A stretch of 44,286 nt of DNA from an uncultured Mailhella sp. (GTDB taxonomy: Bacteria; Desulfobacterota; Desulfovibrionia; Desulfovibrionales; Desulfovibrionaceae). The first letter of the stretch is position 1. The number at the start of each line of letters is the position of its first letter. Under the pieces are notes generated by a model. The model searched no databases. It was not told the DNA's origin and saw nothing but the letters and a program-made list of their open reading frames with translations. The stretch lies in assembly GCF_947631555.1 (NCBI RefSeq), contig NZ_CANRLT010000013.1:1-44286 (forward strand), given 5' to 3'. The position numbers and the translations under genes were made by a program. This document shows positions 1-44,286 of the stretch, in pieces.

Positions 1-2
1 CC

Positions 3-1289
3 CAGGAAGTACATGCTGCGAACCAGCTGATCGGCAACGCCGCCAGTCAGCATGTCCGCAGCCCGCTTTTGGTGCAGACGCAGAACATTCTTCTGGAAAA
101 TGGAAATGTGGTTATCGCTCTGACCGTTCCTGCGGGAATGGACAAACCCTATTTTGACAGAAAAGGCGTCATCTGGCTGAAAGCCGGTGCGGACAAGCGA
201 CGTATCAATTCAAAGGAAGAACTGCGCCGCTTTTTTCAATATACCAGCCAATTCCATGCCGATGAATTGCCCACAAAGGCGGGTATTGACAAACTGGACA
301 AGCTGCTGTTCCGGGATTTTTTGAAAAAGCGCTATGACAGTGATTTTCCGGACACCCATGCTGAGCAGCTGCGCCTGTTGCAAAATCTGAATCTCGCCGC
401 CGGCGATGGAACTCTCAACCTGGCCGGAGTGCTGCTTTTTGCCGAACAGCCGGAGCTGATTTTTCCACAGTTCGTGGCAAAAGGCGTCCGTTTTCCGGGA
501 ATTGCCGTCCATGCCGACCGCTATGACGACACCGAGGATTTTGAAGGCCCGCTGAGCAGACTTTTCAAGGATGCTCTGGCTTTTGTCATGCGAAATCTGT
601 ACAAGGTGCAGGCCGATAATGGCGTCAATGCTCCAGGCACGCCGGAAATACCGGAACGGGTTTTTGAGGAGCTGCTGGTCAATGCCCTCGTGCACAGAGA
701 TTATCTTGTCAGCGCGCCCATTCGCATTTTCATCTTTGATGACCGGGTGGAAATCGTCAGCCCCGGTACGTTGCCGAACAACCTGACCATCGCCAACATC
801 AAAAACGGCAATTCCAATATCCGCAATCCTATCCTGGTTTCATATGCGGCCAAGGGACTTTTGCCCTACCACGGCATCGGTTCCGGTATCCAGCGCGCCC
901 TTGAAGCATGGCCGGATATTGATTTTGAAGATGATCGGGAAGGCACACTGTTCAAAGCCATCGTGCGCAGGAGGCACCAATCCTCGGAAAGCACCGAAGT
1001 GTTTGCACCAGAAACTGCACCAGAAACCCAAGATTTGCACCAGAAACCAAGCTCTTCTGGTGCAAATGCACAAGCGTTTGCACCAGAAATTGCACCGGAA
1101 ATTGCACCGGAACTTTTGGAGCTCCTTAAGCGCCTCGCCGCCAATCCGCGCATAACCATTGCCGAACTCGCCGATGTCCTGAAGGTGAGCCGGCGCACGG
1201 TTCTTACCAGAATAAACACGCTCAAGACAAAGGGCCTCTTGCGCCGCATCGGCCCCAATAAGGGCGGACAATGGGAGCTTATCCCATAA
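3..1289 (+). CDS. AlbA_2/GHKL-type ATP-binding putative transcriptional regulator (5' end outside window)
   Basis: The reading frame is open to the left edge of the window, and residues before the first ATG (NAASQHVRSP) still fit the family, so the gene is truncated at its 5' side. The order is: end of an AlbA_2/Schlafen-type DNA-binding domain (DKPYFDRKGVIWLKAG), a linker, then the RecG-like-helicase-C/HATPase_c_4 type domain with ELLVNALVHRDY and GIGSGIQRAL motifs. After this come an A-P-E repeat linker (positions 1002-1112) and a C-terminal winged helix that ends at the stop. Family members are often annotated 'ATP-binding protein' or 'RecG-like' but are not helicases; a regulatory or defence-related role is an inference. 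It lies upstream of degraded mobile DNA and reads in the opposite direction to the defence operon. Confidence 0.8.
   Translation, partial: QEVHAANQLIGNAASQHVRSPLLVQTQNILLENGNVVIALTVPAGMDKPYFDRKGVIWLKAGADKRRINSKEELRRFFQYTSQFHADELPTKAGIDKLDKLLFRDFLKKRYDSDFPDTHAEQLRLLQNLNLAAGDGTLNLAGVLLFAEQPELIFPQFVAKGVRFPGIAVHADRYDDTEDFEGPLSRLFKDALAFVMRNLYKVQADNGVNAPGTPEIPERVFEELLVNALVHRDYLVSAPIRIFIFDDRVEIVSPGTLPNNLTIANIKNGNSNIRNPILVSYAAKGLLPYHGIGSGIQRALEAWPDIDFEDDREGTLFKAIVRRRHQSSESTEVFAPETAPETQDLHQKPSSSGANAQAFAPEIAPEIAPELLELLKRLAANPRITIAELADVLKVSRRTVLTRINTLKTKGLLRRIGPNKGGQWELIP
1002..1112 (+). repeat. APE-coding tandem repeats with an internal perfect hairpin
   Basis: The unit TTTGCACCAGAA and close variants occur about six times here and encode A-P-E-x repeats between the ATPase domain and the winged helix. 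One copy is inverted: ATTTGCACCAGAA at 1033-1045 pairs perfectly with 1055-1067 across a 9-nt loop. Repeated linkers of this sort are common in this protein family and may vary in copy number. Confidence 0.75.
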
Positions 1290-1377
1290 AAGGTGTTCCC
1301 AACGGTTCGATTATCAAATTTCTGCTGATTGCGCTCTGGGATGCGGCCTTGCCTTTCTTGCGGCATGGCTGACGGCC

Positions 1378-2043
1378 ATGTCTGCCGTTATTAAACTTAC
1401 GCAAGGCGTTTCACTTACAGGATTGACGCTGATACTGCTCTGGTGCGCTGTGGCAGGGGGAGCCGCTGTTTGGAGTCTTTGCGCGTTTTGTGCGCTCTCT
1501 GTGGGGGCATGGCGCAAACACCATGTGGATCACGCAGTCCGTTTGAGTGAAGCCATGCTCATGCTGCATGCTTCCACGAACCACGAACATCTGGAAGCGC
1601 TTCGCCATTATCGTATCCGGGTGTTCAAAAGTCATAAAGCAATCCCGGAGGGAGGAAAACTCGGCGTGGATTGCCGTGAAATCTCAAACTTTCTTTCTCC
1701 CATGCTTTTTGGCTTCAATAAATTTTTCGCTCTCGGTTCGCCCGAATATTGCTGTGACGCTGCACAACTTTCCACAATAGTGGAAGAAAATCAGATGCGC
1801 TGGGGCGGTGGAAGTACTGCCACCCCAAGCGGTAATGCCGCAAAATTCAATAGGGAAATTGAGGGATTGAAGAAGAAATACAAGGAGATGACGGCCAACT
1901 ATACCAGCGCGAACGACAGGAAGCTGAGGCCAGCCGGCAGTCCGAGCGTGAACAGCACATCCAGCAAGAGCCGGAAGCCTCGCCGCAGCGCCGTCGTTCA
2001 AGGATGCGCTGACCGACCGCCGGGAATCTCGACTCAGATGTGA
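1378..2043 (+). CDS. Hypothetical protein with N-terminal membrane segments, possibly frameshifted
   Basis: I do not recognise this protein (221 aa if started at the ATG). Residues about 8-45 are strongly hydrophobic (LTLILLWCAVAGGAAVW), suggesting one or two membrane segments, and the open frame continues upstream with further hydrophobic residues, so the start is uncertain. The last ~50 residues look unnatural. In the frame two bases on, the same DNA reads as a Q/E/R-rich tail (ERQEAEASRQSEREQ) ending at about 2017, like the tail of a mobilisation protein, so an indel near 1880 is possible. It sits between a regulator and clear mobile-element debris. Confidence 0.35.
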   Translation: MSAVIKLTQGVSLTGLTLILLWCAVAGGAAVWSLCAFCALSVGAWRKHHVDHAVRLSEAMLMLHASTNHEHLEALRHYRIRVFKSHKAIPEGGKLGVDCREISNFLSPMLFGFNKFFALGSPEYCCDAAQLSTIVEENQMRWGGGSTATPSGNAAKFNREIEGLKKKYKEMTANYTSANDRKLRPAGSPSVNSTSSKSRKPRRSAVVQGCADRPPGISTQM

Positions 2044-2088
2044 GTCATAGCCCACTATAGTTTTCTGGCGAAAACCCCGTAGGCAAGC

Positions 2089-2511
2089 GTGCCGCTTGAC
2101 CGCCAAAGGCAGAAAACAAACAGGGAAGACACCCCGCCAATCACAGGAGAAAATAGCACGAGCATCACACCCAGCCAACTGAAGGAAATCAGACAGGCGT
2201 TCGCCCGAATCAAGCCCGCCACAGTCACACTGGACGGAAACCGCGCCATGACCGTGAAGCAGGCCATTTTCACCCTCGCCCCGACACTGGAACGGATGAA
2301 GAAGCGCGGTTTTGATACTCAGGAGATCGTCGAAAAACTGCACGAAAAAGGGAATTGAGGTGAACCCCAAACCCTGACTAAATATCTGACCGAGGCCAGA
2401 CGGCAGAGGGATGGCCAAAAGGCACGGAAGCAAGACACACCCCCGCCGCCTCCGAGACACGAACACCGCGGCAGCTTCATTACCCACGATAGACCGGATA
2501 ATGAACTGTGA
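2089..2511 (+). pseudogene. Frameshifted mobile-element-type conserved protein
   Basis: The first frame (2089-2358) encodes SQLKEIRQAFARIKPATVTL and ERMKKRGFDTQEIVEKLHEKG, then stops. The sequence continues in other frames as GIEVNP and then LTKYLTEARRQRDGQ, ending at TGA 2511. Read together these make one continuous helical protein, so the gene is probably broken by two small indels near 2350-2380. The position just upstream of a resolvase start is typical of plasmid or ICE-borne genes. The exact family is not recognised. Confidence 0.5.
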
Positions 2512-2541
2512 ACAGACAATTCATTGAGAGGAGGAATCATC

Positions 2542-2615
2542 ATGGCAAAAATTTATGGCTACATTCGTGTATCCAGCGTGGATCAGAACGAAAGCCGTCA
2601 GTGGATCGCCCTTAA
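2542..2615 (+). pseudogene. Serine resolvase/invertase, N-terminal remnant only
   Basis: A strong ribosome-binding site (GAGAGGAGG) precedes an ATG, followed by AKIYGYIRVSSVDQNESRQ, the N-terminal strand and catalytic-Ser region of Tn3-type resolvases. Homology stops after IALK at about 2615, and the frame then runs through AT-rich unrelated sequence to a stop. Normal length is about 185-200 aa, so some 85% is missing. The cut coincides with the left edge of the defence island and is probably an insertion or deletion boundary. Confidence 0.7.
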
Positions 2616-2836
2616 ACTGGCCTTTTTCAATCTTACCACCAAGTTGGACATATTTTTAAAGCCTGCCATATCATATTCTCCAAAGAGTTGTTTCACTGAT
2701 ACTAGTCCGCTCAAGACGATGACAATCTTCTCAAGTCTAAATTAATACACATTAATCAGAATAGTGCATATGCTACAATACTGTGCCTCTCAGCAAAATT
2801 TTATGTGGAACAGAATATTTTTGGATAAGGGCATCT
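2616..2836. other. AT-rich junction without a gene
   Basis: These 220 bases separate the cut resolvase from the 3' end of the defence operon. They are AT-rich and hold a short palindrome (ATTAATACACATTAAT) near 2743-2758. I see no open frame with homology and no convincing stem plus T-tract for the minus-strand operon. Confidence 0.5.
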
Positions 2837-5800
2837 TTAAATGTTCATAAGGTGACGCAGACGCTCAAAGAGGCTTATCTGCCGTTCTCTAGGCAACCTA
2901 CTAAACTCTTGCAGCAACCAGGCTTCTTTTTGCTGGACAAGATGTGCGTGAAGCTGACTGCGCAACTGAGACAGAACGGCACGATCCTGTTCTGCCAGAT
3001 AAGCAGGTTCCTCCTGCAGCTGTGCATAGAGTACCGCAGACTGTTCCGTTGACAGCTCAGAAGTGCGTTCACATTTATTGCGGGCCTCTGCCAGCCAGAG
3101 AGTACTGCGCTCCTTGCGCGTCTTCTCAAGGTCTGCCACGACCAGGTCATACAAGGCAGCCGCTTCAAGTCCCAGTTCCTTTTCCTCTATCTGAGCAGCA
3201 AGCTCGGCTTTAAAGTCCTCAAGACGTCTTCTTAGCATGGCGTCATCTAGCGAGTTGTCGTTACGCAAGTCCCTCCAGACAGAGAGCAGCCAATCCAGCA
3301 CATACTTCAGATCAGCGACATCGCGGGCATCCTGACGGCTGCAAATCTGCTCCAGTCGTGCAAGTTCCATCTGATGATTCTGGATATTCTCCATGTCCTC
3401 AAAGGAAGGATTGAGTAATTCACTCGCATGCCGTTCCAGTTTCTTGAGATGCTGTTCAACGGCCTTTTGATGCTCACTTAATTGTCCACGCAACTCTGGC
3501 AGACCTTCAATTGCCTTATTACGCGCAATAACAGCCAGGTTCTTTGCGTGTTCCTTCGCCATATCGCGTGTTTGACGCAAGCTGTCGATGGATTGATTGT
3601 TAAATGCCGTTTTACTTTCTTGCAGCCATGCTTCAATATTATGCATCGTTGTCCGATATTTTCCAATAATTTCTATATTTTTACAGGCTTTTTGCGTATA
3701 TTCCCGTAGTTTGTCAGCTTCGCTTTCAAGATGAATCACGAGAAGTTTTTCCCTGTACTTTTTCATCTGCTCCTTGAAAGTAGCAATGGCATCTAGCGTT
3801 GCGGCCCTGGGAGTGAGTGTTTCAAGCCACTCAGGGAATACCGCTGCAAATTTTTGACGCATCTGCCCAAAACGCTGCTCAAATTTGGGGCCATATTCCT
3901 GTGGCCAGCATTCGGGCGAGGATTCAATTATGGAAAGTAATTTCCCAAAGTTTGCCGTGCTGTAAAGATACAGTTCTACTTTTTTCTTTTTTTCAGCTTC
4001 TTCATACTGTCCTTCCGCTTTATCTTCCAGTTTTGAAAAATCGTGTACGGCTTGGCAGGCTTGTTTACTTTTCTGCTCAAGCGCATCGTATTGTTCCTGA
4101 TCTCCAACCTTTGTGATAGGACACTCTTTTTTCAGCTCCATTGCACGAGACGGAAAGTTACACAATTCCTCATAAGATATACAAGATCTCCAATCATCAA
4201 GAAATTCTGACCATTTATCTTCGCCGCCTTCAGCGAGGAAGAGCCTGGCAACTCCAAAAATTTGCGGAGTAATTTTTTTTCTGCTCTCCGGCAAAACGTT
4301 TTCTGTCCAGTCCCGGACAGAAAGCATATTTTCACCATTATTGACATGCAGAGTAGCATGACGAGCCGCCAGATAAACGCCAACCAGCAATAAGGCGGAT
4401 ATGTCATTCATGCCGAATGGCGGCCGCATCAACATGGCGTACATCTCGGAGACCGCTAGGCCTCCGCGGCAAGTATTGTCCCAACGACGGAAAATTCGCT
4501 GCAAGGGGGCCGGGTATTTTTGTACCGTGCCGGATTTAGAAAAGATATTCCAATCCTTTCTGAACAATGTAATGGCCCTATTCTTTTCCGCAGAATTCAT
4601 GGCTTGTATGTCTTCAAATGTCAGCCTGTTGTAGAACAGCCTGCGCGCAAAGGAGTAGGCCGTTGTAGGGCCGTTACCATGGGCCGTGGCAAAACCGTCC
4701 ATGGAGAACGGCAGAGCTTCCTTATAGACGGATTCAAACAAGGCTAGGCCGACAGATGACAATCGCTGCGGTAAGTTCCCCTGTAGCGGAGTAATCCAAT
4801 GGCGCTGCTTGATGAGCTGATGCACGATTTTTTCCGCATGTTTACGGAGAGATTCTTCGTGAGATGATACAAGATTGGCAAATTTTTCTCTTTCTGTTTT
4901 GCTCAAATTTTGCAAGATGTCATACTCAGCCAAAATAGTTCCAAGCTGATTATCCTCATCATGCAAAAGAACAATAAAGACGGTAACATTTTGTAAATTT
5001 TTCTGCTGAATTGCCATCTTCAGATCTTTGCGTATCTGATTCATGGCATCTTCAAGTACAATTTCATGCCCAGCGTAACAGAAAAGAATAGTACCCTTGG
5101 CTTCATCATGCGCTGTTTTCTGTGACCAAGTGGCAAGAATATCGCTGATCACAGGGCTTATAAAATCCATATTCGTTTTTCGGGGAGATAAACGCCACTC
5201 CCGCGTTTTTATAGAATGCTGTTCGCCAAAATCTGTTTCAATATCCTTTGCCAGCATATCGGTAAGTTTGTCTATCCCGCTAGCAAAAAGTCTGGCCTGT
5301 CTACGATCGTCATACTCATTCAGCCTGCGTTGACGCAAAAAGCTGATGAATTGCGTTTTAGGGACAGCATCTCCAAGAATATCAAAGTAGCATAGTGATT
5401 CGTCCCATTCAATAAGATTGAGTTCAAACTGTAAGTCATGAAGTTCTTTCTGAACAACATCAGGAACAAGACCACAAAGCAAGCCAAGCCCCTGGATAGC
5501 ATCATCCCGGCTTTCTGCCTTCATCATCAGTTTGGAGGCAATGACAATAGCCTGAAGAATCGCAATGGATGTCTCATTGAGACGCTCCCGGTGGCGGTTC
5601 AGAACAGATTCGAGAGCGCTGGCAATAGCGCCCTGATTGCCGCTTTTTTCAGAACTGATCAATTCTTCGCGCAAACTAGATGTCAACAACGAGATAGCGG
5701 GAATACCGATGCGCGGCAGAGTATCTACCGGTTTGCTAGCGAGGCTGGCGAACAGCTCCTTAAGCAGGGAAAGCGCGGAACGCCCCTGCAAAAAGCGACT

Positions 5801-7095
5801 TTCGGCCGCCAAAGAATAAATAAACCAGAGCGCAAAGGGCGAAAGAGGCCAGCACCCCAAGCAAATGACGCGGGCAAACAACTCCTGATCTTGCCATGAG
5901 GCAACGTTTTGGCTTGCCGGAAAAAAATGGCGTAAATAGTGCGCCGACTTTATAAGCGCTTCTATTTTATTTGAAAGATATTGATCGATAAATTTGTGAT
6001 CTGTCTTTTCAATGAGATTAGCGATGAGCGTTTCCAAATTTGTGGAAAGGTAAACTTTTTCCGCATTCTCATAGCGTGTAATGTAACGCTGCGCCTCGTT
6101 GCGATATTCCGCATTAAGCCGTTGCAGATAGGCTTTCAGCTCAAACTGAATAAAGCCGACAAAGCATACAAATTTACTGCCCCCTGTACAGCTTCAAACA
6201 ATTCCTGCAGGGCATTTGTTCCAGCAAAGTACGGTTTTCCGATAGCAAATTCCAAATACTTGCCGAACTCGTCAAACAGAATAACAATATTTTTATAAGG
6301 CTTGCCGTCACCGCAATACGTTTCTGCCAAAATCTGAAAAAGTTCCGGCAACGAGCCATTTTGACTGGCATCGAGAAGGAAGCCGTCTCTCTCCAGACAC
6401 TGCGCAACAGCCTTATAGGTGGCTTCGTCCTGTTCTTCCCGCAAGGCCGCAACAAGATGTTCAAGGGTCGCTTTACCCGCTTCCTGACAAATGTCATTGA
6501 TAACCTGCGGATTGAGCTTTTCAACCAGACTGGCGGCTCTGGCAAAGAGCGGCCGCACATTTTCAACTGGAGTAGTGTCCAGACCATCCGTGCGCAGGGC
6601 ATCGATGACACGCCGCACAATCTCCGGCAGCAAGGAAAATTCGCTCATGCCGTTAAGAGCAATGACGAGTGAGGACTTGCTCTGTTCATTGAGCAGAATA
6701 CGGCATTCCTGCCCTAGTTCGGCATCTGCGGCAGCAATACCTTCAAGAACAGCCCGTCCGGCGGCGGATTCCGGGGCGTGCAGAAGTTCCGCCAAAGCCA
6801 GCGCCAGATGAGATTTGCCCGTTCCATAACCAGCTACGGCCATTTTGAAAGGTTGCTCTCCCTTGCCGCAAGCCTGACTGACAATGCTGCAGGCAAAGGT
6901 AGCCGTATCGGTCAATCTGTGTTCATGATAGCCTTCCTGCTGCCGGACGGCGTGATAACGTGGCCCATGAAAAACAAAGGTTCTCGCAGCTTCTCGAGCC
7001 TTATCACGATCCCGGTAAAACCAGGAAATGTCCACAGCACCCTGAAAAAGTTTGTCATCACGAAATCGAATAATGTCACCAAGGCAAGTACTCAT
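2837..7095 (-). pseudogene. Second SspC-like large P-loop ATPase, split by a one-base frameshift
   Basis: Two open frames, 7095-6136 and 6037-2837, are halves of one ~1419-aa protein. The first has a Walker A motif (AGYGTGKSH, about residue 90) and a Walker B-like motif (VILFDEFGKYLEFA). It loses frame at a run of five C (plus strand, 6180-6184). Reading on in the next frame gives SKFVCFVGFIQFELKAYLQ, which joins the 1066-aa downstream part without interruption. One extra G in the minus-strand run would restore the frame. The downstream part is mostly helical with likely coiled coils (residues ~650-1000). Layout and motifs parallel the first SspC-like protein of the operon (19394-22759). BrxC/PglY-type ATPases share the general plan. 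The start follows GAGGG six bases upstream, in a 132-bp gap after the DUF4007 gene, the only real gap in the operon. Pseudogene, phase-variable gene and sequencing error all remain possible. Confidence 0.7.
6180..6184. other. C5/G5 tract at the frameshift point
   Basis: The homopolymer lies exactly where the two halves of the ATPase change frame. With six bases instead of five the minus-strand frame reads VQGGSKFV and continues without a stop. Confidence 0.6.
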
Positions 7096-7227
7096 GAAAA
7101 GCCCTCACACAGGACGTATCAGAGATATGTGCGTATTGTTTTTTCAAATAAAAAACAGGGTACGCTATTCTTCCTGAACAAAATTTGGCCGCAACAGATG
7201 CCATCATGACCGTAAAAAGCCGCTACA

Positions 7228-8067
7228 CTAAAGCATATCATCAAAAATGGTGCGCCATGCCTCATCAGGAGAACGGCGCAGGTCAACAAGCCAGGGCTGC
7301 ATATGCCTGTCTACGGTCAGCACGCCCAGATGTTCGGCTTCCGCAAGCATATCCGCAGCGGTAGAAGGATGCCAGCCGGTTGCCCTTTTCCAGCCGCAGG
7401 CGCGTTCCCAGTTGGTAACCGAAATATTACGCGCCCCGGGGAAAAAGTCTGCCAGCAACTGGGCCAGCCATGCGGCATAGCCACGTCGGCTTTCCATAGC
7501 AAGAGGAGCGGCAGCACGATGAATTTGCTCATCGTTTTCCGTCAGTACCCCGGCCCCCTTGAAGGCGGCCTCATCGGTATATGCGCCAATGACAGGCCCA
7601 ATGGGATTGCGCCCTTCCGCAGCATAAACGGTGCGCAGATGGTGTTCAAGCGTCTGACGGCTGAAATCCATGCCCAACGTTTCCATGCCTTCCACAAAGA
7701 CCTGATACCAGAGATCCGCGCCGGTACGAGGGTGGCAGAGCTGAAGATGCGCCAACCATTGCGTCACAGGACTAGAGAGGAACGGATCTTCAACCAGAAC
7801 AACCCGCCCGAAAGGCGTCAGCGAAAAAGTATAGACTGCATTTGTTTTTTGCGGACGCAACAGCCCCATCCCCGTGCAATAATCAATGGTCGGCTGCATT
7901 TTACCAGAGCTTGAACCGGTGGGAATACCCGTATGCTTGCTGATTTCCTCAAGCGAACCACTTTTTCCGGCGGCGGCATACCGCAACAGCGCAGAAAGGT
8001 AGCTGCGTTCAGGCTTGAATGTTCGATGGAAGTTACGTGCAAGGCGCGTATGCTGTTCAGTTGCCAA
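7228..8067 (-). CDS. Second DUF4007-type (SspB-like) protein
   Basis: This 279-aa product resembles the first gene of the operon: an N-terminal winged-helix-like region (SLEEISKHTGIPTGSSSGKM), then LTPFGRVVLVEDPFLSSPVTQWL, the part that matches DUF4007 best, and a GYAAWLAQLL helix parallel to GYAIWDYL in the 22762-23646 protein. I place the start at TTG 8067, because GGAGG sits about ten bases upstream inside the end of the preceding gene and the result is an 11-bp overlap, typical of translational coupling. A longer GTG start at 8136 would overlap by 80 bp. SspB proteins are nickases in single-strand PT systems; whether this diverged copy is active is unknown. It is followed by the second SspC-like ATPase, so a B-C pair is repeated. 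Confidence 0.65.
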   Translation of the reverse strand: MATEQHTRLARNFHRTFKPERSYLSALLRYAAAGKSGSLEEISKHTGIPTGSSSGKMQPTIDYCTGMGLLRPQKTNAVYTFSLTPFGRVVLVEDPFLSSPVTQWLAHLQLCHPRTGADLWYQVFVEGMETLGMDFSRQTLEHHLRTVYAAEGRNPIGPVIGAYTDEAAFKGAGVLTENDEQIHRAAAPLAMESRRGYAAWLAQLLADFFPGARNISVTNWERACGWKRATGWHPSTAADMLAEAEHLGVLTVDRHMQPWLVDLRRSPDEAWRTIFDDML

Positions 8068-11000
8068 AGCCGCGTTCCTCCATGCTGGCGATTTTGACGA
8101 AACGCACGGGCCGTTCCTGTGACGATACAGGGCCAACCAGGTAGCATTCTCCGCGCTTCAGTCGTGCGAGTTGTTCTTTCCACTCCGAAGCGGAAAAAGA
8201 AGAATCCACATCATGCAGTTGTTTGCCACACTCTGCCATTTCATTATCTGCCGGGCGAAAATACAGTTTGCAGGCGGCCTGATTCAAGGTACTCAGCGAC
8301 TGCTTGATACCAGAGAACGACTGCGTTGCCGCAATTAATCCCATGCCGAATTTGCGCCCTTCACGCAAGATTTTATCAACGGGCGAGCCGCTTTGCAGAC
8401 TAAGGTTCTGTATCTCATCCAAAACAACAATACTTGGATGCTCAGGACTACCGCTACGCTGGGCATGAAAGAAAAGATCCCAGAGAACAAACTCGATGAT
8501 TCCCGCCGCAAAAACTCCTGGGATAGAAGCAAGTTGAAAAACATGATTGCAGGCAGGCAACATATTGTAGAGCTTTTCCCAGCCTACATCATCACGAGGT
8601 TCTGTAAACGGATTTGTTCTGAGGAAACTTCGAATATGACTTTGCAGAGTCTCCAACGAAGTTTTATTATGATGCTCATCGACATGATAAGATTTCAGTA
8701 TATCTTCCACGTGCTGAAACGTTGTTTCCGGATACATTTCCAGGCTTTCAATAATAGCATCCTGCAGGATGTTAACCTGCTGTGTTCCGAGATTGAAAAT
8801 CTTTCTGAAAATATCCGTAATTCTGCCAGCAACAAGATATGGTGGTTCGTCCGCATGAATTTGCGGTATCTTCTGCCTGGTCAAAGGATTGATGGGGAGA
8901 GGCTTTGCCACAACAACATGTTGTTCACTTTCTGGAAAATACGGTTTGACTGGAGGCAAAATTTCTGTAGGCGTAAAGCTCTGGCTGTAATCCAGCACCA
9001 TGGTATTGAGCTGCTTTCGGGCCAGTTCTGCCAACAGGCATTGGATAGCATAGGTCTTGCCATTGCCGGAGCTGCCAAAGATGATGAGGTGACGATTAAC
9101 GGCATCTCTGAAACGCCAGTAAACAGGCTTCCCGCTTCTGTTAACGCCGAGCAGAATTTGCTCTGGGATACTTTTCGCCTCTGAAATGTCTGAAGGTGTC
9201 GGCGCAGGTTCGGGAGCGCCGGATTCTGATGTGGATACATAACGGGAGCTTTCATCGGGGGCTGTCGGGGACGTTTCTCCTGCCGCATTGGCACCTTCCC
9301 CCTGAAGGGCTACTGCACCGCCCGAACCATGCGCGCAGAAATTCGGATCCGTAACGCTGTCAGTTGCGCGATCTTCCTGTATTGGGTCGTCTGATAAACT
9401 GGCTGAGGCGGGTTCCAGAAATTCCGGCGAGAGATAGGTACGCATCCAGTCGGGTTGTTCCTCATCGCTTTCATCGACGCTGTCATCCGTTTCGTCCCCA
9501 AGCAGGGAAGCCACCACTTCAGAAAAATCGTCTTCTGAAGGTTCCGTGGACGGGAGAGGGTAAGCGTCAGGATAGCGATCTTCCTGTTCTGGGCACGAAT
9601 CCTGCTGCCGGGCCTCTTCCCAGATTTTCGAAGATGCTTCCTGCAAGGCCAGCTGAATTTGCAAGGGATAGCCAATGACACACTGGCGAGCGGGAATACC
9701 ATCAATGCTCCACCTGTCGGTCCATCGAGGTTCTGTACCGGCATCATCAGTCCAGTAGGTCAGCAGCAACGCTTCCCATTCAATGGAAAATTGCCCTTCG
9801 GTCAGCTGTTCCAGCAGAGTTGCAGGATCTTTGGAATGCAGCTCCGGTTCCACATACATGTTGCTGGTGATGACGCGGTGCAGCTGATGCCACCAGTAGC
9901 GGCGATCGGGTCGAGCGTCATCTAGTTCGTCCGCACCGAGCGGGCGAAACAGAGGCTCTAGTTGGCTCAGACCGCTGCGCAGCTGCTCATGGGCGTGCCA
10001 CACATAGGCATCGTTTGAGCACGCCAGTTTGCATTCTATGAGCAGGGCATGCAAATGCAGGCGGCCATCCCGCTCTACTCCCGTAAGCCAAAGCAAATCG
10101 GGGTGGCTGGCATCACGCGAGGGAAGCCAATGATGATAAGCGTCCAGAGAAATGATGGTGTCGCAAAGCGTATCAGGCACTTGCAAAAGGCGCCGGCTCA
10201 GAGAATAGGCCAGAAAATCATGAATGTAGGTATCTTGCAGGCTGGCCGCACGAATAAGCCCCATGCCGGCCAGTTTTTCCGCGTGCAGCAAATTTTCCGC
10301 CATAGCGCGGCAGGTAGCGGTATCAGGAGCGTTGTCGCCATAGAGGCTGGCCAGTCGCTGACCAATGTGAACGCACAAATCCTGACAGCTCAACTGTTCG
10401 GACGAAACAGTATAATTGGCTTCTCCGTGGCTGCCTACGCCGGAACCGAAGGCGATAATGTCCCGAACTATTCCAGCGGGCGCGGAATCACGAATGAGCG
10501 CCTCATCCATGGCTGGATCAATACAAATAACCCATTCAGCGGCCTTGTGCAAAAGGGCCAGGCTGTCTTTCCATTCATGAAAACTGCCATGGCTGATAAC
10601 CAGCGATGACGCCGAAGGAGGCCTTCGGTTCAGTGCAGCCAGCAGCTCGCTATGCAGCGATGTTGCAGGAAACTGACGCAAGCTGACAACACGCGACCGG
10701 GAGAGGTTTTGGCTCTCTCTGCGCGAGACACAATATTTTTTTTCAAGAATGGGGAATTTTAATTCTGTACTTGTAATGTCAAATTGAGCAATATCTTTAA
10801 AAATACATGATGTCATACTGACATCAAACAAATCATAAAGTAGGGCTATGTCCACATCTATTTTGCCTTGGCGCAGAAAATTTTCCATTTCCTTGCTGCT
10901 GCATACAATTTGATGCGCAACTGAGATGCGACAAAAACGATAACAGGAATTAGTCGTCAGACTGTCCTCTTCCCGTGCGGTACTCCAGCGCTCCTGCCAG

Positions 11001-13516
11001 TGGTTGAGCCAGATACGCAGGTCGGCCGCATCATTGCTATTGCTGAAGAAAAACAAACGCACGTCATAGAGCGTATCACGACTAGCAAGGTTGTACGTCT
11101 CGCTCTTGGTCAGACCTTGCAAAAAACTGTGCAGGCCGGCAATAACAGGCTGAATGGAAGTATTACGAAAAATGGCAAGGCTGATGCCATCTCCGGCGTG
11201 AGGGCGCAAGGTATGGTATTGCCCAAGCAAATCTTCCAGCAAGGCGGATTCATCGCTTTCTGCATACAAATCAATATCGCTCAGCTTCTCCTGAAAGCGA
11301 TCACCATCGCTGTGCAATCGCGTGGAAAGCGTATCTGTTCCGGGATGTTCCAGATGGCCTATTTTGTGTATATGGCCCTCCCCACGAACTTCGCTGCTCA
11401 GAATCTGATCCCGGGTGCGCAACAGGGTACACAGGGGAGCGTGCGTGCGCGCCATGCTGAGATAGCGCTGCAACACTCTGGGAGTGAAGCCCTTCGATGT
11501 ATGGCAAGCCTGGTGGTAAACATGTCGGAACCCGGCACATAAGAAGATAATCTGCGCGTGAATCTGTTCCAGCAGCGCGGGGTGCAGTACCGTAACGACA
11601 GCCGAATCTTCATAGTCAGAAAGCCACCAGTTGATGCCCTGTTCCGGGAGAGGCTGCTGCGTAAAAAGAAAGGCGCGCATAAGCGCAGGTCCAAGACGGG
11701 TCGCGCCCTTACAGACAAGATCTTTGCCTCCCCGCAGAGCACTTTCATAGGCGTTTTTGAGCTGCCGCCAGGGGCCGTTGCCGCTGCCATCTTGCGAAAA
11801 AAGGGCATGGAACAGACTGTGGCTCGCGGCATGCCGCATAAATTCGGCATAGGCTCTGGACAGATGAGACAGCCGCCATACAAGCGGATCTTCCGTTGAG
11901 GTCTGTTCCTTGTTCAATAAATTGTCGGCAAAGCTCATCTCCGTACTATCACGCAGACCATGACGCAAAATTTCGCATGTATCATTACCATCGGGGGCAT
12001 TCAATAATTCCTCATAATACGGCAGATGATAAACCGGCAGAAGTGACGCACCGTCTGTAAACAGCGCAGCCGCGCGACGAATCAGTTCCGCATCCAACCG
12101 ATCTCCATGCTTTTCAGGAAGAATCCATTCGTAGCTAGCCTGAAACAACTCAGGTTCATCGGGGCCTTCCGCAATTTCTACCCTGAAGCGAAAAGAAGGT
12201 GTCTTGCTGGTAGCTTTGGGTGCGTCATCCGGTAGCAAGCGGCTACAGACGCGCAAGCCGTTTTCATCCTGCAAATAGGTTTCCAGCAGCATGTCTACTC
12301 CATCCAGCAAGTGGAGTAGCTGCTCTCTGGCATGTTCGCAGAGTTCTCCGGCAAGCACCTGCCCGCCGCTTTCACCATCATTGGCAAACTTGTAACTTTC
12401 TCCGTACAGGCGCAGACAGCACGCAGAGGGGAATTCGTGCTCCACGTTTTTGCGGCACGCTTCCAGCGTTATCCACAAGGCTGTCAGCAGCGTTTCCACC
12501 AGCGAACCGTAGAGCTTACGCGGGGTTTCCCTGCTTTTTTTGACGCGCGGGGGACGGCAGTGCAACACGACATCATGTAATGTCACAAAATCACAGTCGT
12601 ATAACTTTTCCCTGTCATCGCTGCTTTCCGTGTCGATATAGCACAGAACCCCTTGAAGAAATTCTCTGCCAGAGGGATATGAAGGGCAAACCTCATCGGG
12701 CCTCTCATTCAGAAGGCGCATGGCCGGAGCCCCCTGCTCCAGCTGTTCAAGGGCGGTTTCTACCGCCTTGTGGGCGGCGGTGCGATCCTTGAATTTGATG
12801 AACGAGCTGTAATCAAAAAACGGCTGGGCGGCCCTGGCATACTGCATGAATGTCTTGCCGCGACACTTACGGGCAAACCCCTGGCAGTTGGGCAGATCAA
12901 AATATCGCAGGTTGGCCAGCATTCGCTGTAACAGCTCGGAACCGCTGTACAGGCCGTTCATATCCATACTGTCCAGCCAGCCGCTGATTCGCAGTAGCCC
13001 CCCATTTGGCAGCATACGTAAAGAGTTGAGCAGGTTATCTACCTTGCTCATGGCTTTGTCGGCTGGCAAAACCAAATCCGCCGCCTCAAGGCGACTGCGA
13101 AGCCAGTCTGCAAACAGCGTATTGCCGTAGCGTGCCCATATAAAGGCTTCATCGCAGAAGGTAAAATCTTCCAACCCTGCCGTATCGGTAATCTTGTCCA
13201 CGCCGCAGAGTACGACAAGCCGTTTTTCCTGTGTACCAAGAACGTTACGATAGTAGGTAAGGTTGCCGCGCTTGTCTTCCCAGCCATTGTCGCGCGCAAG
13301 CTGCACATCTTTTGCCTGCCATCGCTGCATGGTTCTGGAGGCGATTTTCAGTTCAAGCCTGGCCTGATGTTTTCTGGCAAGTTCCGTCAATTGCCGGGCG
13401 ATGGCCAGCATGAAGGGCGCATCGTAACTAGGCAAAGTAACGAGGGTGCGACCCTGCCCATTGGCCCGCAGCATCGTTTCCACGGCAACGGAAATGGAGT
13501 GGCTGAACAAAAGCAT
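8057..13516 (-). CDS. SspH/DptH-like PT-dependent restriction protein with nuclease-like and HerA-type ATPase domains
   Basis: This is a very large protein (1819 aa). The C-terminal ~350 residues form a HerA/FtsK-type ATPase with Walker A FGSSGNGKT (about residue 1480) and Walker B SIVVLDEIQNL (about 1695). Around residues 1135-1175 the pattern PDLLWL, then LLIECK, then HAHEQL fits a PD-(D/E)xK nuclease core (D, ExK and a following Q). A strongly acidic linker (about 1330-1365) separates the two. The N-terminal half has no motif I can name. Size, HerA module and position after F and G genes match DptH/DndH/SspH. In such systems the FGH complex damages DNA lacking phosphorothioate; that role is inferred. 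The ATG directly abuts the stop of the G gene, and the 3' end overlaps the next gene by 11 bp. Confidence 0.7.
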   Translation of the reverse strand: MLLFSHSISVAVETMLRANGQGRTLVTLPSYDAPFMLAIARQLTELARKHQARLELKIASRTMQRWQAKDVQLARDNGWEDKRGNLTYYRNVLGTQEKRLVVLCGVDKITDTAGLEDFTFCDEAFIWARYGNTLFADWLRSRLEAADLVLPADKAMSKVDNLLNSLRMLPNGGLLRISGWLDSMDMNGLYSGSELLQRMLANLRYFDLPNCQGFARKCRGKTFMQYARAAQPFFDYSSFIKFKDRTAAHKAVETALEQLEQGAPAMRLLNERPDEVCPSYPSGREFLQGVLCYIDTESSDDREKLYDCDFVTLHDVVLHCRPPRVKKSRETPRKLYGSLVETLLTALWITLEACRKNVEHEFPSACCLRLYGESYKFANDGESGGQVLAGELCEHAREQLLHLLDGVDMLLETYLQDENGLRVCSRLLPDDAPKATSKTPSFRFRVEIAEGPDEPELFQASYEWILPEKHGDRLDAELIRRAAALFTDGASLLPVYHLPYYEELLNAPDGNDTCEILRHGLRDSTEMSFADNLLNKEQTSTEDPLVWRLSHLSRAYAEFMRHAASHSLFHALFSQDGSGNGPWRQLKNAYESALRGGKDLVCKGATRLGPALMRAFLFTQQPLPEQGINWWLSDYEDSAVVTVLHPALLEQIHAQIIFLCAGFRHVYHQACHTSKGFTPRVLQRYLSMARTHAPLCTLLRTRDQILSSEVRGEGHIHKIGHLEHPGTDTLSTRLHSDGDRFQEKLSDIDLYAESDESALLEDLLGQYHTLRPHAGDGISLAIFRNTSIQPVIAGLHSFLQGLTKSETYNLASRDTLYDVRLFFFSNSNDAADLRIWLNHWQERWSTAREEDSLTTNSCYRFCRISVAHQIVCSSKEMENFLRQGKIDVDIALLYDLFDVSMTSCIFKDIAQFDITSTELKFPILEKKYCVSRRESQNLSRSRVVSLRQFPATSLHSELLAALNRRPPSASSLVISHGSFHEWKDSLALLHKAAEWVICIDPAMDEALIRDSAPAGIVRDIIAFGSGVGSHGEANYTVSSEQLSCQDLCVHIGQRLASLYGDNAPDTATCRAMAENLLHAEKLAGMGLIRAASLQDTYIHDFLAYSLSRRLLQVPDTLCDTIISLDAYHHWLPSRDASHPDLLWLTGVERDGRLHLHALLIECKLACSNDAYVWHAHEQLRSGLSQLEPLFRPLGADELDDARPDRRYWWHQLHRVITSNMYVEPELHSKDPATLLEQLTEGQFSIEWEALLLTYWTDDAGTEPRWTDRWSIDGIPARQCVIGYPLQIQLALQEASSKIWEEARQQDSCPEQEDRYPDAYPLPSTEPSEDDFSEVVASLLGDETDDSVDESDEEQPDWMRTYLSPEFLEPASASLSDDPIQEDRATDSVTDPNFCAHGSGGAVALQGEGANAAGETSPTAPDESSRYVSTSESGAPEPAPTPSDISEAKSIPEQILLGVNRSGKPVYWRFRDAVNRHLIIFGSSGNGKTYAIQCLLAELARKQLNTMVLDYSQSFTPTEILPPVKPYFPESEQHVVVAKPLPINPLTRQKIPQIHADEPPYLVAGRITDIFRKIFNLGTQQVNILQDAIIESLEMYPETTFQHVEDILKSYHVDEHHNKTSLETLQSHIRSFLRTNPFTEPRDDVGWEKLYNMLPACNHVFQLASIPGVFAAGIIEFVLWDLFFHAQRSGSPEHPSIVVLDEIQNLSLQSGSPVDKILREGRKFGMGLIAATQSFSGIKQSLSTLNQAACKLYFRPADNEMAECGKQLHDVDSSFSASEWKEQLARLKRGECYLVGPVSSQERPVRFVKIASMEERGFGN

Positions 13517-15175
13517 CTAGGCCTCCAGACTTTCAGCGATGGGATTATGGACAAGGGAGCAGGCATCGGAAAGGTGTATCAGAAAATTTCCGTCTTCCAG
13601 CATATTGTGCAGCCAGGCATCACAACGGACAGAAAAGAGCGCCGACTGCCCGCTCAACCAGCGCTGCGCCTCTTCAAAGCCCTCTGCGTCAAAGACAAAG
13701 CCATGCCAGGCCCGCACGCGCCGCTTGAACGTATCCAGACTCAGATGTTTTTGTGCGGGCACAAGCGTTAAAACCAGCAAACGCAGAATTCGCGCTGACA
13801 AAACAAAGCGTTCGCCGCTGCCGGTACGGGGCACCATCAGCCCCAGATAATTTTTGGCAAGCGAAGCGAACAGACCCGCCGCGTATTTGCGGCTGACCAC
13901 ATCGCCCAGAAATTTCTTTTTTGCGGCTTCCAGATCTGTGTGAGCCCCCTTGTTTTTACCGGCGGGCTCATACGTGCAGTTGGGCAGCTGTGCCAGAATC
14001 AGCCGCTCCTGCATGGTGCGCAGGTATTTGCAGGCATGCTGCGAAACACTGCGCAAGGCAAAATTTGCCTCATCCAAAGCCGTAACGGGGATCAGGTAGC
14101 CGGGCCAAGGCAGGGGTTGCCTGGTCAGAAACGCTGTTCTGGCCAGTAATGTACGCAGAATTTGCAGGCCACAGGCGGTTTCAAGCAACGCAAGCCGCTC
14201 CATAATGTCAACATCTGCCCGCAGAATGTGCAATAATTCAACGGCAAACAGATAGCCTTCCTTCCAACTGTCGGCGGCGCACCAACCCATGGCTTGATAG
14301 CGCGGCTCCCCGTCCCGATCCGCATCCGTACTGAGGGCGGTTTCCTCTTCCAGCTCGCAAATGAGCGAGGCCAGATCGTCCAGCCCGGAATAGGAAAGCT
14401 GCATAGCGGCCAGCGCTTGTTCCAGAGCCAGACGCAGACCTTCGGGGTCAAGTTCCTCCGGACCAAGACCCAGCGCCGCATCTTTATTCCAGCGGACGAT
14501 TTCGTCCTGCTTTCTGCTCAGGGCAAGGCAGAGTTGGTAGTAAAGGACGTCTCCACCATGAGACATAAACGCATACTTATTATTGCTAAAAAACGGGAGC
14601 GCCTCATCCCAAGTAGATGCAGCTTTTCCCTTTGTTTCTTCCCAAATAGTTTCTGCTGTCAAAAGATGCGGACAAAGCGGCAGGAATTGCTGTGCGCACC
14701 AGGTACGGCCTTCCCCTGTGGAACGTAAACCAAGAAACAAGTTTTCCAAATCGCGCAGAATGGCGCTCTTGTCGGCGTCGGAGTCGGTACGCAAGCGCTC
14801 ACGGAGCCTTTTTTGCAGCTCATCAAAATGGTCACGGTGGGTTTTGTGGCGGGCATCTAGACGAGACGCACCTAAAAAAGCAAATAATTTCAAATTCAAA
14901 CGTGCCGAAGGCGCATACTCTAAACGGAGACCGCCAGACACATTCAATACCTCACGAGAGGGAAAACATCCCTCAATGGGAGAATATGGCTGTTGCGCAA
15001 GCCGCTTGGGAGAAAACAGAATAAGCAGCAATTCGTTGAGAAATTCCGGCAAACTCTGATCTGTAAAAAGACGTTTACCGAAAAAACGGAACGCGGGATT
15101 CTCTTTCCAATCATTAACACTAACAGAAGAAAAAAGAGAGGCGGCCGGGTAGAGATGGGGTTCAGTGTGTTCCAC
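13517..15175 (-). CDS. SspG/DptG-like restriction protein
   Basis: The 552-aa product has no motif that I can name with certainty. It is rich in Leu and charged residues and probably all-helical. The call rests mainly on position: it lies between the F and H genes, as DptG does in FGH modules. The start is GTG 15175, with GGAGGTG just upstream inside the last codons of the F gene, giving a 14-bp overlap and probable translational coupling. Known DptG proteins are somewhat shorter. The assignment should be checked by profile search. Confidence 0.55.
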   Translation of the reverse strand: MEHTEPHLYPAASLFSSVSVNDWKENPAFRFFGKRLFTDQSLPEFLNELLLILFSPKRLAQQPYSPIEGCFPSREVLNVSGGLRLEYAPSARLNLKLFAFLGASRLDARHKTHRDHFDELQKRLRERLRTDSDADKSAILRDLENLFLGLRSTGEGRTWCAQQFLPLCPHLLTAETIWEETKGKAASTWDEALPFFSNNKYAFMSHGGDVLYYQLCLALSRKQDEIVRWNKDAALGLGPEELDPEGLRLALEQALAAMQLSYSGLDDLASLICELEEETALSTDADRDGEPRYQAMGWCAADSWKEGYLFAVELLHILRADVDIMERLALLETACGLQILRTLLARTAFLTRQPLPWPGYLIPVTALDEANFALRSVSQHACKYLRTMQERLILAQLPNCTYEPAGKNKGAHTDLEAAKKKFLGDVVSRKYAAGLFASLAKNYLGLMVPRTGSGERFVLSARILRLLVLTLVPAQKHLSLDTFKRRVRAWHGFVFDAEGFEEAQRWLSGQSALFSVRCDAWLHNMLEDGNFLIHLSDACSLVHNPIAESLEA

Positions 15176-17432
15176 GAATCACCTCCAGCATAGTATCGTT
15201 TAATATGTAGTCATCCTGAATCAATTTATAATCGGAACAGTAACGCAGCAGACGTATGGGCTGCGCTCCCTCATCTTCCTTCATGCAGCGGAGAATCTGG
15301 GCCTTTAAGGTATCAAGTTGTTGGGCAAAGGTAGCTCGGGGCAAATCGCCTATCGCGCCCTCATAGCGGCGCAGCACATAATCTAGAAAGGGAACCGTCA
15401 GCTCTAGCGGGGTTATGCCCTGCAGATTGCGCCGCCCTTCCAGTAGCAGGGATGGGCTGCCGTCCGGGCGGTTCTGGAGCCGCAAATCAAAATTTTCCTG
15501 CCATGAAACCGAACAAAGCACGATTTGTACGCTCTGCCGTAAAAGAGGCGTAGGACGATTCAAGGTAATATACAAACTGTGCTGCCGGGTACTGGTTGGC
15601 AGATGTATGCCGGTAAAGTGTTCCTGCAGAACATGAAACAGGCAGGTCAGCAGGTGGCGTTTGACGCCAGTCTCCAATTGGGTCTGCCCGTGTAACCCGG
15701 CATACAGGACTACACCGGGCGACCGGAGAAATTCCTGCTGCAGCCGATTCTGCAAATCCTTCCCGCTAGGACGAGCGCAAAAATAAAGAAGACGTCTGGC
15801 TTGCAGGCGGGCTTCCGCACCGGCAGATGGGTCTGCCTGCGTGCTGCCCCGCCGCAACAGGCGCTGCAAAAACGGAACGACTTGCGAAGGAAGCCCCAGC
15901 ATCTTTGCATCAGTAGGCAACGCATGCCAGAGCTTCTTGTCCACACACGGTAAAGGGTATGCGCCCAACCGCTGTTCGTGTACGGCCCGAATGGCGGCCA
16001 TATCTCCCACCAGGCTGTCAGGTCTGGCGTGCGGCCCACCAAAAAAGAGATTGTACACATGCTGCCTTGAGCCAATATGGGGTTCAAGAATTTCTGCCCG
16101 GCACAAGCTTTGCTCATCCAAGCCGCCTGTCAGGCAATAGGCCAGATGTTCGCTCAGCTGCCGCATGGTCAGGCGAATTCCATAGGCCTGCAAACGTTTG
16201 TAGGCGAGAAACAGACGCTGGCGGGCCGGGCTGTTCGTATCCGCGAGTAACATCCGATTAAAATGAACGGGGCAGGCACTTTGATGGCGACAGGCAGAGC
16301 ATTGTGTCCATAGCTCCGGCTTCAGCATGTTGGAAAGGACGGTCTGCGCAAGAGGGAGATTATCACGCAAAGCCAGATTATAGATTTTGAACGGTCGCCC
16401 CCGAAAGGAAAAACTGTCATCCTGCTCTCTGCTCAGACTGCCAAGCAGTGAACTCTCCAGCTCCACATGCCGGGAAGCATCCTTTTCCTGCGACAGAAAA
16501 AATTCACGTAATGCGCCGGTATTGGAAACAAGCAAACTCCGCGTCTGACCATCGAGCAGATCCTTAAGCAGCTCTTCGTGCCGATGATGCTCCTGCTCAC
16601 TAAGGTCTTTGATCAGCAGAGCCTTATGACCATCTATGGTAAAATGCACACGGCTGTTCCCTAGTTCCGGGAGAGGCTGCTCAAAGGGAATGCCGCATAA
16701 TTTACGATAGACGGCAAAAGCCAGCGTTGTCTTGCCATCCCCGGCGTGCCCTGTAAGAATGATGCTGTGCGTGCCAGCTTTTAAATCTCTGACGAGCTCA
16801 TCTTCCAGAGGATGCGGCGCGACAACTCGGGCAAAGAGAGGATTCTGTGCCTGAAATTCTGCCAGCGCATTTTCATTTCCACCATGAATACGTTGCAACG
16901 TTGTCAAATAGCTTATAAAATTAGCACATTGTTTAGATAATGGAGATGGCACTGATGAAGTTACTTCTTTACTTTTTTCCATAATACTCATACATACATG
17001 TTTTATTTTCTCAGCAAGTTTTTTACGAAAATTTTTATTCTGGAAGTTATGATGCATACCTTCAGAAAGATATGCGTATTCAATCACCTCACGGATTCTT
17101 TTAAGTGTAAAACGTGAATTTTTATTTTTTATAATGTCATTATATATTTCATCTTTATCTTTTTTTATTTTTAAAAACCAAAATTTATTATTTACAAGAT
17201 AAAAGAATGGATATTCAATAGCGTTTTTAGGGAGAAAAGTTTCTCCAAAAAATCTCTCAGCTATATAGTTGAATATGTCTATTACTTCATCAATATTTAT
17301 TCTATTATCTCGATTTGGATTTACATTATAAAGATGAGTTACGGAAAGAAGTAGTATATATTTATGAGGATGAATAGACTTCACCTCATTCATCATATTT
17401 TTATCAAGAATCAAATCTAATTTGCTATTCAT
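15162..17432 (-). CDS. SspF/DptF-like P-loop protein with N-terminal sulfur-binding-domain-like extension
   Basis: The 756-aa product has two parts. Residues ~190-756 look like DptF: Walker A TGHAGDGKTT (about residue 227) and a four-cysteine cluster CSACRHQSACP (about 378). Residues 1-150 are an addition: HPHKYILLLSV, then a helix, IEYPFFYLVNNKFWFL, and RIREVIEYAYLSEG followed by NFRKKLAEKI. That succession (HK-LLL, YPF-x2-L-x3-FW, EYAYL, FR-x2-L) is the pattern I know from the N-terminal DNA-sulfur-recognition domain of ScoMcrA-type HNH nucleases. Residues 1-178 are encoded by markedly AT-richer DNA than the rest. The gene starts one base after the cysteine desulfurase stop and overlaps the G gene by 14 bp. 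The P-loop call is firm, DptF-like is likely, and the SBD-like call is moderate. Confidence 0.7.
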   Translation of the reverse strand: MNSKLDLILDKNMMNEVKSIHPHKYILLLSVTHLYNVNPNRDNRINIDEVIDIFNYIAERFFGETFLPKNAIEYPFFYLVNNKFWFLKIKKDKDEIYNDIIKNKNSRFTLKRIREVIEYAYLSEGMHHNFQNKNFRKKLAEKIKHVCMSIMEKSKEVTSSVPSPLSKQCANFISYLTTLQRIHGGNENALAEFQAQNPLFARVVAPHPLEDELVRDLKAGTHSIILTGHAGDGKTTLAFAVYRKLCGIPFEQPLPELGNSRVHFTIDGHKALLIKDLSEQEHHRHEELLKDLLDGQTRSLLVSNTGALREFFLSQEKDASRHVELESSLLGSLSREQDDSFSFRGRPFKIYNLALRDNLPLAQTVLSNMLKPELWTQCSACRHQSACPVHFNRMLLADTNSPARQRLFLAYKRLQAYGIRLTMRQLSEHLAYCLTGGLDEQSLCRAEILEPHIGSRQHVYNLFFGGPHARPDSLVGDMAAIRAVHEQRLGAYPLPCVDKKLWHALPTDAKMLGLPSQVVPFLQRLLRRGSTQADPSAGAEARLQARRLLYFCARPSGKDLQNRLQQEFLRSPGVVLYAGLHGQTQLETGVKRHLLTCLFHVLQEHFTGIHLPTSTRQHSLYITLNRPTPLLRQSVQIVLCSVSWQENFDLRLQNRPDGSPSLLLEGRRNLQGITPLELTVPFLDYVLRRYEGAIGDLPRATFAQQLDTLKAQILRCMKEDEGAQPIRLLRYCSDYKLIQDDYILNDTMLEVIRGTH

Positions 17433-17433
17433 C

Positions 17434-18555
17434 CTAAACGACCTCTTCTATTGAGCTTATCAATAACTCTATATCATGCTTTGTAACATTCTCAAGAAGA
17501 GTAAATCGTAAAAATTTGTTTTTTAATTTTTTTTCTATCAACACACTATCAACAACATGCGATAGACCTATGACACCAGATTTACAGGCAGAGCCATCTG
17601 AAAACAGTACATCCTTACACCGCAAAAAGAGCATATCTGCATCAATACCTTCAATAAGAAGGCCAGAGGTATTAGGGAGCCTATCTACGTTTTTTCCCAA
17701 CACACTAATAGAATTATTAAATTTTCTTCCAAGAGAATCTTCTAACAAATCCCGTAAAGTAGCAACATTTTCCAAGACATTTGCTGGGCGTTGCTGCAGC
17801 CTGTCGCAGGCAGCACCAAAACCAACAATGCCCGGCACATTCAGCGTGCCGGGGCGCAGGCCGCCCTCCTGCCCTCCGCCGCGCAGTGGGCGCGGCCAGG
17901 GCCAGCGCAGCGGGCCGCCCTTGACAAAAAGCGCACCGATGCCCTTGGGGCCATAAATTTTATGGGCGCTGAATGAAGCGAAGTCACATTCCCAGTCCAG
18001 CATGGAAACAGGCATTTTCCCCAATGCCTGCACCGCATCCACATGAAAGAACGCCCCAACCTCATGTGCAAGCCGGGAAATTTGAAGAACAGGCTGAATA
18101 GTACCGATTTCGTTGTTGGCGGCCTGAACGGAAACCAGTGCGGTTTCCGGCGTTATGGCTCGAGCTGCGGCATCTAGGTCAACAACGCCATCCGGCGTAA
18201 CCGGCAAACGGGTAACCTCGAAACCCTGCTCCTCCAGCAGGGCGGCGCTTTCCAGCACAGACTTGTGTTCTATGGCGCTGACAACAACGTGGCGCCGTGT
18301 ACGGGGGGCCAGCAGCAACCCCCAAAAAACAAGATTGGTGCTTTCTGTTGCGCCAGAGGTAAAGATTATTTCCTGCGGACGGGCATCCAGACATTCGGCC
18401 ACAGAACGTCGTGCCGCGGCTACAGCCTGTGCGGCCACACGCCCGGCGCAGTGCGGGCTGGACGCATTGGCGAAAGCATCACTCCAATAAGGGCGCATGG
18501 CCTCCTGCACTTCTGGTGCACAGGGGGTTGTTGCATTGGCGTCAAAATACAGCAT
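17434..18555 (-). CDS. sspA: Cysteine desulfurase, SspA/DndA/IscS-like
   Basis: This PLP enzyme would take sulfur from L-cysteine as a persulfide and pass it to the PT machinery. Visible features are the N-terminal YFDANATTP, the AHK Schiff-base lysine (about residue 200) and the persulfide cysteine in SDGSACKSG (about residue 323). The length (373 aa) is normal. The start is ATG 18555, preceded by AGGAGG; an upstream in-frame extension to 18633 would overlap the previous gene and does not fit the family. It follows the SspD-like gene by 14 bp and precedes the F gene by one base, so sulfur supply is built into the operon. The last third, including the catalytic cysteine, is AT-rich, unlike the first two thirds. 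A housekeeping IscS/NifS is excluded mainly by context. Confidence 0.85.
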   Translation of the reverse strand: MLYFDANATTPCAPEVQEAMRPYWSDAFANASSPHCAGRVAAQAVAAARRSVAECLDARPQEIIFTSGATESTNLVFWGLLLAPRTRRHVVVSAIEHKSVLESAALLEEQGFEVTRLPVTPDGVVDLDAAARAITPETALVSVQAANNEIGTIQPVLQISRLAHEVGAFFHVDAVQALGKMPVSMLDWECDFASFSAHKIYGPKGIGALFVKGGPLRWPWPRPLRGGGQEGGLRPGTLNVPGIVGFGAACDRLQQRPANVLENVATLRDLLEDSLGRKFNNSISVLGKNVDRLPNTSGLLIEGIDADMLFLRCKDVLFSDGSACKSGVIGLSHVVDSVLIEKKLKNKFLRFTLLENVTKHDIELLISSIEEVV

Positions 18556-18569
18556 GCCCTTCCTCCTGT

Positions 18570-19397
18570 TCAGATATGGCAGACAAGGCAGGCCAGTTCC
18601 TGCCCCTCCGCGTCTCCGTCCCACATGTCGCACAGGCGTTGATTGCTCGCAAATTTCTGCGCTTCGCGCCGCATGCGCTTTTCGTATTCTTTTTTAATGG
18701 CTGCCACGCGTTCGGGCCTGCACAGCTCCTCCAGACTTTCGTCCTGCATCCAGGTAAAGCGTTCGCCGGTATCCGGATCTATTTTTTCATAAGATTGGGC
18801 CAGCTCGAACAGATCTTTATGGTTCTCCAGCAAGCCCACCCATTCGCGCTTTTGCTGGAAGAAGCAAAAATAGCAGCCGGATCGTGAGCGCCATTGATAA
18901 TAGCTAGGCAATCCCAAACCGCAATCTTCCAGAATGCGATAGATGTCGCTTTTGATAAGCCCGTCTTCCGCAAAGGGAAACACCGTTGTCACGCCGGGCT
19001 TGCCTGAAATATAGCCCTGCCGGTGAGGTTCATCAGCACGTATCCCCACATAGCTGACAACAGGATCATCTCCGATAAATTTTTCATAGGGCTTGAGCTT
19101 GAGCATTCGCGTACACCAACGAGTGTTGGCATCAGGCAGCACACCGGAAAACATCTTCAAATAAAAATCGAATCCCTCTGCTGCTGATATGGTATGTATT
19201 TTCATATCAAGAAATGATTCTAATTTTTTTAAATAATCATAAGTTTCTTCCAGCTCTACTCCTGTATCACAAAACACATATTCAAGATTTGGAACTTTAT
19301 CCCGAAGATACACAGCCATGGCGGAACTGTCCTTGCCGCCAGAAAGGGCAAGAATATGCCGTCTGTCTGTCTTTTTCGCCCATTCTCGCCAATTCAT
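18570..19397 (-). CDS. sspD: PAPS-reductase/ATP-pyrophosphatase family protein, SspD/DndC-like
   Basis: The 275-aa protein belongs to the adenine-nucleotide alpha-hydrolase (PP-loop) family. The PP-loop SGGKDS is at residues 19-24. Cysteines that could hold an Fe-S cluster or carry sulfur are in RWCTR (about 95), GCYFC (about 174 and 177) and CLVC (270, 273). In PT systems this protein is thought to adenylate the DNA backbone and insert sulfur delivered by the cysteine desulfurase. The start ATG overlaps the stop of the SspC-like gene (ATGA, 4 bp), and the desulfurase gene follows 14 bp later. The region 19140-19300 is AT-rich. A sulfate-assimilation CysH is unlikely given the neighbours. Confidence 0.85.
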   Translation of the reverse strand: MNWREWAKKTDRRHILALSGGKDSSAMAVYLRDKVPNLEYVFCDTGVELEETYDYLKKLESFLDMKIHTISAAEGFDFYLKMFSGVLPDANTRWCTRMLKLKPYEKFIGDDPVVSYVGIRADEPHRQGYISGKPGVTTVFPFAEDGLIKSDIYRILEDCGLGLPSYYQWRSRSGCYFCFFQQKREWVGLLENHKDLFELAQSYEKIDPDTGERFTWMQDESLEELCRPERVAAIKKEYEKRMRREAQKFASNQRLCDMWDGDAEGQELACLVCHI

Positions 19398-22300
19398 TGA
19401 TTATTCCCCTTATCAACACCGCCTTCTACTTCCCGGAGCAGTTCACGTAATGCTTCCGCAAGGACACGGGGCGGGGCTTGTTTTTGTACCTCTTGCAGCT
19501 TCGTGGCCAGCAGCGTGCGAATATGTTCCTTGCTTTTTTGTTCTTCGCTGTTGAGAAAAGCGCTTCCAAAGTCTTCCCAGGCGCGCCGAAATTGCTCTCC
19601 TGTACCCAGGGCCGCATCGTTGAAAGCGACAACGTCAGCATCGTTCCATCGCTCAAAAGCCCGGCCATAGACGATGCCCAGAATGCCTTCCAGACGGCTG
19701 TCTTCATTGCTTTCCGTGCGGCAGGCACGTTCCAGGACAGGAGCAAGCCCCCCCCGGCGCACCCTCCTGGCCAGAAAGGCCGCGCGTTCCACAAAGCCAT
19801 GCCAACCGAAATCTCCGCCAGGCAGGCCGCAAGCGCACAAAAGCTCATCACGGCATCGGGCACGCGTCCGAGGGGCAAAGTCCATCAATTCCCCCATGCT
19901 TTCGCGCATGGCAGCGGCGAATTTTTCCGCCTCGCCCTCCGTTGTGCCCACCAACAGAGACGGCAGACCGAAGGCTTCGGGCAATTCCTCAAACAACAGG
20001 CGTTCGGGAGAGCGGGCGGAACGAAAGCAGTCCCGCAGAGCCTTGCCGCGCGTAGATGCGAGCTTTGCCGTGTGCTGCGTGATGGAGGGAAGCTGCCGAA
20101 TGGCCGCATACAGGCGGGCCACCACCGCGGGTACGGTTGCTTCCACCCGCAAACCCGCGGCATAGCGTTCAACAATGGCCAGGCGTTCCCCTTTCAGCCG
20201 TACGCCGGAAATACCGAACAAATCTGGCCGGCGCTGCATTAATTCCACGCTGGCCTCGTCCAGCTGGGGCAAAAAGGAGCCTTCACGGTACAAAAACAAC
20301 TCGGAACGGCGGCAAAGGTAAAAGGCCAGCAGCAGAATGGGCAAGATTCCTTCCGGAACACCGTAAGGGGGGGCTATTAGCTTGCGGAAAAGCCCCGGCA
20401 AGGGGACGCATTCTCCGGCGGCAGTATAAATTTCCCGCTCCAGCGCCTGCCAGACCGCAAACAGGTCTGAATTTGGGTCAGGCTCGCACAAGCGCCAATG
20501 CTCGTTATCTGCCTGCTGATGCAGGTCGGTTCCGCGCAAAACGGATTCATACATACTGCGTTCCGGCGGAAAGCCCTCAATACCTAGAGTACGTTGCCCG
20601 GCATGTGTCAGCATGCGCTTAAGCAGCATATTGCGGGCCGCCGTAGCCGCCGAAGAGAGAGCAGGCCGGGCGACCAGTTCATTTTTGATGCGAGGAGCAT
20701 GAGGATACAAGGTATCGCACACCAAGCTCAGCAGACGGGTTACATCAACGGGGCGCGTCACGACCTGCTGACAACCGTTCCAGAACCAGCGGCAGGCATT
20801 GCCCCGGGGCGCCGGGCGCGGATCCAGCAACAGATCGACATTTTGGCGGATACGGCGCTCGCAGTCGACCAGCAACGTGCCGTATTCCCTCAACGCGCGC
20901 CGGTCGCCGCGCAGCTCCGGGGTGTGCTTCGCCACCCAGCGCAGACAAGCAAGCTCAATAGCCGGTTGACGCAGCATGTCGAGCTGTTGTGGAAAGGCTA
21001 TGACCAGAGATGGGTCTTTCCGGGTCGCTTGCAGGGCATCCGCTTCAAGCCGGGCCTGATCACTCATGGGCAGGAGAACAACCACGTGTCCGGCTTCGCA
21101 GGATGCCCGTGCGTCCTTGCGGGGAGCAAGGCCTGTGACAGAGGCGGTATATTCCAAATCAAAAAAACGATATGCGCCGCTTTGCAGGCAATGCCTGCGG
21201 GCCACCAGCGGCCGTGTGGAAACATGTTCCCGTACCAGCTCTACAAAGGCCGACCCCTCATAGCGCAACTGTTTTCGGGCTTTTTGCAGCAGGGATTCCA
21301 TATCTATGGAACCGCCTTCCCATAAACGAAAACTCTGATCCAGCTGCCGGAAGGTCAGCAACTCCTGCCGTCGCAAATCCTGAAGGGTTTCCGGCACATC
21401 CCGGCTTTGAGCCAGTACCGCGGAGAGGATACGTTTTGTGGCTTTCAGGGGTGTGCCAGGACCAAGAACATTGAGAACCCCCACCGCTCGAAGGATTCGA
21501 GCCTGTAAAGGCACCAGTGTCTTGCCGCCATCCTCCAGCGTTTCCAGCAAAACCCGGGCAACAGGGCGTTGCATGAGGGTAGCCGTCATGTTGGTCAGCA
21601 GATAGTCGGCAATATTGTGCAAGCGCACAAATCCGTTATCCACAGCTGAATCGCGGCGGCAATGCTCCTGAAAACCGTGCGGCTCCTGACTGGCAAGGTA
21701 CGAAAATAGTGAGCGCTCATTCTGGGCAAGACGCCGAAACAGCAGCGGCAGCACCAGCACCACCGAAGGATGCAGCGGCCAGGCATGCTGACAAATATGG
21801 ATAAATTCGGCCGAAGTCATGCCCGGGGGCAATTCCGCGCCTGCGTCAAGCAAATTTTGTGCTTCCCCCATGATTACGTCCAGCAGAGAACATGGTAATG
21901 GGCAGGAATAGCACAGCACCTGCCCCAGCGTATTCAGGTCGGAGGCAAGCTGTTCATTGAAGGGCAGCGACTCAAAACGCTCCTGCACCTTGGCCCACTC
22001 ATGGCGCAGAGTGGTGTTGCTCAGTTCCGTATAACCATCAAAGTGCTGATGCTGTACCGTCAGGAACAGCATAGGAGTGTTTGTAGCCCGCTTGGCATAT
22101 TCGGCCAGCATCTGAAACAGATAGACATCACCGCCAACTTTATCCTGCAGTGCGTATTCCAGACTTTTTCCTGCCTCGTCCACAATCAGCAGCATCCCGC
22201 CGCGTTTGCGCTTCTCTGCCAAACGCCGCACCGCATCCACCTGCTCCAGCACAGCGGCGCTGTCACGCCATCCCGCCTGTTGCAGCAGCCTTTCCAGATG

Positions 22301-22759
22301 TTGCTCCAGGCTTTGGCGTTCATCATCTTCCGGCAATGTTTTCAATGCCGTTTGCAATCCCTCAAGAATAATTTGTCCGATGGGACTGCGGCGCGCCGTC
22401 AGCGGTACGCAAAGCCAGGGGCGAACCGCTTCGCACAGTTCAGCAAAGCGTTGGGCAAGTTCGGGAGAATTTTGACAAAGTTCGGTGTAAGCCCGATTTT
22501 TTTTGTGCGCGCCTTCACTGAACAGGGCGTTCACAAACAGGGCAAAAGTTGACTTCCCCGCGCCGTATGGTCCGAAAATCATGAAGCTGCGCTCGCCCTG
22601 ATCATTTTCCAGGTTATCCAGCAGACGGTTCAAAGCATGCGCGACAAGAGGCGTAACAAGTATGTCGTCCAGAGCGTGAATATCGTGCCTGTCCGCAGAA
22701 AGATTGACGGCACGGCGGTAGCGGGTGCGTACGGAAACAAGATCAGAAAGGACTGGCAT
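19394..22759 (-). CDS. sspC: SspC-like large ATPase
   Basis: The 1121-aa protein has Walker A FGPYGAGKS (residues 62-70) and a Walker B-like motif MLLIVDEAGKSLEY (about 190). The remaining ~900 residues have no named motif and are mostly helical. In single-strand PT systems SspC is the ATPase acting with the nickase SspB and with SspD to process the modification site; this is inferred from its place between the DUF4007 and SspD-like genes. It starts two bases after the DUF4007 stop and overlaps SspD by 4 bp, so the three are almost surely co-translated. It has the same architecture as the frameshifted ATPase at the end of the operon. A BrxC/PglY relative is the main alternative, but no PglX, PglZ or BrxL gene is present. 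Confidence 0.7.
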   Translation of the reverse strand: MPVLSDLVSVRTRYRRAVNLSADRHDIHALDDILVTPLVAHALNRLLDNLENDQGERSFMIFGPYGAGKSTFALFVNALFSEGAHKKNRAYTELCQNSPELAQRFAELCEAVRPWLCVPLTARRSPIGQIILEGLQTALKTLPEDDERQSLEQHLERLLQQAGWRDSAAVLEQVDAVRRLAEKRKRGGMLLIVDEAGKSLEYALQDKVGGDVYLFQMLAEYAKRATNTPMLFLTVQHQHFDGYTELSNTTLRHEWAKVQERFESLPFNEQLASDLNTLGQVLCYSCPLPCSLLDVIMGEAQNLLDAGAELPPGMTSAEFIHICQHAWPLHPSVVLVLPLLFRRLAQNERSLFSYLASQEPHGFQEHCRRDSAVDNGFVRLHNIADYLLTNMTATLMQRPVARVLLETLEDGGKTLVPLQARILRAVGVLNVLGPGTPLKATKRILSAVLAQSRDVPETLQDLRRQELLTFRQLDQSFRLWEGGSIDMESLLQKARKQLRYEGSAFVELVREHVSTRPLVARRHCLQSGAYRFFDLEYTASVTGLAPRKDARASCEAGHVVVLLPMSDQARLEADALQATRKDPSLVIAFPQQLDMLRQPAIELACLRWVAKHTPELRGDRRALREYGTLLVDCERRIRQNVDLLLDPRPAPRGNACRWFWNGCQQVVTRPVDVTRLLSLVCDTLYPHAPRIKNELVARPALSSAATAARNMLLKRMLTHAGQRTLGIEGFPPERSMYESVLRGTDLHQQADNEHWRLCEPDPNSDLFAVWQALEREIYTAAGECVPLPGLFRKLIAPPYGVPEGILPILLLAFYLCRRSELFLYREGSFLPQLDEASVELMQRRPDLFGISGVRLKGERLAIVERYAAGLRVEATVPAVVARLYAAIRQLPSITQHTAKLASTRGKALRDCFRSARSPERLLFEELPEAFGLPSLLVGTTEGEAEKFAAAMRESMGELMDFAPRTRARCRDELLCACGLPGGDFGWHGFVERAAFLARRVRRGGLAPVLERACRTESNEDSRLEGILGIVYGRAFERWNDADVVAFNDAALGTGEQFRRAWEDFGSAFLNSEEQKSKEHIRTLLATKLQEVQKQAPPRVLAEALRELLREVEGGVDKGNNQ

Positions 22760-22761
22760 GG

Positions 22762-23646
22762 CTACTCCATGTCTGTATAATAAGCGCGCAGCAAATCCTC
22801 ACCACAGGGCAAGGTGCAAAGGATCGTCTCAATGCCTTCGGAAGCTGTCAGATTAAAACAGTCTCCCCAACGGGGGGACTGATGCAGCTGCATAACCGCT
22901 TCTACAAGGCTGTTTTCATCCAGCATAAAAATTTGTCCCGGTGCATAATCCGCATACATCAATTCGCTCAGGCGCAGGCCGTGACGGTCGTTGCTCCGCA
23001 AATAGTCCCAGATGGCATACCCGATGATTTCCGGAGGCAGCCCGCTCTTGGGCCCAATGGAAAAACGCAGCATGGAGCTTCCTTCCAGCAGGGAAAGCAA
23101 TCCCAGCTCCTGAAACGGGCAGGCATAAGACATTTCCAGCACCCGTTTTTTCCCGGCATTTTTTAACGGGGCGTACATCTTGATACAGCACTCTATATCC
23201 CGCTCCAGCGTTGGTATAGATGTCGCCTTGCCTTGACTTTGACTGTCATGCTGGCGCAAAAGCTCCAGCCAGTCATCGCAGTTAAATTCCGGCTTGTGCA
23301 TCTCACCAAACAGAAGCGTTGCCGCAGTCATAAATTGCTGCTGACTGCACATTTTCCAGTGTAGCAACCAAAGAGACGCATCATCTTCAAGACAGGGATC
23401 CCAACCATTTTGAGGCTCAAGCAACTCTTCCCCAAAGGATGTGACGCCATGTTCTTCCACCAGCCCAAAAGCATCACACCAATACTTGATGCTTTCGACC
23501 ATATTTTTTCCCACACCAAGATACGTAAGAGCATCGGGATCAGAAAATTGTCTGCCGCCCCTGATGTGCTGGTAGCCTTTTTCCAGCCAGCCATAACGAA
23601 ATGAAAAGGTCTGATGCCCGGAAAATCGGGGACGGCGTGACGTCAT
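22762..23646 (-). CDS. sspB: DUF4007 protein, SspB-like nickase candidate
   Basis: The first gene of the operon encodes 294 aa. It begins with the DUF4007 signature FSGHQTFSFRYGWLEKGY, then a winged-helix-like segment (YLGVGKNMVESIKYWCDAFGL), a typical NGWDPCLEDDASLWLLHW stretch and a C-terminal GYAIWDYL helix. DUF4007 proteins occur in PT gene clusters; SspB of single-strand PT systems is a DNA nickase, and I assign this by family memory and context. The ATG follows AAGGAG by nine bases, and a good promoter lies about 70 bp upstream. The catalytic residues are not identifiable by eye. Confidence 0.75.
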   Translation of the reverse strand: MTSRRPRFSGHQTFSFRYGWLEKGYQHIRGGRQFSDPDALTYLGVGKNMVESIKYWCDAFGLVEEHGVTSFGEELLEPQNGWDPCLEDDASLWLLHWKMCSQQQFMTAATLLFGEMHKPEFNCDDWLELLRQHDSQSQGKATSIPTLERDIECCIKMYAPLKNAGKKRVLEMSYACPFQELGLLSLLEGSSMLRFSIGPKSGLPPEIIGYAIWDYLRSNDRHGLRLSELMYADYAPGQIFMLDENSLVEAVMQLHQSPRWGDCFNLTASEGIETILCTLPCGEDLLRAYYTDME

Positions 23647-23713
23647 GGAAACCTGCTCCTTGCTCTGACTTTCCAGCGGCAGAACATCCTGCTCCCTGCG
23701 CTGGAACTACTTC

Positions 23714-23742
23714 TTTATAGAGCGCGGAGGTCAAAGTGGCAA
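23714..23742 (-). promoter_or_regulatory. Sigma70-type promoter of the defence operon
   Basis: On the minus strand TTGCCA (23742-23737) and TATAAA (23719-23714) are separated by exactly 17 bases. The start codon of the DUF4007 gene is 67 bases downstream of the -10 box. The IS5-type element ends only 15 bp upstream of the -35 box. Confidence 0.6.
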
Positions 23743-23757
23743 GACAAAAGTTGTACG

Positions 23758-24580
23758 CTAGATAGTGTCGTCATTTTTCTTTTAATTTTTGTAGCTTTCC
23801 GCTATCCTTTTTCAAAAGGAAGTAGATATGGAAGCTGCGCATCGTCGTCACGATTATCTGACAAGGTTTGGGAGATTTTGGAACCGCACCTTCCAGGCCG
23901 GGAAGGAACCAGAGGTGTGACTGCCCGTGATAATCGAAATTTTCTCAATGCGGTTTTTGGGATTTGCCGAACAGGTGCTCCGTGGCGAGATTTGCCCCCT
24001 GACTATGGGGATTGGAAAAATATCCATCGCCGTTTTTGTCGATGGAGAGATAGTGGAGCGTGGGAAAGATTACTCGAAATCCTCATATTTGAACCAGATT
24101 TTGAATGGCTTATGATTGAGATGCAAGTCATATCGAAGCCCACCAGCACGCGGCAGGGGTACACGGCGGCAATCAGGACAGGGGCCGCACAAAAGGGGAC
24201 TCAACTCAAAGATACATCTGGCCGTGGATGCGCATGGTATGCCGGTTAGAATGGTTATTACAGCAGGTTCCGTTGCAGATTGTTCGCAAGCTTGCAAACT
24301 TATTGAGGGAATAGATGCGGACTATCTTTAGGCAGACAAGGAATATGACAGCGATGTGCTTGTTGATTCCGTCATCCCTCCTCGTAACGGTCGCAAAAAT
24401 ACGCGCTATTACGATAAATATCTTTATCGGCTTCGACACCTTATTGAAAATGCCTTCCTGGAATTGAAGCGTTGGCGAGGTATCGCCACACGGTATGCGA
24501 AAAACACGGCCTCTTTTCTGGCTGCTGTGCATATACGGTACATAGCCATTTGGGCTAAAATTAAAGACGACACTATCTAG
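23758..24580 (+). mobile_element. IS5-family (IS427-type) insertion sequence, decayed
   Basis: CTAGATAGTGTCGTC at 23758-23772 and its exact reverse complement at 24566-24580 form perfect 15-bp ends, with CTAG at the edges as the likely target duplication. The total length of about 820 bp fits the group. The enclosed transposase is broken, so this copy could move only with help in trans. Confidence 0.85.
23828..24580 (+). pseudogene. IS5-family transposase, frameshifted with an internal stop
   Basis: The N-terminal part reads MEAAHRRHD, then after an indel continues in a second frame from about 23870 (EPHLPGREGTRGVTARDNRN and GICRTGAPWRDLPPDYGDW). The C-terminal part lies in a third frame from about 24150 (LNSKIHLAVDAHGMP, IEGIDADYL) and ends with HLIENAFLELKRWRGIATRY. 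The switch near 24130-24200 could be the programmed frameshift usual in this group. However, the indel near 23860 and a TAG at 24329 within the DDE domain (DADYL-stop-ADKEYDSD) are lesions. Confidence 0.8.
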
Positions 24581-24611
24581 TTCCCAATACACCAGAAAGG
24601 AACAGTAACTT

Positions 24612-24740
24612 CTGACCGACCTAGGTTATGACCCTGGGGCGGTGGATGGTGCTTATGGTTGATGAACCGTTGAGGAGGTGAAGACCTTTCAACGTAAAGC
24701 TAGGGTCACACAGGATACCGAATTGACGAAGATTTGTTGA
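24612..24740 (+). pseudogene. Remnant of a peptidoglycan-binding domain gene
   Basis: Translation gives LTDLGYDPGAVDGAYG, two stops, then TVEEVKTFQRKARVTQD and a further stop. This is the characteristic pattern of a PG_binding_1 repeat (LGYxPGxVDGxYGxxTxxAVxxFQ). Nothing recognisable of the rest of the gene remains. It begins 32 bp after the IS5-type element. Confidence 0.6.
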
Positions 24741-24951
24741 ATATGCTGAGGCTGGCGAAAGCAGGAAATAAACGGGTAGTGTCCAATTTTCGTACTTTTT
24801 GGGCGAGCGATAACGTACAGAATCTTTCGCACATTGCGCAAATGGACATAACCTCGGCATCTGGTTAGGAAATGAGTAGCGCCCCCCTAGGAAGCGAGGC
24901 TATAGATGGACAATAGGCCGGAAGAGAAAAGGAAAGTCGTGGGGAGTAATA
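24741..24951. other. Non-coding, mixed remnants
   Basis: I see no intact frame or known RNA here. The sequence joins the peptidoglycan-binding remnant to the IS256-type remnant. Confidence 0.4.
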
Positions 24952-25186
24952 GTGGTCAACGAGGATGAGCTGAAAAGTTATGTTTGTCAGTTGGTAGGAC
25001 AACCGTGGAAGAGCCATTGAACGCCATACTAGAAGTAGATGCGCTATGCAAAGTCACGATGTACGAACGTACCACCGGTGAGAAAGCTCGGTGGAAGAAG
25101 CCTTAGTAGAGATGTGTATAGTTGGCGTTTCGGTACGAAGGGTAGAGGATATAACCGAAGCCCTCTGGAAAGCACGGGTAGTGTAA
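24952..25186 (+). pseudogene. IS256 (Mutator)-family transposase remnant with internal deletion
   Basis: Two pieces match IS256 transposases. The N-terminus reads VNEDELKSYVCQLVG and, after a one-base shift, TVEEPLNAILEVDALC and YERTTGEKARWKK. A piece of the central region reads VGVSVRRVEDITEALWKARV and ends at TAA 25184. Between them about 100 residues are missing, and the catalytic C-terminal part is absent. Confidence 0.65.
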
Positions 25187-25528
25187 GGGTAGCGTAAGAA
25201 AATTTAGTATATTCTGAAAATAAAAGTGGCCCAAGAAGCCGATTAGAGCCACTGAATTTGCGAAAAATTCTGACGTATCGGCCAATATTTTTTCGATTCG
25301 CAAACGGTTAGAAATTGGTCAGAAAAAAGGTTAAGAATTACTCGACAGGAAGACAAGCTGTCCATGCATTTTCAATTTCCGCAGGCTTCCAGATTTTGTC
25401 CCATATGCCACAGTCCCGAATTCTTACCACGACAAAAGCCATCAATCGCGTTCAAACAGCTTCTGCCAAGGGCAAACGCCAGCCAAAAAAATTGTCTCTG
25501 GTTAGAAATAGGTTAGAAAACGAAAATG
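25187..25528. other. AT-rich non-coding spacer with a direct repeat
   Basis: No gene is supported here. It carries two 21-bp near-identical copies (19/21) of a GGTTAGAAAT-containing sequence at 25306-25326 and 25500-25520. Short open frames on both strands lack recognisable homology and ribosome-binding sites. Confidence 0.45.
25306..25520. repeat. Imperfect 21-bp direct repeat flanking a 173-bp segment
   Basis: The copies at 25306-25326 and 25500-25520 differ at two positions. The second ends about 13 bp before the right-end hairpin of the IS200 element. Confidence 0.6.
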
Positions 25529-25631
25529 GGGCCCCACCGGCATAGCCGGTGGTTCCCCCTATGCGCCTGTAAGGCTTTCTTACCAGCCGCGCCCTAACAG
25601 GCGCATGTGCGATCTGACATTTGCATCTTCG

Positions 25632-26090
25632 TTACTTGCGGCCCGTAAACGGGCTTCCTGAGTACGGGATACTCAACTGCTCTCCCAGTTTATCATCGTC
25701 CAACTGGTGTCGGATGTATTCAGCTATTCGGGTCTTATTCTTACCAACCGTGTCTACATAATACCCCCGACACCAGAATTCACGATTGCGATATTTGAAT
25801 TTCAGTTCTCCAAACTGTTCATAGATCATCAGACTGCTTTTTCCTTTCAAATATCCAACGAAACTTGATACGCTTAGCTTTGGGGGGATCTCGACAAGCA
25901 TATGGATATGATCAGGACAACATTCTGCTTCAATAATCTGTACGCCTTTCCATTCACACAATTTTCGCAGTATTTCTCCTATAGCTCTTTTCTTCTCGCC
26001 ATAGAAAACTTGTCTGCGATACTTCGGCGCAAATACGATGTGATACTTGCAGTTCCACTTCGTATGCGATAACTTCTTCGTGTCACTCAT
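25632..26090 (-). CDS. tnpA: IS200-type Y1 transposase TnpA
   Basis: The 152-aa HUH-type Y1 transposase has the His-hydrophobic-His motif in CCPDHIHMLVEIPP and the conserved KYHIVFAPKYRRQVF start. The likely catalytic tyrosine is in the YYVDTVGKN segment. Length and sequence look intact, so the element may be active. It would cut and rejoin single-stranded DNA at the end hairpins. The start is ATG 26090, with GGAGG upstream; a longer frame exists but runs through the 5' hairpin. Confidence 0.9.
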   Translation of the reverse strand: MSDTKKLSHTKWNCKYHIVFAPKYRRQVFYGEKKRAIGEILRKLCEWKGVQIIEAECCPDHIHMLVEIPPKLSVSSFVGYLKGKSSLMIYEQFGELKFKYRNREFWCRGYYVDTVGKNKTRIAEYIRHQLDDDKLGEQLSIPYSGSPFTGRK

Positions 26091-26096
26091 CGTGAC

Positions 26097-26161
26097 CTCC
26101 TTTTGATTTGCTTCTGATGCAGTTGTCAGACCGCACCTCTTTCTTAGCAAATCAAAAGGAG
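26097..26161 (-). promoter_or_regulatory. 5' leader stem-loop that hides the tnpA ribosome-binding site
   Basis: CTCCTTTTGATTTGC (26097-26111) pairs perfectly with GCAAATCAAAAGGAG (26147-26161), a 15-bp stem with a 35-nt loop. In the minus-strand transcript the AGGAG of the tnpA ribosome-binding site lies in the 3' arm. IS200 elements are known to repress TnpA translation with such a structure. Confidence 0.75.
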
Positions 26162-26278
26162 TTTTTATAACATACTTATAACTTTAAGTTTTTTTGAACC
26201 CCCAGCCTAGCTGGGCTTTCTTACTTTGTCCACCTGATGGGGTGCATATCAGTTTTCAGGTAAAGAGGAGCTGTCATT

Positions 26279-26617
26279 GTGCCGAAAAAAAGCAAGCGCC
26301 CGCTCACTGTGATCGTAGGAGCCAATATTACCGCAAAAAGAAAGCGGCTCGGCCTGAATCAAGCCCAGTTCGCCGAGCGGATCGGCATTGGGGCGGATTC
26401 GCTTTCGCGCATCGAGCGCGGACTCACTGCCCCTCGATTCCAGACGCTGGAGAAAATGGCTCTGATACTGGAATGTCAGGTGGCAGAACTGTTTTTGACG
26501 GGAACCGAGAGTTCCCTGCTCTCGTTTGCAGAGATGTTCAGCGATCCGGAAACTGCCAAAAACGAAATCATTTTCATGGCGGAAAAAATTATTCAGCTAG
26601 CGCGGGCAGGGAAGTAA
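26279..26617 (+). CDS. XRE-family helix-turn-helix transcriptional regulator
   Basis: The 112-aa protein has an N-terminal Cro/C1-type HTH (residues ~15-70: VGANITAKRKRLGLNQAQFA, then SLSRIERGLTAPRFQTLEKM). The remaining ~40 residues are helical and have no named domain. The start is GTG 26279, preceded by GAGGAG at a suitable distance. It stands alone between the IS200 element and a lipoprotein gene on the other strand. Regulators of this kind often accompany mobile DNA; its target is unknown. Confidence 0.8.
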   Translation: MPKKSKRPLTVIVGANITAKRKRLGLNQAQFAERIGIGADSLSRIERGLTAPRFQTLEKMALILECQVAELFLTGTESSLLSFAEMFSDPETAKNEIIFMAEKIIQLARAGK

Positions 26618-26963
26618 CGCTATCCTGTTATGAGAATACACCTGCCGGCTGTCTGCGCAGATCTCTTCCGTGCCCGGAGACACCAATTCCCTCGCAAAAG
26701 TCTTTTTTATGACCTATGGCTCCCCTCCTTTATGTGCCCCTGCTGCACAAAAAAGTCTTGCCTTCAGCATTGAGCGTCTCCTGCGAATGTGAAAGAAATA
26801 CCCTCGCGCTATTGCACAAGGGTATCTCCCAATTGCCGTATTCTGGAAGGAAGCCTCACAATGCCATCGTAAGCGGACTTCACCAAAAGACAATACTAAG
26901 CGGAGCCTGGCCTTTTCTCTTCAACGTCCTTCTTTTGCCAAAAATGAGAGAGTCAGCCTCGCC
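26618..26963. other. Intergenic region, no gene supported
   Basis: About 345 bases lie between the convergent ends of the XRE gene and the lipoprotein gene. A short open frame exists but has no ribosome-binding site or recognisable product. No clear intrinsic terminator is visible. Confidence 0.5.
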
Positions 26964-27707
26964 TTAAAAATCCTCGAGGATCGTGGGACGAGTCACGGCC
27001 CCGATGACCGGAGCGAGAAGCCTGTCGGGGATATTCAGATTGCGCCTTACGCCGCCCTTGACTACTGTTTCCGGAGCTGGGCCGAGTGTGAACGCCGCCC
27101 GCGAGCGTTCCAGAAATTCTGTCACGAGAGCCTGACGCCCCGTGAGTTCTTCCCTTGGGGCGGGCAGAGGCTCGCGGTATTCCACAAGGAGCTTGCTCGT
27201 ATCGTAAGAGCTGCACCACTCATAGCGCGCCACCAGGACATCCCCTTCCCAGGAGCTTCCAGCCTCAGCGAAGACGGGCATCCAGGGGTCGCGGGCACCG
27301 CTGCGCACATAGACGCGAACCGTGGCATCCTGGACTCTGTCTCCGGAAAACTCGCGCAGTATGGGCAGATAGCGAAACTCTGCCGCAACGGAACTGATGT
27401 CCCAAAGCCAATACGGGCCGCATTCCGCCACCACCACGGCCAGCTGCGAGCGATCCGAATAATAGAGCGCATATGAGGCGTCTACGGGAACAACCGTGAA
27501 CATACCGTCTTCCTCAGCCACCCGCACATAGGCCGCGCCAAAGGAAACGTTCTTGAAGCCTTCCGCAGGCTGGATCTGCGCCTGAGGATAACCCGTGGAG
27601 ACGAAAGCGTTCGTGGAAGGGTCTACCCCGCGATAGAGTTCCATGCCGGCGCACCCGGAAAGCAGCGTCATGGCAGACAGCAGCGCACAAAGCAAAAATT
27701 TTTTCAT
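26964..27707 (-). CDS. Putative outer-membrane or periplasmic lipoprotein
   Basis: The protein (247 aa from ATG 27707) begins with a lipoprotein signal: MKKF, a hydrophobic stretch and the lipobox LLSGC, so lipidation at about Cys19 is expected. The mature part (YRGVDPSTNAFVSTGYPQAQ onward) resembles Desulfovibrio lipoproteins of unknown function, possibly DUF4851; I am not sure of that family. GAGGAGA sits seven bases before the chosen ATG, and a GTG two codons upstream is less well spaced. It is a single gene, divergent from mnmA, with its own promoter. Confidence 0.75.
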   Translation of the reverse strand: MKKFLLCALLSAMTLLSGCAGMELYRGVDPSTNAFVSTGYPQAQIQPAEGFKNVSFGAAYVRVAEEDGMFTVVPVDASYALYYSDRSQLAVVVAECGPYWLWDISSVAAEFRYLPILREFSGDRVQDATVRVYVRSGARDPWMPVFAEAGSSWEGDVLVARYEWCSSYDTSKLLVEYREPLPAPREELTGRQALVTEFLERSRAAFTLGPAPETVVKGGVRRNLNIPDRLLAPVIGAVTRPTILEDF

Positions 27708-27739
27708 GAACACTCTCCTCTTCTTCTAAACGTGTCTTC

Positions 27740-27768
27740 ATCATACGAGCTTTGTGCGTGCTTGGCAA
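27740..27768 (-). promoter_or_regulatory. Promoter of the lipoprotein gene
   Basis: Minus strand: TTGCCA (27768-27763), a 17-base spacer and TATGAT (27745-27740), 33 bases before the start codon. Confidence 0.55.
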
Positions 27769-27826
27769 CGTCCACGGGACGCAAAACAGCCTTGCTCTTG
27801 CTTCGCTCCGATGGCACAATGCTCCC

Positions 27827-28867
27827 ATGAAGATCAGCATCGCCATCAGCGGCGGGACCGACAGTCTGTTCGCCCTCCTCTCACTGCGTGAGCAGGGCCA
27901 CGAAGTGACGGCAGTTCACGCCCGTTTTCTCCCCACGCTCAAGAACGATCCTGTCCCGGCCATGCGGAAGCTGTGCAACAGGTTCGGCATTCCCCTCGTC
28001 CTCGCCGACCTGACGGCCTCATTTGCCGAACAGGTCATGACGCCCTTTGCGCTGATCCATATCCGGGCGCGCACCCCCAATCCCTGTGCACTCTGCAACC
28101 GAACCATGAAATTCGGTCTGCTCATGGACGCCGCCCTGAAGCACGGAGAACGCTACGCCACCGGACATTACGCAGCCATGGTCGAGCATCCCGTCTACGG
28201 TCTCACCCTGCGCTCGGGTTCGGACGGGAAAAAGGATCAGAGCTACTTTCTCGCTCTGGTCCCCGTGGAACGTCTGCGTCTCTGTGTTTTCCCCCTTGCT
28301 GAAAAAAAGAAGACGGATGTGCGGGCATGGCTCGCCAAACGCGGTCTGACACCGCCCGCGCCCACGGAAAGTCAGGAAATCTGCTTCGTGCCCGAAAACG
28401 ACCACTACGCCTGGCTCAAAGCCTGGAGCCAAGGAACAGGCACGCCGCTTCCCGGTGCGGGGCCGATGGTCCTGGAAGGGGAAGGCAGAGTCATTGCCGC
28501 TCACCGCGGACTCTGGAACTATACCGAAGGTCAGCGGCGCGGACTGGGCATCGCCTGCAAGGAAGCGCTGTACGTCCTGCGCCGGCTTCCCGAAAGCAAT
28601 ACCCTTGTGGTGGGTACACGGGACAGACTGGTCACGGATTCCTGCTGTGCCCGCGAGGTGAATCTCATGGTTCCCTGCGCACTGTGGCCGGAAGAAGTCT
28701 TCGTGCGCACTCGTTACCATCAGCGGCCCACTGCGGCCCATGTGGACATTTGCGGGGATGTGCTGAAGATAACCTTCGCCAGTCCCCAGTCCCCGCACGC
28801 TCCGGGACAGATCGCCGCCGTGTATGACCGCGATGGCTTTCTGCTCGCGGGAGGGGTTCTGGACTGA
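27827..28867 (+). CDS. mnmA: tRNA-specific 2-thiouridylase MnmA
   Basis: The 346-aa enzyme makes 2-thiouridine at position 34 of tRNAs for Lys, Glu and Gln, using ATP and a relayed persulfide. The PP-loop is SGGTDS (residues 8-13). The two active cysteines are in NPCALCNRTMKFG (Cys90, with an extra Cys87) and SQEICFVPE (Cys186). The C-terminal beta-barrel region ends with the family-typical GQIAAVYDRDGFLLAGGVL. The start at 27827 fits the family N-terminus MKISIAISGG; an upstream in-frame start would add 25 unrelated residues. It stands alone upstream of the heme cluster. Confidence 0.88.
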   Translation: MKISIAISGGTDSLFALLSLREQGHEVTAVHARFLPTLKNDPVPAMRKLCNRFGIPLVLADLTASFAEQVMTPFALIHIRARTPNPCALCNRTMKFGLLMDAALKHGERYATGHYAAMVEHPVYGLTLRSGSDGKKDQSYFLALVPVERLRLCVFPLAEKKKTDVRAWLAKRGLTPPAPTESQEICFVPENDHYAWLKAWSQGTGTPLPGAGPMVLEGEGRVIAAHRGLWNYTEGQRRGLGIACKEALYVLRRLPESNTLVVGTRDRLVTDSCCAREVNLMVPCALWPEEVFVRTRYHQRPTAAHVDICGDVLKITFASPQSPHAPGQIAAVYDRDGFLLAGGVLD

Positions 28868-28914
28868 CGTCCCCCGCTGCGGACTTCTCCCCGCAAAGAG
28901 CCGTTCCCCCCCGC

Positions 28915-28943
28915 TTGATTCCGGAACAAGGTACGGCTATCAT
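28915..28943 (+). promoter_or_regulatory. Promoter upstream of ahbC
   Basis: TTGATT (28915-28920), a 17-base spacer and TATCAT (28938-28943) lie 48 bases before the ahbC start codon. Confidence 0.5.
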
Positions 28944-28991
28944 CCCTTTCCCGCCGGTACGCTCCGGTCACACTCTAGCCAAGGATCCCTC

Positions 28992-30176
28992 ATGATTGGA
29001 ATCTCCAAACTTTACTGCGGACAGGTGGAACCTTCCGACGCTCTGCGTTACGGACGCCATTCCGGGAAACTTCCCTCACACCTGCTCCAGTTCTCCGCCG
29101 ATAAAAAGCCGGTGGTCGTCTGGAATATGACCCGCCGCTGCAACCTGAAATGCGTCCACTGCTATGCCCAGGCCGAGACGGAAAAGGGCGCGGATCCCAT
29201 CTCTACAGCACAAGCCAAAGTCATGATCGACGACCTCGCCGCCTACGGTGCACCGGTCATGCTCTTCTCCGGAGGCGAGCCCACCATCCGTCAGGACTTG
29301 CCGGAACTTGCCAGCTATGCCACGAAAAAGGGCATGCGTGCCGTCATCTCCACCAACGGGACGCTCATCGACCGAAACATGGCACGGCAGCTCAAGCAAG
29401 TTGGGCTTTCGTATGTAGGCGTTTCTCTGGACGGAGGCGAAGAAATCCATGACCGCTTCCGCGGCGTCAGCGGCGCGTTCCGCCGGGCACTGGAAGGGCT
29501 GGACTACTGCCGGGAAGAAGGCATCAAGGTGGGCCTGCGCTTCACCATCAACAAGCGCAACGCCGCGGACGTCTCCACGATTTTCGACATCCTCCGCGAA
29601 CGGGACATTCCCCGCGTGTGCTTCTATCATCTGGTGTACTCCGGGCGCGGTACCGAGCTTATCAAAGAAGACCTCAGCCATGCGGAAACCCGTGCCGTTG
29701 TGGATCTCATCATGGACAAGACCCGTGAATCCTTCGACGCCGGAAAGCCCAAGGAAGTTCTCACGGTGGACAACCATGCCGACGGCCCGTACGTCTGGAT
29801 GCGCCTGCTCCGGGAAGATCCAAAGCGTGCCGAAGAAGTCTTCGAGTTGCTCCAGTTCAACGAGGGCAACAGCTCCGGCCGTGGCATAGGCTGCATCTCC
29901 TGGAACGGCGATGTCAGCGCCGACCAGTTCTGGCGGCAGCATGTCTTCGGCAACGTGCTGGAACGCCCCTTCTCCAAAATCTGGGATGATCCCTCCATCG
30001 AACTGTTGCACAAGCTTAAGGACAAAAAGGCCCATGTGAAAGGGCGCTGCGCCAAGTGCCGCTTCCTGAACATCTGCGGCGGCAACTTCCGTTCCCGCGC
30101 CGAAGCCTTTTACGGCGATGAATGGGCACAGGATCCGGCCTGTTACCTCACCGATGAGGAAATCGGCATCAAATAG
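28992..30176 (+). CDS. ahbC: 12,18-didecarboxysiroheme deacetylase AhbC (radical SAM)
   Basis: The 394-aa radical SAM enzyme removes two acetate side chains from 12,18-didecarboxysiroheme to give Fe-coproporphyrin III in the siroheme-dependent heme pathway of sulfate reducers. The N-terminus MIGISKLYCG is typical of AhbC. The radical SAM cluster motif is CNLKCVHC (Cys50, 54, 57). The SPASM-like C-terminal region has cysteines in GIGCISWNGD and in CAKCRFLNICGG for auxiliary clusters. The start ATG 28992 matches the family; longer in-frame starts would reach back into mnmA. hemB and ahbD follow after a 440-bp gap. Confidence 0.9.
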   Translation: MIGISKLYCGQVEPSDALRYGRHSGKLPSHLLQFSADKKPVVVWNMTRRCNLKCVHCYAQAETEKGADPISTAQAKVMIDDLAAYGAPVMLFSGGEPTIRQDLPELASYATKKGMRAVISTNGTLIDRNMARQLKQVGLSYVGVSLDGGEEIHDRFRGVSGAFRRALEGLDYCREEGIKVGLRFTINKRNAADVSTIFDILRERDIPRVCFYHLVYSGRGTELIKEDLSHAETRAVVDLIMDKTRESFDAGKPKEVLTVDNHADGPYVWMRLLREDPKRAEEVFELLQFNEGNSSGRGIGCISWNGDVSADQFWRQHVFGNVLERPFSKIWDDPSIELLHKLKDKKAHVKGRCAKCRFLNICGGNFRSRAEAFYGDEWAQDPACYLTDEEIGIK

Positions 30177-30618
30177 CATCCTGTAACCACTTCCCATATC
30201 ACAACTTTCGTACACTGCTTCCACCGCGCCGCGTCCTCGAGAAACTGACGCGGCGCGTGTGCTATGGACAGAAACAGAACACGGGCAAAGCGAAGACCTC
30301 GCCTGAAGCGGCACGTTTCGCACTCCCTGACGGAATGCTAAACATATCCCGCCAGAGCCGTTGACCAGGAGCTGCACACCGCCAAAAAACAGCTCACGCT
30401 TCTTTCAACGAAGGAGACTGCTTCGGCAGCCCGCCCCATGCCGCTGCGGGGTACTCTTTGCACTGCAGCTCTGTCCCGTGCCCGGGTAGGGCGCTTTGCA
30501 GTGAGGCGTCCTCCCGGCTTCAGGACTCAGACCGTCCCTTTTCAACATACCCCGCCCGTGCTAGACTGCATCCATATTCATGAACTGCAACGCGCCCCAC
30601 GCACCTGAGGATATTTCC
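30177..30618. other. ahbC-hemB intergenic region with GC-rich hairpins
   Basis: No gene is supported. A perfect 11-bp stem, CGCGCCGCGTC (30225-30235) with 30247-30257, may end or stabilise the ahbC transcript but lacks a T-tract. A further pairing of CACTGCA with TGCAGTG (about 30460-30503) lies before the hemB promoter. Confidence 0.5.
30540..30567 (+). promoter_or_regulatory. Possible promoter of hemB
   Basis: TTTCAA (30540-30545), 16 bases, TAGACT (30562-30567). Its position supports the hemB start at 30619 rather than at 30580. Confidence 0.35.
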
Positions 30619-31617
30619 ATGACCGAATGTTCCTTCCACCGCGGCCGCCGTCTGCGCCGCACACCCATTCTGCGCGAAATGATTTGCGAGACTTCGCTTT
30701 CCGCCGCCGATCTCATTATGCCCTATTTCGTGGTGGACACTCCAGACGCTTCCTTCCGCCAGCCCATTGCCTCCATGCCCGGACAGTTTCAGCTCTCGCT
30801 GAAGGAGCTGGAAAAGGAAATCAGTCGGGCCGTGGCTCTCGGTCTGCGCGCCGTACTCCTCTTCGGGATTCCCGCAAGCAAGGACCCCGCCGGCTCCGGG
30901 GCCTACGCCCGCGACGGCATCGTACAGCGCGCCACGCGCATGATCAAGCAGCGCTGGCCCGAACTTCTGGTCATCACCGACCTGTGTTTGTGCGAGTACA
31001 CCTCGCACGGACACTGCGGACTCATCGCCGATGGCGACAAAACGGGGCATGTGCTCAACGATGCCACGCTCGACCTGCTGGCCAGAACCGCGGTCTCTCA
31101 GGCCGAGGCCGGAGCGGACATCATCGCTCCTTCCGACATGATGGACGGGCGCGTACTGGCGCTGCGCACGGCTCTGGACAAGGCCGGATATGAGGAAACG
31201 CCCATCATGTCCTATGCTGTCAAGTACGCCTCCGCCTACTACGGGCCGTTCCGCGACGCTGCGGAATCCCCCCCCCACTTCGGCGACCGCCGCACGTATC
31301 AGATGGATCCCGGCAACGCACTGGAAGCCCTGCGCGAAATGGAAGCCGACATTACGGAAGGGGCTGACATGTTCATTATCAAACCCGCCGGGCCGTATCA
31401 GGACATTATCCGCCTCGTGCGCGATCGCTTCGACGTGCCGCTGGCGGCCTATCAGGTGAGCGGAGAATATTCCCTCATCTGCGCCGCCGCCCAAAACGGC
31501 TGGATCGACCGCAAAGCCGTCATCATGGAATCCCTCACGGGCATCAAGCGCGCCGGAGCCAGGATGATTATTTCCTACTTCTCCGTGGAAGCCCTGCGCG
31601 AAGGCTGGATACACTGA
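30619..31617 (+). CDS. hemB: Delta-aminolevulinic acid dehydratase (porphobilinogen synthase) HemB
   Basis: The 332-aa enzyme condenses two 5-aminolevulinates to porphobilinogen in the cytosol. The two active-site lysines are in [11 protein letters not shown] (Lys202) and [10 protein letters not shown] (Lys255). The zinc-type site [11 protein letters not shown] supplies Cys123, Cys125 and Cys133. The length is normal. ATG 30619 is preceded by GAGG; an in-frame ATG at 30580 would lie within a few bases of the predicted transcription start. The stop overlaps the ahbD start (TGATG), so the two are translationally coupled. Confidence 0.93.
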
Positions 31618-32762
31618 TGACGTGCCCCGAATCCGCTTCCGGCCTCGGCTCCTGCCACCCCGGCGGGCATCCTCTGCGCACTTCCAGCGGCCACGCTTCC
31701 CGCTTTCTGCCCGATGGTTCCCCGAAATGCCGCCTCATTGCCTGGGAAGTAACCCGTTCCTGCAACCTGGCCTGCAAACACTGCCGGGCCGAAGCTCATC
31801 CCGAACCCTACCCCGGCGAACTTTCCACCGATGAAGCCAAGGCCCTCATCGATACCTTCCCCGAAGTGGGCAGCCCCATCGTCATCTTCACCGGCGGCGA
31901 TCCCATGATGCGCCCCGACGTTTACGAACTGGCCGCCTACGCACGAGATAAGGGACTGCGTTGCGTCATGTCGCCCAACGGTACGCTCATCACCCCAGAA
32001 AACGCCCGCCGCATACGCGAAGCCGGCTTTCAGCGCTGCTCCATCTCCATTGACGGCGCGAATGCGGCAAGCCATGACAACTTCCGAGGCGTGCCCGGCG
32101 CCTTCGCTGCATCCATGCGCGGCATCGAGTGTCTCAAGGCCGAAGGCGTGGAGTTCCAGATCAATACCACGGTGACCAAGAGCAACCTGCATTCCTTCCG
32201 CGACATTTTCCGCCTCTGCGAGCGCGTGGGCGCTGCGGCCTGGCACATCTTCCTGCTTGTACCCATGGGACGCGCCGCGGATCTTCAGGAAGAAGTCATC
32301 ACCGCCAGGGAATATGAGGATGTGCTGCACTGGTTCTACGACTTCAGGAAAACGACCTCCATGCACCTTAAAGCCACCTGCGCGCCGCACTATTACCGCA
32401 TCATGCGTCAGCGGGCCAGCGAAGACGGCCTTGCCGTGAACATGGACAACTTCGGCATGGACGCCATGACCCGCGGCTGCCTGGGTGGAACGGGCTTCTG
32501 TTTTATCAGTCATACCGGCCAGCTCCAGCCCTGCGGCTACCTCACTCTGGACTGCGGCAACGTGCGCTCCACCCCCTTCCCCAAACTCTGGAAAGAGACG
32601 CCGTGGTTTCTGAAATTCCGCGACCAGAGCGCCTATGAGGGCAAGTGCGGCGTGTGCGAATTCCACAAGGTCTGCGGCGGCTGCCGTGCCCGCGCCTACA
32701 GCATGACCGGCGATCCCATGTCTCAGGAACCGCTCTGCCTCTACCAGCCGCAGAAAAAATGA
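31617..32762 (+). CDS. ahbD: Heme b synthase AhbD (radical SAM)
   Basis: The 381-aa radical SAM enzyme converts Fe-coproporphyrin III to heme b by oxidative decarboxylation of two propionates. The cluster motif is CNLACKHC (Cys49, 53, 56), preceded by the family-typical SPKCRLIAWEVTRS and followed by FTGGDPMMRPDV. C-terminal cysteines for an auxiliary cluster are in CGVCEFHKVCGGC. It overlaps hemB at its 5' end and ends 11 bases before the siroheme decarboxylase subunit gene, in one operon. Confidence 0.9.
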   Translation: MTCPESASGLGSCHPGGHPLRTSSGHASRFLPDGSPKCRLIAWEVTRSCNLACKHCRAEAHPEPYPGELSTDEAKALIDTFPEVGSPIVIFTGGDPMMRPDVYELAAYARDKGLRCVMSPNGTLITPENARRIREAGFQRCSISIDGANAASHDNFRGVPGAFAASMRGIECLKAEGVEFQINTTVTKSNLHSFRDIFRLCERVGAAAWHIFLLVPMGRAADLQEEVITAREYEDVLHWFYDFRKTTSMHLKATCAPHYYRIMRQRASEDGLAVNMDNFGMDAMTRGCLGGTGFCFISHTGQLQPCGYLTLDCGNVRSTPFPKLWKETPWFLKFRDQSAYEGKCGVCEFHKVCGGCRARAYSMTGDPMSQEPLCLYQPQKK

Positions 32763-32773
32763 CGGAGGACGCC

Positions 32774-33238
32774 ATGCCGCAACCCGAAACTCTGGACACT
32801 CTCGATAAAAAGCTGCTGGACATCATTCAGACCGATTTTCCCATAGAACCTCGCCCATACGCCGTACTGGGAGAACGGCTCGGCATTGGTGAAGAAGAAG
32901 CTCTGGCGCGGGTGAAGAACCTGAAATCCCGCAGAATCATCCGCCGGCTGGGGGCCAACTTCCAAAGTTCGGCACTGGGCTTCCGCTCCACGCTCTGCGG
33001 GGCGCATGTGCCCGAAGGCAAACTGGACAATTTCATCGCCTGTGTGAACGCCCTGCCCGGCGTAACCCATAACTACCTGAGAAAACACAAGTTCAATGTC
33101 TGGTTCACCGTCATCGGCCCCTCCTGGGAAGACGTGTGCGCCACCATCGACGGCATCACAAAAAGCACGGGCGTGCCCGTCATGAATCTGCCCGCGACAA
33201 AACTGTTCAAAATCCGCGTGGATTTTCCGATGGAATGA
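32774..33238 (+). CDS. Siroheme decarboxylase subunit, AhbA/AhbB-type (Lrp/AsnC-like fold)
   Basis: The 154-aa product begins LDTLDKKLLDIIQTDFPIEP, the usual start of AhbA/AhbB proteins, with an AsnC-like winged helix (GIGEEEALARVKNLKSR) and a ligand domain with PGVTHNYLRKHKFNVWFTV. AhbA and AhbB together remove two carboxyl groups from siroheme, the first committed step of this heme route. I cannot tell alpha from beta subunit by eye. The start ATG 32774 has GGAGG seven bases upstream; an ATG at 32759 overlaps the ahbD stop. Only one of the two subunits is in this window. Confidence 0.85.
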   Translation: MPQPETLDTLDKKLLDIIQTDFPIEPRPYAVLGERLGIGEEEALARVKNLKSRRIIRRLGANFQSSALGFRSTLCGAHVPEGKLDNFIACVNALPGVTHNYLRKHKFNVWFTVIGPSWEDVCATIDGITKSTGVPVMNLPATKLFKIRVDFPME

Positions 33239-33293
33239 GCGCAAGCCGCCCAGCGGACTTCCCGTCCACCTCAGCCCTGTGCCGGAGGCCACC

Positions 33294-34049
33294 ATGTCCG
33301 ATCCCCGTCTGCAGAAACTGACTGCTCTTCTCGGCTGCGACGATCCCCTGGCTATCCAGTACGCCGCAGCGCCGCCCGAAGCCGCCCTGACCCCGGCAAC
33401 GGCCGGGCACAGCTGTATCCTCAACTACATGCGCCTCGCCCGCTCGCGCAGGATGGCCGCCGCCTTCACTCCGGAAACGACCGCCTGCATGGGCGGCAAG
33501 GTCTATCTGGGCTATCTCCTGCCCCCACCGGACCGCATCGCGCACTTCGTGACCACCGGCTATCAGGATGGACCGGGAGAACGCTACCTGCCCGATCCGG
33601 CCTCCATGCACCGCTTCTTCAAAGATCTGAACATTCAGCCTGCACCCGCGCCCTGCTGCATCGTGCGTCCGGCAGGTACGCTCAAAGCCGGGGACAGGCC
33701 AGACCTTTACTGCTTCCATGCCCGCGGCGAAACACTCTCCGGTCTGATGACGCTAGCCTGCTTCGCTCTGGACGATCATCACGCCGTAGTCTCTCCCTTT
33801 GGTTCGGGCTGTGCCAATGTCTTCGCCTGGCCTTTGCACTACCAGCGCAAAGGCGAGAAAAAGGCCGTCCTCGGCGGAGCCGATCCCTCCTGCCGGCCCT
33901 ATCTGAAGACGGACGAATTGACCTTCACCGTCACGGCGAACATCCTTGAAGCTATGCTCGACGTCTACCCTCAGTCCTTCCTCATGGGAAAGACCTGGGC
34001 CGGTGTGCGCAAGAAGGCGGAAAAAAGCGCTCAAACCTGGGGCAGCTGA
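33294..34049 (+). CDS. DUF169 family protein
   Basis: The 251-aa soluble protein has the DUF169 look: LTALLGCDDPLAIQYA at the start, CFHARGETLSGLM in the middle and SPFGSGCANVFAWPL (conserved Gly/Cys) before the C-terminal helix. The function is unknown; members of this family are often found near metal or heme metabolism in anaerobes. The start ATG 33294 follows GGAGG by six bases; GTG 33279 is an alternative. It lies 55 bp after the siroheme decarboxylase gene in the same direction and may be the last gene of the heme operon. Confidence 0.8.
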   Translation: MSDPRLQKLTALLGCDDPLAIQYAAAPPEAALTPATAGHSCILNYMRLARSRRMAAAFTPETTACMGGKVYLGYLLPPPDRIAHFVTTGYQDGPGERYLPDPASMHRFFKDLNIQPAPAPCCIVRPAGTLKAGDRPDLYCFHARGETLSGLMTLACFALDDHHAVVSPFGSGCANVFAWPLHYQRKGEKKAVLGGADPSCRPYLKTDELTFTVTANILEAMLDVYPQSFLMGKTWAGVRKKAEKSAQTWGS

Positions 34050-34363
34050 CAGTCTCTCGTTTTTTCCGTACGTTTTCCGAAGGCCGGTCACGGGCAGTTT
34101 TGCCTTGTGTCGCAAGTCTGCTCCTTTGCTCCGCAGACTGTAACATTATGCAAGAATCTCCTCTTTTGCCCGCAAAACGCCGTGAGCGCACGAGAAAACA
34201 TCGTGTATCTCTCTTTTTTTATTTATTTTTCTCCCTTACATAATCTTTCATGCGGTGTTTTTTCCTCCTCAGAGCCTTTTGCCTTAATCTTGCCAGATGT
34301 TATAAGGTGCTTATCTGCAAAGGGAAAAAAACACGCCCTTCCGGTTCGCAAGGAGATTTTGCC
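34050..34363. other. Intergenic region, AT-rich, with a possible promoter
   Basis: No gene is supported. TTGCCT and TATAAG near 34280-34307 (spacer about 16) could drive the zinc ribbon gene that follows. Confidence 0.4.
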
Positions 34364-34633
34364 ATGCCTCTGTATGACTTCGAATGCCGTGACTGCCGTC
34401 ACACCTTTGAAGAACTTGCCTTCACCGAGGACGAGCTGCCTCTCTGTCCAAAATGCGGCTCTTCTCACACCAGCCGTCTGGTCTCCGCTCCCAGTCCGCT
34501 GAAGACAGGAGCCTTCCCCTTCAAAATAGGCCCCCGCCCGGCCTGGATGGACAACAAGAACCTCAACCGCAGCGCGCCCTGCCACGGGAACTGCGCCGGT
34601 TGTGGAGGCGGTTCCGGCACGAACAGCGAATAG
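34364..34633 (+). CDS. FmdB-type zinc ribbon protein
   Basis: The 89-aa protein starts with MPLYDFECRDC and carries four cysteines in CRDC and CPKC, the zinc ribbon of the FmdB/CxxC_CxxC_SSSS family. The C-terminal part ends in a Cys/Gly-rich tail (CHGNCAGCGGGSG) that could bind a second metal. The function of this family is not established. The start at ATG 34364 follows AAGGAGA; earlier in-frame codons do not resemble the family. The HtrA gene follows 95 bp later. Confidence 0.85.
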   Translation: MPLYDFECRDCRHTFEELAFTEDELPLCPKCGSSHTSRLVSAPSPLKTGAFPFKIGPRPAWMDNKNLNRSAPCHGNCAGCGGGSGTNSE

Positions 34634-34728
34634 GTATGGCACTTTTACCATGAGCCTCCGGCCGTTCCCGTTTATGACGATGGGAAGAGCTGTTGTTTAC
34701 TCGGATTTGATACTCAAGGAGTTTTACC

Positions 34729-36141
34729 ATGCATAACTTTTTCAGGAAAACGGCGTTTGCCGTCACAGGCATTTTTCTCATGACTTCTGTCGCAGTTGCG
34801 GCCCCGGCACTGCCGGACTTCGTCCCTCTCGCCAAATCCGCAGGGCCCGCGGTAGTCAACATCAGTACGGAGCGTGAAGTGGTCAGCCCCGTGATGAACA
34901 TGTTCAACTTCCCGGGCATGGAGCAGTTCTTTGAACAGTTCGGCGGCCCCTTCGGTATGCGTCAGGGTCCGGCTCCCAAACAAAAGAGCACGGCGCTCGG
35001 CTCAGGCTTCATCATCTCGGCGGACGGCTATATCGTGACGAACAACCATGTCGTGGAAGGTGCGGACAAAGTCACCGTGAACATGAACGGCGACAATTCC
35101 GAATCCCTCCCTGCCAAAATCATCGGCACCGATGCCGAAACGGATCTTGCTCTGCTCAAGGTGGAGACCTCCAAGACCCTGCCTGTGCTGAAATTCGGTG
35201 ATTCCGACGCCATGGAAGTCGGGGAATGGGTAGTGGCCATCGGCAACCCCTTCGGCCTGAACAACACGGTGACTGCCGGCATCGTGAGCGCCAAGGGGCG
35301 CAACATCCACGCCGGGCCCTTCGACAACTTCCTTCAGACCGATGCCTCCATCAACCCCGGCAACAGCGGCGGCCCGCTCATCAACATGAACGGTGAAGTC
35401 ATCGGCATCAATACCGCCATTTCCGCCAGTGGACAGGGCATTGGCTTCGCCATCCCCAGCAGCCTGGCTTCCAGAATCATCAATGAACTGCGCGAAGGCA
35501 AAAAGATCAGCCGCGGCTGGATGGGCGTAACCATTCAGGATGTGAAACCCGACATGGCCAAGGCTCTCGGTCTCAAGGAAAGCACCGGCGCTCTCATCGG
35601 TTCCGTCATACCCGATGAACCCGCGGACAAGGCAGGGCTTAAAGACGGCGACATCATCATTCGCGTGGGCAAGACGCCCATCCACAACGCATCAGAACTC
35701 ACCCGCAGTGTGGCCGAACTCAAGCCCAACACCAAGACCGAAATCACGGTCAATCGCAACGGCAAGGAACTGACCCGCACCGTCACCCTGGGCGAGCGCG
35801 CTTCCCATACCGGCGTGGCAGAAAACGGCTCGGATTCCCCGACCAATATCGGCATAGGCATCCGCCCCCTGACACCTGAAGACGCCCGTGCCCTTCAGAT
35901 CCCAACGGATACAAAAGGCCTGCTCATCGTGAACGTGGCAAGTGGCAGCCCAGCCGCCGACGCCGGCCTGCGCAGTGGTGACGTCATTCTCTCCGCCAAC
36001 CTCACGCCCGTGACCTCCACGGACGAACTGGCCTCCGTCCTCAAAAAGGAGGGCAAGGAACGCGGAGCCGTCATGTTCCAGATCAACCGTCGCGGCAATG
36101 TCTTCTTCATCACCGTATCACTGGACAAGGAAAAGAAATAA
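34729..36141 (+). CDS. degP: Periplasmic serine protease DegP/DegQ (HtrA family, Do-type)
   Basis: The 470-aa protein degrades misfolded envelope proteins. It has a Sec signal peptide (about residues 1-26), a trypsin-like domain with the catalytic triad His107 (TNNHVVEGAD), Asp139 (ETDLALLKV) and Ser213 (GNSGGPLIN), and two PDZ domains (about 260-355 and 370-465). Size and spacing match DegP/DegQ. AAGGAG lies seven bases before the ATG. It is followed by a strong terminator at 36197-36229. I cannot separate DegP from DegQ or MucD subtypes by eye. Confidence 0.9.
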   Translation: MHNFFRKTAFAVTGIFLMTSVAVAAPALPDFVPLAKSAGPAVVNISTEREVVSPVMNMFNFPGMEQFFEQFGGPFGMRQGPAPKQKSTALGSGFIISADGYIVTNNHVVEGADKVTVNMNGDNSESLPAKIIGTDAETDLALLKVETSKTLPVLKFGDSDAMEVGEWVVAIGNPFGLNNTVTAGIVSAKGRNIHAGPFDNFLQTDASINPGNSGGPLINMNGEVIGINTAISASGQGIGFAIPSSLASRIINELREGKKISRGWMGVTIQDVKPDMAKALGLKESTGALIGSVIPDEPADKAGLKDGDIIIRVGKTPIHNASELTRSVAELKPNTKTEITVNRNGKELTRTVTLGERASHTGVAENGSDSPTNIGIGIRPLTPEDARALQIPTDTKGLLIVNVASGSPAADAGLRSGDVILSANLTPVTSTDELASVLKKEGKERGAVMFQINRRGNVFFITVSLDKEKK

Positions 36142-36196
36142 TCCCCACCCCACTCCGGAGTGCCCGGACGCACGTCCAGGCACTCCCTTCCTCCAG

Positions 36197-36229
36197 AAAA
36201 AGCGGGCAGTCAGACTGTCCGCTTTTTTC
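36197..36229 (+). terminator. Intrinsic terminator after degP
   Basis: AAAAAGCGG...CCGCTTTTTT: a stem AGCGG-CAG / CTG-CCGCT with a short loop, flanked by A and T runs, so it could also work on the minus strand. Confidence 0.75.
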
Positions 36230-36371
36230 TGTGTACCTTTTCTTTCTCATACGCTGAGCCGCCCTGCGCGAAAAAGAAGAAGTCAGCGTGTAAACCGGTG
36301 CGTACATCAAAACTTTTCCGCCTGAATAACTTTTCGGATGCTTCCAGGTGGCAGCGGAACGCGTTTAACGG

Positions 36372-36405
36372 ACAATGCCGGTCGGTGTCCACCGGCCGGC
36401 ATTGT
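36372..36405. other. Strong 16-bp stem-loop between convergent genes
   Basis: ACAATGCCGGTCGGTG (36372-36387) pairs with 36390-36405 with one G-U pair. No T-tract follows on either strand. It sits between the degP and the minus-strand oxidoreductase terminators. Confidence 0.5.
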
Positions 36406-36410
36406 TGACA

Positions 36411-36438
36411 GAAAAGACCGCTCCCCAAAGGAAGCGGC
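36411..36438 (-). terminator. Intrinsic terminator of the CoA-disulfide-reductase-like gene
   Basis: On the minus strand the stem CCGCTTCC/GGGAGCGG (36437-36418, loop TTTG) is followed by TCTTTTC. It lies 15 bp after the stop codon. Confidence 0.7.
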
Positions 36439-36452
36439 CCAGTTCACAGTGA

Positions 36453-38171
36453 CTAGAACTTTTCTTCATCGCCGCGCTTGCGCAGGGCGGTGTGACCACC
36501 TGCGGAGTTCACGGTCTCAATGCCCATTTCACGCAGCTTGAGCTGCATCTCATAGGCTCGGGTACCCGTGTTGCAGATGAGTGCCACGGGGCGGTCGGTG
36601 GGAATTTCCCTGGCCGCACGTTCGTTGAACTCTTCCATAGGCAGGGACAGGTACTGTCCGGGATGACGGGCTTCGATGGGCTTTCCGGCCTTGGGCGGAC
36701 GAGCGTCCACAAAGAAATAGTGGTTTTCATCGCGCTTTTCCCAGAGTTCCACGAAGTCATCCGGGGAAATATAGTGATGGCGGCCGCTGACCACGTTTTC
36801 GGCCACGTTGCCTGCGGCGTTAATCACATCCATGGCGGAGGCAAAGGGCGGAGCGTAGCAGACTTCCAGATTGGATAGATCGTTCAGCGTGGGCTTGCCG
36901 ATCTGGAGCATGGCGGCCACGGCGTCGGTACGGGCTTTGACGGCCTCCCCATTGTCGCTGATTCCCTGAATGCCGAGAACCCGCTGACTTTTCCTGTCCA
37001 CGATGACGGCCAGACTGACGTTGGTATGTCCGGGATAGAAATGGGCCTTGTCCGTTCCCTCCATGCACACTTCAATGGCATCAAAACCAGCCATGCGGGC
37101 CTGATGCAGGGTGAGACCGGCACCCGAGGCGTGCATCTTGTTCAGCTTGACGCACCAGGAACCGACCACGCCCTCAAAAGTGGCGTCGCCACCCGCAACG
37201 TTGGTGCCGATGACGCGCCCCTGCCTGTTAGCCATAGAACCAAGGGGCAGGTAGGAGAGATCTCCGGAAATAAGGTTGCGCACCACAACAACGTCGCCGC
37301 CGGCATAGATGTCGGGGTCGGAGGTCTGCATATGGCTGTTGACCAGAATTCCGCCGCGGGGATGGCAGGCGATGCCGGCATCGGAAGCAATTTTGGAATT
37401 GGGGGTCACGCCGATGGAGAAAATGACTTCTTCGGCATCAAGGACGCGTTTGTCCGTGATCACCTGACAAACGGCGCCATCCTTGCCCTTGAGTTCCTTG
37501 ACGGTCTCGCCGGTGAGTACGGTGACACCAAGCTTTTCGAGATCGTATTGGGCCATCTTGCTGAAATTCTTGCAGAGCTGGGCGGGCAGAATATGGTCGA
37601 GCATCTCGATGACGGTGACTTTGATGCCCCACATGTCGGCAAGGGCCACTGCCATTTCCAGTCCGATGAAGCCGGCGCCGATAATAACGGCGTGGCTGAC
37701 CTTGCTGGCTGCGCACTGCTGCTGTACCGCCTGAGCAGCTTCAAGGCAGGTCACGGAAGTGACGTTTTTGAGGTCATGGCCGGGGATGGGAGGAATGCGC
37801 GGGCTGCTGCCGGTAGCGATGACCAGTTTATCGTAGGCGAGCTGCCGCTGTTCGCCCGTTTTGGTGTCCTCGACGGTCACGGTTTTACCGCGGCGGTCGA
37901 TGGAAAGGGCGCGGGTATGGCAAATGGCGTTGACGCCCTTGAGTTCTCTGAAGAACGCTTCATCGCGGACCACACCGGCGTTGGTCGTACGCAGGCCGTT
38001 CATCTGGGGCACATCTCCGCCGACAAAGTACGGGATGCCACAGCCGCCGTAGGAGATGTATTCTCCCTGGTCAATCATGGTGATGGTGCTGTCGGGAAGA
38101 AGACGCTTAGCACGGGCCGCGGCCTTCGGACCAAGTGCCACGCCGCCTATGACGAGGATATTGAGAGACAT
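36453..38171 (-). CDS. FAD-dependent CoA-disulfide/persulfide reductase-like enzyme with C-terminal rhodanese domain
   Basis: The 572-aa protein has an N-terminal FAD site (LNILVIGGVALGPKAAARAK), the active cysteine in SYGGCGIPYF (Cys44), an NAD(P)-binding segment (AVIIGAGFIGLEMAVALAD), a second FAD motif ending DIYAGGDV, a dimerisation domain and a rhodanese domain whose cysteine is in ICNTGTRAYEM (Cys533). This is the CoADR-RHD fold, reported to reduce CoA persulfides, polysulfide or elemental sulfur. The substrate here is unknown, but the domain order fits a sulfur-metabolising anaerobe. The start ATG 38171 has AGGAGGG eight bases upstream; 38213 would add 14 unrelated residues. Confidence 0.88.
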   Translation of the reverse strand: MSLNILVIGGVALGPKAAARAKRLLPDSTITMIDQGEYISYGGCGIPYFVGGDVPQMNGLRTTNAGVVRDEAFFRELKGVNAICHTRALSIDRRGKTVTVEDTKTGEQRQLAYDKLVIATGSSPRIPPIPGHDLKNVTSVTCLEAAQAVQQQCAASKVSHAVIIGAGFIGLEMAVALADMWGIKVTVIEMLDHILPAQLCKNFSKMAQYDLEKLGVTVLTGETVKELKGKDGAVCQVITDKRVLDAEEVIFSIGVTPNSKIASDAGIACHPRGGILVNSHMQTSDPDIYAGGDVVVVRNLISGDLSYLPLGSMANRQGRVIGTNVAGGDATFEGVVGSWCVKLNKMHASGAGLTLHQARMAGFDAIEVCMEGTDKAHFYPGHTNVSLAVIVDRKSQRVLGIQGISDNGEAVKARTDAVAAMLQIGKPTLNDLSNLEVCYAPPFASAMDVINAAGNVAENVVSGRHHYISPDDFVELWEKRDENHYFFVDARPPKAGKPIEARHPGQYLSLPMEEFNERAAREIPTDRPVALICNTGTRAYEMQLKLREMGIETVNSAGGHTALRKRGDEEKF

Positions 38172-38591
38172 AGAAAACCCTCCTGAAGAGTGAATACTTG
38201 TGGGATAGGGCAAAAACTCTGTTGTTCCCTACTTTAGCCTGAATTTGAGGACACTGGCAAGGCAAAATGTACACCGTTCGCCTTTATTCAATTTTCTCAC
38301 AAGCCAACGCTCCAGAAAAGTTTAATAATAATGAATAAAACAAAAATGTTACACCTGTTCACCAAAAATTTGAAGAATCGCCGGGCAAAACGCGGGCAGT
38401 CGGCTGCCGGAAGTCAGCTCATGCGGACGGAACGAGCCAGTTTATGTGAACTTTTTTGCACAAAAGAGCAACCATATCAGAGATTCCTGCAAAGACGATG
38501 GCTGGACTGCGATTGACGCCGGCCGGAAGGCAATGCTATTTCAAGACGAAACGCCCTGTCCGGCTCTGCCCGGATCCCTTCGGAGGTAACT
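38172..38591. other. Divergent intergenic region before the translation cluster
   Basis: About 420 bases separate two divergent genes. A 61-codon frame at 38331 has no recognisable product. The stretch 38310-38360 is very AT-rich and may hold regulatory sites. rpsP and ffh, which often precede khpA, are not here. Confidence 0.5.
38231..38260 (-). promoter_or_regulatory. Possible promoter of the CoADR-RHD gene
   Basis: Minus strand: TTGCCA (38260-38255), 18-base spacer, TAAAGT (38236-38231). The -10 box is weak. Confidence 0.35.
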
Positions 38592-38828
38592 ATGCAGCAG
38601 AAAGACTTGTTGGAATATATTGCAAAGACTCTTGTGGACGACCCCGATCAGGTAGTCATCCGCGAGGCAGAAGGGGAACAGGGGACGGTTCTTGAGCTGG
38701 AAGTCGCTCAAGAGGATCTGGGCAAGATCATCGGCAAACAGGGACGCACGGCCCGCGCCATACGCACGCTTCTGGGGGCGGTCTCCGCCAAGACAAAGAA
38801 GCGCGTGATGCTGGAAATCATTGAATAA
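38592..38828 (+). CDS. khpA: KH-domain RNA-binding protein KhpA (YlqC family)
   Basis: The 78-aa protein is a single KH domain with the GxxG loop in [17 protein letters not shown]. KhpA binds RNA, often with KhpB, and occurs in the rpsP-rimM-trmD-rplS cluster. GGAGG precedes the ATG by six bases. Its stop overlaps the rimM start (TAATG). It is the first gene of the cluster in this window. Confidence 0.92.
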
Positions 38829-39418
38829 TGGCTGCAGCGCATTCTCTGGTGGTCCTCGGCCGCCTCATGAAGCCTCACGGCGTAAAGGGCGAAATCCGTG
38901 TGGAATACTACGCCGAATCGCCCGAACTGCTCGAGAAGCCGCTCATGCTGCGCGCCGGGCACTTTGCACCGCGTCCTGTGCGCGTAGTTGAATGGAACCT
39001 GTGGAAGAATCAGCTCATCCTCCGTCTGGAGGGCTGCGACGACCGTTCCCAGGCCGAATGCCTGCGCGGGCAGGAGCTGCTCATTGACGCCTCCTTTCTT
39101 CCAGAATCTGAAGACGATGCCCCCTACCTGCGCGACCTTGCAGGCTTGTCCGTCCGGCTGGAAAACGGCACCGAGCTGGGGAAGCTCGAGGACGTATCGT
39201 TTCCTTCCAGTCAGGAACTCTGGCATATCCGCACCCCGGAAGCCGAAGGCGGGCACGAGATTCTGTTTCCAGCCGTCCCGGATTTTGTCCGCAATATTGA
39301 CCTCTCCGCCGGTATCGTGACCATCGCTCCGCCTGCCGGCCTGGTTGAGCTGTACTGCGGCGGTGCCGCTTCGAACCGACCGGACGACGGGCAGGACGAA
39401 GAGGACAGCAAGGCCTGA
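38828..39418 (+). CDS. rimM: Ribosome maturation factor RimM
   Basis: The 196-aa protein assists assembly of the 30S head around S19. It shows the N-terminal RimM barrel (VVLGRLMKPHGVKGEIRVEY) and the PRC-barrel C-terminal part (DLAGLSVRLENGTELGKLED, and EILFPAVPDFVRNID). The acidic tail after residue 175 is dispensable-looking. It shares one base with the khpA stop and is followed four bases later by trmD. Confidence 0.93.
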   Translation: MAAAHSLVVLGRLMKPHGVKGEIRVEYYAESPELLEKPLMLRAGHFAPRPVRVVEWNLWKNQLILRLEGCDDRSQAECLRGQELLIDASFLPESEDDAPYLRDLAGLSVRLENGTELGKLEDVSFPSSQELWHIRTPEAEGGHEILFPAVPDFVRNIDLSAGIVTIAPPAGLVELYCGGAASNRPDDGQDEEDSKA

Positions 39419-39422
39419 CGCC

Positions 39423-40739
39423 ATGCACTACACGCTGGTCACACTGTTCCCTGAGTGGTTTGAATCCCCTCTGTCCAGCGGCCTCATGGCACGGGCACGG
39501 GATGCGGGAATTGTGAGCTTTTCCTTCGCCAACCCCAGAGATAAAGCTACGGATCGCCACCGCTCCGTGGACGACCGTCCCTATGGCGGCGGGCCTGGCA
39601 TGGTGCTCATGCTCGCTCCCCTAATGCAGGCGCTGCGCGAGACTCCTTCCGTACAGAGCGGGAAGGGCCGCCTTATTGCACTCGCCCCGGCCGGCCGGCC
39701 GTTCACGCAGGATCTTGCCCGAGAGCTTGCACAGGAAGAAGAGCTTACGCTCATCTGCGGCCGCTACGAAGGCTTCGACGCACGGCTTTTCGAACTTCTG
39801 CCCGTGGAGCCGGTATGCGTGGGCGAGGCGGTACTCAACGGCGGCGAGGCGGCGGCGCTGGCCGTCATCGAAGCCACGGCACGCCTTCAGCCAGGTTTTA
39901 TGGGTAAGGACGAATCTGGCGATGAAGAGAGCTTCAGCCACGGTCTTTTGGAATATCCCCAGTACACACGACCGGAAAATTTCGAGGGTCTGGAGGTTCC
40001 ATCCGTGCTTCAGGGCGGCAACCACGCCGAGATTGCCGCCTGGCGGCGGGAACAGTCTCTGCTGGCCACGGACAGATACCGTCCGGATATGCTTGCCGGC
40101 GCTGTGCTCACCCAGCGCGACCGGGAATTTCTGCGCGCCCGCGGCCGTTTCCGGCCCGGAAAAAATTTGTATGTCGCCCTGCTGCACCACCCCGTTCGAT
40201 TAAAAGATCGAAAGGTGGGCACAACCTCTTTGACAAACTTCGATATTCACGATATAGCACGAATTTCCCGCACCTATGGGATCAGTGGATTCTTCGTGGT
40301 CACGCCGCTGAAGGATCAGCTCAGACTCTTGGCAACGCTGCTCTCCCATTGGACGGAAGGGCCGGGTCTGTCGTTCAACCCCGACAGAGCCGAGGCCCTT
40401 CGACTGGTCAGGGCCGAGGATTCTCTGGAAAACGCAGTTGCGACGTTGACAACCATCTGCGGACTGCCGCCCCTCGTGATCGGCACGAGCGCCCGCCCTG
40501 TCCTAGATAAAAAACACCGGGAACGCCGGCCGGCGACCACCTTCGATGAGGTGCGCAGCCGGCTTGCGGACAGGTCCGTGCTTCTCCTCCTGGGAACCGG
40601 GCATGGCATCGCTCCTGAGGTGTTGGAGCGATGCGACGCCGTCCTTCCTCCCCTGCGCTGGATGGACGAATACAACCATCTCCCCGTGCGCGCGGCAGCG
40701 GCCATTCTGCTGGACAGACTGCTGGGCGACAGGGGCTGA
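39423..40739 (+). CDS. trmD: tRNA (guanine37-N1)-methyltransferase TrmD fused to a C-terminal RNA methyltransferase domain
   Basis: Residues 1-~245 are Trm[18 protein letters not shown], the knot motifs [14 protein letters not shown] and [11 protein letters not shown], and [14 protein letters not shown]. It methylates G37 of tRNAs with S-adenosylmethionine. Residues ~250-438 form a second SPOUT-like domain ([16 protein letters not shown], then [15 protein letters not shown] and [19 protein letters not shown]), the 'RNA_Me_trans' type. Ordinary TrmD is about 250 aa. This fusion is typical of Desulfovibrionales and relatives; the RNA target of the added domain is unknown to me. The start at 39423 leaves a 4-bp gap after rimM. 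Confidence 0.92.
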
Positions 40740-40767
40740 ACACCATTTTCCTCAAGGAGAGATCCCT

Positions 40768-41115
40768 ATGGATATCATCAAGCAGATCGAACGCGAACAC
40801 ATGCGCATGGACATCCCGTCCTTCAAGCCCGGCGATACGGTCAAAGTCTACCTGCGTATCATCGAAGGCGAAAAGGAACGTATCCAGATGTTCCAGGGCA
40901 ACGTCATCCGTATCCAGCGCGGAACCACCGGTGCAACCTTCACCGTCCGCAAGATTTCCGATGGCGTGGGTGTCGAACGCATCCTGCCCCTGCACTCCCC
41001 CTTCATCGACCATATTGAAGTGGTCTCCGAAGGCCGTGTGCGCCGCTCCCGCCTCTACTATCTGCGCGACCTCCGCGGCAAGGCTGCCCGCATCAAGCCC
41101 CGCAACCGCTATTAA
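40768..41115 (+). CDS. rplS: 50S ribosomal protein L19
   Basis: The 115-aa protein matches bL19 from [19 protein letters not shown] through [31 protein letters not shown] and the C-terminal [19 protein letters not shown]. It lies at the 30S-50S interface. AAGGAGA precedes the ATG. A strong terminator or attenuator follows at 41181. Confidence 0.97.
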
Positions 41116-41180
41116 GCCTGGCTGTTCGCGCTTGAAGGATGTTCGCATCCTTGCGGCGTATGCCGTTCAAGCTGCCGACG

Positions 41181-41219
41181 ATCCCCTTCCGGCGAGATCC
41201 GGCAAGGGGATTTTGTCTT
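41181..41219 (+). terminator. Intrinsic terminator or attenuator after rplS
   Basis: ATCCCCTTCCGG (41181-41192) pairs with CCGGCAAGGGGAT (41199-41211, one bulge) and is followed by TTTTGTCTT. It stands 25 bp before rnhB, so some read-through is likely to express the downstream genes. Confidence 0.75.
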
Positions 41220-41244
41220 AGGAAGGGGAAGCAGCCGGAATCGT

Positions 41245-41958
41245 ATGGGAGGCGTTGTGGCAAGAAGCCGCCGTGTGCGCCCTGTGGAACAAGGGCTGCT
41301 GTTCAAGCCGAAAAATCCTGGAGAAGCGCTCGTTGCCGGAACCGATGAAGCCGGGCGCGGCTGTCTTGCCGGACCAGTGGTAGCCGGAGCTGTCATCTTT
41401 GCTGAAGGCTTTGACCTCATAGGACTGGACGACTCTAAGGTGCTGAAGCCGGAAGAACGCGAACATCTGGCCACTGAGATCCGTTCGCTGGCCCTGGGCT
41501 GGGGAATCGGACTTTCCTGGATGGACGAAATCTCGCGTCTTAATATCCTTCAGGCCTCACTCATGGCCATGACCCGGGCTGTGGCTGCCATGCGTGTGCG
41601 TATGAAGGCCGGGGACAAATTTCTTCCGGCCCGGCTGCTCATCGACGGAACGCAGACTGTCCCCCCGCTGTACTTCCGTCACTTTTCCATTCCGCTTCCT
41701 GAACAGGAAGCCGTGGTAAACGGTGATGCACTCATTCCGTGCATTTCTGCGGCTTCCATACTGGCCAAGACCTTCCGCGATGCGCTGATGATCCGCCTCG
41801 ACGCACGCTGGCCGGAATACGGCTTTGCCCAGCATAAAGGCTACGGAACCTCAGAGCACCGGGAAGCGCTGAAAAAATTCGGTCCCTGCCCCCTGCACCG
41901 AATGGACTTTCGGGGCGTCTCGCCCCGGCGGGACGATGCGCAGGGCTGGCTATGCTGA
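41245..41958 (+). CDS. rnhB: Ribonuclease HII
   Basis: The 237-aa enzyme nicks RNA-DNA hybrids and single ribonucleotides. Catalytic residues lie in AGTDEAGRGCLAGPVVAGAV (Asp34, Glu35), in LLIDGTQTV and in the SILAKTFRD segment. The ~25 N-terminal residues before the core vary in the family, so a later start cannot be excluded. The yraN ATG overlaps its last codons. Confidence 0.93.
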   Translation: MGGVVARSRRVRPVEQGLLFKPKNPGEALVAGTDEAGRGCLAGPVVAGAVIFAEGFDLIGLDDSKVLKPEEREHLATEIRSLALGWGIGLSWMDEISRLNILQASLMAMTRAVAAMRVRMKAGDKFLPARLLIDGTQTVPPLYFRHFSIPLPEQEAVVNGDALIPCISAASILAKTFRDALMIRLDARWPEYGFAQHKGYGTSEHREALKKFGPCPLHRMDFRGVSPRRDDAQGWLC

Positions 41959-42392
41959 ACTTCGGCAGAGACAAACGCAGGGCGGCTTCCGCTTGTACGG
42001 GAAAACGCGGAGAGGAAACCGCTGCAGCACTGCTTCGGCGGCTGGGCTGGACAATTCTGGATCGCAACTGGCGCAGTGGCCGCCTGGAACTGGATCTGGT
42101 CTGCCAGGAGGGCAGCACCGTTGTCTTTGTGGAAGTCAAGACACGGACTTTAGGCGGGATGCAGTCTCCAGCGGAAGCACTCACTCTCTTGAAAAAAGAA
42201 CGGCTGGTACGCGCGGCTGAGTGCTGGCTCGAGGCACATGACGCATGGGAGAGTCCCTGCCGTTTCGACCTGGTCTGCGTTGTAGCGCAGAGGGATACTT
42301 ATCAGACGGAGTTGATTCGTGACGTTATCCGATTCGGAGATGCACCCGGGCACACTGTGGGTCGTGGGAACGCCGCTTGGCAACCCTGGTGA
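41952..42392 (+). CDS. yraN: UPF0102 (YraN) nuclease-fold protein
   Basis: The 146-aa protein has the small restriction-endonuclease-like core of UPF0102: KRGEETAAALLRRLGWTILD, then LELDLVCQEGSTVVFVEVKT with the D-ExK residues. It is not shown to be a nuclease in general and is often placed near rnhB. It overlaps rnhB by 7 bp at its start and rsmI by 74 bp at its end; the last ~25 residues are not conserved-looking. Confidence 0.88.
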   Translation: MLNFGRDKRRAASACTGKRGEETAAALLRRLGWTILDRNWRSGRLELDLVCQEGSTVVFVEVKTRTLGGMQSPAEALTLLKKERLVRAAECWLEAHDAWESPCRFDLVCVVAQRDTYQTELIRDVIRFGDAPGHTVGRGNAAWQPW

Positions 42393-43218
42393 TCTTTCAC
42401 CCCGCGCCAGGCAGTGCCTGGAAACGGCCAATGTGGTTCTGGCTGAGGACACAAGACGGGAAGCGCTGGCCTGTGCTCGCTGGGGTGTGCAGGTGAAGCG
42501 CTTTGTCAGCTTTCACGACCACAATGAGAAGGAGAAACTTTCCACAGTACTGACACTGCTGCGTCAGGGGCAGGATCTCGCTCTCATTTCCGATGCCGGT
42601 ATGCCCGTGCTGGCAGATCCGGGCTACACGCTTATCCGTGCCTGCCGTGAAGCCGGGCTTCCGGTCTCTGTCGTGCCTGGCCCATGCGCTCCGGTGACAG
42701 CACTTGCGGGCAGCGGCATTCCCCCGCAGCCCTTCGTGTTTTTCGGCTTTCTGCCGCGCAGCCGCTCCGATCAGGAAGCCACCCTCGCCCCCTTTGCAAA
42801 CGTTCCGGTCACGCTGGTTTTTTTCGAACGCAAGGACAGACTCCAGGACACGCTGACCCACGCATTGTCCCTGCTTGGCCCACGCGAAGTCTGCGTGGCT
42901 CGCGAGCTGACCAAGACGCATGAGGAATACCTCCGTTTCCGTCTGGAGTCCGTGCCCGACCTGAGCGAAATTCTGGGAGAAGTCACTGTCATCATCGGGC
43001 CTCTGGAAAGGACAGTGCGCTCCAGCCGTGAAGAAGTGCTTTCCGTCATTGCCGAAGAACAGCCTTTGGGCGGCACGCCGCGCGCCGTGGCCCGACGGGT
43101 TCAGACGCGGGTATATGGATGGACGACGGGCGAGATTTATTCTATCCTGCCAAGGATACAAGTGGAAAAAGCGGATAAGCGCACTCGTTCCTTTGGGACA
43201 GATGCCGGGGACAGGTAA
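42319..43218 (+). CDS. rsmI: 16S rRNA (cytidine1402-2'-O)-methyltransferase RsmI
   Basis: The 299-aa enzyme methylates the 2'-OH of C1402 in 16S rRNA. Family motifs are LWVVGTPLGNPGDLSPRA, VLAEDTRRE, ALISDAGMPVLADPG, VVPGPCAPVTALAGSG and FGFLPRS. The GTG at 42319 has GGAG at seven bases; ATG 42340 is possible but its GGAG touches the codon. The start lies inside yraN, suggesting translational coupling. Confidence 0.93.
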   Translation: MTLSDSEMHPGTLWVVGTPLGNPGDLSPRARQCLETANVVLAEDTRREALACARWGVQVKRFVSFHDHNEKEKLSTVLTLLRQGQDLALISDAGMPVLADPGYTLIRACREAGLPVSVVPGPCAPVTALAGSGIPPQPFVFFGFLPRSRSDQEATLAPFANVPVTLVFFERKDRLQDTLTHALSLLGPREVCVARELTKTHEEYLRFRLESVPDLSEILGEVTVIIGPLERTVRSSREEVLSVIAEEQPLGGTPRAVARRVQTRVYGWTTGEIYSILPRIQVEKADKRTRSFGTDAGDR

Positions 43219-43230
43219 GGGAGAGAGACT

Positions 43231-43680
43231 ATGGCGGACACGCCGCGCATCGAAAATCGTAAGGCCCGGCAATATTACGAATTTCTCGAATTTTTCGAGG
43301 CCGGGATAGCTCTCACCGGGCCGGAAGTGAAAAGCCTGCGCGAAGGCCAGGTGAGCTTCGGCGACAGCTTTGTGGAGTGCCGTGGAAGCGAGGCCTGGGT
43401 TGTGGGAATGCGCATTGCACCCTATGCCCGCGGCGGCTATGTCATTCAGGAGCCGGATCGCAGCAGAAAACTGCTCCTGCACCGGAGGGAAATCCATCTT
43501 CTGGAAACCCGCATCGAACAGAAGGGGCTCACGGTCGTTCCAGTCAAGCTGTATTTCAAACACGGCAAGGTGAAACTCGAAATTGCACTTGCTCGCGGCC
43601 GAAAGCTCCACGACCAGCGTGAGGAGCTGAAACGCCGTGCCGAAGCTCGGGACACGGAGCGCGAACTTGCGCGCGGCTGA
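43231..43680 (+). CDS. smpB: SsrA-binding protein SmpB
   Basis: The 149-aa protein escorts tmRNA to stalled ribosomes. It matches the family from [19 protein letters not shown], through [20 protein letters not shown], to the basic tail [17 protein letters not shown]. It follows rsmI by 12 bp with GGGAGAGA before the ATG. The tmRNA gene itself is not in the window. Confidence 0.96.
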
Positions 43681-44179
43681 GGGAAGTCTCGCACTCCCAT
43701 GAAAGCAAGACCTGAGCCACTCGTTTTTCAGCTTTCCACGCATACCTTTCCCTCTGCTCGGGAAAGTGCGTTATATCTAACGACCAACACGGATTGCACC
43801 TCCCTGCAAAAAGCAACTTTTGAGAAAAAGACTCCTTTTTGCGGATTCATCTCGTGTCGAACAAAATTTTCCCAGATTTTTTTTGAAGACCTCTTCCCTT
43901 CTAAAAAAAGTGCAAAACGCAACGTCCTGCGCACGGGAAGCCCTCTTCAGCGCGGTACTGCCGACAACAGGTCTCTGCTCTCACGTTGAAAGACGAACAG
44001 CATCAAGAAAAACAGAGCGGTTTTCTGAAATGAATTTTCTAGGAAAACATCTGGAATTTCATGGAATTACAGAAAAAAGTCAAACCTAAGGCATCCCCTT
44101 CAAAAAAAGAGACACTGACTTTTATAATGACAAATGTTTGAAATTATGCTATCCTTCAAAAAAAACGGAGGGTACCGAG
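43681..44179. other. Intergenic region after smpB; right part probably the end of an insertion sequence
   Basis: No gene or RNA is supported in these 500 bases. Short frames exist but lack ribosome-binding sites and recognisable products. Base composition drops sharply after about 43800. The ~90 bases before 44180 (with TATAAT near 44118) probably form the left end and promoter of the transposase gene that follows. Confidence 0.45.
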
Positions 44180-44286
44180 ATGCATTGCCGGAAATGTGGT
44201 TCTGAGGCGTTTGTTAAAAATGGGTTTGTCGCTGGAGTTCAACGTTATAAATGTAAGGAATGTGGATTCCAGTTTACGCGGGAAAC
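44180..44286 (+). CDS. Transposase with N-terminal zinc ribbon, start only
   Basis: The frame runs off the window. It begins MHCRKCGSEAFVKNGF and continues with QRYKCKECGFQFTRE, a four-cysteine zinc ribbon (CRKC, CKEC) as found at the start of IS1/IS1595-type and related transposases. CGGAGGG lies about ten bases upstream. The exact IS family cannot be decided from 35 residues. Confidence 0.65.
   Translation, partial: MHCRKCGSEAFVKNGFVAGVQRYKCKECGFQFTRE

Follow-up and report, generated by a model that had tools for sequence, protein, structure and literature searches.

The window, that is, the whole 44,286-nucleotide stretch of DNA from an uncultured Mailhella sp. analyzed here, carries on its minus strand the genes B1-C1-D-A-F-G-H-B2-C2, in this order from position 23646 down to 2837, together with an upstream insertion element:

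23758..24580, plus strand: IS5-like element, separating sspB1 from any promoter further upstream
22762..23646, minus strand: sspB1, DUF4007/SspB-type DNA-binding protein of the modification module
19394..22759, minus strand: sspC1, modification-module AAA+ ATPase of the BrxC/ORC-Cdc6 type
18570..19397, minus strand: sspD, PP-loop (PAPS-reductase-type) sulfurtransferase
17434..18633 (gene within), minus strand: sspA, cysteine desulfurase
15162..17432, minus strand: F, SspF-type P-loop NTPase with a predicted N-terminal DNA sulfur-binding domain
16986..17432 (residues 1-149 of F), minus strand: the sulfur-binding domain, a predicted phosphorothioate (PT) reader
13517..15175, minus strand: G, SspG-related protein
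8057..13516, minus strand: H, large putative effector with a PD-(D/E)XK-like motif and a C-terminal HerA-type motor
7228..8067, minus strand: B2, second, diverged protein of predicted SspB fold, 279 aa, part of the F-G-H-B2-C2 restriction cassette
6136..7095, minus strand: C2 N-terminal fragment, 319-aa ORF with an AAA+ domain
2837..6193, minus strand: C-terminal portion of C2, read in the -1 phase, with a 1066-aa ORF from the first start codon at 6037

The tight packing of the minus-strand genes at these coordinates, which an earlier note on this DNA had described, is confirmed, as are the 132 bp before the last gene (from the B2 end at 7228 to the C2 start at 7095). The same note had read the locus as an SspBCD-A modification module joined to an FGH restriction module, and the profile searches that it proposed bear this out: matches are strong for SspB, SspC, SspD, SspA, and SspF and weak for SspG and SspH, as is DUF4007 for B2.

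In the modification module, sspB1 matches Pfam DUF4007 (1.6e-70), PADLOC SspB (2e-73), and the SspB structure PDB 6juf (6.4e-34); SspB is a reported nickase. The sspC1 product, with a Walker A motif GPYGAGKS at residue 63, matches PADLOC SspC at 1.9e-273 and BrxC at 2.1e-185, and sspD matches PADLOC SspD at 8e-110, PAPS_reduct at 7.6e-14, and DndC at only 3.6e-5. For sspA, the matches are to PADLOC SspA (7.1e-121) and Aminotran_5 (7.4e-72); because the latter starts at residue 29, the true start probably lies ∼27 codons inside 18633. By these PADLOC matches, all parts of an SspABCD module (SspB, SspC, SspD, and a cysteine desulfurase) are present, and the module is expected to mark self DNA with single-strand PT.

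F matches PADLOC SspF (1.3e-30) over residues 209-497 and has the Walker A motif GHAGDGKT at residue 228; at an E value of 0.01, PADLOC gave no DndF match for F and no DndG match for G. A Pfam search of the F N terminus returned no useful match, and the domain there came from a profile search against the PDB, in which the N-terminal profile (A5) hit SBDHga1 (8h0l) at 2.8e-37 and the ScoMcrA SBD (5zmo) at 3.6e-5; with the window sequence alone as the query, 8h0l was still found at 4.8e-5. The sulfur cavity of ScoMcrA is formed by H116, R/K117, and P165 (PMC6224610), to which H23, K24, and P75 of F correspond, with Y74 as a further predicted cavity residue, and in the F alignment the His is conserved in 15 of 16 rows and the Lys and Pro in all 16. 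F appears able to act as a PT reader via this domain, and preferential binding to PT-DNA is predicted. Because 7 of the 36 complete F proteins lack the domain (it is present in 29), it would not be the sole PT reader. Rakesh et al. 2024 (PMC10853773) describe DndF proteins to which wHTH, NERD, and paired kinase domains are fused, and variants of F encountered in this analysis match them.

G is 34-41% identical to G of its relatives over its length, and its match to PADLOC SspG (4e-8) is limited to residues 435-545. The C-terminal motor of H (Walker A at 1481-1488, Walker B at about 1698-1705) is of the HerA type, with DUF87/HerA as the best Pfam match (8.6e-9) and FtsK_SpoIIIE below threshold; PADLOC places DndH on the motor (5.4e-46, residues 1446-1738) and SspH on the middle of the protein (1.2e-17). 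Across 58 H proteins a PD-(D/E)XK-like motif, D1140...E1161-C-K1163...Q1178, is conserved. Since a Foldseek search with a model of the segment gave no significant fold match, the predicted PD-(D/E)XK nuclease center is called solely from the conserved D...ExK...Q.

The B2 ORF as listed has a TTG start at 8136 and is open from there, but the likely start is TTG 8067, directly 3' of GGAGGAACG, which gives 279 aa, the length seen in homologues, and makes the gene overlap H by 11 bp. The DUF4007 match is weak (1e-7), and a profile comparison with B1 gives E 9.9e-13. An AF2 model of B2 (pLDDT 92) superimposes on SspB 6juf with Z 20.9 over 270 residues (rmsd 3.6), supporting an SspB fold for the modeled protein. 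The motifs conserved in B1, RxGWLxKG (R17/W20/K23) and LGVGKNMV (GVGxNM), are absent from B2, which carries PERxYI and TGIPTGxSSGK in their place. A search of plasmids with B2 as query gave no match.

C2, counted as a ninth gene by the earlier note, is not one open frame: a frameshift between 6193 and 6136 splits it into 319 and 1066 codons. The N-terminal fragment has Walker A (AGYGTGKS) and Walker B (ILFDEFG) motifs and matches PADLOC SspC (5.9e-11), the C-terminal part aligns with residues about 355-1425 of intact C2 from four relatives, and the two ORFs jointly span the continuous 1425-1449-aa C2 of relatives. Because relatives encode C2 as one frame, we rejected the idea that these are two genuine genes. 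C2 also appears to be split in loci L044, L057, and L062.

Of 80 named loci, spanning at least 12 phyla, about 75 keep the five genes F-G-H-B2-C2 together, with H and B2 adjacent in 67 of 71 H-B2 pairs, and the full order B1-C1-D-(A)-F-G-H-B2-C2 recurs in unrelated phyla. Relatives with an intact operon include Marinobacter zhanjiangensis KCTC 22280 (L081) and Desulforhabdus sp. TSK (L085). Because unrelated genomes keep the arrangement, chance is excluded. Comparison of gene neighborhoods, another suggested check, thus confirms a conserved arrangement, but not that B2-C2 is a duplicated, appended B-C pair: B1/B2 and C1/C2 form fully separate clades on trees (SH-aLRT 100); in 27 genomes, the divergence of B2/C2 follows that of FGH, with a Spearman distance correlation of 0.88, and not that of B1/C1/D, for which it is 0.45, while FGH and B1/C1/D themselves correlate at 0.42; and F-G-H-B2-C2 recurs as a unit, around which the position of the BCD module varies. 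The trees and distance correlations reject a local duplication of B1-C1 as the origin of B2-C2, and the separate clades, the co-divergence with FGH, and the recurrence of the cassette together assign B2-C2 to the restriction arm.

The cassette is also linked to SspD: among 45 genomes with the cassette, 36 give a strong SspD match, 5 show none, and 2 have trace matches only; DndC, considered as an alternative modifier, was found in none of these last 7. Some cassettes may therefore not be coupled to PT, although drafts are common among these genomes. In a sample of 390 genomes from the phylum of the window, SspD occurs in 12, including all 5 with strong C2 (hypergeometric p about 1e-8).

The analysis thus establishes which genes the operon contains and which domains and motifs they encode, that the cassette is conserved and linked to SspD, and that B2-C2 co-diverges with FGH. 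On this basis we propose a model of two-arm PT restriction-modification, to which we assign a probability of roughly two in three, with SspB1-C1-D-A marking DNA and the five-gene F-G-H-B2-C2 cassette restricting it. SspABCD would tag self DNA with PT, and B2 (as an SspB-fold DNA-binding protein) and C2 (as a BrxC/ORC-type ATPase) would work as a pair devoted to scanning DNA for F-G-H or loading F-G-H onto it. We infer a physical complex in which the sulfur-binding domain of F would check DNA for PT, whose chemistry and motif are likewise presumed. PT would be read as "do not cut" and hold the complex inactive; where it is absent, the HerA motor of H would translocate along the DNA and the PD-(D/E)XK center would cut or nick the unmarked DNA. 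Protection of DNA by PT against canonical SspFGH has been demonstrated experimentally, and restriction by canonical SspFGH proceeds without B2-C2 (PMC8092258), so B2-C2 may be regulatory.

The earlier note had placed one promoter in front of the operon, but a sigma-70 scan upstream of sspB found no site on the minus strand, and 112 bp upstream of sspB sits the IS5-like element, with 18-bp terminal inverted repeats and a DUF4096 IS4/5 transposase domain (1.1e-25). Neither this element nor the C2 break nor the sulfur-binding domain of F appeared in that note. With the C2 frame broken while both its parts are otherwise conserved, and with the IS where no sigma-70-like site is seen, the restriction arm could be decaying, its C2 frame lost and its promoter severed, leaving at most a modification remnant. 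We hold this reading tentatively and at somewhat less than even odds: every other operon gene is uninterrupted from end to end, promoters can be provided by the ends of IS elements, the C2 break is a single-base phase change and possibly an error in a 154-contig draft, and C2 also appears split in the three loci named above. Decay would in any case describe this copy and is compatible with the two-arm model for the family. Because of the C2 break and the upstream IS, activity of the Mailhella copy is doubtful, and it may be inactive.

Restriction could instead be activated by PT, the F domain sensing host PT and switching the nuclease on against incoming DNA. ScoMcrA-type sulfur-binding domains license cutting of PT-DNA (PMC6224610), SspE is stimulated by PT (PMC8092258), and in F the domain is N-terminal to the NTPase; the homologous SspFGH and DndFGH, however, attack DNA that carries no PT and are toxic when PT is missing, and we consider this reading unlikely. 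It is still less probable that B2-C2 serves modification as a further specificity pair, using SspD-A to place PT at another motif, a duplicated modification pair such as the earlier note implied and as the SspB fold of B2 and the likeness of C2 to SspC (SspB and SspC being modification proteins) might suggest, since B2-C2 co-diverges with FGH rather than B1/C1/D, is located after H, and lacks the B1 motifs RxGWLxKG and LGVGKNMV in B2. Production of C2 by programmed -1 frameshifting is not favored and seems very improbable: an A AAT TTG heptamer does lie in the right phase in the frame overlap, and the shifted product would align gap-free with relatives, but such a heptamer arises by chance in ∼7% of cases in 19 codons (an estimate), the RNA downstream shows no unusual folding (z -1.2), and relatives have C2 in a single frame.

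Building on the two-arm model, we lean slightly toward regarding the operon as a distinct PT class, in which separate SspB/BrxA-type plus SspC/BrxC-type DNA-scanning pairs belong to the two arms, one placing the mark and the other serving the nuclease-translocase, with a sulfur-binding reader as part of the restriction ATPase F, and which would supply one of the missing restriction partners of SspBCD loci. Wang et al. 2021 found about 84% of 2,678 sspBCD loci to be without nearby SspE or SspFGH and raised the question of undiscovered restriction partners (PMC8092258). F-G-H-B2-C2 is a candidate partner for such "orphan" SspBCD modules and is carried by 5 of the 12 SspD-bearing genomes in the 390-genome sample. 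Because F offers a candidate physical PT reader, PT-based self/non-self discrimination by FGH modules becomes testable through binding assays and point mutants, and, with two parallel DUF4007/ORC-ATPase pairs in one operon, gene deletions could tease apart what such pairs do in BREX-like systems.

Among known systems, SspABCD-SspFGH of the Vibrio anguillarum FF-93 type likewise has SspBCD(A) beside an FGH set, with F, G, and H distantly homologous to those of the cassette: the latter give partial matches to PADLOC SspF/G/H (1.3e-30, 4e-8, and 1.2e-17), whereas a canonical Sinorhizobium locus scores 783, 726, and 2433 bits against these profiles. Canonical SspH has an FtsK/SpoIIIE motor (FtsK_SpoIIIE 5e-34) where cassette H has a HerA-type one, and canonical SspF is without the sulfur-binding domain that cassette F usually has. 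The cassette departs from the canonical three-gene unit in that B2-C2 follows H in nearly all loci; that canonical SspFGH also bears B2-C2 could be rejected, the pair being absent from all seven plasmid and chromosomal loci examined. With DndFGH (DptFGH), the cassette shares the HerA-type motor, that of H being closest to DndH, but its F and G match SspF and SspG rather than DndF and DndG profiles, its modification partner is SspBCD instead of DndBCDE, and no DUF4007/BrxC-like pair is mentioned for DndFGH in the portion of PMC10853773 covered here. BREX-related capture (BRC) and HerA/Orc-Cdc6 capture (PMC12839542, PMC10853773) share the HerA motor, the DUF4007 protein, and the BrxC/ORC-type ATPase; the operon differs in having PT modification and F/G linkage and in lacking PglZ, DUF6079, and TGT. 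Type 4 BREX has SspB-, SspC-, and SspD-like components (PMC12839542), but the operon is without PglZ or BrxL, and PglZ had no match among the ten window ORFs. The arrangement, unfamiliar to the earlier note, was not found described in the main texts of the open-access papers searched; the only close accounts of FGH with a DUF4007/BrxC pair found there are PMC10853773 and PMC12839542, neither of which contains the cassette in the sections covered. Provisionally, we regard the cassette as a novel form of PT-based restriction, whose HerA motor sets this branch apart from canonical SspFGH.

The minus-strand operon described in the earlier note is a real feature, its ten ORFs amounting to nine genes whose families are named by profile searches. 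The first four products are SspB, SspC, SspD and SspA at high significance, followed by an SspF-like P-loop protein (F), a weakly SspG-like protein (G), a HerA-type motor protein of very large size (H), a second DUF4007 protein with a weak match (B2) and, for the ninth gene, two ORFs: C2a, an SspC-like N-terminus, and a 1066-aa frame without a profile assignment. The reading as an SspBCD-A module with an FGH module is supported, with weak matches for G and H, and the earlier note is right only in part. The single promoter proposed in front is unconfirmed: a sigma-70 scan upstream of sspB on the operon strand found no sigma-70-like site, and the near end of an IS5-like element is 112 bp from the gene. 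The features of the region are:

23646 to 2837, minus strand: the operon
6193 to 6136, minus strand: overlap of the two C2 frames, phase difference -1
6163-6193: phase-correct A AAT TTG heptamer within this overlap, probably a coincidence
23758-24580: IS5-like element, upstream of the operon
25632-26150: IS200-like Y1 transposase, upstream of the operon
2089-2640: 3' of C2, a small ORF similar to accessory proteins of plasmid mobilisation and the start of a serine resolvase, both as read from the sequence

The two features at 2089-2640 suggest a mobile-element border.

With the C2 N-terminus as query, a scan of 84,980 species genomes yielded 136 relatives; 80 of them were retained. The gene order is F-G-H-B2-C2 wherever the sequence permits, with B2 recognisable upstream of C2 in 76/80 and H abutting or overlapping B2 in 67 of the 71 loci having both genes. 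By record titles, the hosts of this cassette belong to Thermodesulfobacteriota, Verrucomicrobiota, Lentisphaerota, Acidobacteriota, Cloacimonadota, Chloroflexota, Bacillota, Bacteroidota, Atribacterota, Spirochaetota, Armatimonadota, Sumerlaeota, Planctomycetota and Pseudomonadota. B2-C2 is not an appended extra. In three loci (L067, L071, L086), an antisense ORF replaces a recognisable B2 between H and C2, possibly reflecting a broken B2 in these drafts. Among ~35 genomes with wider stretches, sspB-sspC-sspD (B1-C1-D) directly precede F in most, often with an SspA-sized ORF; in the rest, the modification module is downstream, convergent or divergent. Nor is B2-C2 a duplicated B-C pair, as had been proposed: B1 and B2, and likewise C1 and C2, split on trees with support of 100 (quick method, SH-aLRT), and in the 27 genomes where all eight genes are present, the correlation of pairwise B2/C2 distances is 0.88 with F, G and H (0.89 within FGH) versus 0.45 with B1, C1 and D (FGH versus BCD, 0.42), values that are descriptive only, as distances among related genomes are not independent. 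Together, these sequence comparisons indicate that B2-C2 travels with the restriction module, and the interest of the locus lies in this conserved module rather than in a duplication. The B2 model, a confident prediction (pLDDT 92), matches SspB from end to end (Z 20.9) but lacks motifs that are conserved in B1.

C2a and the 1066-aa frame are one gene, as the earlier note had it while passing over the break: four relatives carry, in the place of C2, a single 1425-1449-aa protein aligning across both window frames. Both a mutation and an error in the 154-contig draft fit the sequence and may explain the break. Walker A (AGYGTGKS) and Walker B (ILFDEFG) are retained upstream of the break; pending a check of the frame, activity of the window copy is doubtful.

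Conserved in 58 full-length H proteins are D1140, E1161-C-K1163 and Q1178, a pattern of the PD-(D/E)XK nuclease type, and also a complete HerA-type P-loop ATPase. The predicted structure of the nuclease segment has no significant match in the PDB, so the putative nuclease assignment rests on motifs.

An alignment of the first ~149 residues of F with 15 relatives matches a solved DNA sulfur-binding domain, 8h0l (2.8e-37; 4.8e-5 with window F alone), and that of ScoMcrA, 5zmo (3.6e-5). In ScoMcrA, H116, R117 (mostly Lys in homologues), Y164 and P165 make up the sulfur cavity (PMC6224610); their counterparts in window F are H23, K24, Y74 and P75. The H, K and P positions hardly vary and Y is variable, as in known homologues. 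Present in 29/36 complete F proteins, this domain is a predicted phosphorothioate (PT) reader. In several F proteins, NERD and paired kinase domains follow or replace it. NERD and two protein kinase domains precede the P-loop core in F from L140:956-5539 and L130:7812-11855, and likewise from relatives L117, L120, L121, L125, L135, G327, G379 and G484; one of the two kinase domains is probably inactive.

Strong SspD (E below 1e-60) occurs in 36/45 cassette genomes; judged by coordinates, most of these genes lie no more than a few kb from the cassette. At E 1e-50, SspD is found in 12/390 genomes of the window's phylum, and these include 5/5 strong-C2 genomes of that sample (hypergeometric p ~1e-8). 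In genome G402 (L011:2996-4191), an insertion carrying two minus-strand ORFs of IS3-like sizes (270 and 108 aa) interrupts sspC1 and leaves the restriction cassette intact, a state expected to be harmful if protection depends on PT alone. A Bacillota MAG (L058:about 14400-20900) and a Ruminococcus (L133) pair the cassette with B1, C1 and a 556-580-aa SspD variant, possibly BrxP-like, a different modification arm.

SspFGH causes damage in DNA that lacks PT, and the system is toxic when PT is absent (PMC8092258). By homology to this system, SspABCD would mark self DNA with PT, B2-C2 would serve as scanner or loader, F would read PT, and H would move along DNA, cutting where it is unmarked. The main rival is a PT-activated mode of restriction, in which PT would trigger cutting.

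Canonical SspFGH loci (Sinorhizobium, Agrobacterium, Sphingomonas, Polaromonas, Pseudanabaena and two gammaproteobacteria) have F, G and an H whose FtsK/SpoIIIE motor is annotated or detected. Ssp modification genes lie alongside, and B2-C2 is absent from all of these loci. On an Agrobacterium plasmid (L151:19143-20612), the ORF next after canonical SspH encodes a distinct protein of 489 aa that matches a sulfur-binding domain (6e-8), and canonical systems may thus have a stand-alone PT reader. The NERD-kinase F proteins are reminiscent of PglW of type 2 BREX. In the parts available of Rakesh et al. (2024; PMC10853773) and of a 2026 BREX survey (PMC12839542), there is no report of an F-G-H set that is accompanied by a DUF4007/BrxC-like pair and sits next to SspBCD; the available part of the former does describe DndF with wHTH-NERD-kinase fusions, so relatives of window F have already been seen. 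SspF, SspG and SspH profiles score 783, 726 and 2433 bits on the Sinorhizobium proteins versus 105, 31 and 61 on those of the window, whose H motor is closest to DndH; on these comparisons, the window branch appears related to both SspFGH and DndFGH and a member of neither.

Follow-up and report, generated by a model that had tools for sequence, protein, structure and literature searches.

A sulfur-binding domain fused to the N-terminus of SspF in phosphorothioate-linked SspABCD-SspFGH operons

The SspABCD-SspFGH system of V. anguillarum FF-93 includes an SspF with a Walker A motif, SspG and an FtsK-like SspH; its SspFGH complex damages DNA that lacks phosphorothioate (PT) and is toxic for cells without PT, and CPSCA marks made by SspBCD neutralise it (PMC8092258). 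In the DndFGH complex, PT represses ATPase activity and translocation (summarised in PMC11662687). It is unresolved by what means DndFGH/SspFGH-type complexes recognise PT-marked self DNA when most sites carry no mark. PT is read by the sulfur-binding domain (SBD) of ScoMcrA, a type IV PT-dependent HNH endonuclease of SBD-SRA-HNH architecture that cleaves PT-DNA. The ScoMcrA SBD binds hemi-PT DNA, with sulfur on one strand, and its sulfur cavity is formed by H116, R117, Y164, P165 and A168; R117 is usually a functionally interchangeable lysine in homologs, and across SBDs conservation is highest at H116 and P165, only some members retain Y164, and A168 can be substituted (PMC6224610). Another solved SBD, SBDHga (8h0l, PT-DNA-bound), is reported to be sequence-promiscuous, with a shorter contact loop; no paper on it was found in the literature searched. 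PMC10853773 (2024) lists wHTH, NERD, kinase, HEPN and GNAT domains as N-terminal fusions to the DndF core, among them wHTH alone and wHTH-NERD-kinase-kinase, and elsewhere describes the SBD as a wHTH. The F-fused wHTH is not identified there as a PT reader, nor are its pocket residues, a link to writers or exchange as a cassette described.

The window, that is the whole stretch of DNA analysed (44,286 nucleotides from an uncultured Mailhella sp.), encodes a complete SspABCD-SspFGH PT operon with the same seven genes as V. anguillarum FF-93. The genes sspA, B, C, D, F, G and H are linked and lie on the minus strand at 8057-23646 (PADLOC): sspB, a DUF4007 gene (22762..23646; PADLOC SspB 2e-73, Pfam DUF4007 1.6e-70); the ATPase gene sspC (19394..22759; PADLOC SspC 1.9e-273); sspD, for a sulfurtransferase of the PAPS-reductase family (18570..19397; PADLOC SspD 8e-110); the cysteine desulfurase gene sspA (17434..18633; PADLOC SspA 7e-121), whose true start is likely the inner MLYFDANATTP; sspF (15162-17432); sspG (13517..15175; PADLOC SspG 4e-8); and an sspH/dndH-like translocase gene (8057..13516; PADLOC DndH 5e-46, SspH 1e-17). 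Transposase genes of IS4/5 type (23878-24249, plus strand) and IS200 type (25632-26150, minus strand) lie just upstream of the operon. On its 3' side, beyond sspH and also on the minus strand, are a divergent SspB-like (DUF4007) gene (7228-8136), a gene for a 319-aa protein resembling the SspC N-terminus (6136-7095) and a gene for a 1066-aa protein (2837-6037) that gave no family match; these three might constitute a second, reduced Ssp-like module.

The sspF reading frame encodes 756 residues. It carries the features of SspF, with a match to the PADLOC profile (E=1.3e-30) and the Walker A motif TGHAGDGKT (P-loop, aa 227-235), both in the core (15162..16919, minus strand), which was also supported by alignment. 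The preliminary description had named the protein SspF/DptF-like; it is the SspF of an Ssp system and not the DptF of a Dnd system. That description had also noted four motifs within residues 1-150, and all were present: HPHKYILLL (aa 21-29), IEYPFFYLVNNKFWFL (aa 72-87), RIREVIEYAYLSEG (aa 112-125) and NFRKKLAEKI (aa 134-143). Matches to the PADLOC SspF models are confined to aa ~172-497, so that ~170 N-terminal residues come on top of standard SspF, and the database models (525-607 aa) are about 170 residues shorter than the window protein. For the V. anguillarum FF-93 SspF only the Walker A motif is given, and no SBD (PMC8092258).

Residues ~16-147 of SspF form a genuine SBD (16992..17387, minus strand) on the combined evidence of sequence, profile, AlphaFold2 and Foldseek comparisons; PT binding itself was untested. 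A single-sequence phmmer search against all PDB chains returned one significant match, SBDHga1 (8h0l, E=2.3e-5), and a profile of 29 SspF N-termini matched the same Hahella SBD with E=6.1e-37, a resemblance far above chance. The AlphaFold2 model built from the 29-sequence alignment had a mean pLDDT of 88.7 and a pTM of 0.84. When compared with the PDB by Foldseek, this model matched 8h0l (E=3.7e-7, TM 0.69/0.71) and 8h0l_B, then seven ScoMcrA chains (5zmm/5zmn/5zmo; probability 1.00, TM ~0.57-0.63), the next match falling to E=0.055. The fold is therefore that of the two known SBD families, with nothing else close, and the earlier assignment of the N-terminus to the ScoMcrA-type DNA-sulfur-recognition domain held. 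Its limits were corrected, the SBD proper being followed by a mostly low-confidence linker (aa 148-171; 16920..16991, minus strand). In the full-length model the SBD was again separated from the core across this linker (pLDDT about 42-47 across aa 151-170) and 8h0l was again matched; the core itself matched no solved structure at E<=0.001 by Foldseek. Neither Pfam, NCBIfam nor PADLOC recognised the SBD in the window SspF or its 29 relatives, so annotation libraries alone would miss the domain. No HNH or SRA match was obtained with Pfam in the window SspF, which thus does not qualify as a ScoMcrA-type type IV nuclease, and no second SBD was found in the host genome.

Alignment of the cavity residues placed ScoMcrA H116-R117 at H23-K24 of SspF (17361..17366, minus strand) and Y164-P165, the lid and floor of the cavity, at Y74-P75 (17208..17213, minus strand), with Y78 at the position of A168; the equivalences of Y74 and Y78 rest on motif alignment and profile chaining, without residue-level superposition. 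The pocket is conserved: among 29 SspF SBDs, H23 and P75 were invariant (29/29 each), K24 was present in 28/29, tyrosine at position 74 in 7/29, and H or Y at position 78 in 28/29, the same pattern as that noted for SBDs generally in PMC6224610. PT-DNA binding remains an inference, with no binding data. The sequence specificity of the domain could not be read, because the A168 equivalent is Y or H and the Y164 equivalent is kept in only 7/29.

By sequence, SBDHga is the solved relative nearest to the window SBD, with which it has the fold and a PHK / P cavity motif in common. The window SBD differs in being fused to SspF and in having a longer basic loop, KNKNSRF (aa 103-109; 17106..17126, minus strand; a loop in the AlphaFold2 model), at the site of the SBDHga contact loop. 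This basic loop is absent from Hga-like SBDs, and is present in type I SBDs but absent from type II; it is a possible, inferred candidate for contact with bases or backbone. The ScoMcrA SBD has the same fold and equivalent pocket residues, whereas the window SBD is carried by an ATPase subunit adjoining a PT writer, with no HNH domain.

The distribution of the domain was surveyed in 79 comparable SspF loci, drawn from one scan of 84,980 species genomes and five loci from whole-genome searches. This sample is not a census, as one of the scan patterns was derived from the SBD motif and only the 80 best entries were kept. An SBD was present in 47/79 loci, which span more than ten bacterial phyla and include one archaeal MAG. 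The view that the standard protein lacks such an extension, put forward for DptF, was thus only partly upheld: it applies to the short form, and roughly half of the SspF loci in the sample have an SBD. Short SspF proteins (~566-626 aa, about 590) have no SBD, mid-size proteins (~750-815 aa) are SBD-SspF, and long proteins (~1270-1545 aa) are SBD-NERD-kinase-kinase-SspF, an order matching the wHTH-NERD-kinase-kinase fusion of DndF (PMC10853773); five long proteins had no detectable SBD. SspF proteins of ~1500 aa, in which a NERD nuclease and two kinase domains lie between SBD and core, occur at L016, L017, L033, L041, L042, L044, L045 and L048, the domains being verified in L016 and L017 and inferred in the other six from length and the presence of an SBD. 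About 14-15 mid-size gammaproteobacterial proteins carry a divergent, third type of SBD, which matched the window SBD profile by hhalign with 96.4% (E=1.3e-9; control short-form N-termini 0.3%) and ScoMcrA by sequence (4.7e-16).

No separate SBD reading frame was found at short-form loci, save in Chromatium weissei (L067), where a 194-aa SBD ORF (7391-7972) lies directly upstream of a short SspF (7953-9770); a natural split and a frameshift are both possible. In a Chlorobiaceae MAG locus (L026), stop codons interrupt the SBD-coding part of sspF around position 7126 and the central portion of the domain is apparently missing, while the core is readable. Reading of the sequences also pointed to SBD-like domains in other settings: in L011 the domain follows a HerA-like ATPase, in L009 it precedes a nuclease-like C-terminus, and in L010 and L012 it precedes HNH-like regions. 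A tblastn search of plasmids gave only SBD-less matches, at 25-27% identity.

In the sampled loci the SBD on SspF goes with PT-writing genes. All 35 SBD-bearing loci with >=3 kb of upstream sequence had sspD adjoining sspF (35/35), compared with sspD in 15/29 and any of sspB/C/D in 21/29 SBD-less loci, and no SBD was found in the loci without detectable sspB/C/D (0/8). The one-sided exact probability of this association is about 0.001, uncorrected for phylogeny; divergent Bacillota PT writers could have escaped detection in the counts. Occurrence of the extension outside PT systems, which would have refuted the assignment, was thus looked for and not found among the sampled loci. Short SspF without an SBD also adjoins complete sspABCD, for example in L101, and an SBD on F is therefore not required for every SspFGH to respect PT. 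Short sspFGH clusters without detectable sspB/C/D were noted at L055, L062, L064, L076, L082, L090 and L096, with an MkoA-like protein upstream in place of sspB/C/D in L055. Such clusters may be linked to modules of another kind, for modification or sensing.

Comparison of related loci showed that the SBD is exchanged as a cassette between ssp operons, with a junction at the SBD/core boundary, although chimeric assembly of the MAGs is possible. L052 (a Syntrophaceae MAG) and L030 (a Bacteroidota MAG) share a stretch of 9.6 kb with 98.6-99.8% identity that begins at SspF codon ~185 and takes in sspG and sspH; upstream, the 141 bp of sspD found on both contigs match at 100%. The ~1.14 kb between, comprising the remaining sspD and the SBD, could not be aligned at the DNA level. 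At the protein level the identity is 22% for the SBD and 99% for the SspF core, and the downstream junction coincides with the first conserved core motif, PNPFVAYLN. The same replacement was seen between L023 and L028, both Desulfobacteraceae MAGs, against a background of 83-88% identity (SBD 23%, core 89%, SspD 78%). Reading frames stay open across the junctions of the exchanged pairs. Within the exchanged segment of L023, a 131-aa ORF of unknown family (7527-7919) lies between sspD and sspF, and no counterpart was found in L028.

The SspF core tree shows 9 changes of SBD loop type among the proteins that have an SBD, and in the mid-size class (n=14-22) the core correlated with both SspG and SspH (Mantel r=0.89 for each), compared with r=0.19 for SBD and core. 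SBD similarity showed no correlation with SspB/C/D similarity (Mantel about 0, n=14-18), which is at odds with a strict match between the motifs of writer and reader, unless all writers share one motif.

The window contains a 915-bp AT-rich block (16867..17782, no strand assigned) that covers the SBD-coding part of sspF together with the 3'-terminal third of sspA, with a GC content of 29.5% against 54% and 60% on its flanks. Its limits come from a maximum-likelihood three-segment split (log-likelihood gain 101); it ends at SspF codon ~189, the same junction as that of the exchanged segments, and resembles the exchanged L052/L030 block in shape. Recent import as the cause of the low GC was considered and weakened: GC3 is lower in the SBD segment than in the core at each of the 35 SBD-bearing loci measured (mean 0.31 vs 0.50), including both the window and its diverged relative L013, which share the same SBD, and low GC is therefore not proof of recent import. 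A smaller second GC dip (about 36-39%) was observed at the 5' end of sspD (19100-19399).

The most likely explanation of these results is that the SBD of SspF reads the host PT mark and that SspFGH thereby spares self DNA, with both PT binding and sparing being inferred. In this view SspF would consist of a PT-DNA reader (the SBD, aa ~16-147), a flexible linker and a standard SspF ATPase core. SspABCD would put sulfur into one strand of host DNA, a single-strand mark suited to the hemi-PT binding of the ScoMcrA SBD, and the SBD would take this sulfur into the H23/K24/Y74/P75 cavity while SspFGH samples DNA. Engagement of the SBD would most likely hold or switch off the translocating, nicking complex on marked self DNA, and unmarked phage DNA, giving no SBD signal, would be damaged. 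The SBD would act as a separable module that is gained, lost, split off or replaced by recombination at the SBD/core boundary, with the F core, G and H evolving together as the module varies. Domain identity, fold, pocket conservation, association with the PT writer and cassette exchange are shown, while PT binding by the window SspF, sparing over activation and the reason for exchange are inferred. The earlier proposal that the fusion would let the complex recognise the PT mark directly, to spare or to license DNA, is accordingly supported by the data as far as the domain is concerned, while sequence leaves unsettled whether PT is bound and whether DNA is spared or licensed.

Licensing is the main rival and remains possible. 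Here the SBD would read host PT to activate or load the complex, as in SspE, so that SspFGH would be armed only in PT-positive cells and would scan outward from marked host DNA. SspE activity does require PT (PMC8092258), and a constant linkage of SBD and writer is expected from activation as well. However, the SspFGH that has been characterised shows toxicity in the absence of PT and is relieved of it by PT (PMC8092258), the opposite of a licensing requirement; that complex probably contains a short SspF (PADLOC models 525-607 aa), so SBD-bearing forms could differ. An unlikely alternative is that this winged helix of SBD fold only binds DNA or a partner, its pocket being incidental, and that another subunit such as SspG discriminates PT. 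In its favour, PMC10853773 treats the SBD as a wHTH, proposes that DndG discriminates the modification and that the N-terminal fusions of DndF serve as co-effectors, and SBD-less SspF is found beside full sspABCD; but conservation within the domain is strongest at the pocket residues, and no SBD occurs at the loci without PT genes. It is very unlikely that the SBD directs SspFGH at incoming PT-DNA with a foreign PT motif, in the manner of ScoMcrA. The SBD proteins known so far are indeed nucleases that depend on PT (PMC6224610, PMC7461809), but an SBD-HNH enzyme is not expected next to a PT writer (PMC7461809); SBD-SspF lies beside a writer at every locus that could be scored, which speaks against such an attack, and has no HNH domain.

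The SBD-SspF fusion is partly anticipated, because PMC10853773 lists an unnamed wHTH on DndF proteins. In the literature searched, SBD and SspF were mentioned together in a single paper, and not as a fusion; no SspF SBD with an intact pocket had been named as such, no PT-reading element had been assigned to any F subunit, and neither the exclusive linkage to writers, the absence from writer-less loci nor the cassette exchange was found.

A bolder proposal can be made, for and against which the evidence is evenly weighted: the SBD would be an exchangeable self-recognition cassette, behaving like target-recognition-domain swapping in type I systems. Recombination would swap the reader alone, carrying along a fragment of the upstream writer gene, and would leave F-G-H otherwise unchanged without tracking the phylogeny of the writer. 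If true, this would imply diversification under phage counter-defence or change of PT motif. The near-identical operons with different SBDs represent natural domain-swap experiments. SBD-less and SBD-bearing SspF should be treated as different classes. The pocket of the SBD provides a residue-level hypothesis (H23, K24, P75) that can be tested with single mutants, and the domain is a concrete candidate for the discrimination of self from non-self in PT systems.
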